In this document: positions 1 through 40,000 of the stretch, one piece after another
Layout: every line of letters begins with the position of its first letter
Numbering within the stretch: position 1 is the stretch's first letter
Assembly: GCA_037367355.1 (NCBI GenBank)
Contig: JAVSCG010000021.1
Coordinates: 1-40,000 of the forward strand
Length of the DNA: 40,000 bases
Source of the DNA: Neoscytalidium dimidiatum
Lineage: Eukaryota > Ascomycota > Dothideomycetes > Botryosphaeriales > Botryosphaeriaceae
Direction: 5' to 3'
Notes under the pieces: model-generated
The model's database searches: none
Told to the model about the DNA's origin: nothing
What the model saw: only the letters and a program-made list of their open reading frames with translations
Translations under genes and position numbers: made by a program

Positions 1-225
1 TATCATGATACTCTCCATCCCATCCAAGTCATCAGAACCAGGAATAATATTCTCTGGCACCCGCGAGACACGCTCATGGGAAAAGTTGCGCATTACATGC
101 GCTCACATCGAGATAGTGACTATATAGGCAGCTGGCAACGCGAAGGGCGTGTTATACCGCTATCTCGTCGCGAGCTTGGGCTGCCGATGCTGCCTTCGCC
201 AGATATTGACGATGCTGTGAATTAG
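1..225 (+). CDS. 3' end of an unidentified protein gene, cut by the window edge
   Basis: Frame 1 is open from the first base to a TAG at 223-225, giving the last 74 residues of a protein. The visible part is hydrophilic and rich in Arg, His and Asp. It includes WHPRDTLMGKVAHYMRSH near its middle and ends PSPDIDDAVN. Codon use and amino-acid composition look like real coding sequence, unlike the short ORFs that follow. There is no start or splice signal inside the window, so the gene begins to the left. I do not recognise the family, and no catalytic motif can be named from this tail. The start coordinate is the window edge, not the gene start. Confidence 0.6.
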   Translation, partial: YHDTLHPIQVIRTRNNILWHPRDTLMGKVAHYMRSHRDSDYIGSWQREGRVIPLSRRELGLPMLPSPDIDDAVN

Positions 226-1830
226 GAGGATGGTCTTGCGAGTATGTACGAAGGGATATAGGCTATTTATAATCAATTGGCCGATTATAATGGTTCTTGT
301 ATCAGCTCTTGTTCTGCTATTCTGTTTCTTATCCTGTCATCTGATCTTGTAATATGTTATGGGACCTTATATTATCCTGTACTCTGTTATACTGCTCTTA
401 ACATGTTTAACAGGATACCCATATATGCCAGGAACCACGGCACCGCACACATTTCCTCCGGCGGCGCATGAGACACCAGGTACATGTGACAAGTGACTGG
501 ACAAAAGGTCGACGTGAAAAGAGGAAAAGGAGGATCTATTTTGTTCGGCAAGATGATAGTGCATTCCACTAGTCGTCTAAATGCCCCTAATATATCTGGA
601 CGATTCAACGGGAAATAGGTTTTCCCGTGGGATGAAATTCCCTACGGAGCTGTCTTGCACGTGAGCCTGATCGCGTGAGGGAGCGGCATTCAGGAAGGAA
701 GGCATGCTGAATTTCGTAGGGACACGTTACCGTGCGGGGATTTAGGTTCATGTTTAAGAACGGAAGCGAATTTACCTGCAACTTGACTTTAGACTATGAT
801 ATCGCCCCAAATTGCCTTTGGAGCTTAGTTACTGTTGAAAACTCTGCGGCCACTTTAGCTGCGCTGGCTTAACAGTTTTTGCGGTCCGTCATCCGCTGTC
901 TCCGACGTCCATCGTCCGGCTTCCGACAGTTAAGCCTGAGTTTGGTAAACCTGCTGCATACGTACACCACGTGGCTAATGTCTGCGCAGATATCAATCCC
1001 GACGCTCATCTTCAGGGAGGAAATATTACAGCCCTTTCGTAATGGTTCTCTGCCATATTAGCGCGCTCAGAGCCCTCGGTTTACCTCAGTGGAGCATTAA
1101 TTCTGTCTTCCTCCGCTCCACCACCACCATGAAGAGCTGCACTCCGCGCTCGCTGTCTTTCCAGAGTTGCTTCCACCCGTCCATTTACATTTGGCTGATT
1201 GCCTGTTCAAGTGTGGCCACAGAACTTTATCTATTAAGATGACCTCAGTATACCCTGTATAGTGTCGGGAGTGAGCTTTGGGAAGAATATAAAGTCTTAG
1301 CATCCACAAGGTCGCTGTATATACAGACAGGGACCACTGCTGAGGACTGGGAGCCGTCAGCACCTATGCTCGGCTTGGCCCAGAACGTCCGCTTAGGTGG
1401 CATCTGTTGGTGTACAGGCCGCGGTCTCAGCAATCTGAAATGATGAGGCGGTTTGTTCTTAGCAGTCCCGCGAAGGAGGTTGAGAAGGCGAGGATGTCAT
1501 CGAGGATGTCATAGCCTCGTTTCGAGCTCAATATGGAATATGGGGCCCTCCGACATCGCTTGCTCTCCATGAGTAATTCATAAGCATCTCCAGATAGTTT
1601 GAGCCCCCACATCCCCGCATTTGGTTTTTGGATGATATCTCGGCCCGCCATTAGCGCCCAAGCTGCGACCGCCCTGAAATGTGAGTCACAACTCGATGGG
1701 ATCCCATCTATGAAATACGAAGCTAAAAGTCGAAGCCAATGCTGGACAAAAGAAACTCAAAAACATTATATTTCGTCCTACTGTCCTGTTCTCCATTGAA
1801 GTTCTGGACACCGCCACTCAAACTTTCTCG
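226..1830. other. Intergenic stretch with no supportable gene
   Basis: Only short overlapping ORFs of 60-90 codons occur here, on both strands, and none has a recognisable domain. The best candidate is a 74-codon minus-strand ORF at 1427-1651, but I could not link it to further exons. A small tandem direct repeat (GAGGATGTCATC-like) lies near 1490-1512. The promoter of the acetyltransferase at 1831 should lie at the right end. I see no RNA gene. Confidence 0.5.
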
Positions 1831-2382
1831 ATGCAGGCCAAACAATGGCAGCGCCAACACGGCGACCAAGCCTTCCTCATCTCCACGGCGCCAGACCTCA
1901 TCTCGCGAGACTTCGTCCAAGCCTCGTTCGCCGACCCTGCCATGTACTGGGCCACGCCTATCGCACCGGACGTCCTCGAGACGATGATCAGGACCTCGTG
2001 TTTCTTCGGCCTCTACGTCCGAACCTCGGATTCCGCCGACCCTACATCCGAATCAACTCGACCACAAACGGATCCAGACCCGGAGGCACAGTACAAGCAG
2101 ATCGGACTGGCGCGCCTGGTCACAGATTTCGCTACCATCGCCTTTCTCACGGACGTGTTCGTGGCGCCGGAGTTCCAGGGGAAGGGCCTGGCGAAGTGGA
2201 TGATGCGCTGCGTCAAGGAGTATACGGATGCCATGCCGGCCCCGAGGCGCGTGATGTTCATGGCAAAGAATGCACCGCATGCTATCAAGTTCTATGAGGA
2301 GAGCCTGGATGCACGAGTGTACGATCAAGAGAGGAGTAAAGTCGTTTTCATGAGTACACAGGTGGCGTATTTGGATGGCTAA
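1831..2382 (+). CDS. GNAT-family N-acetyltransferase, 183 aa
   Basis: The product should transfer an acetyl group from acetyl-CoA to an amine; the substrate cannot be read from the sequence. Residues 90-110 form the beta4 region (IGLARLVTD, then FLTDVFVAP). The acetyl-CoA pyrophosphate loop QGKGLA is at 116-121, matching the Q/R-x-x-G-x-G/A motif A. The later NAPHAIKFYEESLD at about 147-160 fits the beta5-alpha4 part of the fold. Length is usual for a single-domain GNAT, and there is no signal peptide or membrane segment. ATG 1831 is the first ATG of the open frame. No intron is needed. The stop lies 133 bp from the stop of the converging SDR gene. The gene looks intact and shows no RIP. Confidence 0.85.
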   Translation: MQAKQWQRQHGDQAFLISTAPDLISRDFVQASFADPAMYWATPIAPDVLETMIRTSCFFGLYVRTSDSADPTSESTRPQTDPDPEAQYKQIGLARLVTDFATIAFLTDVFVAPEFQGKGLAKWMMRCVKEYTDAMPAPRRVMFMAKNAPHAIKFYEESLDARVYDQERSKVVFMSTQVAYLDG

Positions 2383-2515
2383 TGAAATGGGAAACATTTG
2401 CAAACGTGCGGCAGAGAGTTTTGTATTATGTCCCGTCCAGAACCATGTATAGAAAGAGAGTAGACTACAGTAAAATCAAAGACGGGCGTTCCGTAAAAGA
2501 TTTTCCATAAATCGT

Positions 2516-2701
2516 TTACCATGGGAGAGTACCGCCCGCATATTTGTTTGGGCCTGGCATATCCTCATACCCGGGAACGTGAATGTTGAAGAATTTGCCA
2601 TTGTCAGTGGCAGTGACGCGGAAGACAATGTCCAAGGTGGCCTTTGCGCCTTGTTCTGGCTCAAGATCGGCGCTTCCGCTACTAAGGTCTGTCTTGTTCC
2701 A
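2516..2701 (-). pseudogene. Last exon (exon 4) of the split short-chain dehydrogenase
   Basis: Read on the minus strand, this exon starts at 2701 directly after an intron acceptor CTAG (2702-2705). It encodes residues 192-252 and ends in TAA at 2516-2518. It begins WNKTDL, continuing the SPG at the end of exon 3 (33549) to give the SPGW-x-x-TDL segment typical of fungal SDRs. It ends GYEDMPGPNKYAGGTLPW, the usual C-terminal tail of that group. The exon phase is 0, the same as the donor side. There are no stops or frameshifts. Its partner exons lie 30.8 kb away, beyond the transposon nest. It converges on the acetyltransferase gene with a 133-bp gap. I label it pseudogene only because of the insertion. 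Confidence 0.85.
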
Positions 2702-2716
2702 CTAGTTGCGTGATCA

Positions 2717-2721
2717 GTATT
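2717..2721. repeat. Copia target-site duplication, left copy (GTATT)
   Basis: GTATT directly precedes the left Copia LTR. The identical 5 bp follows the right LTR at 33488-33492. Confidence 0.85.
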
Positions 2722-2929
2722 TATTGAACTGGTTAGTTGATAGGGTACTGTATTAAGCAGTAATAATCAGTAGAATAAATAAATTAGCATACTGGTAAAA
2801 AATACCGAATAAGGGTGATTATATATATTTAGTATACGCTAATAAGTAAGCGAAATTAGTAGCGGAATTAAGTATAAAAGGAACGTACTATAATAGAAAA
2901 AATAATAACTATAATACTAGTATTTAATA
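2722..2929 (-). repeat. Copia 3' LTR (left copy)
   Basis: This 208-bp copy matches 33280-33487 over its whole length and differs almost only by C/T and G/A transitions. Its ends are TATTGAAC and TTTAATA where the unmutated forms would be TG...CA, consistent with RIP at the LTR tips. Confidence 0.85.
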
Positions 2930-2940
2930 CACCCCCTTCG
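2930..2940 (-). other. Copia polypurine tract
   Basis: On the minus strand CGAAGGGGGTG lies immediately before the 3' LTR, the position of the plus-strand primer in LTR elements. It supports the minus orientation. Confidence 0.65.
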
Positions 2941-3176
2941 TAAGATACGTAGAGTCTTGCGAAAAGACCGTAGAGAGCCTTATTAAAAGCTATAGAGGTA
3001 TTACTTTTACCGTATTAGTATAATAATAAGTAAAATCTTTCTTATAACTTACTAAGTACGCATTAATAATTAAAATTAATAATTTTATAATTTTCTAGGT
3101 AGTTAGAAGCGTAAAGAACGAAAAAATAAAGAGTATAGTAGTAGGGAGGTAGTCGTATAACGTAATACCTATATAG
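2930..3176 (-). mobile_element. Copia 3' internal fragment
   Basis: TA-rich RIP-mutated DNA between the Copia 3' LTR and chromovirus E1, with no open frame. Its last five bases, TATAG (3172-3176), are the outer target site of E1. Confidence 0.7.
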
Positions 3177-3529
3177 TGTTACGCCGGGACTCTTTCTGGG
3201 GGAGTCGAGGCGCGTCGTCAGGCAGCTTGGGCTTTCTAGGGGCCAATACAGTGGTAGGAGGTTCGGCAGCACAGTAGGAATCACCGAAGTTGACCACGAG
3301 GGTCCTAACTGATAAATGAGTGTGGTCTATATACATGGAGTGATCGGTACGATCAGTAGTGATCTGTAATGTTAACCCACTGATCAGTAATGAGTCATGG
3401 TTGTGAGCGAGTGTGGTTCTGGCGCATCAGTGTCAGGTATTCTGCCGAGTTAGCCCCGAGTTGGTCACGTGGGCGGTGAGTAGTCGTAGGGTTTCGTTAT
3501 CTGCCTTTCTGGGCGACTGTGCCGTAACA
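3177..3529 (-). repeat. E1 3' LTR, shortened to 353 bp
   Basis: Starts TGTTACGCC and ends CCGTAACA on the plus strand. Compared with the other copies (379-385 bp) it has several short deletions, mainly at 3240-3300 and 3395-3440. The purine tract (minus-strand GAGGGGGATAG) abuts it at 3530. Confidence 0.85.
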
Positions 3530-3611
3530 CTATCCCCCTCAGGCAACCTCGGCCCGAAGGTCGAGTATAAGGTAGTTGAGCTCCCTAGTTCCCTTGAGAT
3601 TAGCTGCCGTC

Positions 3612-4083
3612 ATGTTCAGTTTCGTCGCGCGCGCCTGCGTATCCTTCGTAACGGTACCGACGCTCCAGACGTTGCTTTTGTGGAGAGCTCGTCTTGCCAG
3701 TCTTGTGCCGGATTCAAGAGGTGTTACGAGGCAGAAAGCAAGAGGTTGCTTCAGCCCTTTCCTTCTGACATGGCTTCCTATTGAGCCGTCGTGTGGATCA
3801 ACAACGGGACCGGGTGCGGGCTCAGATTGAGCAGACCCAGCGCGAGATCGAAAGGGATGAGGCCGAGATTCAGCGGTTAAGAGAGGCTCAACGTTTGTTC
3901 GTCGTACCGCCACTCTCTCGGTCCAGATCCGCCTGTTGCGGACACTTTCCTTCCTGGGAGTCAGGAGTTGCTTGAGCGTGGGCGGCTGAGGCTGAGGAGG
4001 GCGAGCGCGGGCGGCTCCTGGTCCGCCGCGCGGCCCGACGGGCTGGTTCTCGAGAGGCACCGGTGACCAGTTTCAGGTGTCCT
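3612..4083 (+). pseudogene. E1 copy of the antisense Zn-cluster/coiled-coil gene, broken
   Basis: ATG 3612 corresponds to the starts at 15175 (E2) and 27161 (E4). The coiled-coil core is readable at about 3781-3900 (VDQQRDRVRAQIEQTQREI). The cysteine region is present but crosses frameshifts and small deletions. It lies opposite to E1 gag-pol, downstream of a TATAA near 3566 and a damaged copy of the conserved palindrome. The end is approximate. Confidence 0.55.
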
Positions 4084-4089
4084 GACGCC

Positions 4090-7000
4090 TCCGGTTTGCG
4101 TCGTGAGGATGCTTGCGGTCAGGGTTTCGTCGGTGGTTCATGATGAGTTCCTCGCAGTTAAGGTAAGAGATTGGTTCCCATGGGTTCCCGGCGGAATCTG
4201 CTCCATTTGATGAGGTACTTTTAAATTGATCGATCCATCAAAGTCTTCATCCATTTTTGTCCGTTCCTCCTTTGCAAGTTCAGTCATGGCGTTCTGTGTG
4301 CGGGTTCAAGTAAAGAGATGAAAACTGCGTACATCACTTGTTTGGCAATCTGAGTTTAAAGGAAACAGAAGTTTTTCTCAATTTGGTAGGTCCGATTTTT
4401 TGTGGTTCGTTTGTTTGATGATTTTTCCGTAGCCAGATGATTGTTTTTCAGGGGCAGCGAACTCGGCGCCGTCTGTCATGGTACATGGCCATTGGTATGC
4501 GGTGAATTTGATGTCTCGCCAGTTCCTGGTGTAGTTCACGTAAGTTGGCTCGGTTTGGCATAGTTAAGAGTACTGCATCTGCTCTCTTCGAAAGGTGGTC
4601 GAATCAAAGCTGGTGTAAGGGCGTACAGGTGAGGAGTTCGACCCAGTTGTTTTGCCTGTAATTGGTAGAATCTTAGGTACTGGTGCTGGTTGCTTGGTTG
4701 TTCATCGGTTTGCGCGGTGCCGTTGTTGACATCTTGTGTTAGTTCCTAACTTGGGACCAAGGTTTGCCAGAACTTGCTCGAATGTCTCGGTCCGGATTAT
4801 TGCTTGGGCATCCCGTGGTGAAGAACATGAAGCGAAGAGGTAGGCGCAGTCTTTCTTCGATTTGTTACAAGGATGAAGTATGCCCATTTTGTCAGGCGGT
4901 CGACATGACCAGGATGGCGTTGTGTCGTGCTTAGTCACAGGGTCTACTGAATTTGGCAGGTCGGTGCAATCCATTGTGACCGATTCTGTTTGGTTGGTGA
5001 TGAGCTGTAGTTGTCCGTATGGTGCATGTCGTGCCACCTTTTTTTGCGCATTCGTCACATTCCTGGATGATTTTCTTCTACTTTCCTCATTCGGGAAAGT
5101 AGAAGTGTTTGCAAGCCGTTCCAAGGTTCTTGTCATTTCCTCCGTGTCGTGACTCGTGGTATTTCTTTGTCAGCCGTTTGCGCAGAGGGTGTAGATTTTC
5201 CGCGAATAGTATGTTGTTTCCTCTGGTCTTGGACTAGGTGGGGTCGTCATGTTGGGGGTGCCTATTCGTTGAGAGTTTCTGGGATAGCGGATCATTGTTA
5301 TATTTTCCTGGATGATTTGTTCACGCGGTGTCATCTTCTTCCTCTTCCTGCCTCTTCCGTGGTTTCTCCAGTGTTGGTATGGGTTTCGTCCTGCGGTTCC
5401 TTCTTCTTCCTCCGGCTTCCGCTCTGGTGTTGTTTTCGTGGAGGTCGTCGTCGATGCAAATTTCAGCCTGATGCCAGTATCGTTCTTCCCAGGTGCGTCG
5501 GATTCTTCAATGATTCGGGGCGGTTCTAACGTGCCGTCGTCATTTTGTCGTAGCAGCTGGTGATAGTTCTGGCTTTCCTTCCACGTGGTCGGCTCTGCGG
5601 CTAAGTGCGTCGGCCTTGCCGTTTTCACTTTCCTTGCGGTAGTGATCTTGAAGTAGAAGTTGTTCTGCCCATCGTACCTTGTCTTCTGTTAACACCTTGG
5701 TGGTTGTGAAGTCCCAGGTTCTTGTGACCGAGTATACCGTGATTTCGTAGTTAGCTCCTCGCGTAGCAATGTCATCTTCGAACGCTTGTGATCGCAGCAT
5801 TTCTGTCGTGTATTCGTAATGAGCTGGGCGACATTTGCGAGAGCAATACGCGATAGGGTATCTTCTCGTCGTCTGGCTGGCGAGGGTAGCGCCAATGGCA
5901 TAGTCGGATGCGTCAGTTTCGCAGAGTATTGTCGGATCGAACATGAGGAGTACCGGCGCCTACGAAGGCCCTTTGAGTTGATCAAACGCGCCTTCTGGGG
6001 TGCTTCCCAGGTGAAAGCGTATTTTTCGTGCAGCGGATTAGGGTTCGGCTGCTGCGTTGTATCGTTTGACGAACGTCAGTTGGCAAACCCTGTAAGTACT
6101 TCTTTGACGTTCTCATTCACTTCAGGATGTCTTCCACCTTTTTGTCCATGACTATTTTTCCTGGTTCGATGATAAAGCCTAAATTTCCTTTGGGCATGGA
6201 AGGTATTTTCTGGTTTGACGAGAGTGTTTGAGTCGAGTTTCTGAGGACTTGGATACATGTTCCCTGTGTTCTTCAGCGGGTTTCTGATAGATCAGGATGT
6301 CGAGGTAGGCTTGCAGAATCGGTCCAGATATCGTAGGACGTGGTTGACAGGGCTTGAATGTGGCAGGGCGTTGGTAAGTCGAAAGGCACAAGGTACTCGT
6401 ACAACCGTATCGAGTTCTGAATGGTTTTCCATTCATGTCCTTCGATTTTCGGATAAGGTGGTACCCATCCCGCAGGTCATCCGGCGGAATCGTGCCCCGA
6501 GAGGCGCCCTTCAGTTCAGTAGAGGGGCGTCTTCTTGATGGTAATCGTTCAGGGATCGGTAATCACATGGCGTAACTTGCCTCCGGCTTGTACGAGACGG
6601 GACCTGCTGAGATTGAGAGGGTCGGACGTATCCCTCTTCAGTAGTAAGTCCAAGTGTTCTCATTGCTTGTAACTTCTTCCGACAGGCCCAAATCGTTCAG
6701 CGTTGCCTCGTTGATCTCGTGTTCCCATGGTCTGTGTTCGAGTCTTTTCTCTCTGAAAATTTCTGAACCGGCGGTACTTAGGAACGCCATCAAGGTACTG
6801 TTCGTATTGGTGGGGTCATCTCCTCCCACGGCGTCGGGTAGTCTGGCGGCACATCTGTCGGGCTTTCTTCGTCTGTGGTGGCGGCGATACCACATCATTC
6901 CAATTGCTTGCCCCTTCTTCGGTCCTGCGCAGCCGGAAATTAGGCTTACGTGGGTAATTGGTTGGTTATGGTGCGGTTTCCATTCTGGTTCTGCCAGCCT

Positions 7001-7310
7001 CTTCGACTTGAGGGTAATTATCGTATTGTATTTTCCATTTCTTCGCCAAGCGATGCCGAGAATGACATCATACTTGGGGAGCCTCTGGTAACGTCAGACA
7101 GATGACGTTCCTTCGTGGTTTTTGTATTCGAGGGTCAGTTTCGGTTTCGATGATTACCTTTCATCTCCAAAGGAGCTGGGGATCCATCAACAGTTTCAGC
7201 TGAGGTGGTCCGTCTTTCTCTGGTTTTAGGTTGGCTGCAAATGGTTTGAGACGTAGTTTCAGATGCGGAGTCATGAGGTGAGCGCTCGGCGTCCATTGAT
7301 TTGTCACGAC
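4090..7310 (-). pseudogene. E1 pol remnant
   Basis: Read right to left, the order is protease region (about 7000-7300), reverse transcriptase (about 6150-6650), RNase H (about 5560-5950), integrase (about 4600-5250) and chromodomain (about 4100-4250). Every domain is interrupted by frameshifts from 1-15 nt deletions, and part of the integrase core near 4560-4640 is missing. It cannot encode a working polyprotein. Limits come from alignment by eye to E2 and E4. Confidence 0.75.
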
Positions 7311-7407
7311 AACCCAGTGGTTCTCGTATTTCGCGGAGCCTTCTTTTGGTGGGTGTAGTTTTTCCGGTCGATGCTGTTGTGGCAGGGGCTCGCCTGCTGT
7401 CCCCAGT

Positions 7408-8447
7408 TCAGTAGGCGTTTCTCTGCTTGTGGTACCCGCCGATGTTCTTAGCTTCCTGGTGAATGGGGCAGGCTTCGATGCTACAGCGGGATGGTGGTGT
7501 CAGTCGGTTGGGCTAGCCGAGGTGGTCGCCATCGCTGGTTGCTGGTTCGTTTGTTGGGCAGTTTCTGCTGATATGTCCGCAGCTTCACGCAAAGACCCTT
7601 TCACGCCGTCGTGTTCTTCCTCCGGCGCCAGCCGAGGTTTCGTCGTTGGTGGCATCTAAGTCCGCAGCCCCGGGTAGGTTGCTGAGGTTGCGCGGTGTTG
7701 GCCGAGCATCGGGGCCCTGTCCGTCTGAAATTGAACAGCCTGATGCGGTCCGTGTGATGGTTCGGTTGTAACCTGGTATCCATGCGGGTAATTCGCCTCA
7801 CACAAGCAGGCTCGTGTAGATGGTTTGGGATTGGTCGTTCCAATTGAGGTAGAGGCGAGCACGGAATCCCGACATATTCCGAGACTGACGGGTTTGTCGG
7901 AGGTCCTGAATTGAAGGGCGCTGCTCGTTCTTGCACCAAAGGCGTTCATTGCGTCGGCGAAGCGATTGAGTTGGCGAACAGGCTACTGGTTTCCGTACGT
8001 GGATCGAGCGGAAATCCTTTCGATAGGTTCGAACCACCGTGCTGCGTTACTCGGAGGGTATTCCGCAAGCGGACCCTTCCTCATCGTCCTTGAATGATGC
8101 TTTGTAGAATGAAGTAATCTTCAGTTGGGCCAGGAAGTCGTTGAGCTTACGCCGATCCCCATCGTAGGTGTCGGGGTCTTGATCTTTAGTTTGTGTTGTG
8201 GGGTCGATTCTGATGTCGCGGGGTGGCTGGGGTGGAGGGGCATGACGGTAAGGCTTGTCCTCGAATGAAGTACCCAGAAGGACTTGGCCGCAGTTCACTG
8301 CGTTCTCTGAGGGCCGCTCTGCTGAAAGGAATGCCCGGAATATGCTTCCGAAATGAGCAGCCTCATGTTAAGAGCTGGGTTTCAGGAGAGGACGGCGAAA
8401 GCCTCCTCCGTCGGAAGGTTGTTCCTGATTTCGGTCCAGGATGTCAT
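7408..8447 (-). pseudogene. E1 gag remnant
   Basis: The ATG at 8445-8447 and the stop complement TCA at 7408-7410 correspond to gag limits in E2 (9582-10793). The central capsid-like block is visible near 8050-8170 in fragments. The CCHC knuckle region near 7570 is damaged by deletion. Several frameshifts. Confidence 0.65.
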
Positions 8448-8495
8448 GGTTAGTAGTTTTCAGGTGGGTTACCCCGGTGCCCAAGAAAGGTCAAG

Positions 8496-8874
8496 TGTTA
8501 CGCGGGACTCTTTCTGGGGGAGTCGAGGCGCGTCGTCAGGCAGCTTGGGCTTTCTAGGCCAATACAGTGGTAGGCAGGAGGTTCGTACAATAGTAGGGTA
8601 GGAATCACTGACAAGTTGACCACGAGGGTCCTAACTACGATAAATGAGTGTGGTCTATATACATGGAGTGATCGGTACGATCAGTAGTGATCTGTAATGT
8701 TAACCCACTGATCAGTACTGATCGGTGGTCCGAGCTTTGCTGAGCGAGTGTGCGGTGGTCTGGTGCATCAGTGTCGGTAGGTATTCTGCCGAGTTAGGCC
8801 CCGAGTTGGTCACGTGGGCGGTGAGTAGTCGTAGGGTTTCGTTATCCGCCTTTCTGGGCGACTGTGCCGTAACA
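8496..8874 (-). repeat. E1 5' LTR, 379 bp
   Basis: Nearly complete, with TGTTACG...CGTAACA ends. The priming sequence on its left is shortened to GGTCAAG, while the others have GGTGGTCAAAG. It is followed by GTTAC (8875-8879), the reverse complement of GTAAC that follows E2. Confidence 0.85.
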
Positions 8875-9141
8875 GTTACTAAATTTATACGATATATCGA
8901 ATACGGAGTAATTAGTAGTTATCTACTAGTAAACCTATTTAATACTATAGGTTTTCTAGTTAGTTCTATACGATATAGCGAATTATTTATTCTAACGTTA
9001 CGCCTACTACCGTATTTAGACGTTACGTTTTCGCCGACCGCCTAGTAAAAAACGCCCTATATATACTCGCTACCCTCGCTCTACTACTAACTTTCTTTCC
9101 TCTATAAGAGTTATAAGTACCTCGTTTACTAGTACTCTATA
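8875..9141 (+). mobile_element. Copia fragment inverted between E1 and E2
   Basis: 267 bp of TA-rich Copia DNA. Its ends, GTTAC and CTATA, are the reverse complements of the flanks outside E2 (GTAAC, 15646-15650) and outside E1 (TATAG, 3172-3176). Flipping this piece restores perfect 5-bp duplications for both elements. It is therefore in the opposite orientation to the rest of the Copia element. Confidence 0.8.
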
Positions 9142-9526
9142 TGTTACGGCACAGTCGCCCAGAAAGGCGGATAACGAAACCCTACGACTACTCACCGCCC
9201 ACGTGACCAACTCGGGGCCTAACTCGGCAGAATACCTACCGACACTGATGCACCAGACCACCGCACACTCGCTCAGCAAAGCTCGGACCACCGATCAGTA
9301 CTGATCAGTGGGTTAACATTACAGATCACTACTGATCGTACCGATCACTCCATGTATATAGACCACACTCATTTATCGTAGTTAGGACCCTCGTGGTCAA
9401 CTTGTCAATTGATTCCTACCCTACTATTGTACGAACCTCCCCTGCCTACCACTGTATTGGCCCCTAGAAAGCCCAAGCTGCCTGACGACGCGCCTCGACT
9501 CCCCCAGAAAGAGTCCCGGCGTAACA
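9142..9526 (+). repeat. E2 5' LTR, 385 bp
   Basis: Perfect 7-bp terminal inverted repeat, TGTTACG/CGTAACA. A U3 cluster of five GATC sites at 9293-9346 includes the 14-bp palindrome GATCAGTACTGATC (9293-9306). TATATA is at 9355-9360. Confidence 0.9.
9355..9400 (+). promoter_or_regulatory. Chromovirus LTR core promoter and probable start of R
   Basis: TATATA at 9355-9360 is followed 38 nt later by GTGGTCAA (9393-9400), a suitable distance for transcription start. The same arrangement occurs in the other LTRs, and the E3 LTRs keep this block although the rest of U3 differs. GTGGTCAA is the exact complement of the putative priming site just after the LTR. Confidence 0.55.
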
Positions 9527-9528
9527 CT

Positions 9529-9536
9529 TTGACCAC
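9529..9536 (+). other. Putative self-priming site (TTGACCAC)
   Basis: Two bases past the 5' LTR there is no TGG start as expected for a tRNA primer site. Instead TTGACCAC is the reverse complement of GTGGTCAA at the presumed 5' end of the RNA. Tf1/sushi-type chromoviruses prime with the 5' end of their own transcript, and this fits. The same pairing holds in E3 (19500-19507) and E4 (32775-32782). Confidence 0.5.
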
Positions 9537-9581
9537 CTTTCTTAGGCACCGGAGGTAACCCCACCCTGAAAACTACTAACC

Positions 9582-10793
9582 ATGACATCCTGGACCGAAA
9601 TCAGGAACAACCTTCCGACGGAGGAGGAACAGCTTCAGTCAATCCGTCCCTTGATCCCTGGAAACCCAGCTCTTAACATGAGGCTGCTCATTTCGGAAGC
9701 ATATTCTCGGGCATAGCATCCTTGAGTCGAGCAATCAACGGACCCAGAGTACCAGAGAACGCCAGTGAGGACTGCGGCCAAGTCCTTCTGGAGTACTTCA
9801 TTCGAGGACAAGCCTTTACTGTCAACCGTACTATGCGGCCCTCCACCCCAGCCACCCCGCGACATCAGAATCGACCCCCACAACACCAAACTAAAGATCA
9901 AGACCCCGACACCTACGATGGGGATCGGCGTAAGCTCAACGACTTCCTGGCCCAACTAGAGAATTACTTCGAATTCTACAAAGCATCATTCAAGGACGAT
10001 GAGGAAAGGGTCCGCTTTGCAGGAACCTACCTCCGAGGTAACGCAGCACGGTGGTTCGAACCCTATCGAAAGGATTTCCGCTCGGCCATCCCACGTACGG
10101 AAACCAGTAGCCTGTTCGCCAACTACAATCGCTTCGCCGACGCAATCAGACAAGCCTTTGGTAGCAAGAACGAGGAGCAGGAGGCCGCCCTTCGAATTCA
10201 GGACCTCCGACAAACCCGATCAGTCTCGGAATATGTCACGGAATTCCGCATGCTCGCCTCCTACCTCAATTGGAACGACCAATCCTCAAATACATCTTCT
10301 ACAAGGGCCTAAAGCACAATGTGAAGGCCGAATTCGCCCGCACCGGATTACCCAAGGACCTTAGCGAGACCATCGACACGGCCATCCGAGTCGACCAACA
10401 ACTGTTCAATTTCAGACAAGAGACAGGCCAAACCCGATACTCGGCCAACACCGCGCAACCTCGAAACAACCTACCCCCGGGGGACCCCATGGACTTAGAT
10501 GCCAACCAACGACGAAACCTCGGCTGGCGCCGGAGGAAGAACAGCGACGGCGTGAAAGGGTCTTTGCTTCCACTGTGGAAAGCACGGACATATCAGCAGA
10601 AACTGCCCAGACAAACGAACCAGCAACCAGCGAACCAACGACAAGAAAACCACCTCGGCTACTGAAGGACGACCGGAGACCCCCAACCATGACACCATCC
10701 ACTGGTCCACTTGTAGCATCGAAGCCTGCCCCATTCACCAGGAAGCTAAGAACATCAGCGGGTACCACCCAAAAAACTAGAAACGCCTACTGA
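9582..10793 (+). pseudogene. E2 gag, frameshifted
   Basis: Gag forms the particle that packages the element RNA. ATG 9582 opens MTSWTEIRNN, identical to the E4 start at 32730. A 1-nt loss near 9706 (TATTCTCGG against TATTCCTCGG in E4) makes a stop at 9714-9716. The frame resumes with the Pro-rich stretch and a capsid-like block at about 9920-10300 (DGDRRKLNDFLAQLENYFEF, then GNAARWFEPY). A further shift follows near 10290. The nucleic-acid-binding knuckle CFHCGKHGHISRNC is at about 10565-10606 (C-X2-C-X4-H-X4-C). TGA at 10791-10793 ends the region. Whether gag and pol are normally joined by frameshifting cannot be judged through these indels. Confidence 0.75.
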
Positions 10794-10915
10794 ACTGGGG
10801 CTACAGCAGGCGAGGCCCCTGCCCCACAGGACCATAGCAGCATCGACCGGAAAACCACAGGACACCCACCAGAAAGCAAAGGAGACCTGCAGAATACGGG
10901 AACCACTGGGTTGTC

Positions 10916-13900
10916 GTGACAAAAATCAATGGACGCCGAGCGCTCACCCTCATCGACTCCGCATCACAAGGGAACTACGTCTCAAACCGATTTGCAGAAA
11001 AAGCCAACCTAAAACCCAGAGAAAAGGACCAACCATATCAGCTGAGAACTGTTGATGGATCCCCCAGCTCCTTTGGAGATGGAAAGGTAATCATCGAAAC
11101 CCCGAAACTGACCCTCGAATACAAAAACCACAGGGAACGTATCTGTCTAGACGTTACCAAGATCCCCAAGTATGATGTCATTCTCGGCATCCCTTGGCAG
11201 AAGAAATGGAAAATACAATACGATTGGGACAATGGAGGAATTACCCTCAAGTCCAGAGAACGAAACCAAGAACCAGAATGGAAACCACGCACCATAGCCG
11301 AACCGATTACCCACGTAAGCCTAATTTCGAAAGCTGCGCTGGAAAGGACCCGAAAGAAGGGGCAAGCAATTGGAATGATGTGGTATCGCCCCACCACTAC
11401 AAACAAAGAAAGAACCCGACAGATTAGTGCCACCAGACGAGAAAAACCAGACTACCCGACACCCGTGGGAGGAGATGACCCCACCAGGATACACGAACAG
11501 TACCTTGATGGCGTTCCTAAGGAATACCACCGGTTCAAGGAAATTTTCAGAGAAAAGATCGAAGACGCACTACCGGAACACAGACCATGGGACCACGAGA
11601 TCAACTTGAAACCAGGCACTGAACCCCGATTTGGACCCCATCCAATGTCGGAAAAGGAGTTACAAAATGAGGGAACACTTGGACTTACTACTGAAGAAGG
11701 GATACATCCGACCCTCTCAATCCTCAGCAGGATTCCCCGTCCTCTTCGTACCAAAGCCCGGAGGCAAGTTACGCCTCTGTGTGGATTACCGATCCCTGAA
11801 CGACATTACCATCAAAGACCGCTACCTCTACCCCGCATCGATGAACTAAGGGATCGCCTCCGGGGCACGATTCTTCACCAAGTTAGACCTGCGGGATGGG
11901 TACCACCTTATCCGAATCAAGGAAGGACATGAATGGAAAACCGCATTCAGAACTCGATACGGTTTGTACGAGTACTTGGTAATGCCTTTCGGACTTACCA
12001 ACGCCCTGCCACATTCCAAGCCCTTGTCAACCACGTCCTACGAGAATATCTGGACCGATTCTGCACAGCCTACCTCGACGACATCCTGATCTACTCAGAA
12101 ACCCTTGAAGAACACAAGGAACATGTATCCAAAGTCCTCCAGAAACTACTCGAATACAACCTCTCCGTCAAACCAGAAAATGTACCTTCCATGCCCAAAG
12201 GGTAGAATTCTAGGCTTTATCATCGAACCAGGAAAAATAGTCATGGACCCAAAAAGGTGGAAGACATCCTGAAGTGGCCAGAACCAAGGAACGTCAAAGA
12301 AGTACAAGCCTTTTAGGGTTTGCCAACTTCTACCGACGATTCATCAAACGATACTCGCATGTAGCCGAACCCCTAATCCGACTCACCCGAAAAATACTTT
12401 CACCTGGGAAGCACCCCAACAAGAGGCGTTTGATCAACTCAAAGGGCCTTCGTAGAAGCGCCGGTACTCCTCATGTTCGATCCTGACAAGCCACTCTACC
12501 TCGAAACTGACGCATCCGACTATGCCATTGGCGCTACCCTCAGCCAGCCAGACGACGAGGGAAGATTACACCCTATCGCGTATTACTCGCAAAATGTCAC
12601 CCGCCGAGCTCAATTACGAGATACACGACAAAGAACTGCTTGCGATCGTCACAGCGTTCAAGGAATGGCGACACTACCTTGAGGAGCTAACTACGAAATC
12701 ACGGTATACTCGGATCACAAGAACCTGGGATACTTCACAACCACCAAGGTGTTAAACAGAAGACAAGTACGATGGGCAGAACAACTCGCCCCTTCTACTT
12801 CAAGATCCACTACCGCAAGGAAGTGAAAACGGCAAGGCCGACGCACTTAGCCGCAGAGCCGACCACGTGGAAGGAAAGCCAGAACTATCACCAGCAGTAC
12901 TACGACAAAATGACGACGGCACGTTAGGCCCCAACCGCCCCGAATCATTGAAGAATCCGACGCACCCTGGGAAGAACGAATACTGGCACCCATCATAAGG
13001 CTAGGGAGCCCCATCGACGACGACGAACCTCCACGAAACCCAACACCAGAGCAGGAGCCGGAGGACGAAGAGGAACCGCAGGACGAGGAACCCATACCAA
13101 CACTTGAAGAAACCACGGAAGAGGCAGTAAACGAGGAAGAAGATGACACCGCCACTTGGGAACAAATCATCCAAGGAAAATATAACAATGATCCGCTATC
13201 CCAAGAACTGCTTCAACGAATAGGCACCCCGAACATGACGACCCCGACCTAGTCCAAGACCATAGAGGCAACATACTATTCCGCGGAAAAATCTACGTAC
13301 CCACACCTCTGCGCAAACGGCTGACAAAGGAATACCACGAGTCCGCAGTTCACGGACACCCAGGAATGACAAGAACCTTGGAACGGCTTGAAGACACTTC
13401 TACTTTCCCGAATGAGGAAAGTAGTAGAGAAAGTCATCCAGGAATGTGACGAATGCGCAAAAACAAGGTGGCACGACATGCACCATACGGACAACTACAG
13501 CTCATCACAACACCAACCAAACCCTGGGAATCGGTCACAATGGATTTTATCACCGACCTGCCAAATTCAGTAGACCCTGTGACTAAAGCACGACACAACG
13601 CCATCCTGGTCATTGTCGACCGCCTGACAAAATGGGCATACTTCATCCCTTGTAAAAAAAATCGGAGCAGAAGGCTGCGCCTACCTCTTCCTCAGATATG
13701 TCTTCGCCCACCACGGGATGCCCAAGGAACTAATCACGGACCGAGACCCACGATTCAGAGCTAAGTTCTGGCAAACCTTGGTCCACAAGTTAGAACTAAA
13801 CACAAGATGTCAACAACGGCACACCCGCAAACCGATGGACAAACGGAACGAACCAACCAAACGCTAGAACAGTACCTAAGATTCTACCTGAATTACAGGC

Positions 13901-14842
13901 AAAACAACTGGGTCGAACTCCTACCATTAGCCCAATACGCGTACAACAGCACATCAACGGAAGCCACACAAACCACGCCCTTCTACGCCAACTACGGATT
14001 CGACCCTACTGCCTTCGGAGAACCCCAGATCTGCGAAGTACTCGCCAAAAAGCTATGCTCAGAGCAGACCAGCTACGTGAACTACACCAGGAACTGGCCT
14101 GAGACATCAAATTCACCGCATACCGAATGGCCATGTACCATGACAGACGGCGCCAGGCGTCGCCGCCCTGAAGGAGGGGGATAAAGTCTGGCCTCAGAAA
14201 AACATCAAAACAACACGATCGAACGACAAATTGGACCACAAGAAAATCGGACCCTACCAAATTGAGAAAAACTTTCACCTGTTTCCTTTAAACTCAGATT
14301 GCCAGAACAAGTGGGTATACACCCAGTTTTCCACATCTCTTTACTTGAACCCGCACACAGCAACGCCGAACCTGACCCAGAACTTGAAATACACCCCGAT
14401 GACGCCGACAAAGAATGGGACGTAGAGAAAATCTTGATGGAGACTGGATCGACGGTCAATTTAAGTACCTCATCAAATGGGAAGGAGCGGATTCCGCCGG
14501 AAACCGTGGGAACCCTCATGGGAACCAATCTCTTACCTTAACTGCGAGGAACTCATCCATGAATACCACCGACGAAACCCTGACCGCCCAAACCCAGAGC
14601 ATCCTCCCACGACGCAACCCCGGAGGAGGCGTCAAGGACACCTGAAACTGGTCCACCGGTGCCTCGAGGAACCAGCCCGTCGGAACCCGCCACGTCACCA
14701 CCGCCTGAACCAGATAACAAGGACCCTGAGCCGCCCGCGCCTCCTGCGCCTCCTCAGCCTCAATGGCCGCCAACTCCCGCTCAAACAACTCCTGACCGGG
14801 AATCCAGGAAGGAAAGTGTCCGCAACAGGCGGATCACCTTGA
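10916..14842 (+). pseudogene. E2 pol: protease, RT, RNase H, integrase, chromodomain (frameshifted)
   Basis: An open 338-codon stretch at 10916-11932 starts with the aspartic protease (ALTLIDSASQGNYVS, with DSA where DSG/DTG is usual, then YDVILGIPW). Reverse transcriptase follows, with the catalytic YLDD at 12071-12082. RNase H has [11 protein letters not shown] near 12500 and ADALSRR near 12845. Integrase has the zinc-binding H...H near 13340 and C-X2-C at 13444-13456. Its acidic triad lies in TMDFITDLP (about 13540), TDRDPRF (about 13737) and [11 protein letters not shown] (about 13840). The chromodomain is at about 14415-14575 ([17 protein letters not shown], then [12 protein letters not shown]), split over three frames. 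Single-nt indels near 11660, 11850, 12195, 12315, 12680 and 13650 break the frame. The C-terminal Pro-rich tail runs opposite the antisense gene. Confidence 0.85.
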
Positions 14843-15175
14843 CCGAGAAGTGGCGGTACGACGAACCAAACGTTGAGCCTCTTGCAACCGCTGAATCTCG
14901 GCCTCATCCCTTTCGATCTCGCGCTGGGTCTGCTCAATCTGAGCCCGCACCCGGTCCCGTTGTTGATCCACACGACGAAACTCAATAGGGGCCATGTCAG
15001 AAGGAAAGGAACAAAGGTGGCCTCGCTTGGCACACTCGTAACACCTCTTGGAATCCGGCGACACAAGACAACGAAGACGAGGTCTCTCCACACAAAAGGA
15101 ACAACGTCTGGGAGCGTCAGTACCGTTACGAAGGATACGGGCGAGAAGCGCGCGTCGACGAGCGGAACTGGACAT
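14640..15175 (-). pseudogene. E2 antisense accessory gene: six-Cys Zn-cluster plus coiled coil
   Basis: Runs opposite to gag-pol between the chromodomain and the 3' LTR. ATG 15175 opens a 113-codon frame to 14834. Residues C25, C28, C36, C45, C48 and C55 give C-X2-C-X7-C-X8-C-X2-C-X6-C, close to the fungal Zn2Cys6 pattern. Residues 66-103 (start FRRVDQQRDRVRAQIEQTQ) predict a charged coiled coil. Homology to E4 continues in another frame as LFERELAAIEAEEAQEA, so a frameshift separates the halves. I estimate the full protein at about 180-220 aa; the end is approximate. A TATA box and palindrome lie upstream. Uncharacterised fungal proteins of this build are familiar to me, but I cannot name a family. 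Possible roles include DNA binding or control of the element. Confidence 0.6.
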
Positions 15176-15224
15176 GACGGCAGAGAAATAATCTCAAGGG
15201 AACTAAGGAGGGAGCTCAACTACC

Positions 15225-15250
15225 TTATACTCGACCTTCGGGCCGAAGGT
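15225..15250 (-). promoter_or_regulatory. Antisense-gene promoter: TATA box and ACCTTCGG-n-CCGAAGGT palindrome
   Basis: On the minus strand TATAA (15225-15229) lies about 50 nt before ATG 15175. Just upstream, 15234-15250 is a perfect 8-bp inverted repeat with a single central base. E4 keeps both (palindrome and TATAAA at about 27083-27112). E1 keeps TATAA and a one-base-damaged palindrome. Promoter activity is inferred. Confidence 0.5.
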
Positions 15251-15253
15251 TCC

Positions 15254-15265
15254 AGAGGGGGATAG
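15254..15265 (+). other. E2 polypurine tract
   Basis: AGAGGGGGATAG abuts the 3' LTR. The same tract precedes the 3' LTR in E1, E3 and E4. Confidence 0.7.
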
Positions 15266-15645
15266 TGTTACGGCACAGTCGCCCAGAAAGGCGGATAACG
15301 AAACCCTACGACTACTCACCGCCCACGTGACCAACTCAGGCCTAACTCGGCAGAATACCTACCGACACTGATGCACCAGACCACCGCACACTGCTCAGCA
15401 AAGCTCGGACCACCGATCAGTACTGATCAGTGGGTTAACATTACAGATCACTACTGATCGTACCGATCACCCATGTATATAGACCACACTCATTTATCGT
15501 AGTTAGGACCCTCGTGGTCAACTTGTCAATTGATTCTCACCTACTATTGTACGAACCTCCCTGCCTACCACTGTATTGGCCCCTAGAAAGCCCAAGCTGC
15601 CTGACGACGCGCCTCGACTCCCCCAGAAAGAGTCCCGGCGTAACA
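15266..15645 (+). repeat. E2 3' LTR, 380 bp
   Basis: Matches the 5' LTR apart from short indels (for example GGGGCC to AGGCC). Followed by GTAAC (15646-15650). Confidence 0.9.
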
Positions 15646-18600
15646 GTAACTATACGAAAGTAAGGTATTATTATCTTATAAGTACTTTTATTATACTATT
15701 AGCTACTATTTTAGCTATCGGCGTCTATTTTACTTAAATTATCTTATCTATACTTTCAATGGCTAGTATTAGTATATATTAATATATCGAGGCTAGTATT
15801 AAGTTTTAGTCCTAATTCGTTTATAAGCTCTAGTATTCGCCATTATTATATTATATTTTAATTTTATATTCTAGTTAAAGTTTTATATTTAAAGAACCTT
15901 TTCTACTAAATAGATAAATAGCGGTTTCTAATAGATTTAGAAGTTTAGCTTTAGTAAGAAGAAGACTATACGCTACTTTCTAGCACTCTAGTTCACTAGT
16001 ATACTAAAAAGAGAAAGATAAACTTAGTAGCTTTTTCTTATATCCGTATTCAGAGTTTAATAAGATATTACTATATTACTTAAAGTACTGCCTACATTAT
16101 TGAGCTGTCTATAAAGAGTACTCTCCTTCAGATATTTTCTAAGTATATAAGATTTACTTTCGCTAGCTCTTTAATAGTACTCTCTAAAGGGTTTTATATA
16201 TTTCTAAGAGCTTAGACGTTATAAAGTAATATTAGGCGTATAAATATGTAAGAAAGTTAATCGAACTAACTTTACTCTAGTACTTATAAATTTAAGTAGA
16301 AGTTACCTATCAAGATTCTTCATGATTTACTCCTGTATAGGTAGTAGTATTAATATCTTAATACTTTTATCGATATAAAAACGCTTAATAAGTATCTTTA
16401 TATATAACTTTTATAAGAGCTATATATACCTTCTATTTCTATTCTATATAATCTATACTATATGAACTATTATACTTTACTTAATAAAATATTTTATAGA
16501 CTAGAAGACTTCTTTGTAATATTAACGTGCTTCTTATAGTTTTTACTATAGGTAACGATAATATTGTCTACGAAGAAGAAGACGATTAGATATTCGCTTA
16601 AATAGATATAGATTTAGTACTTCCTAGAGCCTAAGCTCTTAAAGAGTTTTATAGAGATACTTACTAGAGCGCTAGTGCTTATTTAAGGTCCGTATAGTAC
16701 CTGGGTGAGGCGTAGTATTTTTCTAGGCTTAATATTTATACCGTTTAGTAGGTAATAGTAGACTTTCTTATCTAAAATAACGTAGGGGAAGGCGTTTACT
16801 ACGTCGTACTAACGAGTTTCGAGATTAAAGGCGGTAATAAGTGCTATAAGGGTTCTAAGTATACGTAGAGCTAATATAGTAGATAACGATCTTGCCGGCA
16901 TACTACTTATCCTCTTATATATCTGTAATTTTTATACTTTATTAATTAGCCGAATTTATTAAGTTTATATTTAAATACTTTAGTAAGTAGTATAATCTAT
17001 TTCTACTTATTAATAGCTTTAGTAATTAGTACTTTCTTCTAGACGTTCTTTACTTAGAGCTTTCTTATTTCCTCTTATAGAGCTTCTAAAAACTACTCCT
17101 TATATAGATAAACGAGTAGCTCTTTATAGTTACGTAGTTTAGAAGAAAGGTCGTATACTTTAGCTTCTAGCCGTATTATTTTTAGTAAGATAGACTAGGC
17201 TACGTAAAAGACTATCTTATACTAGTAGTTTTACTATAATAAAGCTACGTAGGCCGTTTTTCTAAATTTAGTACGGCGTCCTTTAATAATATTAGAAGGG
17301 TTAATTTTAGAAGAGATTTCTACTACTCTTAAGGCCTAATTACCTCTCTATAGTAATTTCTAAGCTTTCTATATTATTATAGTCTTATCTTCTACTCTAG
17401 AAGCGCTCTATAATAGTAGTTAATTTTCTACTTTAGGTAAGACTTTAGAAGTCGGTAATTAACTCTAAGAAGAATATATTTTAGGGTCTTTATAGAGACT
17501 ATAGCTAGGTAATAACTATTTTATATAAAAATTTAGCCTACTATCGTCCGCGGAGAGCGTAGTTCTCTATATAGAGCTTTCTTCTTCCTTCTAATTACTC
17601 TTACTTTTAGAACTTAAATCGATTATATTATTTAGGTCGAGTATAATTAGTAGATACTCTATTAAAGATTCTACTACTTCTTTAGATATCTCTAGTATAA
17701 AGGTTTCTTTTTCGTAAGGCTAAAATCTTATTATTTCGTTAAAAGTAATATCTCGTATAATAATAACCCTTTAATCCGGTAGATACTATATTCGGTAGAT
17801 ATTTCTAGAATTATAGCCGATTAAGTAGCCTACTAGGACTCTATCTAATAGTTTATCGGATAACGTAATAGTTTTATTTAATATATAGGCCTTACTACCG
17901 TATACTCGTAAATATACTAGCGAAGACTTACTACTATATACTAACTTAAATAGAGTTTTCTACTTTAAGCGCCTACTAGGGGTTCGGTTATAAATATAGG
18001 CCGCTACGAAGTAGATTTCTAGCTATAGTTCTACTAGAAAGTTACCTTTCACTCAAAGACGCGAGCCAAGAGTAAGGACTCCTCCCAACCGTTCTAAATA
18101 TCTATTCTATTTAGAAGTATATAGTATAGAAGTTTCTAGGTAATTTCTTACTTTTTATAGAGTCAAAATATGTTAAGGAGGTCTCGTTATTAGAGCGAAA
18201 GAATACGACTTTCTACTTAAAACGGGTTTAAATTAACTAGAAGAACTTCTAAAGAATATCTACGTATTAGTATTTATTTATATATAAACGAACAAGTATA
18301 TAGTTCGTTACTATATATTCTAGGTATATAATATATCTATACTTATTATACGCATAATAATTATATTAAATAAGACGCGAAAGAAGAATTCTAATAACTA
18401 TTCTTCCTTCTTTTCTAAACGTAAAATAATCTAGTACGCTTTTGTTCTTATATATATATTATAGTACGATTCCTAATTCGATTAAGATTTAATTTTAGCT
18501 TCTTAAGCGGCTTTAGAGAGGTAAGTTATTACTCCTCTACCTATATAAGCTATAATCTTATACTAGTAATTAATTAGAAGCTTTCTAGTAGTTATAGCAG

Positions 18601-19132
18601 CTAGAGCGTAGCTCGTATTCGGTAAAGTTAACTCCTAGTAGTATTTAATAAAGTAGGTATCGTTTTCTACTATAATATCGTAGAAGATAGACCAATCTAC
18701 TATCTTATATATACGTCTTTTACTAGCGTCTATTAAACAGCCTAATTTCTTAATAGTTTAGATTAAGATAAGGTTCGCTAATATATTAGGTACGTAGTAG
18801 ACGTTCTTAAGGAGTATTTTAACTTCCTTACTATTTCTTTATACTATAACTAGTACGTCTATATAGCTTTTAATTAGTTAAGGTCCGCTACCTAAAATAA
18901 CGTATTTACCGTTTACTACTAGGCGAATATTCGTAAGTTATTATTTTATATATTTATAATAAATATAAGCGTTTAAGCTAGTATCTATAATCTATAAGAG
19001 CTATATCGTAGTAGAATCTTACTTTTAAGCTAAGAAAGCTATTAGTACCGTCTTTACTATAGCTACGAGTAACCTAACTTCTATAGTTAGTATTATAGAC
19101 TTCTTTTAATTAAGAATTTATTTATTTCTTAC
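15646..19132 (-). pseudogene. Copia pol remnant destroyed by RIP
   Basis: 3.5 kb of TA-rich DNA with stops in every frame. On the minus strand, reverse transcriptase motifs are still readable. DVVNAF with a following LDK near 16785-16830 matches the Copia D-V-x-x-A-F segment. LIVFFFVDNIIV near 16550-16590 matches the YVDD active site with Y to F and D to N changes. Integrase should lie toward 19132 and RNase H toward 15646, but I could not read their catalytic residues. The piece is bounded by target copies of E2 (GTAAC, 15646) and E3 (CTTAC, 19128-19132). Confidence 0.75.
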
Positions 19133-19497
19133 TGTTACGGCGCAGCAAGAAGGGAAGGAGAGGAAGTGCTGAGCTGGAGGAAATCGGACCCACCAACACA
19201 ACACAGCCAAGATACAAGACGCCCGTGGCCACCCCGATGACTCAGCAACAACACCGCGGTCACAATGCCAAGGCCTGACCACTCAACCTGACCACCAGAA
19301 CCACCGCGGTCACGGCCAGCGGTCACACCCACCATCTCACAGTATAGAGCACACTCGTTCACAGTAGATAGACCCCGTGGTCAACTTGTCAATTGATTCT
19401 ACCCTCATTGTACGAACTCCCCGCTACCACTGTATTGGCCTGAAAGCAAGCTGCCTGACGACGCGCCTCGACTTCCCAGAAGAGTCCTGGCGTAACA
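19133..19497 (+). repeat. E3 5' LTR, 365 bp, variant U3
   Basis: The tips TGTTACG and CGTAACA and the R-U5 from GTGGTCAA (19377-19384) match the other elements. U3 (about 19142-19340) differs: the GATC cluster is replaced by CGGTCAC repeats (two CCGCGGTCAC and one AGCGGTCAC). The priming site TTGACCAC is at 19500-19507. Confidence 0.85.
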
Positions 19498-19548
19498 CTT
19501 TGACCACCTTTCTTAGGCACCGGAGGCCCACCCTGAAAACTACTAACC

Positions 19549-20673
19549 ATGACATCCTGACCGAAATCAGGAACAACCTTCCGACGGAGGAGGAACAGCT
19601 TCAGTCAATCTCCCTTGATCTGAAACCCAGCTTAACATGAGGCTGCTCTTTCGGAAGCATATTCCTCGGGCATAGCCTCCTTGAGTCGAGCAATCAACGG
19701 ACCCAGAGTACCAGAGAACGCCAGTGAGGACTGCGGAAGTCCTTCTGGAGTACTTCATTCGAGGACGCCTTTACTGTCAACCGTACATGCGGCCCTCCAC
19801 CCCAGCCCCCGCGACATCAGAATCGACCCCACAACACCAAACTAAAGATCAAGACCCCGACACTTACGATGGGGATCGGCGGCTCAACGACTTTGGCCCA
19901 ACTAGAGAATTACATTTACAGCATCATTCAAGGACGATGAGGAAAGGGTCCGCTTTGTGAACCTACCTCCGAGGTAACGCAGCACGGTGGTTCGAACCCT
20001 ATCGAAAGGATTTCCGCTCATCCCACGTACGGAAACCAGTAGCCTGTTCGCCAACTACAATCGCTTCGCCGACGCAATCAGACAAGTTTGTAGCAAGAAC
20101 GAGAGCAGGAGGCCGCCTTCGAATTCAGGACCTCCGACAAACGATCAGTCTCGGAATATGTCACATTCCGCATGCTCGCCTCCTACCTCAATTGGAACGA
20201 CCAACTCAAATACATCTTCACAAGGGCCTAAAGCACAATGTGAAGGCCGACGCTGCACCGAGCCCAAGGACCTTAGCGACCATCGACGGCCATCCGAGTC
20301 GACCAACAACTGTTCAATTTCAGACAAGAGACAGGCAAACCCGATACTCGGCCAACACCGCGCAACCTCGAAACAAACCTTTCGGGACCCATGACTTAGA
20401 TGCCAACCAACGACGAAACCTCGGCCGGCCGGAGGAAGAACAGCGACGGCGTGAAGGGTCTTTGCTTCCACTGTGGAAAGCACGAGACATATCAGCAGAA
20501 ACTGCCCAGACAAACGAACCAGCAACCAGCGAACCAACGACAAGAAAACACCTCGGCTACTGAAAGACCGAGACCTCAACCATGACACCATCCACTGGTC
20601 CACTTGTGCATCGAAGCCCCATTCACCAGGAAGTAAGCATCAGGTACCACTCAAAACTAGAAACGCCTACTGA
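19549..20673 (+). pseudogene. E3 gag, frameshifted
   Basis: ATG 19549 is the same start as in E2. The capsid-like block and the CCHC knuckle (about 20465-20505) are present. At least ten short deletions relative to E2 break the frame; examples lie near 19612, 19625, 19735 and 19880. It ends at the same stop as E2 gag. Confidence 0.7.
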
Positions 20674-20784
20674 ACTGGGGCTACAGCAGGCGAGGCCCTG
20701 CCCCACAGGACCAGCAGCATCGACCGGAAAACCACAGGACACCCACCAGAAAGCAAAGGAGACTCGCAGGAACCACTGGGTTGT

Positions 20785-23700
20785 CGTGACAAAATCAATG
20801 GACGCCGAGCGCTCACCCTCATCGACCTGCATCACAAGGGAACTACGTCTCAAACCGATTTGCAGAAAAAGCCAACCTAAAACCCAGAGAAAAGGACCAA
20901 CCATATCAGCTGAGAACTGTTGATGGATCCCCAGCTCCTTTGGAGATGGAAAGGTAATCATCGAAACCCCGAAACTGACCCTCGAATACAAAAACCAGGG
21001 AACGTATCTGTCTAGACGTTACCAAGATCCCAAGTATGATGTCATTCTCGGCATCCCTTGGCAGAAGAAATGGAAAATACAATACGATTGGGACAATGGA
21101 GGAATTACCCTCAAGTCCAGAGAACGAAACCAAGAACCAGAATGGAAACCACGCACCATAGCCGAACCGATTACCCACGTAAGCTTAATTTGAAAGCTGC
21201 GCTGGAAAGGACCCGAAAGAAGGGCAAGCATTGGAATGATGTGGTATCGCCCACCACTACAAACAAAGAAAGAACCCGACAGATTAGTGCCACCAGACGA
21301 GAAAACCAGACTACCTGACACCCGTGGGAGGAGATGACCACCAGGATACACGAACAGTACTTGATGGCGTTCTAAGGAATACCACCGGTTCAAGGAAATT
21401 TTCAGAGAAAAGATCGAAGACGCACTACCGGAACACAGACCATGGGACCACGAGATCAACTTGAAACCAGGCACTGAACCCCGATTTGGACCCCTATCCA
21501 ATGTCGAAAAGGAGTTACAAGCAATGAGGGAACACTTGGACTTACTACTGAAGAAGGATACATCCGACCTCTCAACTCAGCAGGATTCCCGTCCTCGTAC
21601 CAAAGCCCGAGGCAAGTTACGCCTCTGTGTGGATTACCGATCCCTGAACGACATTACCATCAAAGACCGCTACCTCACCCCGCATCGATGAACTGGGATC
21701 GCCTCTCCGGGGCACGATTCTTCACCAAGTTAGACCTGCGGGATGGGTACCACCTTATCCGAATCAAGGAAGGACATGAATGGAAAACCGCATTCAGAAC
21801 TCGATACGGTTTGTACGAGTACTTGGTAATGCCTTTCGGACTTACCAACGCCCCTGCCACATTCCAAGCCCTTGTCAACCACGTCCTACGAGAATATCTG
21901 GACCGATTCTGCACAGCCTACCTCGACGACATCCTGATCTACTCAGAAACCCTTGAAGAACATAGGAACATGTATCCAAAGTCCTCCAGAAACTACTCGA
22001 ATACAACCTCTCCGTCAAACCAGAAAATGTACCTTCCATGCCCAAAGGGTAGAATTCCTATTTATCATCGAACCAGGAAAAATAGTCATGGACCCAAAAA
22101 GGTGGAAGACATCCTGAAGTGCTAGAACCAAGGAACGTCAAAGAAGTACAAGCCTTTTAGGTTTGCCAACTTCTACCGACGATTCATCAAACGATACTCG
22201 CATGTAGCCGAACCCCTAATCCGACTCACCTGGAAAAAAATTCACCCGGGAAGCACCCCAACAAGAGGCGTTTGATCAACCTAAAGGGCCTTCGTAGGCG
22301 CCGGTACTCTCATGTTCGATCCTGACAAGCCACTCTACCTCGAAACTGACGCATCCGACTGCCATTGGCGCTACCTCAGCCAGCCAGACGACGAGGGAAG
22401 ATTACACCCTATCGCGTATTACTCTCGCAAATGTCACCCGCCGAGCTCATTACGAGATACACGACAAAGAACTGCTTGCGATCGTCAGCAGTTCAAGGAA
22501 TGGCGACACTACCTTGAGGGAGCTAACTACGAAATCACGGTATACCGGATCACAAGAACCTGGGATACTTCACAACCACCAAGGTGTTAAACAGAAGACA
22601 AGTACGATGGGCAGAACAACTCGCCCCCTTCTACTTCAAGATCCACTACCGCAAGGAAGTGAAAACGGCAAGGCCGACGCACTTAGCCGCAGAGCCGACC
22701 ACGTGGAAGGAAAGCCAGAACTATCACCAGCAGTACTACGACAAAATGACGACGGCACGTTAGGCCCCAACCGCCCCGAATCATTGAAGAATCCGACGCA
22801 CCCTGGGAAGAACGAATACTGGCACCCATCATAAGGCTAGGGAGCCCCATCGACGACGACGAACCTCCACGAAACCCAACACCAGAGCAGGAGCCGGAGG
22901 ACGAAGAGGAACCGCAGGACGAGGAACCCATACCAACATCGAAGAAACCACGGAAGAGGCAGTAAACGAGGAAGAAGATGACACCGCCACTTGGGAACAA
23001 ATCATCCAAGGAAATATAACAATGATCCGCTATCCCAAGAACTGCTTCAACGAATAGGCACCCCTGAACATGACGACCTGACCTAGTCCAAGACCATAGA
23101 GGCAACATACTATTCCGCGGAAAATCTACGTACCCACACCTCTGCGCAAACGGCTGACAAAGGAATACCACGAGTCCGCAGTTCACGGACACCCAGGAAT
23201 GACAAGAACCTTGAACGGCTTAAGACACTTCTACTTTCCCGAATGAGGAAAGTAGTAGAGAAAGTCATCCAGGAATGTGACGAATGCGCAAAAAACAAGG
23301 TGGCACGACATGCACCATACGGACAACTACAGCTCATCACAACACCAACCAAACCCTGGGAATCGGTCACAATGGATTTTATCACCGACCTGCCAAATTC
23401 AGTAGACCCTGTGACTAAAGCGCGACACAACGCCATCCTGGTCATTGTCGACCGTTTGACAAAATGGGCAAACTTCATCCTTGCAAAAAAAAATCGGAGC
23501 AGAAGGCTGCGCCTACCTCTTCCTCAGATATGCTTCGCCCACCACGGGATGCCCAAGGAACTAATCACGACCGAGACCCACGATTCAGAGCTAAGTTCTG
23601 GCAAACTTGGTCCACAAGTTAGAACTAAACACAAGATGTCAACAACGGCACACCCGCAAACCGATGGACAAACGGAACGAACCAACCAAACGCTAGAACA

Positions 23701-24440
23701 GTACCTAAGATTCTACTGAATTACAGGCAAAACAACTGGTCGAACTCCTACCATTAGCCCAATACGCGTACAACAGCACATCAACGGAAGCCACACAAAC
23801 CACGCCCTTCTACGCCAACTACGGATTCGACCCTACTGCCTTCGGAGAACCCCAGATCTGCGAAGTACTCGCCCAAAAGCTATGCTCAGAGCAGACCAGC
23901 TACGTGAACTACACCAGGAACTGCCTGAGACATCAAATTCACTGCATACCGAATGGCCATGTACCATGACAGACGGCGCCAGGCGTCGCCGCCCTGAAGG
24001 AGGGGGATAAAGTCTGTCCTCAGAAAAAACATCAAAACAACACGATCGAACGACAAATTGGACCACAAGAAAATCGGACCCTACCAAATTGAGAAAAAAC
24101 TTTCACCTGTTTTTAAACTCAGATTGCCAGAACAAGTGGGTATACACCCAGTTTTCCACATCTCTTACTTGAACCCGCACAGCAACGCCGAACCTGACCC
24201 AGAACTTGAAATACACCCTGATGACGCCGACAAAGAATGGGACGTAGAGAAAATCTTGGATGGAGACTGATCGACGGTCAATTCAAGTACTCATCAAATG
24301 GGAAGGAGTGATCCCGCGGGAACCCGTGGGAACCCTCATGGAACCAATCTCTTACCTTAACTGCGAGGAACTCATCCAGGAATACCACCGACGAAACCTG
24401 ACCGCCCAAACCCAGAGCATCCTCCCACGACGCGAACCCG
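20785..24440 (+). pseudogene. E3 pol, frameshifted
   Basis: Domain order as in E2. The longest clean part is the reverse transcriptase core at 21688-22125, which keeps [12 protein letters not shown] and the YLDD active site near 21920. RNase H is near 22330, integrase C-X2-C near 23278-23292 and its Glu in [11 protein letters not shown] near 23670, and the chromodomain at about 24235-24400. Several 1-3 nt deletions disrupt the frame. Similarity to E2 stops shortly after the chromodomain, at about 24440. Confidence 0.8.
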
Positions 24441-24479
24441 GCAGGCGTCAAGGCCACTCGATAACGATCAAGAGACTCC

Positions 24480-25140
24480 TCAGGCACGCCACCGTGCTCG
24501 AGTGCGCGCCCACCGCCCGGAGACCCGGCAGACCAACGACAAGCCAGTCTCATCATCCGAACCCGCGGAACATCCTGAGGCTCCCGCCTCTCGAGCCGCA
24601 GCCTCGCTCCAATCGTTCCTCCTCTTCCAAGGCAGCCATTTCGGGCAAACAAAGAAGCATTCCGACGCTCCACATGGCGCAATAACCGACGCAATTGACG
24701 CTCCTTCCGCTGGGCGTCCTGAAAACGACGAGCGGCCGCCTGCGCCTCACGCGCCGCCGCAGCCGCAGCCCGGCAGCCCGATCAGCAGCCTCCGCAGCAG
24801 CGTCAGCCCCAGCCTCTTCAGCAGCTACCTGACCTTCAGCCGCTTCAGGCGGCGAAGCAAGTCCTCACGAGCCCTATCCAGACGACGAACTAGGAGACCA
24901 GTCAACAACCCGTCAAGACGTTACAGGAATAACTTACATTCAGCATCCAGAGGACTCGCCATTGCGTCGCAGGAAGTAACGACCCACCGAGGCACAATAA
25001 GCACACGCCGAATAAAAATCTGCAAGAATACAACTCGACTTCACGCTTCACACAGCGTCTGCAGGAATGTCAGCAAGGCGCCCCCAAGATTGAATGCGTT
25101 GAGCCTGATTGCGACGGCGAAGGGTCCGCGCTGACGACAT
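24480..25140 (-). pseudogene. E3 antisense accessory gene, divergent and with an intron
   Basis: ATG 25140 on the minus strand opens MSSARTLRRRN, resembling the E2 start MSSSARRRA. Further on, pieces in shifting frames read CAYCASVGR, then CDAMASPLDAE, then FRRLDRAREDLLRRLKRL. This aligns with CYECAKRGH, SDMAPI and EFRRVDQQRDRVR of the E2 protein, so the two are homologous though divergent. Between DAE and FRR lies a canonical intron (24890-24937) that E2 lacks. Beyond it are Ala/Arg-rich and coiled-coil stretches. A TATAA near 25185-25190 lies upstream. The frame is interrupted in exon 1, and the end is approximate. Confidence 0.5.
24890..24937 (-). other. 48-nt intron in the E3 antisense gene
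   Basis: Minus-strand donor GTAAGT (24937-24932), a TTGAC/CTGG-containing pyrimidine-rich 3' part, and acceptor CTAG ending at 24890. Splicing joins phase-compatible codons DAE-FRR. Because it lies antisense to the element RNA, it would survive retrotransposition. Confidence 0.55.
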
Positions 25141-25223
25141 CGTGCGCGACTAAGGAAACAAAGGAAACAGCAGGAAGACCACCTTATAAAAGCTGGGCCG
25201 AAAGCTGTTTAGAAGGGGGATAG

Positions 25224-25605
25224 TGTTACGCAGCAAGAAGGGAAGGAGAGGAAGTGCTGAGCTGGAGGAAATCGGACCCACCAACACAACACAGCCAAGA
25301 TACAAGACGCCCGTGGCCACCCCGATGACTCAGCAACAACACCGCGGTCACAATGCCAAGGCCTGACCACTCAACCTGACCACCAGAACCACCGCGGTCA
25401 CGGCCAGCGGTCACACCCACTATCTCCTATAGCAGATATAGAGCACACTGTTCACAGTAGATAGGACCCCCGTGGTCAACTTGTCAATTGATTCCTACCC
25501 TACTATTGTACGAACCTCCCCTGCCTACCACTGTATTGGCCCCTAGAAAGCCCAAGCTGCCTGACGACGCGCCTCGACTCCCCCAGAAAGAGTCCCGGCG
25601 TAACA
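25224..25605 (+). repeat. E3 3' LTR, 382 bp, variant U3
   Basis: Preceded by the purine tract AGAAGGGGGATAG. Matches 19133-19497 with a few short indels, and is followed by the CTTAC duplication. Confidence 0.85.
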
Positions 25606-26682
25606 CTTACTAGTACTATATCGACTTTCGCCTTAAGTTTAGGGTTTCTAAGTACGTTATTAACTTTCTCTACTATCTTCTTACGTAGTTACTAATTCGT
25701 AGAACGAATAGATAGATTAATATAATAGTATATAGAGTACTAATAGTACTTATTATAGAGGTATTTTAGCTTTCTCTATTCTAAAGAATAGCCCCTAAAT
25801 TCTACTAAGAAGGCTTATTTAGGTTACTTATATAGGTTTTCTTTTAACTCTATCTCGGTTCTATACTATTTATATATTATAATAATACTATAGTCTAATA
25901 AGAGGTTATTCTTAAGTAGTATTCGTTAGTTTAAGGCGTAGATTTCGTCGTACTTCTAAAGTATTACTAGAGGCTATACTGTGATACTCTAGTAGTTATA
26001 AGTGGTAAGGTTATTTACTTATACGAAATGCCTATTCTTCCTATTTATCTATCTATAAGAGGACGTTTTAATAAGAGGTAGTGTCTAAAGCTTCTCAGTA
26101 TATTCTATATATAGCTATTCGATAATATATCTTCTAGTAGTACGTACTACTGTTTCTAAAGGGCATAGAAGAATGGCTATAGATAATAATCCTTAACTCC
26201 TAAGAATAGTTAGTATTAACGTCTAATTAAGCTAGTAATAACCTAGATAGCTATAAAATACGGTCCTTAGCCTCTTTAATAAACGCAGAGATTCCGTTTA
26301 TATTCTACTCTTAAATATTATTCGACTATAGGTTAAGATTTAATAACGAGAAGTCTTATATAGCTAAATTTAGGCTTAGTATAGGTTCCTCTAGTTACGT
26401 TAGCTTATTAGGCTTACTAGAGTCGATATATTCGAATATTTTATTAGATTTTACCTTAATTCTAATAGTATTAATCTAGTCTTCCTATTTATTAGGGCTA
26501 GTTAGTATAACTAGTATACGTAAGGCTATTATAGCGTATATACTAGTATTTAACTACTTATATATAGATAGTCCGTATCGCAGAAAAAGCGTTCCTTAAT
26601 AAAATAACTAAAGAGCTTCGTGCTTTTAGGTTCGAAAAAGGCGTACGACTCTCGATTAAGTACTTAAATACTAGATAGTAGT
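25606..26682 (-). pseudogene. Copia gag-side fragment destroyed by RIP
   Basis: TA-rich, CpA/TpG-poor DNA continuing the Copia element between E3 and E4. In minus orientation it lies between the leader (33165-33279) and the pol block, so it should be the gag and early pol region. No protein motif is readable. Confidence 0.6.
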
Positions 26683-27067
26683 TGTTACGCCGGGACTCTT
26701 TCTGGGGGAGTCGAGGCGCGTCGTCAGGCAGCTTGGGCTTTCTAGGGGCCAATACAGTGGTAGGCAGGGGAGGTTCGTACAATAGTAGGGTAGGAATCAA
26801 TTGACAAGTTGACCACGAGGGTCCTAACTACGATAAATGAGTGTGGTCTATATACATGGAGTGATCGGTACGATCAGTAGTGATCTGTAATGTTAACCCA
26901 CTGATCAGTACTGATCGGTGGTCCGAGCTTTGCTGAGCGAGTGTGCGGTGGTCTGGTGCATCAGTGTCGGTAGGTATTCTGCCGAGTTAGGCCCCGAGTT
27001 GGTCACGTGGGCGGTGAGTAGTCGTAGGGTTTCGTTATCCGCCTTTCTGGGCGACTGTGCCGTAACA
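26683..27067 (-). repeat. E4 3' LTR, 385 bp
   Basis: Full-length LTR with TGTTACG/CGTAACA tips. The purine tract (minus-strand GAGGGGGGATAG) abuts it at 27068. Confidence 0.9.
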
Positions 27068-27160
27068 CTATCCCCCCTCTAGGCAACCTTCGGCCCGAAG
27101 GTCGAGTATAAAGGTAGTTGAGCTCCTCCTTAGTTCCCTTGAGATTATTTCTCTGCCGTC

Positions 27161-27700
27161 ATGTCCAGTTCCGCTCGTCGACGCGCGCTTCGCCCGTATC
27201 CTTCGTAACGGTACTGACGCTCCCAGACGTTGTTCCTTTGTGTGAGAGACTCGTCTCGTTGTCTTGTGTCGCCGGATTCCAAGAGGTGTTACGAGTGTGC
27301 CAAGCGAGGCCACCTTTGTTCCTTTCCTTCTGACATGGCTTCCTATTGAGTTTCGTCGTGGATCAACACGGGACCGGGTGCGGGCTCAGATTGAGCAGAC
27401 CCAGCGCGAGATCGAAAGGGATGAGGCCGAGATTCAGCGGTTGCAAGAGGAGGCTCAACGTTTGTCTGTCGTACCGCCACTTCTCGGTCCAAGGTGATCC
27501 GCCTGTTGCGGACACTTTCCTTCCTGGATTCCCGGAGTCAGGAGTTGTTTGAGCGGGGAGCGGCCATTGAGGCTGAGGAGGCGCAGGAGGCGCGGGCGGC
27601 TCAGGGTCCTTGTTATCTGGTTCAGGCGGTGGTGACGTGGCGGGTTCCGACGGGCTGGTTCCTCGAGAGGCACCGGTGGACCAGTTTCAGGTGTCCTTGA
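27161..27700 (+). pseudogene. E4 antisense accessory gene: Zn-cluster plus coiled coil
   Basis: ATG 27161 starts as in E2 (MSSSARR). A 1-2 nt loss soon after moves the frame. The cysteine region and the coiled coil are readable in other frames, for example RVRAQIEQTQREIERDEAE at about 27375-27430. After another shift, FLDSRSQELFERG and AAIEAEEAQEARAAQG follow at about 27520-27605. The TATA box TATAAA lies about 50 nt upstream, preceded by the conserved palindrome. It opposes E4 gag-pol. The end at 27700 is the stop of the last readable frame. Confidence 0.55.
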
Positions 27701-30700
27701 CGCCTCCGGGTTTGCGTCGTGAGGATGCTCTGGGCGGCAGGGTTTCGTCGGTGGTATTCATGGATGAGTTCCTCGCAGTTAAGGTAAGAGATTGGTTCCC
27801 ATGAGGGTTCCCACGGGTTCCCGGCGGAATCCGCTCCTTCCCATTTGATGAGGTACTTAAATTGACCGTCGATCCAGTCTCCATCCAAGATTTTCTACGT
27901 CCCATTCTTTGTCGGCGTCATCGGGGTGTATTTCAAGTTCTGGGTCAGGTTCGGCGTTGCTGTGTGCGGGTTCAAGTAAAGAGATGTGGAAAACTGGGTG
28001 TATACCCACTTGTTCTGGCAATCTGAGTTTAAAGGAAACAGGTGAAAGTTTTTCTCAATTTGGTAGGGTCCGATTTTCTTGTGGTCCAATTTGTCGTTCG
28101 ATCGTGTTGTTTTGATGTTTTTTCTGAGGAGCCAGACTTTATCCCCCTCCTTCAGGGGCGGCGACGCCTGGCGCCGTCTGTCATGGTACATGGCCATTCG
28201 GTATGCGGTGAATTTGATGTCTCGGGCCAGTTCCTGGTGTAGTTCACGTAGCTGGTCTGCTCTGAGCATAGCTTTTGGGCGAGTACTTCGCAGATCTGGG
28301 GTTCTCCGAAGGCAGTAGGGTCGAATCCGTAGTTGGCGTAGAAGGGCGTGGTTTGTGTGGCTTCCGTTGATGTGCTGTTGTACGCGTATTGGGCTAATGG
28401 TAGGAGTTCGACCCAGTTGTTTTGCCTGTAATTCAGGTAGAATCTTAGGTACTGTTCTAGCGTTTGGTTGGTTCGTTCCGTTTGTCCATCGGTTTGCGGG
28501 TGTGCCGTTGTTGACATCTTGTGTTTAGTTCCTAACTTGTGGACCAAGGTTTGCCAGAACTTAGCTCTGAATCGTGGGTCTCGGTCCGTGATTAGTTCCT
28601 TGGGCATCCCGTGGTGGGCGAAGACATATCTGAGGAAGAGGTAGGCGCAGCCTTCTGCTCCGATTTTTGTTGTAAGGGATGAAGTTTGCCCATTTTGTCA
28701 AACGGTCGACAATGACCAGGATGGCGTTGTGTCGCGCTTTAGTCACAGGGTCTACTGAATTTGGCAGGTCGGTGATAAAATCCATTGTGACCGATTCCCA
28801 GGGTTTGGTTGGTGTTGTGATGAGCTGTAGTTGTCCGTATGGTGCATGTCGTGCCACCTTGTTTTTGCGCATTCGTCACATTCCTGGATGATTTTTCTAC
28901 TACTTTCCTCATTCGGGGAAAGTAGAAGTGTCTTGCAAGCCGTTCCAAGGTTCTTGTCATTCCTGGGTGTCCGTGAACTGCGGACTCGTGGTATTCCTTT
29001 GTCAGCCGTTTGCGCAGAGGTGTGGGTACGTAGATTTTTCCGCGGAATAGTATGTTGCCTCTATGGTCTTGGACTAGGTCGGGGTCGTCATGTTCGGGGT
29101 GCCTATTCGTTGAAGCAGTTCTGGGATAGCGGATCATTGTTATATTTTCCTTGATGATTTGTTCCCAAGTGGCGGTGTCATCTTCTTCCTCGTTTACTGC
29201 CTCTTCCGTGGTTTCTTCAAGTGTTGGTATGGGTTCCTCGTCCTGCGGTTCCTCTTCGTCCTCCGGCTCCTGCTCTGGTGTTGGGTTTCGTGGAGGTTCG
29301 TCGTCGTCGATGGGGCTCCCTAGCCTTATGATGGGTGCCAGTATTCGTTCTTCCCAGGGTGCGTCGGATTCTTCAATGATTCGGGGGCGGTTAGCCTAAC
29401 GTGCCGTCGTCATTTTGTCGTAGTACTGCTGGTGATAGTTCTGGCTTTCCTTCCACGTGGTCGGCTCTGCTAAGTGCGTCGGCCTTGCCGTTTTCACTTC
29501 CCTGCGGTAGTGGATCTTGAAGTAGAAGGGGGCGAGTTGTTCTGCCCATCGTACTTGTCTTCTGTTTAACACCTTGGTGGTTGTGAAGTATCCCAGGTTC
29601 TGTGATCCGAGTATACCGTGATTTCGTAGTTAGCTCCCCAAGGTAGTGTCGCCATTCCTTGAACGCTGTGACGATCGCAAGCAGTTCTTTGTCGTGTATC
29701 TCGTAATTGAGCTCGGCGGGTGACATTTTGCGAGAGTAATACGCGATAGGGTGTAATCTTCCTCGTCGTCTGGCTGGCTGAGGGTAGCGCCAATGGCATA
29801 GTCGGATGCGTCAGTTTCGAGGTAGAGTGGCTTGTCAGGATCGAACATGAGGAGTACCGGCGCTTCTACGAAGGCCCTTTGAGTTGATCAAACGCCTCTT
29901 GTTGGGGTGCTTCCCAGGTGAAAGGGTATTTTTTCGTGAGTCGGATTAGGGTTCGGCTACATGCGAGTATCGTTTGATGAATCGTCGGTAGTTGGCAAAC
30001 CCTAAAAAGGCTTGTACTTCTTTGACGTTCCTTGGTTCTGGCCACTTCAGGATGTCTTCCACCTTTTGGGTCCATGACTATTTTTCCTGGTTCGATGATA
30101 AAGCCTAGGAATTCTACCCTTTGGGCATGGAAGGTACATTTTTCTGGTTTGACGGAGAGGTTGTATTCGAGTAGTTTCTGGAGGACTTTGATACATGTTC
30201 CTTGTGTTCTTCAAGGGTTTCTGAGTAGATCAGGATGTCGTCGAGGTAGGCTGTGCAGAATCGGTCCAGATATTCTCGTAGGACGTGGTTGACAAGGGCT
30301 TGAATGTGGCAGGGCGTTGGTAAGTCCGAAAGGCATTACCAAGTACTCGTACAAACCGTATCGAGTTCTGAATGCGGTTTTCCATTCATGTCCTTCCTTG
30401 ATTCGATAAGGTGGTACCCATCCCGCAGGTCTAACTTGGTGAAGAATCGTGCCCCGAGAGGCGATCCCTTAGTTCATCGATGCGGGGTAGAGGGTAGCGG
30501 TCTTTGATGGTAATGTCGTTCAGGATCGGTAATCCACACAGAGGCGTAACTTGCCTCCGGGCTTTGGTACGAAGAGGACGGGGAATCCTGCTGAGGATTG
30601 AGAGGGTCGGATGTATCCCTCTTCAGTAGTAAGTCCAAGTGTTCCTCATTGCTTGTAACTCCTTTTCCGACATTGATATAGGGGTCCAAATCGGGGTTCA

Positions 30701-31405
30701 GTGCCTGGTTTCAAGTTGATCTCGTGGTCCCATGGTCTGTGTTCCGGTAGTGCGTCTTCGATCTTTTCTCTGAAAATTTCCTTGAACCGGTGGTATTCCT
30801 TAGGAACGCCATCAAGGTACTGTTCGTGTATCCTGGTGGGGTCATCTCCACGGGTGTCGGGTAGTCTGGTTTTTCTCGTCTGGTGGCACTAATCTGTCGG
30901 GTTCTTTCTTTGTTTGTAGTGGTGGGGCGATACCACATCATTCCAATTGCTTGCCCTTCTTTCGGGTCCTTTCCAGCGCAGCTTTCGAAATTAGGCTTAC
31001 GTGGGTAATCGGTTCGGCTATGGTGCGTGGTTTCCATTCTGGTTCTTGGTTTCGTTCTCTGACTTGAGGGTATTCCTCCATTGTCCCAATCGTATTGTAT
31101 TTTCCATTTCTTCTGCCAAGGGATGCCGAGAATGACATCATATTTGGGATCTTGGTAACGTCTAGACAGATACGTTCCTGTGGTTTTTGTATTCGAGGGT
31201 CAGTTTCGGGGTTTCGATGATTACCTTCCATCTCCAAAGGAGCTGGGGATCCATCAACAGTTCTCAGCTGATATGGTTGGTCCTTTTCTCTGGGTTTTAG
31301 GTTGGCTTTTTCTGCAAATCGGTTTGAGACGTAGTTCCTTGTGATGCGGAGTCGATGAGGGTGAGCGCTCGGCGTCCATTGATTTTTGTCACGACAACCC
31401 AGTGG
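27680..31405 (-). pseudogene. E4 pol, frameshifted
   Basis: Read on the minus strand: protease about 30940-31405, reverse transcriptase about 30050-30690 with the YLDD complement near 30240, RNase H about 29400-29850 ([16 protein letters not shown]), integrase about 28150-29140, chromodomain about 27750-27905. The integrase core is open over 151 codons at 28152-28607 (MPKELITDRDPRF, later [11 protein letters not shown]), one of the cleanest stretches of the family here. Frameshifts near 27905, 28660, 29720 and 30640 interrupt it. Confidence 0.8.
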
Positions 31406-31515
31406 TTCCCGTATTCTGCGGAGTCTCCTTTGCTTTCTGGTGGGTGTCCTGTGGTTTTTCCGGTCGATGCTGCTATGGTCCTGTGGGGCAGGGCCTCGCC
31501 TGCTGTAGCCCCAGT

Positions 31516-32730
31516 TCAGTAGGCGTTTCTAGTTTTTGGGTGGTACCCGCTGATGTTCTTAGCTTCCTGGTGAATGGGGCAGGCTTCGATGCTACAAGTG
31601 GACCAGTGGATGGTGTCATGGTTGGGGTCTCCGGTCGTCCTTCAGTAGCCGAGGTGGTTTTCTTGTCGTTGGTTCGCTGGTTGCTGGTTCGTTTGTCTGG
31701 GCAGTTTCTGCTGATATGTCCGTGCTTTCACAGTGGAAGCAAAGACCCTTTTCACGCCGTCGCTGTTCTTCCTCCGGCGCCAGCCGAGGGTTTCGTCGTT
31801 GGTTGGCATCTAAGTCCATGGTTCCCCGGGGTAGGTTGTTTCGAGGTTGCGCGGTGTTGGCCGAGTATCGGGTTTGGCCTGTCTCTTGTCTGAAATTGAA
31901 CAGTTGTTGGTCGACTCGGATGGCCGTGTCGATGGTCTCGCTAAGGTCCTTGGGTAATCCGGTGCGGGCGAATTCGGCCTTCACATTGTGCTTTAGGCCC
32001 TTGTAGAAGATGTATTTGAGGGATTGGTCGTTCCAATTGAGGTAGGAGGCGAGCATGCGGAATTCCGTGACATATTCCGAGACTGATCGGGTTTGTCGGA
32101 GGTCCTGAATTCGAAGGGCGGCCTCCTGCTCCTCGTTCTGCTACCAAAGGCTTGTCTGATTGCGTCGGCGAAGCGATTGTAGTTGGCGAACAGGCTACTG
32201 GTTTCCGTACGTGGGATGGCCGAGCGGAAATCCTTTCGATAGGGTTCGAACCACCGTGCTGCGTTACCTCGGAGGTAGGTTCCTGCAAAGCGGACCCTTT
32301 CCTCATCGTCCTTGAATGATGCTTTGATGCTTTGTAGAATTCGAAGTAATTTCTAGTTGGGCCAGGAAGTCGTTGAGCTTACGCCGATCCCCATCGTAGG
32401 TGTCGGGGTCTTGATCTTTAGTTTGTGTTGTGGGGGTCGATTCTGATGTCGCGGGGTGGCTGGGGTGGAGGGCCGCATAGTACGGTTGACAGTAAAGGCT
32501 TGTCCTCGAATGAAGTACTCCAGAAGGACTTGGCCGCAGTCCTCACTGGCGTTCTCTGGTACTCTGGGTCCGTTGATTGCTCGACTCAAGGAGGCTATGC
32601 CCGAGGAATATGCTTCCGAAATGAGCAGCCTCATGTTAAGAGCTGGGTTTCCAGGGATCAAGGGACGGATTGACTGAAGCTGTTCCTCCTCCGTCGGAAG
32701 GTTGTTCCTGATTTCGGTCCAGGATGTCAT
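31516..32730 (-). pseudogene. E4 gag, frameshifted
   Basis: ATG at 32728-32730 opens MTSWTEIRNN and the frame runs 125 codons without the early stop of E2. It then shifts near 32430, in the Pro-rich stretch. An 8-bp tandem duplication (GATGCTTT twice, 32318-32333) adds another shift in the capsid-like block. Later parts, such as GLKHNVKAEFARTGLPKDLS, are open at 31616-32056. The CCHC region near 31730 is damaged. Confidence 0.7.
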
Positions 32731-32784
32731 GGTTAGTAGTTTTCAGGGTGGGGTTACTCCGGTGCCTAAGAAAGGTGGTCAAAG

Positions 32785-33164
32785 TGTTACGCCGGGACTC
32801 TTCTGGGGAGTCGAGGCGCGTCGTCAGGCAGCTTGGGCTTTCTAGGCCAATACAGTGGTAGGCAGGGAGGTTCGTACAATAGTAGGGTAGGAATCAATTG
32901 ACAAGTTGACCACGAGGGTCCTAACTACGATAAATGAGTGTGGTCTATATACATGGAGTGATCGGTACGATCAGTAGTGATCTGTAATGTTAACCCACTG
33001 ATCAGTACTGATCGGTGGTCCGAGCTTTGCTGAGCGAGTGTGCGGTGGTCTGGTGCATCAGTGTCGGTAGGTATTCTGCCGAGTTAGGCCCCGAGTTGGT
33101 CACGTGGGCGGTGAGTAGTCGTAGGGTTTCGTTATCCGCCTTTCTGGGCGACTGTGCCGTAACA
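32785..33164 (-). repeat. E4 5' LTR, 380 bp
   Basis: TATATA at 32946-32951; the TTGACCAC complement of the RNA start is at 32906-32913. The priming site (plus-strand GTGGTCAA) is at 32775-32782. GTAGT follows at 33165. Confidence 0.9.
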
Positions 33165-33279
33165 GTAGTAGTAGTAGGATATACTAATACTACCGTATAT
33201 ATTATTGCCTAGATACTATAGGTTAACTTATATATATATATTACTCGGAAGGCATTAATACGCGGGCCGGGCTTATAAC
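33165..33279 (-). mobile_element. Copia 5' leader fragment with half-tRNA primer site
   Basis: Short TA-rich leader next to the Copia 5' LTR. At 33269-33279 the minus strand reads GTTATAAGCCC. It matches the complement of the initiator-tRNA-Met anticodon arm (GTTATGAGCCC) with one G-to-A change of RIP type. Copia/Ty1-like elements commonly prime from an internal iMet-tRNA fragment. Confidence 0.6.
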
Positions 33280-33487
33280 TATTAAACTAGTTAGTTAATA
33301 GGGTACTATATTAAGTAGTAATAATTAGTAGAATAAATAAATTAGCATACTAGTAAAAAATACCGAATAAGGGTAATTATATATATTTAGTATACACTAA
33401 TAAGTAAGCGAAATTAGTGGCGGAATTAAGTGTAAAAGGAACGTACTATAATAGAAAAAATAATAACTGTAATACTAGTGTTTGACA
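33280..33487 (-). repeat. Copia 5' LTR (right copy)
   Basis: 208 bp, same length as the left copy. The outer tip is TTTGACA, intact here and mutated to TTTAATA in the left copy. Followed by GTATT (33488-33492). Confidence 0.85.
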
Positions 33488-33548
33488 GTATTTGCAACCA
33501 AAAAAAAAAAAAAAAAGAACTGTTCAAAGAGTTATAGGTTATGCTTAC

Positions 33549-34226
33549 GCCCGGCGAGAGTGCCACAACTGTGAAGCCCTCCTCTTCGAGGTCTTGTGCA
33601 TATTGAACAGTAAGCATATTGAGGGCTGCTTTCGACACCTTGTAAGCCGGGACCTTGCCCCATTTGTAGCCAGGCGCCAGGGCAATGGAGCCAAGCGTGC
33701 TAGAACTGCAAGAAAACATTAGGATCTAGCTATCTACTCCGTGTTCAAGAGTGGAGACCTACACGTTGATGATTTTCTTCAGGTTGCCCTTCCTTAAAAG
33801 AGGCAGATATATTCTTGTAACAGCGTGGACGCCTGCAACATTGACTTTGAACACCTCATCGAGGTCCTCCCTACTACGGGTCAGTCTCGGAAATCTGCGG
33901 AAAGTTCAAAATGCTCACATTTCCTCCGTGCTGGTCGGAGTTTTGCTCATTATTCCGGCATTGTTGATGAGTACATCTAGGCCTTTGCCACCCAATGACT
34001 CGGAGACTTTGCTAGCTGCTTGTTTGACGCTTTCATTGGAAGTGACTTCGAGAGCGACCCATTCGACGCGGCCTCCTGACTCGGCAACGAGCTTCTTCAG
34101 GCTGTCGGTTTCCGTACGTGATGATGCGTATATCTTGCCTACTTCGGTCGCCGGTTTGGATGCAAGAGCGTTGACTATAGCAAGGCCGATGCCACGAGAG
34201 GAGCCGGTAACGAGGTAAGAAGCCAT
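33549..34226 (-). pseudogene. Short-chain dehydrogenase/reductase, exons 1-3 (residues 1-191)
   Basis: NAD(P)(H)-dependent oxidoreductase of the classical SDR type; substrate unknown, probably cytosolic. Exon 1 (34226-33919) has the TGSSRGIG cofactor loop (residues 7-14) and NNAG (88-91). Intron 1 is 33871-33918. Exon 2 (33870-33763) reads through VFKVNVAGVHAVTRIYLPLL. Intron 2 is 33706-33762, with a CTAAT branch motif. Exon 3 (33705-33549) has the catalytic Ser (SS, 140-141), Tyr160 and Lys164 (YKVSK), and ends SPG. Exon 4 lies at 2516-2701. Joined exons total 759 nt, giving 252 residues, the usual SDR length. No stop or frameshift occurs in any exon. If the 30.8-kb third intron is not removed, translation would run into intron sequence and lose the last 61 residues. 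Confidence 0.9.
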
Positions 34227-34286
34227 TCTGAACGATGATTGATGTTAATTTCTGACGAATGCAGCCCTATCAGCTATTTGAATTCT

Positions 34287-34294
34287 GTTTTATA
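34287..34294 (-). promoter_or_regulatory. Probable TATA box of the SDR gene
   Basis: The minus strand reads TATAAAAC about 60-68 nt before ATG 34226, a usual fungal distance. Recognised by motif and position only. Confidence 0.45.
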
Positions 34295-34971
34295 CCGCTG
34301 TAGGCTCGGAAGCGGATATAACGGAAAGCCGAAAACAGGCTGCAGGTGTTGTGTGAATGACTAAGCTAACAAAACTAAGTTTGGTTGTCGCTTTCCCTGA
34401 CAGGACGGCTGAGGAAATGGTTCCCGGAATTTACGGCGTTTGCGGGGGTAAGCTGACGCGCTCGTACCATGGACACAACGGACGAAATGTGGACGATGCA
34501 TCCTGGTATGATTGTTGTTACTTAAGTTGCATATTGAGAAGGTCCTTCTCCACCATATTACATCAGTGTCTCCTTTGTAATGTTCGATATTGCATTTGCG
34601 GTGCGACTGCAAGTTCACTTGTTGCAGAAGCATTGACCCAATCAGACTTGTAACTATCTCAAGAGGAAAATATGTTACAAATAGGATGCGTGATCAACTT
34701 ACTAATGCGCTATAATAATTTAAAGGTGAAAAGTGGAAGAGATCCTCACTCCATCAACAATAACGCCGTACGTGCCTTCTTTATTGTTCGAGGATGATTC
34801 GATCGACAGTCAAAATCAGGACATTGAGTCAACGAGTTTCTGAAGACAATTCATGAACGATGTCGCTTCAGATGTCCTACACTCCCGCTGGCCTGGAGAA
34901 TATGTTTTAAAGTTCATTCTCCTGTGTGCCGGATACCGCTTCGACACATTCAAGAACGTAATACACCGTTT
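34295..34971. other. Intergenic, no supportable gene
   Basis: Holds the SDR upstream region. A 98-codon plus-strand ORF and a 90-codon minus-strand ORF overlap at 34357-34653. Both are Cys/His-scattered without domain or conserved pattern, and I treat them as chance. Nothing else is seen. Confidence 0.4.
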
Positions 34972-35615
34972 CTACCTCCACGTTCTCGGAGTTTTTCGCA
35001 GAGGCCTGTATGCTATTCCCATCAAACCAGCAATTGTCAATCCGACAACGATGCCGACTGCAATGCCGACTCCAAAGCTTAAGATAATATCTCATTTCTA
35101 TTTCTACTCGTAGCCTCCCTAACTATATTGTTCTAAGTCAAGCTCGATCCCATCAGTATTGATTAAAAGGCGCATGGTGTGCCTCGAGGATTTGGAAGCT
35201 AGGTGGTCGAAGGCGACGCTTCTTCGTTTGCTACTTTGATATTGCCGCTATAGAAGAAACACACTTCTTAAAATCGATGGAAGTATTGCTAGTAAGCACG
35301 GTTCGCTCCAGTTATGAGTGCTATGAGCACCATGTTACCGCTGTATATCAGGCATTTATCCGTCCGCATTACTAATGTCTGACAACAATTCAAACGCATG
35401 TACTCACTTAGGTTGCCGTCTCCGCAGTTGAAATACAAAGCATCATGAGCGCCTGTTGGTAACCATGTTACATTCAGAGTATTGCCATCATAAACCTCTG
35501 GTACCTTGTAGGCTTTGGAAGGGGAAGTGAGGTATTCTGACTTTGAAATGCCGTCACATCGGCAGCCTGGGATAGCTAAAGCGATGGTCACAAGAGAGAC
35601 AATATTGAAGGCCAT
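34972..35615 (-). pseudogene. Small secreted or single-pass membrane protein gene, exon structure unresolved
   Basis: Minus-strand ATG 35615 opens a signal-peptide-like MAFNIVSLVTIALAIPG. About 65 residues of ectodomain-like sequence follow, including NVTWLPTGAHDALYFNCGDG; the N-V-T is a possible glycosylation site. A consensus donor GTGAGT follows at about 35408. Near the 3' end, 34972-35085 reads GVGIAVGIVVGLTIAGL, a glycine-rich transmembrane helix, then a basic tail and TAG (34972-34974). This layout is common in fungal surface proteins. I could not connect the middle (about 35090-35400) into an open frame with convincing splice sites, so the gene may be decayed or have several introns. 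Function unknown. Confidence 0.4.
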
Positions 35616-36852
35616 TATTCCGAAGCATATACTGACCTTGAAAATGGAGGAGATGCGTGTAGGGCACCTGAGTGGCAAGGTTATACTTGGAAGTTGAGGC
35701 GAATTGAGTTATGGTTCATTACTACTAGCTCCTAGCGCAAGGAGGCTTATACAGAAAACGGTCCGCTACGCAAATGTGCCCACCCGAATTTAGCCGAATT
35801 CGTTCCAACAGGCATGATTTCATAACGCGTATAGGTTGTATAATCAATGAGTATTGCAGTAATCTAGAAGCGATTCACTATATAAATTATTAGCGGTGCC
35901 TTTTAATGCCATTCGTAGTATAGTACAGTGCATCCTCGGCGCTGTCTGAGAGCGTTCGATCTTTTAGCAGAAAATTAAATATGATAGAGACTGATCCTGT
36001 AACGGTGTAACAGGACAAGTATTGGTAGTATAAGAAACCGAGATGTCCATTGCCTGTCACGTACTTCGGGGATTTAGCCCCTTGTGGCACAATATTTACC
36101 ACTGATTTGATCGGATGCTTCTTCAAAACTTTTACAGATTTGGCAGACCTCCACGCTATGTGCACCTAAAGCGGTGTGTTCCCTCCTTAGCAATGAACGG
36201 CGAACAAGCACCATTGAGTCCATTGAGGCTCTATTGGTAATATGGTGGACCATCGGGACTGAACCGTAGCATCTTTAGCTTAGCTTAGCGAGCTGTATAT
36301 TTAGCCTCAGAATTGATAAATTGTGGTGGCCATATGACTTCAGACACCGCATATCTCTTCGGGTTCGTTCGTCATCTGCGAAAACCTACCCCGACTTCCT
36401 CACATTGCGGAGGCTGCGCCGTAACACTTGGACGAAGCAGTAGACAGCGTCCTTCGACCATGGTTTCAGCCACCTGCTTGGCCTGTCGGCTGACTAGGAA
36501 TCTGCAAGCGGTCCACCACCTCGACCTTCTCCCGGCGCTTAACACTCGTATTCATGTTCTCCAACACGGCCGCCGTCCACCGCTCATAGTATCAAAGCAG
36601 AAAGCAGGCATAAGACGATATAATACATTGCTGTTTATAGCATCAGCGTTTACTTCGTAGAGCAATTTTCACCCTAGCCTGTAGCGCCATTCTCGTAAGA
36701 CAGAATTGATATAGCTACCGTTCCGCAAGTTGGCTCAGCGATTTCCACACGGCCATCGAATAGATTCAATTTCCACATAACCTTTGTGTTAGAGAATCAC
36801 GAGTACCTACCAGATTAAATATACACTGGGTTTTCTAAGCAAACGCCTAACA
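35616..36852. other. Intergenic, only weak ORFs
   Basis: A 91-codon minus-strand ORF (35890-36165) and a 115-codon plus-strand ORF (36313-36660) have no recognisable domain. Their composition does not convince me that they are coding. The promoter of the oxygenase pseudogene at 36853 should lie at the right end. No repeat or RNA gene is seen. Confidence 0.4.
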
Positions 36853-37840
36853 ATGACTACCGCCGTGGAGACTAGCGATTACGCGAACTTTCTGGCCGCG
36901 GCTACTTTTCCACTTGAATGCAAGCGGCCTCACTCGCCTGCTCCGTTCATCAGGCTCTCAGCTGATGCACGGCTCCTCACGAACTCATCCATCCAGGCGC
37001 CCTTCGCAGCTATCCATCAGCTCTTTCACCACCTCCGTGTGAGCCCAGATGTCGCTACCGCCCTAAATGCCACCTATCCCAAACGTGGCATCTTCAAGAC
37101 CGCCGCAAACCACAATGCCACCCCGGATCAGAAATTCACAATCGACCTCTCCTCAAGGCGTATCTCCCTCATACCTGATGACCTCCGTGCGTCACTAGCT
37201 CCTCATGGCTTTGAAGCTACTCTTTCTTTCTTAAACGCAGCTGGCACCGCTTATGTGTCGCCTATCCTTGCCGCCCTCAACGCCGCCGGCGGCGCCGACT
37301 TCACTCCGTACCACAGCCGCGGTAATCTGACTGGCGCCTTTGCGATTACAACCCGGCAACGGGAGCACCACAAGACTCTAACGGCTGCGGGGAGCACACC
37401 TACCACGGTACCTTCAGCATCATCTCAAGGATGGGGTCGCCGGCCTGGAGATTGAGAACCCGGAAAAGCCGGGGGAGTGGACGCGCATACCTGGTCATGC
37501 GACAGTTGTATTGACGGGCTAGTGCGCGCTGATACTGAGTGGAGACAAGTTCAGAGCACTGAAACATTGGGTGCGACGCGTACTGGGAGTGCAGAAGCTC
37601 AGTGCCGTGCTATTCGTAGCACCCGATATGAATGTAGTCTTGAAGCCGGTGGAGGGGGTTTTACCGACGAGAGAGTTCTCACCGAAGGTCATGCGCGGGG
37701 AATTGGACGTAAGGTGGTTCAAAAAGGTGATAGGGAAGAAACGGAGGTGGAGGGAGGGAAACGAGGAGGTGGCTGAGGGAGAGGAAGCGGAGCCAATTGC
37801 GCAAGACGATGACATTCGGAAGCTAGTTTTTGGAGGTTAA
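36853..37840 (+). pseudogene. 2-oxoglutarate/Fe(II) oxygenase (isopenicillin N synthase-like), broken
   Basis: Three frames joined in order give one protein of about 328 codons of the fungal 2OG-Fe(II) dioxygenase type. Segment 1 (ATG 36853 to about 37330) is the N-terminal domain up to YHSRGNLTG. Segment 2 (about 37337-37420) reads LCDYNPATGAP, then GCGEHTYHGTFSII. Segment 3 (about 37422-37840) reads DGVAGLEIENPEKPGEW, then GDKFRALKHWVRRV, and ends at TAA. Two 1-nt losses separate the segments: one in the GGCGCC at 37335-37340, one where TTCAAG has become TCAAG near 37421. Segment 3 has an in-frame TAG near 37522 where the family has Trp (LTG-W-CALIL), a G-to-A change. The iron-binding H-x-D reads HTY, so the Asp ligand is lost as well. 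The downstream His (KHWVRR) remains. The gene is dead by several independent lesions. Confidence 0.75.
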
Positions 37841-38884
37841 GACGGATATTTGGGAAAAATGAGCAAGTGTGAAGTGATGTGTATCATGGATTCTTTCAGC
37901 GGTGTCGCCGACCCTACTACATTACTATTTCGAAGTATCTTCTCTGAAAATATATTCCGGACGCGACAAACTACCCTAACTATTCTACAGAGGTCTCTCA
38001 TAGATTCCTTCCGCTATGATACGGCCTCCCCCGGGTGGTGGCAGCCATCGAAACTCGGCCTCAGTTCAGCCCCAGTCTAAGCTCTAGATACCACTTTGCT
38101 ACAACAACAGGGCTGATCCTGCCAATTTATATCGAAAAATAAAACATCTTGAAATGAAGTCAAAAGCGTTGCCCTTATTACGCCACTTTTCTACTGTCAT
38201 CCCAGAAAGAGTGCGTAGCAAATAAAAGAAAATTGGGATCTGGTCTGTGGACAAATGATACGACCGCATAAACGAAAAGTATCTGGATATGAGCGTGTTA
38301 ATTCAAGTAAATCTATCTGTGTTCAGGCTCCAATAAGGTGAATGTGAGAACGAGATTATTATTTATTGAGTATTTACTGCTATCAGACAAGACCGTGGTA
38401 TTTGTCTGGCTCTAAAAAGTACTTCATTTAATGGTCAGAGGCGATGGGTATATGGTGTCCTGAAGTCCAGCACCGATTGACCTCGGCCGGCATACTACCT
38501 ACCATAGCAGATCTTATCAGTAATTATTAAATACACTTGTGGATAAGACTTGGCATTGTGGGTTTTCGCGTATCCTGGAAAACAGCCTTGGACCAATCAT
38601 GTAGTTATACTTCCGACTAACAACCGTAAATATTGGAATAGTCGGTAGTCCTGCGAGTTTATTGGCGGTAGGATATGTTTAGTCCAGAACTTCAAACGGC
38701 TACTATTCTTCGGGGCCACTATTTGACGCGTGACAGGGCGTGGGGCGCGCAGGAAGTGAGTGCCTGAGCACCCATCATGTGATACTGTTCTTGGCGACTA
38801 TCAGAAATACTTTGGAACATCCACGCTCCAAGATTCAACATTTGTGTCGAATTGTCCTTCATTATCAGCCAGCGCTACAACATT
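37841..38884. other. Intergenic, no supportable gene
   Basis: Only a 76-codon ORF without features at 37850-38080. The rest is AT-rich non-coding sequence with neither RIP signature nor repeat. It includes the upstream region of the dehydrogenase gene. Confidence 0.5.
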
Positions 38885-39742
38885 ATGCGAGTAGGTTTCC
38901 TAGGCCTCGGCGTCATGGGCGCCCCTATGGCACTCAACCTCTCTCGCACGTTCCCCCTCACCGTCTGGAATCGAAGTCCATTGAAGTACGCACTCCTGAT
39001 ACAGGCCGGAGCAAAGGTCGGCAAGACGCCGTCTGACGTCGCTGAGCAGTCCGATATCATTTTTACCATGCTATTCAACGACCAAGCGATACAATCGATC
39101 CTCGACGCAGACTTCAAGCGCTCATTCCACAGAAAGATTCTTGTCAATACAAGCTCAGTACCTGTCGACTTTAGCCAGCATCTCGCCAGACAAATCGAAC
39201 ACGCAGGCGGTCACTTCATCGAGATGCCCGTCAGCGGCAGCAAGATACCTGCAGAGCAAGGAAGTCTGGTAGGCATGCTCGCCGGAAAGCGTGCTATTGC
39301 CGAGCGCATAAGGCCGTGCCTGGATCCAATTACGAGCGCCGCTATCTACTGCGGTCCGATCGGATCCGGCCTCAAGACAAAATATGCCGTCAACGTTTTT
39401 AACATCACTTTGACCGCCGGCCTGGCCGAGGCCATGAGCCTTGCCTACTCTCAAGGCTTGGATACTGAGGCCTTTGCGAAGGTGATTGATGCCGGCTCCA
39501 TGTCCTCTGCCTACACGAAGATCAAGCTTGGGAAGATGCACAACGAAGGCTGGTCTGGGCAGGCAGCCATTAAAGATTGTTACAACAGCACGCAGCTCAT
39601 CCTTTCTGCTGCCAAAGCAGCCAATGCGCATGTTCCTCTCATTGAGCTTTGTAGCTCGTTGTACCGACAGGCCAATCAGTCGGGTCTTGGGGATGAAGAT
39701 ATGATCGCCCTCTTCAAAACTCTGCAGTCAAGGGCCTCTTAA
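38885..39742 (+). CDS. Beta-hydroxyacid dehydrogenase (3-hydroxyisobutyrate / 6-phosphogluconate dehydrogenase-like), 285 aa
   Basis: NAD(P)-dependent oxidation of a beta-hydroxyacid, or the reverse reduction; the substrate cannot be assigned. The first ATG in frame, 38885, places the Rossmann loop GLGVMGAPM at residues 7-15, right at the N-terminus as in the family. EMPVSGS at 113-119 fits the substrate-binding DAPVSGG-type motif. G160-x-G162-x3-K166-x3-N170 carries the catalytic Lys166 and Asn170. The C-terminal half is helical and complete. Length is typical (280-300 aa). No intron, stop or frameshift. The gene lies alone at the right end, about 1 kb past the oxygenase pseudogene. Non-ATG codons upstream stay open to 38852 but are unlikely starts. 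Confidence 0.88.
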   Translation: MRVGFLGLGVMGAPMALNLSRTFPLTVWNRSPLKYALLIQAGAKVGKTPSDVAEQSDIIFTMLFNDQAIQSILDADFKRSFHRKILVNTSSVPVDFSQHLARQIEHAGGHFIEMPVSGSKIPAEQGSLVGMLAGKRAIAERIRPCLDPITSAAIYCGPIGSGLKTKYAVNVFNITLTAGLAEAMSLAYSQGLDTEAFAKVIDAGSMSSAYTKIKLGKMHNEGWSGQAAIKDCYNSTQLILSAAKAANAHVPLIELCSSLYRQANQSGLGDEDMIALFKTLQSRAS

Positions 39743-40000
39743 AGACTTCTCTTGGTTACCCGGGGTGCACCTGCAACGGGCTCACGTCTTAGGTAGTAAG
39801 GAACTACTCAGCAGGGAGATAGCATGTTTGGCGCTATTGAAGATTGAGATTGGCCAAGAATGTTTCAGGTTGTTTAGCTGCATACAAAGCCTTTATTGGT
39901 TGAATTGAAGCTCTGTGGCAGGATATCTCTTTATTTCTACACATATTATATTATGATCCCAAAAGGTGTTGCTGCCAGTATAGATTTCAATGATCTACGT
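39743..40000. other. 3' flank of the dehydrogenase gene
   Basis: Non-coding in all frames as far as visible; no further feature before the window ends. Confidence 0.4.

What the first reader, a model, noticed from the sequence alone, without database searches (positions are those of the whole stretch)
2516..34226. A 31-kb nested retrotransposon cluster sits exactly inside a short SDR intron, leaving all four exons intact
The SDR N-terminal 191 residues end at a GTAAGC donor (33548). The last 61 residues start after a CTAG acceptor (2702). Both junctions are phase 0 and the joined exons give a standard 252-residue SDR. The Copia insertion, with a GTATT duplication, lies inside a 76-nt ancestral intron beside its branch-like CTGAT. 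The Copia copy looks old (RIP-saturated), yet the exons, within 20-56 bp of it, show no RIP and no lesion. Either the insertion is young and RIP was fast and sharply confined, or the 30.8-kb intron is still spliced, which would be extraordinary for a filamentous ascomycete.
Basis: partly seen in the sequence, partly recalled or inferred. Interest (0 to 1): 0.85.

Follow-up and report, generated by a model that had tools for sequence, protein, structure and literature searches.

The report
Jumping genes nested inside an intron
In a fungus that causes canker of dragon fruit, a retrotransposon landed in a tiny intron of an ordinary enzyme gene and four more piled into it, leaving the coding parts unharmed; this fits known habits of such elements and most likely disabled the gene recently.

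Summary
Two parts of a short-chain dehydrogenase (191 + 61 residues) belong to one gene: both have the same best relative, contiguous at residues 191|192, and a paralogue has an intron at the same place and phase. A Copia element (2722-33487, duplication GTATT) sits in what was a 76-nt intron; four Gypsy copies sit in the Copia. The assembly is Neoscytalidium dimidiatum (Nanopore plus Hi-C).

RIP mutation stops at the Copia edge at 28 of 28 other Copia ends tested, so clean exons 20-61 nt away are normal here. The Copia is heavily RIP-mutated yet young: seven LTR pairs show 149 transitions and no transversion in 1,440 sites, so intact exons are no proof of selection. The Gypsy family carries a chromodomain; 27 of 27 classifiable ends (about 21 insertions) lie in RIP-mutated DNA, random control 0 of 40. 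That explains nesting and spared exons.

Most likely a recent disruption, with full-length mRNA rarely or never made. A still-spliced 30.8-kb intron is not excluded: no RNA data could be searched. Order inside the cluster is less certain (poorly polished repeats, one inverted 267-bp piece).

The parts
33919..34226 (-). SDR exon 1 (start codon at 34226)
33763..33870 (-). SDR exon 2
   Evidence: acceptor chosen by agreement with relatives
33549..33705 (-). SDR exon 3, ends ...ALSPG at donor GTAAGC, phase 0
33488..33548 (-). donor-side remnant of the 76-nt intron, including duplication GTATT (33488-33492 on +)
33280..33487 (-). Copia LTR (5' LTR in the sense of the element)
33165..33279 (-). Copia internal piece, RIP-mutated
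26683..33164 (-). Gypsy copy G4 (sense on minus), duplication GTAGT
   Evidence: integrase domains on minus; boundaries
25606..26682 (-). Copia internal piece, RIP-mutated
19133..25605 (+). Gypsy copy G3 (sense on plus), duplication CTTAC; error-rich ends
   Evidence: RT domain on plus; boundaries; quality
15646..19132 (-). Copia internal piece, RIP-mutated (GC 0.28)
9142..15645 (+). Gypsy copy G2 (sense on plus); flanks CTATA / GTAAC do not match each other
   Evidence: gag domain on plus; boundaries
8875..9141 (+). 267-bp Copia piece, inverted relative to the rest of the Copia
   Evidence: opposite orientation in 8 of 8 other copies that cover it
3177..8874 (-). Gypsy copy G1 (same LTR orientation as G4), 784 bases shorter than G4 through many small gaps; flanks TATAG / GTTAC are the reverse complements of G2's
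2930..3176 (-). Copia internal end with polypurine tract GAAGGGGGTG next to the LTR
2722..2929 (-). Copia LTR (3' LTR in the sense of the element)
2702..2721 (-). acceptor-side remnant: duplication GTATT (2717-2721), branch-like CTGAT, acceptor CTAG
2516..2701 (-). SDR exon 4 (61 residues, then stop)

Best explanation
A Ty1/Copia element of a family that sits in normal, gene-like DNA landed in the 76-nt third intron of a four-exon SDR gene. RIP then mutated the repeated Copia copies up to their edges and no further. This left a small RIP-mutated, probably heterochromatic island inside the intron. A chromodomain Ty3/Gypsy family, spreading after RIP had stopped acting in this lineage, inserts into RIP-mutated DNA and put four copies into the Copia while sparing the exons. 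The exons are whole because the events are recent, not because function is shown. The gene most likely no longer makes a full-length mRNA: the Copia, G4 and G1 lie in its sense orientation, and their LTRs would be expected (general knowledge) to end transcripts. Shown: anatomy, duplication, sharp edges, near-absence of non-RIP change between LTRs, targeting pattern. Inferred: heterochromatin, order of events, loss of expression.
For: One gene: N part and C part each have P0001 (Neofusicoccum ribis) as best hit among the proteins held, 75% over its residues 1-191 and 70% over 192-252. Each part has one place of 99-100% identity in the genome. The C10 paralogue has an intron at the same place and phase with the same ACTGAT motif. 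GTATT stands on both sides; 6 of 7 other paired Copia ends have a matching 5-bp duplication. Sharp RIP edges: 28 of 28 other ends fetched have CRI below 1 at 60-160 and 160-360 bp outside. Young: seven LTR pairs, 1,440 sites, 143 RIP-type and 6 other transitions, 0 transversions. Targeting: RIP-type DNA outside 27 of 27 classifiable Gypsy ends of 30 examined, about 21 insertions by spacing, against 0 of 40 random 300-bp stretches; Chromo domain in a genomic copy. Sense of the Copia on minus: polypurine tract, and 9 of 9 reverse-transcriptase matches lie opposite to the window-plus LTR orientation. All 9 carry 13 to 18 stops.
Against: No transcript data: loss of expression is not shown. All splice signals survive, and relative-rate tests show no faster evolution than P0001, which a working gene would also give. 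From the window's LTR pair alone the age bound is loose: at its upper limit the chance of intact exons without selection is 0.03. Transversions between different Copia copies are not zero (474 in 48,404 sites); I read them as divergence before insertion or consensus error, untested.
Confidence: 0.8

Rival explanations
1. The 30.8-kb intron is still transcribed and spliced, and the SDR is functional.
For: Donor, branch-like motif and acceptor are kept; the frame is intact and 35 of 35 invariant residues are kept; longest introns up to 42,135 bp are given for fungi compared in PMC7181583 (passages).
Against: The Copia, G4 and G1 lie in sense orientation and would be expected to end transcripts. 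Mean intron in the published annotation is 101.89 bp (PMC10714984). Intact exons are expected anyway at the pooled age limit.
Confidence: 0.07
2. Exons 1-3 are expressed as a truncated protein: 191 residues plus a 40-residue read-through tail ending in the Copia LTR.
For: The frame runs on for 40 codons before a stop; the insertion lies downstream of exons 1-3 and leaves the start of the gene as it was.
Against: The last 61 residues, with Y245 and G247 invariant in the alignment, would be lost; no expression data.
Confidence: 0.09
3. The arrangement is an assembly error: a repeat cluster was joined wrongly into the gene.
For: The 40,000-base contig looks like a cut piece: 19 of 20 other small contigs probed have lengths that are multiples of 20,000. 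Repeat copies are poorly polished (99 gaps against 23 substitutions between G2 and G4; G1 lacks 888 and has 104 extra bases relative to G4). The 267-bp piece and the flanks of G1 and G2 are inverted.
Against: Matching GTATT on both sides of one element with both LTRs, and two exon sets that fit one gene to the codon. The doubts touch the inside of the cluster, not the fact of the Copia insertion.
Confidence: 0.04

Closest known systems
Classical short-chain dehydrogenases of fungi ('short chain oxidoreductase', 'C-factor' in the names of hits)
   Same: Domain, motifs, length 252, intron position shared with a paralogue
   Different: Intron 3 is 30.8 kb instead of 61 nt (paralogue) or 76 nt (ancestral)
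RIP-mutated Ty1/Copia insertions in euchromatin of filamentous ascomycetes
   Same: Inserted in normal-GC DNA, 5-bp duplication, RIP confined to the element; two other copies abut ORFs with STAND-type and APH-like domains
   Different: This one lies in an intron, so no exon is cut
Chromodomain Ty3/Gypsy elements (chromoviruses) that insert in heterochromatin (Gao et al. 2008, seen only as cited in passages of PMC3248453; the paper itself is not held)
   Same: gag, protease, RT, integrase and a Chromo domain in the family; RIP-mutated DNA outside 27 of 27 classifiable ends
   Different: Copies are not RIP-mutated although many and near-identical

Membership tests
Short-chain dehydrogenase/reductase | Pfam adh_short match, TGxxxGxG, NNAG, YxxxK | tested here: met
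   PF00106 E=1.8e-33 on the N part; TGSSRGIG, NNAG and YKVSK read in the sequence (motif meanings recalled)
Short-chain dehydrogenase/reductase | full-length mRNA made | not testable with these tools
   no RNA data could be searched
Ty1/Copia LTR retrotransposon | LTR pair and 5-bp target duplication | tested here: met
   208-bp LTRs, GTATT
Ty1/Copia LTR retrotransposon | RVT_2 reverse transcriptase | tested here: inconclusive
   9 genomic places match PF07727, all with stops and all beside LTR places of this family; the window copy is not among the 9
Target of RIP | C-to-T changes at CpA, high TpA/ApT, in repeats | tested here: met
   CRI 1.49-2.25; 14 of 15 LTR differences in RIP context, the other a transition
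Chromodomain Ty3/Gypsy (chromovirus) | gag, protease, RT and integrase domains | tested here: met
   PF03732, PF13650, PF00078, PF17921 over cut-off in one or another window copy; frames broken by gaps
Chromodomain Ty3/Gypsy (chromovirus) | Chromo domain after the integrase | tested here: met
   PF00385 E=3.7e-9 in a copy elsewhere (L041); the two window ORFs tried for it gave no match
Functional giant spliceosomal intron | splice junction seen in RNA | not testable with these tools
   signals present, RNA not searchable

The most novel reading that the evidence does not exclude
The 30.8-kb intron is still removed. RIP-bounded Copia insertion followed by chromodomain-guided Gypsy insertion would then be a route by which a compact fungal gene gains a giant, heterochromatin-filled intron without coding damage.
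Probability: 0.07. Interest if true: 0.7.

Novelty: new member of a known kind. Interest (0 to 1): 0.32.

Why it matters
It shows in one locus how two retroelement families with opposite insertion habits and a sharply bounded mutation process build a large repeat island inside a gene without scarring the exons. It also warns that 'RIP-saturated' does not mean old. If the intron were still spliced, it would be a test case for how far fungal splicing can reach through heterochromatin.

Tried and rejected
My first gene model had one extra residue (192 instead of 191) from another acceptor of intron 1; relatives showed the acceptor before 33870 to be right, so searches used the longer version. An apparent 2-nt gap between the Copia LTRs vanished once the polypurine tract was placed. 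Notebook entry 2 (2-nt gap) and entry 4 (13-19 stops; the answer gives 13-18) are superseded by this report. dN/dS against an uninterrupted orthologue was not done: I had no orthologous DNA (the tool states that G000 has no relatives here; the genome collections are prokaryotic by their descriptions), and the C10 paralogue has frame breaks. The flanking 285-residue dehydrogenase gave no same-species relative among the 120 listed (best 73%). Paper searches on retrotransposons in fungal introns showed nothing directly on point in their listings; this is not a claim that none is in print. The Copia ends L017/L037 gave no matching duplication and were left out of the pooled LTR pairs. Three of 30 Gypsy loci (L046, L047, L067) could not be given an outer side and were left out of 27 of 27; each has at least one side with RIP-type composition. 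Of 38 other Copia LTR places listed (76 candidates, 40 scored, 2 in the window), only the 28 fetched were tested for RIP edges.
Full report
WHAT WAS CHECKED. The finding says that a 31-kb retrotransposon cluster lies exactly inside a short SDR intron. I re-derived the gene model, compared both halves with relatives separately, searched the whole assembly for other copies of the gene and of the elements, and built controls from the same genome.

ORGANISM AND ASSEMBLY. The window's assembly has 43,759,583 bases in 40 contigs, with contigs of 4,873,947, 3,925,773 and 2,640,097 bases among them. These equal the total, scaffold number, maximum, N50 and N90 in Table 1 of the Neoscytalidium dimidiatum (pitaya canker) genome paper (PMC10714984; abstract, assembly section and methods read). 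Its methods name Nanopore R9.4 reads, Canu and wtdbg2, Pilon polishing, and Hi-C placement with Juicer and Juicebox. The window is the whole of contig C21, reported as 40,000 bases. Of 20 other small contigs probed, 19 have lengths that are multiples of 20,000 and one (C40) has not. I read this as pieces cut on a 20-kb grid during Hi-C correction (inference). The window's ends are therefore arbitrary, and its place in a chromosome is unknown.

THE GENE. Exons are 34226-33919, 33870-33763, 33705-33549 and 2701-2516 on the minus strand; the product is 252 residues. The N part (191 residues) and the C part (61) were compared separately with the 240 proteins then held, 120 of them SDR relatives. 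Both have P0001 (Neofusicoccum ribis) first, at 75% over its residues 1-191 and 70% over 192-252. In the genome the N part matches at 99-100% only here (50 matches, the next best 70% over part of it), and the C part at 100% only here (2 matches, the other 61%). That other match is a paralogue on C10 with an intron at the same codon boundary and phase, 61 nt once the A of GGA is counted as exon, with the same ACTGAT motif near its acceptor. So an ancestral short intron at this place is well supported. All 35 columns invariant in 23 relatives are kept in the window protein; of 57 columns at least 95% conserved, one differs. Relative-rate tests against P0001 with three outgroups give chi-square 0.38 to 0.81, no sign of faster change.

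THE INSERTION. The Copia lies between 2722 and 33487, with 208-bp LTRs and GTATT on both sides. The two intron remnants with one GTATT make 76 nt; the apparent intron is 30,847 nt. The polypurine tract GAAGGGGGTG stands before the LTR nearer exon 4 on the minus strand. In 9 of 9 genomic reverse-transcriptase matches beside LTRs of this family, the match lies on the strand opposite to the window-plus LTR orientation. So the Copia runs in the sense of the SDR. Among seven other Copia copies with both ends held, six have matching 5-bp duplications.

THE PARADOX OF CLEAN EXONS. First, sharp edges are general here. At 28 of 28 other Copia ends fetched (38 other LTR places were listed), CRI is below 1 both 60-160 and 160-360 bp outside the LTR. 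The first 60 bp are too short to judge and vary, two of them above 2; one end (L023) has RIP-type DNA again from 360 bp outward. Leakage beyond repeats is known elsewhere (at least 930 bp in N. crassa, cited in PMC2973834, passages seen), so this is a property of this genome, not a law. Second, RIP saturation is not age. The two LTRs of this Copia differ at 15 of 208 sites: 14 RIP-type transitions, one other transition, no transversion. Pooled over this copy and the six others with matching duplications there are 143 RIP-type and 6 other transitions and no transversion in 1,440 aligned sites. If transversions are a third of neutral changes, and nonsense 5% and indels 12% of them (my assumptions), the pooled upper limit gives about 2.9 neutral changes in the coding sequence and a chance of at least 0.61 of no nonsense or indel without any selection. 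From this pair alone the limit is loose, and the chance falls to 0.03. Pooling assumes that the copies are of similar age. Comparisons between different copies do show transversions (474 in 48,404 sites), which I read as older divergence among source elements or consensus error in repeats.

WHY THE GYPSIES NEST HERE. A Gypsy LTR from the window finds at least 40 places at 100% identity (216 candidates, 40 scored). Thirty were fetched. In 27 the outer side could be told, and all 27 have RIP-type DNA in the first 300 bp outside (CRI about 1.0 to 2.7); 4 of these are recognisably this Copia. Six pairs of the 27 are spaced like the two ends of one element, so they stand for about 21 insertions. 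Of 40 random 300-bp stretches from the 12 large scaffolds, none has CRI of 1 or GC below 0.40. A copy elsewhere encodes a Chromo domain (PF00385, E=3.7e-9). A survey of LTR elements in fungi says that Ty3/Gypsy elements prefer heterochromatin and Ty1/Copia active regions (PMC3248453, passages seen). So the Copia made a RIP-mutated island in an intron, and the Gypsies homed to it. The window's Gypsy copies are not RIP-mutated (CRI -0.28 to -0.11) although the family is many and near-identical, so RIP appears not to have acted since their spread (inference). Three DNA-methyltransferase-type genes without stops in the matched frame are present; I did not classify them.

WHAT IS UNCERTAIN INSIDE THE CLUSTER. 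G2 and G4 are 99.64% identical over 6,422 sites but have 99 gaps against 23 substitutions; G1 lacks 888 and has 104 extra bases relative to G4, and the ends of G3 are error-rich. Gaps outnumber substitutions in all six comparisons of the four copies, as expected for repeats that short reads could not polish (inference). The 267-bp Copia piece 8875-9141 is inverted relative to its neighbours in 8 of 8 other copies that cover it. The flanking 5-mers of G1 (TATAG, GTTAC) and G2 (CTATA, GTAAC) are each other's reverse complements, left to left and right to right. An inversion by recombination between the two oppositely oriented Gypsies explains both facts; an assembly flip explains them equally. 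G3 (CTTAC) and G4 (GTAGT) have normal duplications.

FUNCTION. Reading on from exon 3 gives 40 more codons and a stop in the Copia LTR. A transcript must cross the Copia in sense and, first among the Gypsies, G4 in sense. I judge full-length mRNA unlikely but untested. Splice signals survive, so removal of the whole insert remains possible. Mean intron length in the published annotation is 101.89 bp; longest introns of 1,356-42,135 bp are given for fungi compared in PMC7181583, without proof here that those are spliced.

VERDICT. It is a clear example of known processes rather than a new kind of gene structure. The most interesting by-product is the clean split in insertion habit between Copia and the chromodomain Gypsy in one genome.

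Noticed in passing
Gypsy LTR loci L041-L070 (whole genome): Chromodomain Gypsy copies with identical LTRs have RIP-mutated DNA outside 27 of 27 classifiable ends (about 21 insertions) of 30 examined; random control 0 of 40.
   Followed up: yes
window 8875-9141, G1 and G2 flanks: A 267-bp Copia piece is inverted and the flanking 5-mers of two opposite Gypsy copies are exchanged: inversion by recombination, or an assembly flip.
   Followed up: partly
contigs C13-C40 of the assembly: 19 of 20 small contigs probed have lengths that are multiples of 20,000 bases, as if cut on a grid; C40 (307,956) is the exception.
   Followed up: partly
C10:227358-228270 (L071): The SDR paralogue lies about 2.2 kb from another Copia end (C10:225141) and has two frame breaks in homopolymer runs: base-calling error or decay.
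   Followed up: no
L017 and L028: Other Copia copies abut ORFs with STAND-type (NPHP3_N, Goodbye) and APH-like domains that run into the Copia edge.
   Followed up: partly
C11:690723, C7:2844826, C11:1820556: Three cytosine-methyltransferase-type genes without stops in the matched frame; whether they include the RIP enzyme was not tested.
   Followed up: no
window 3177-8874 and ends of 19133-25605: Very low consensus quality in these Gypsy copies (hundreds of small gaps) next to unique DNA whose exons are free of frame breaks.
   Followed up: partly
window 1714-2382 (+): A GNAT acetyltransferase ORF ends 133 bp from the end of SDR exon 4, tail to tail.
   Followed up: no
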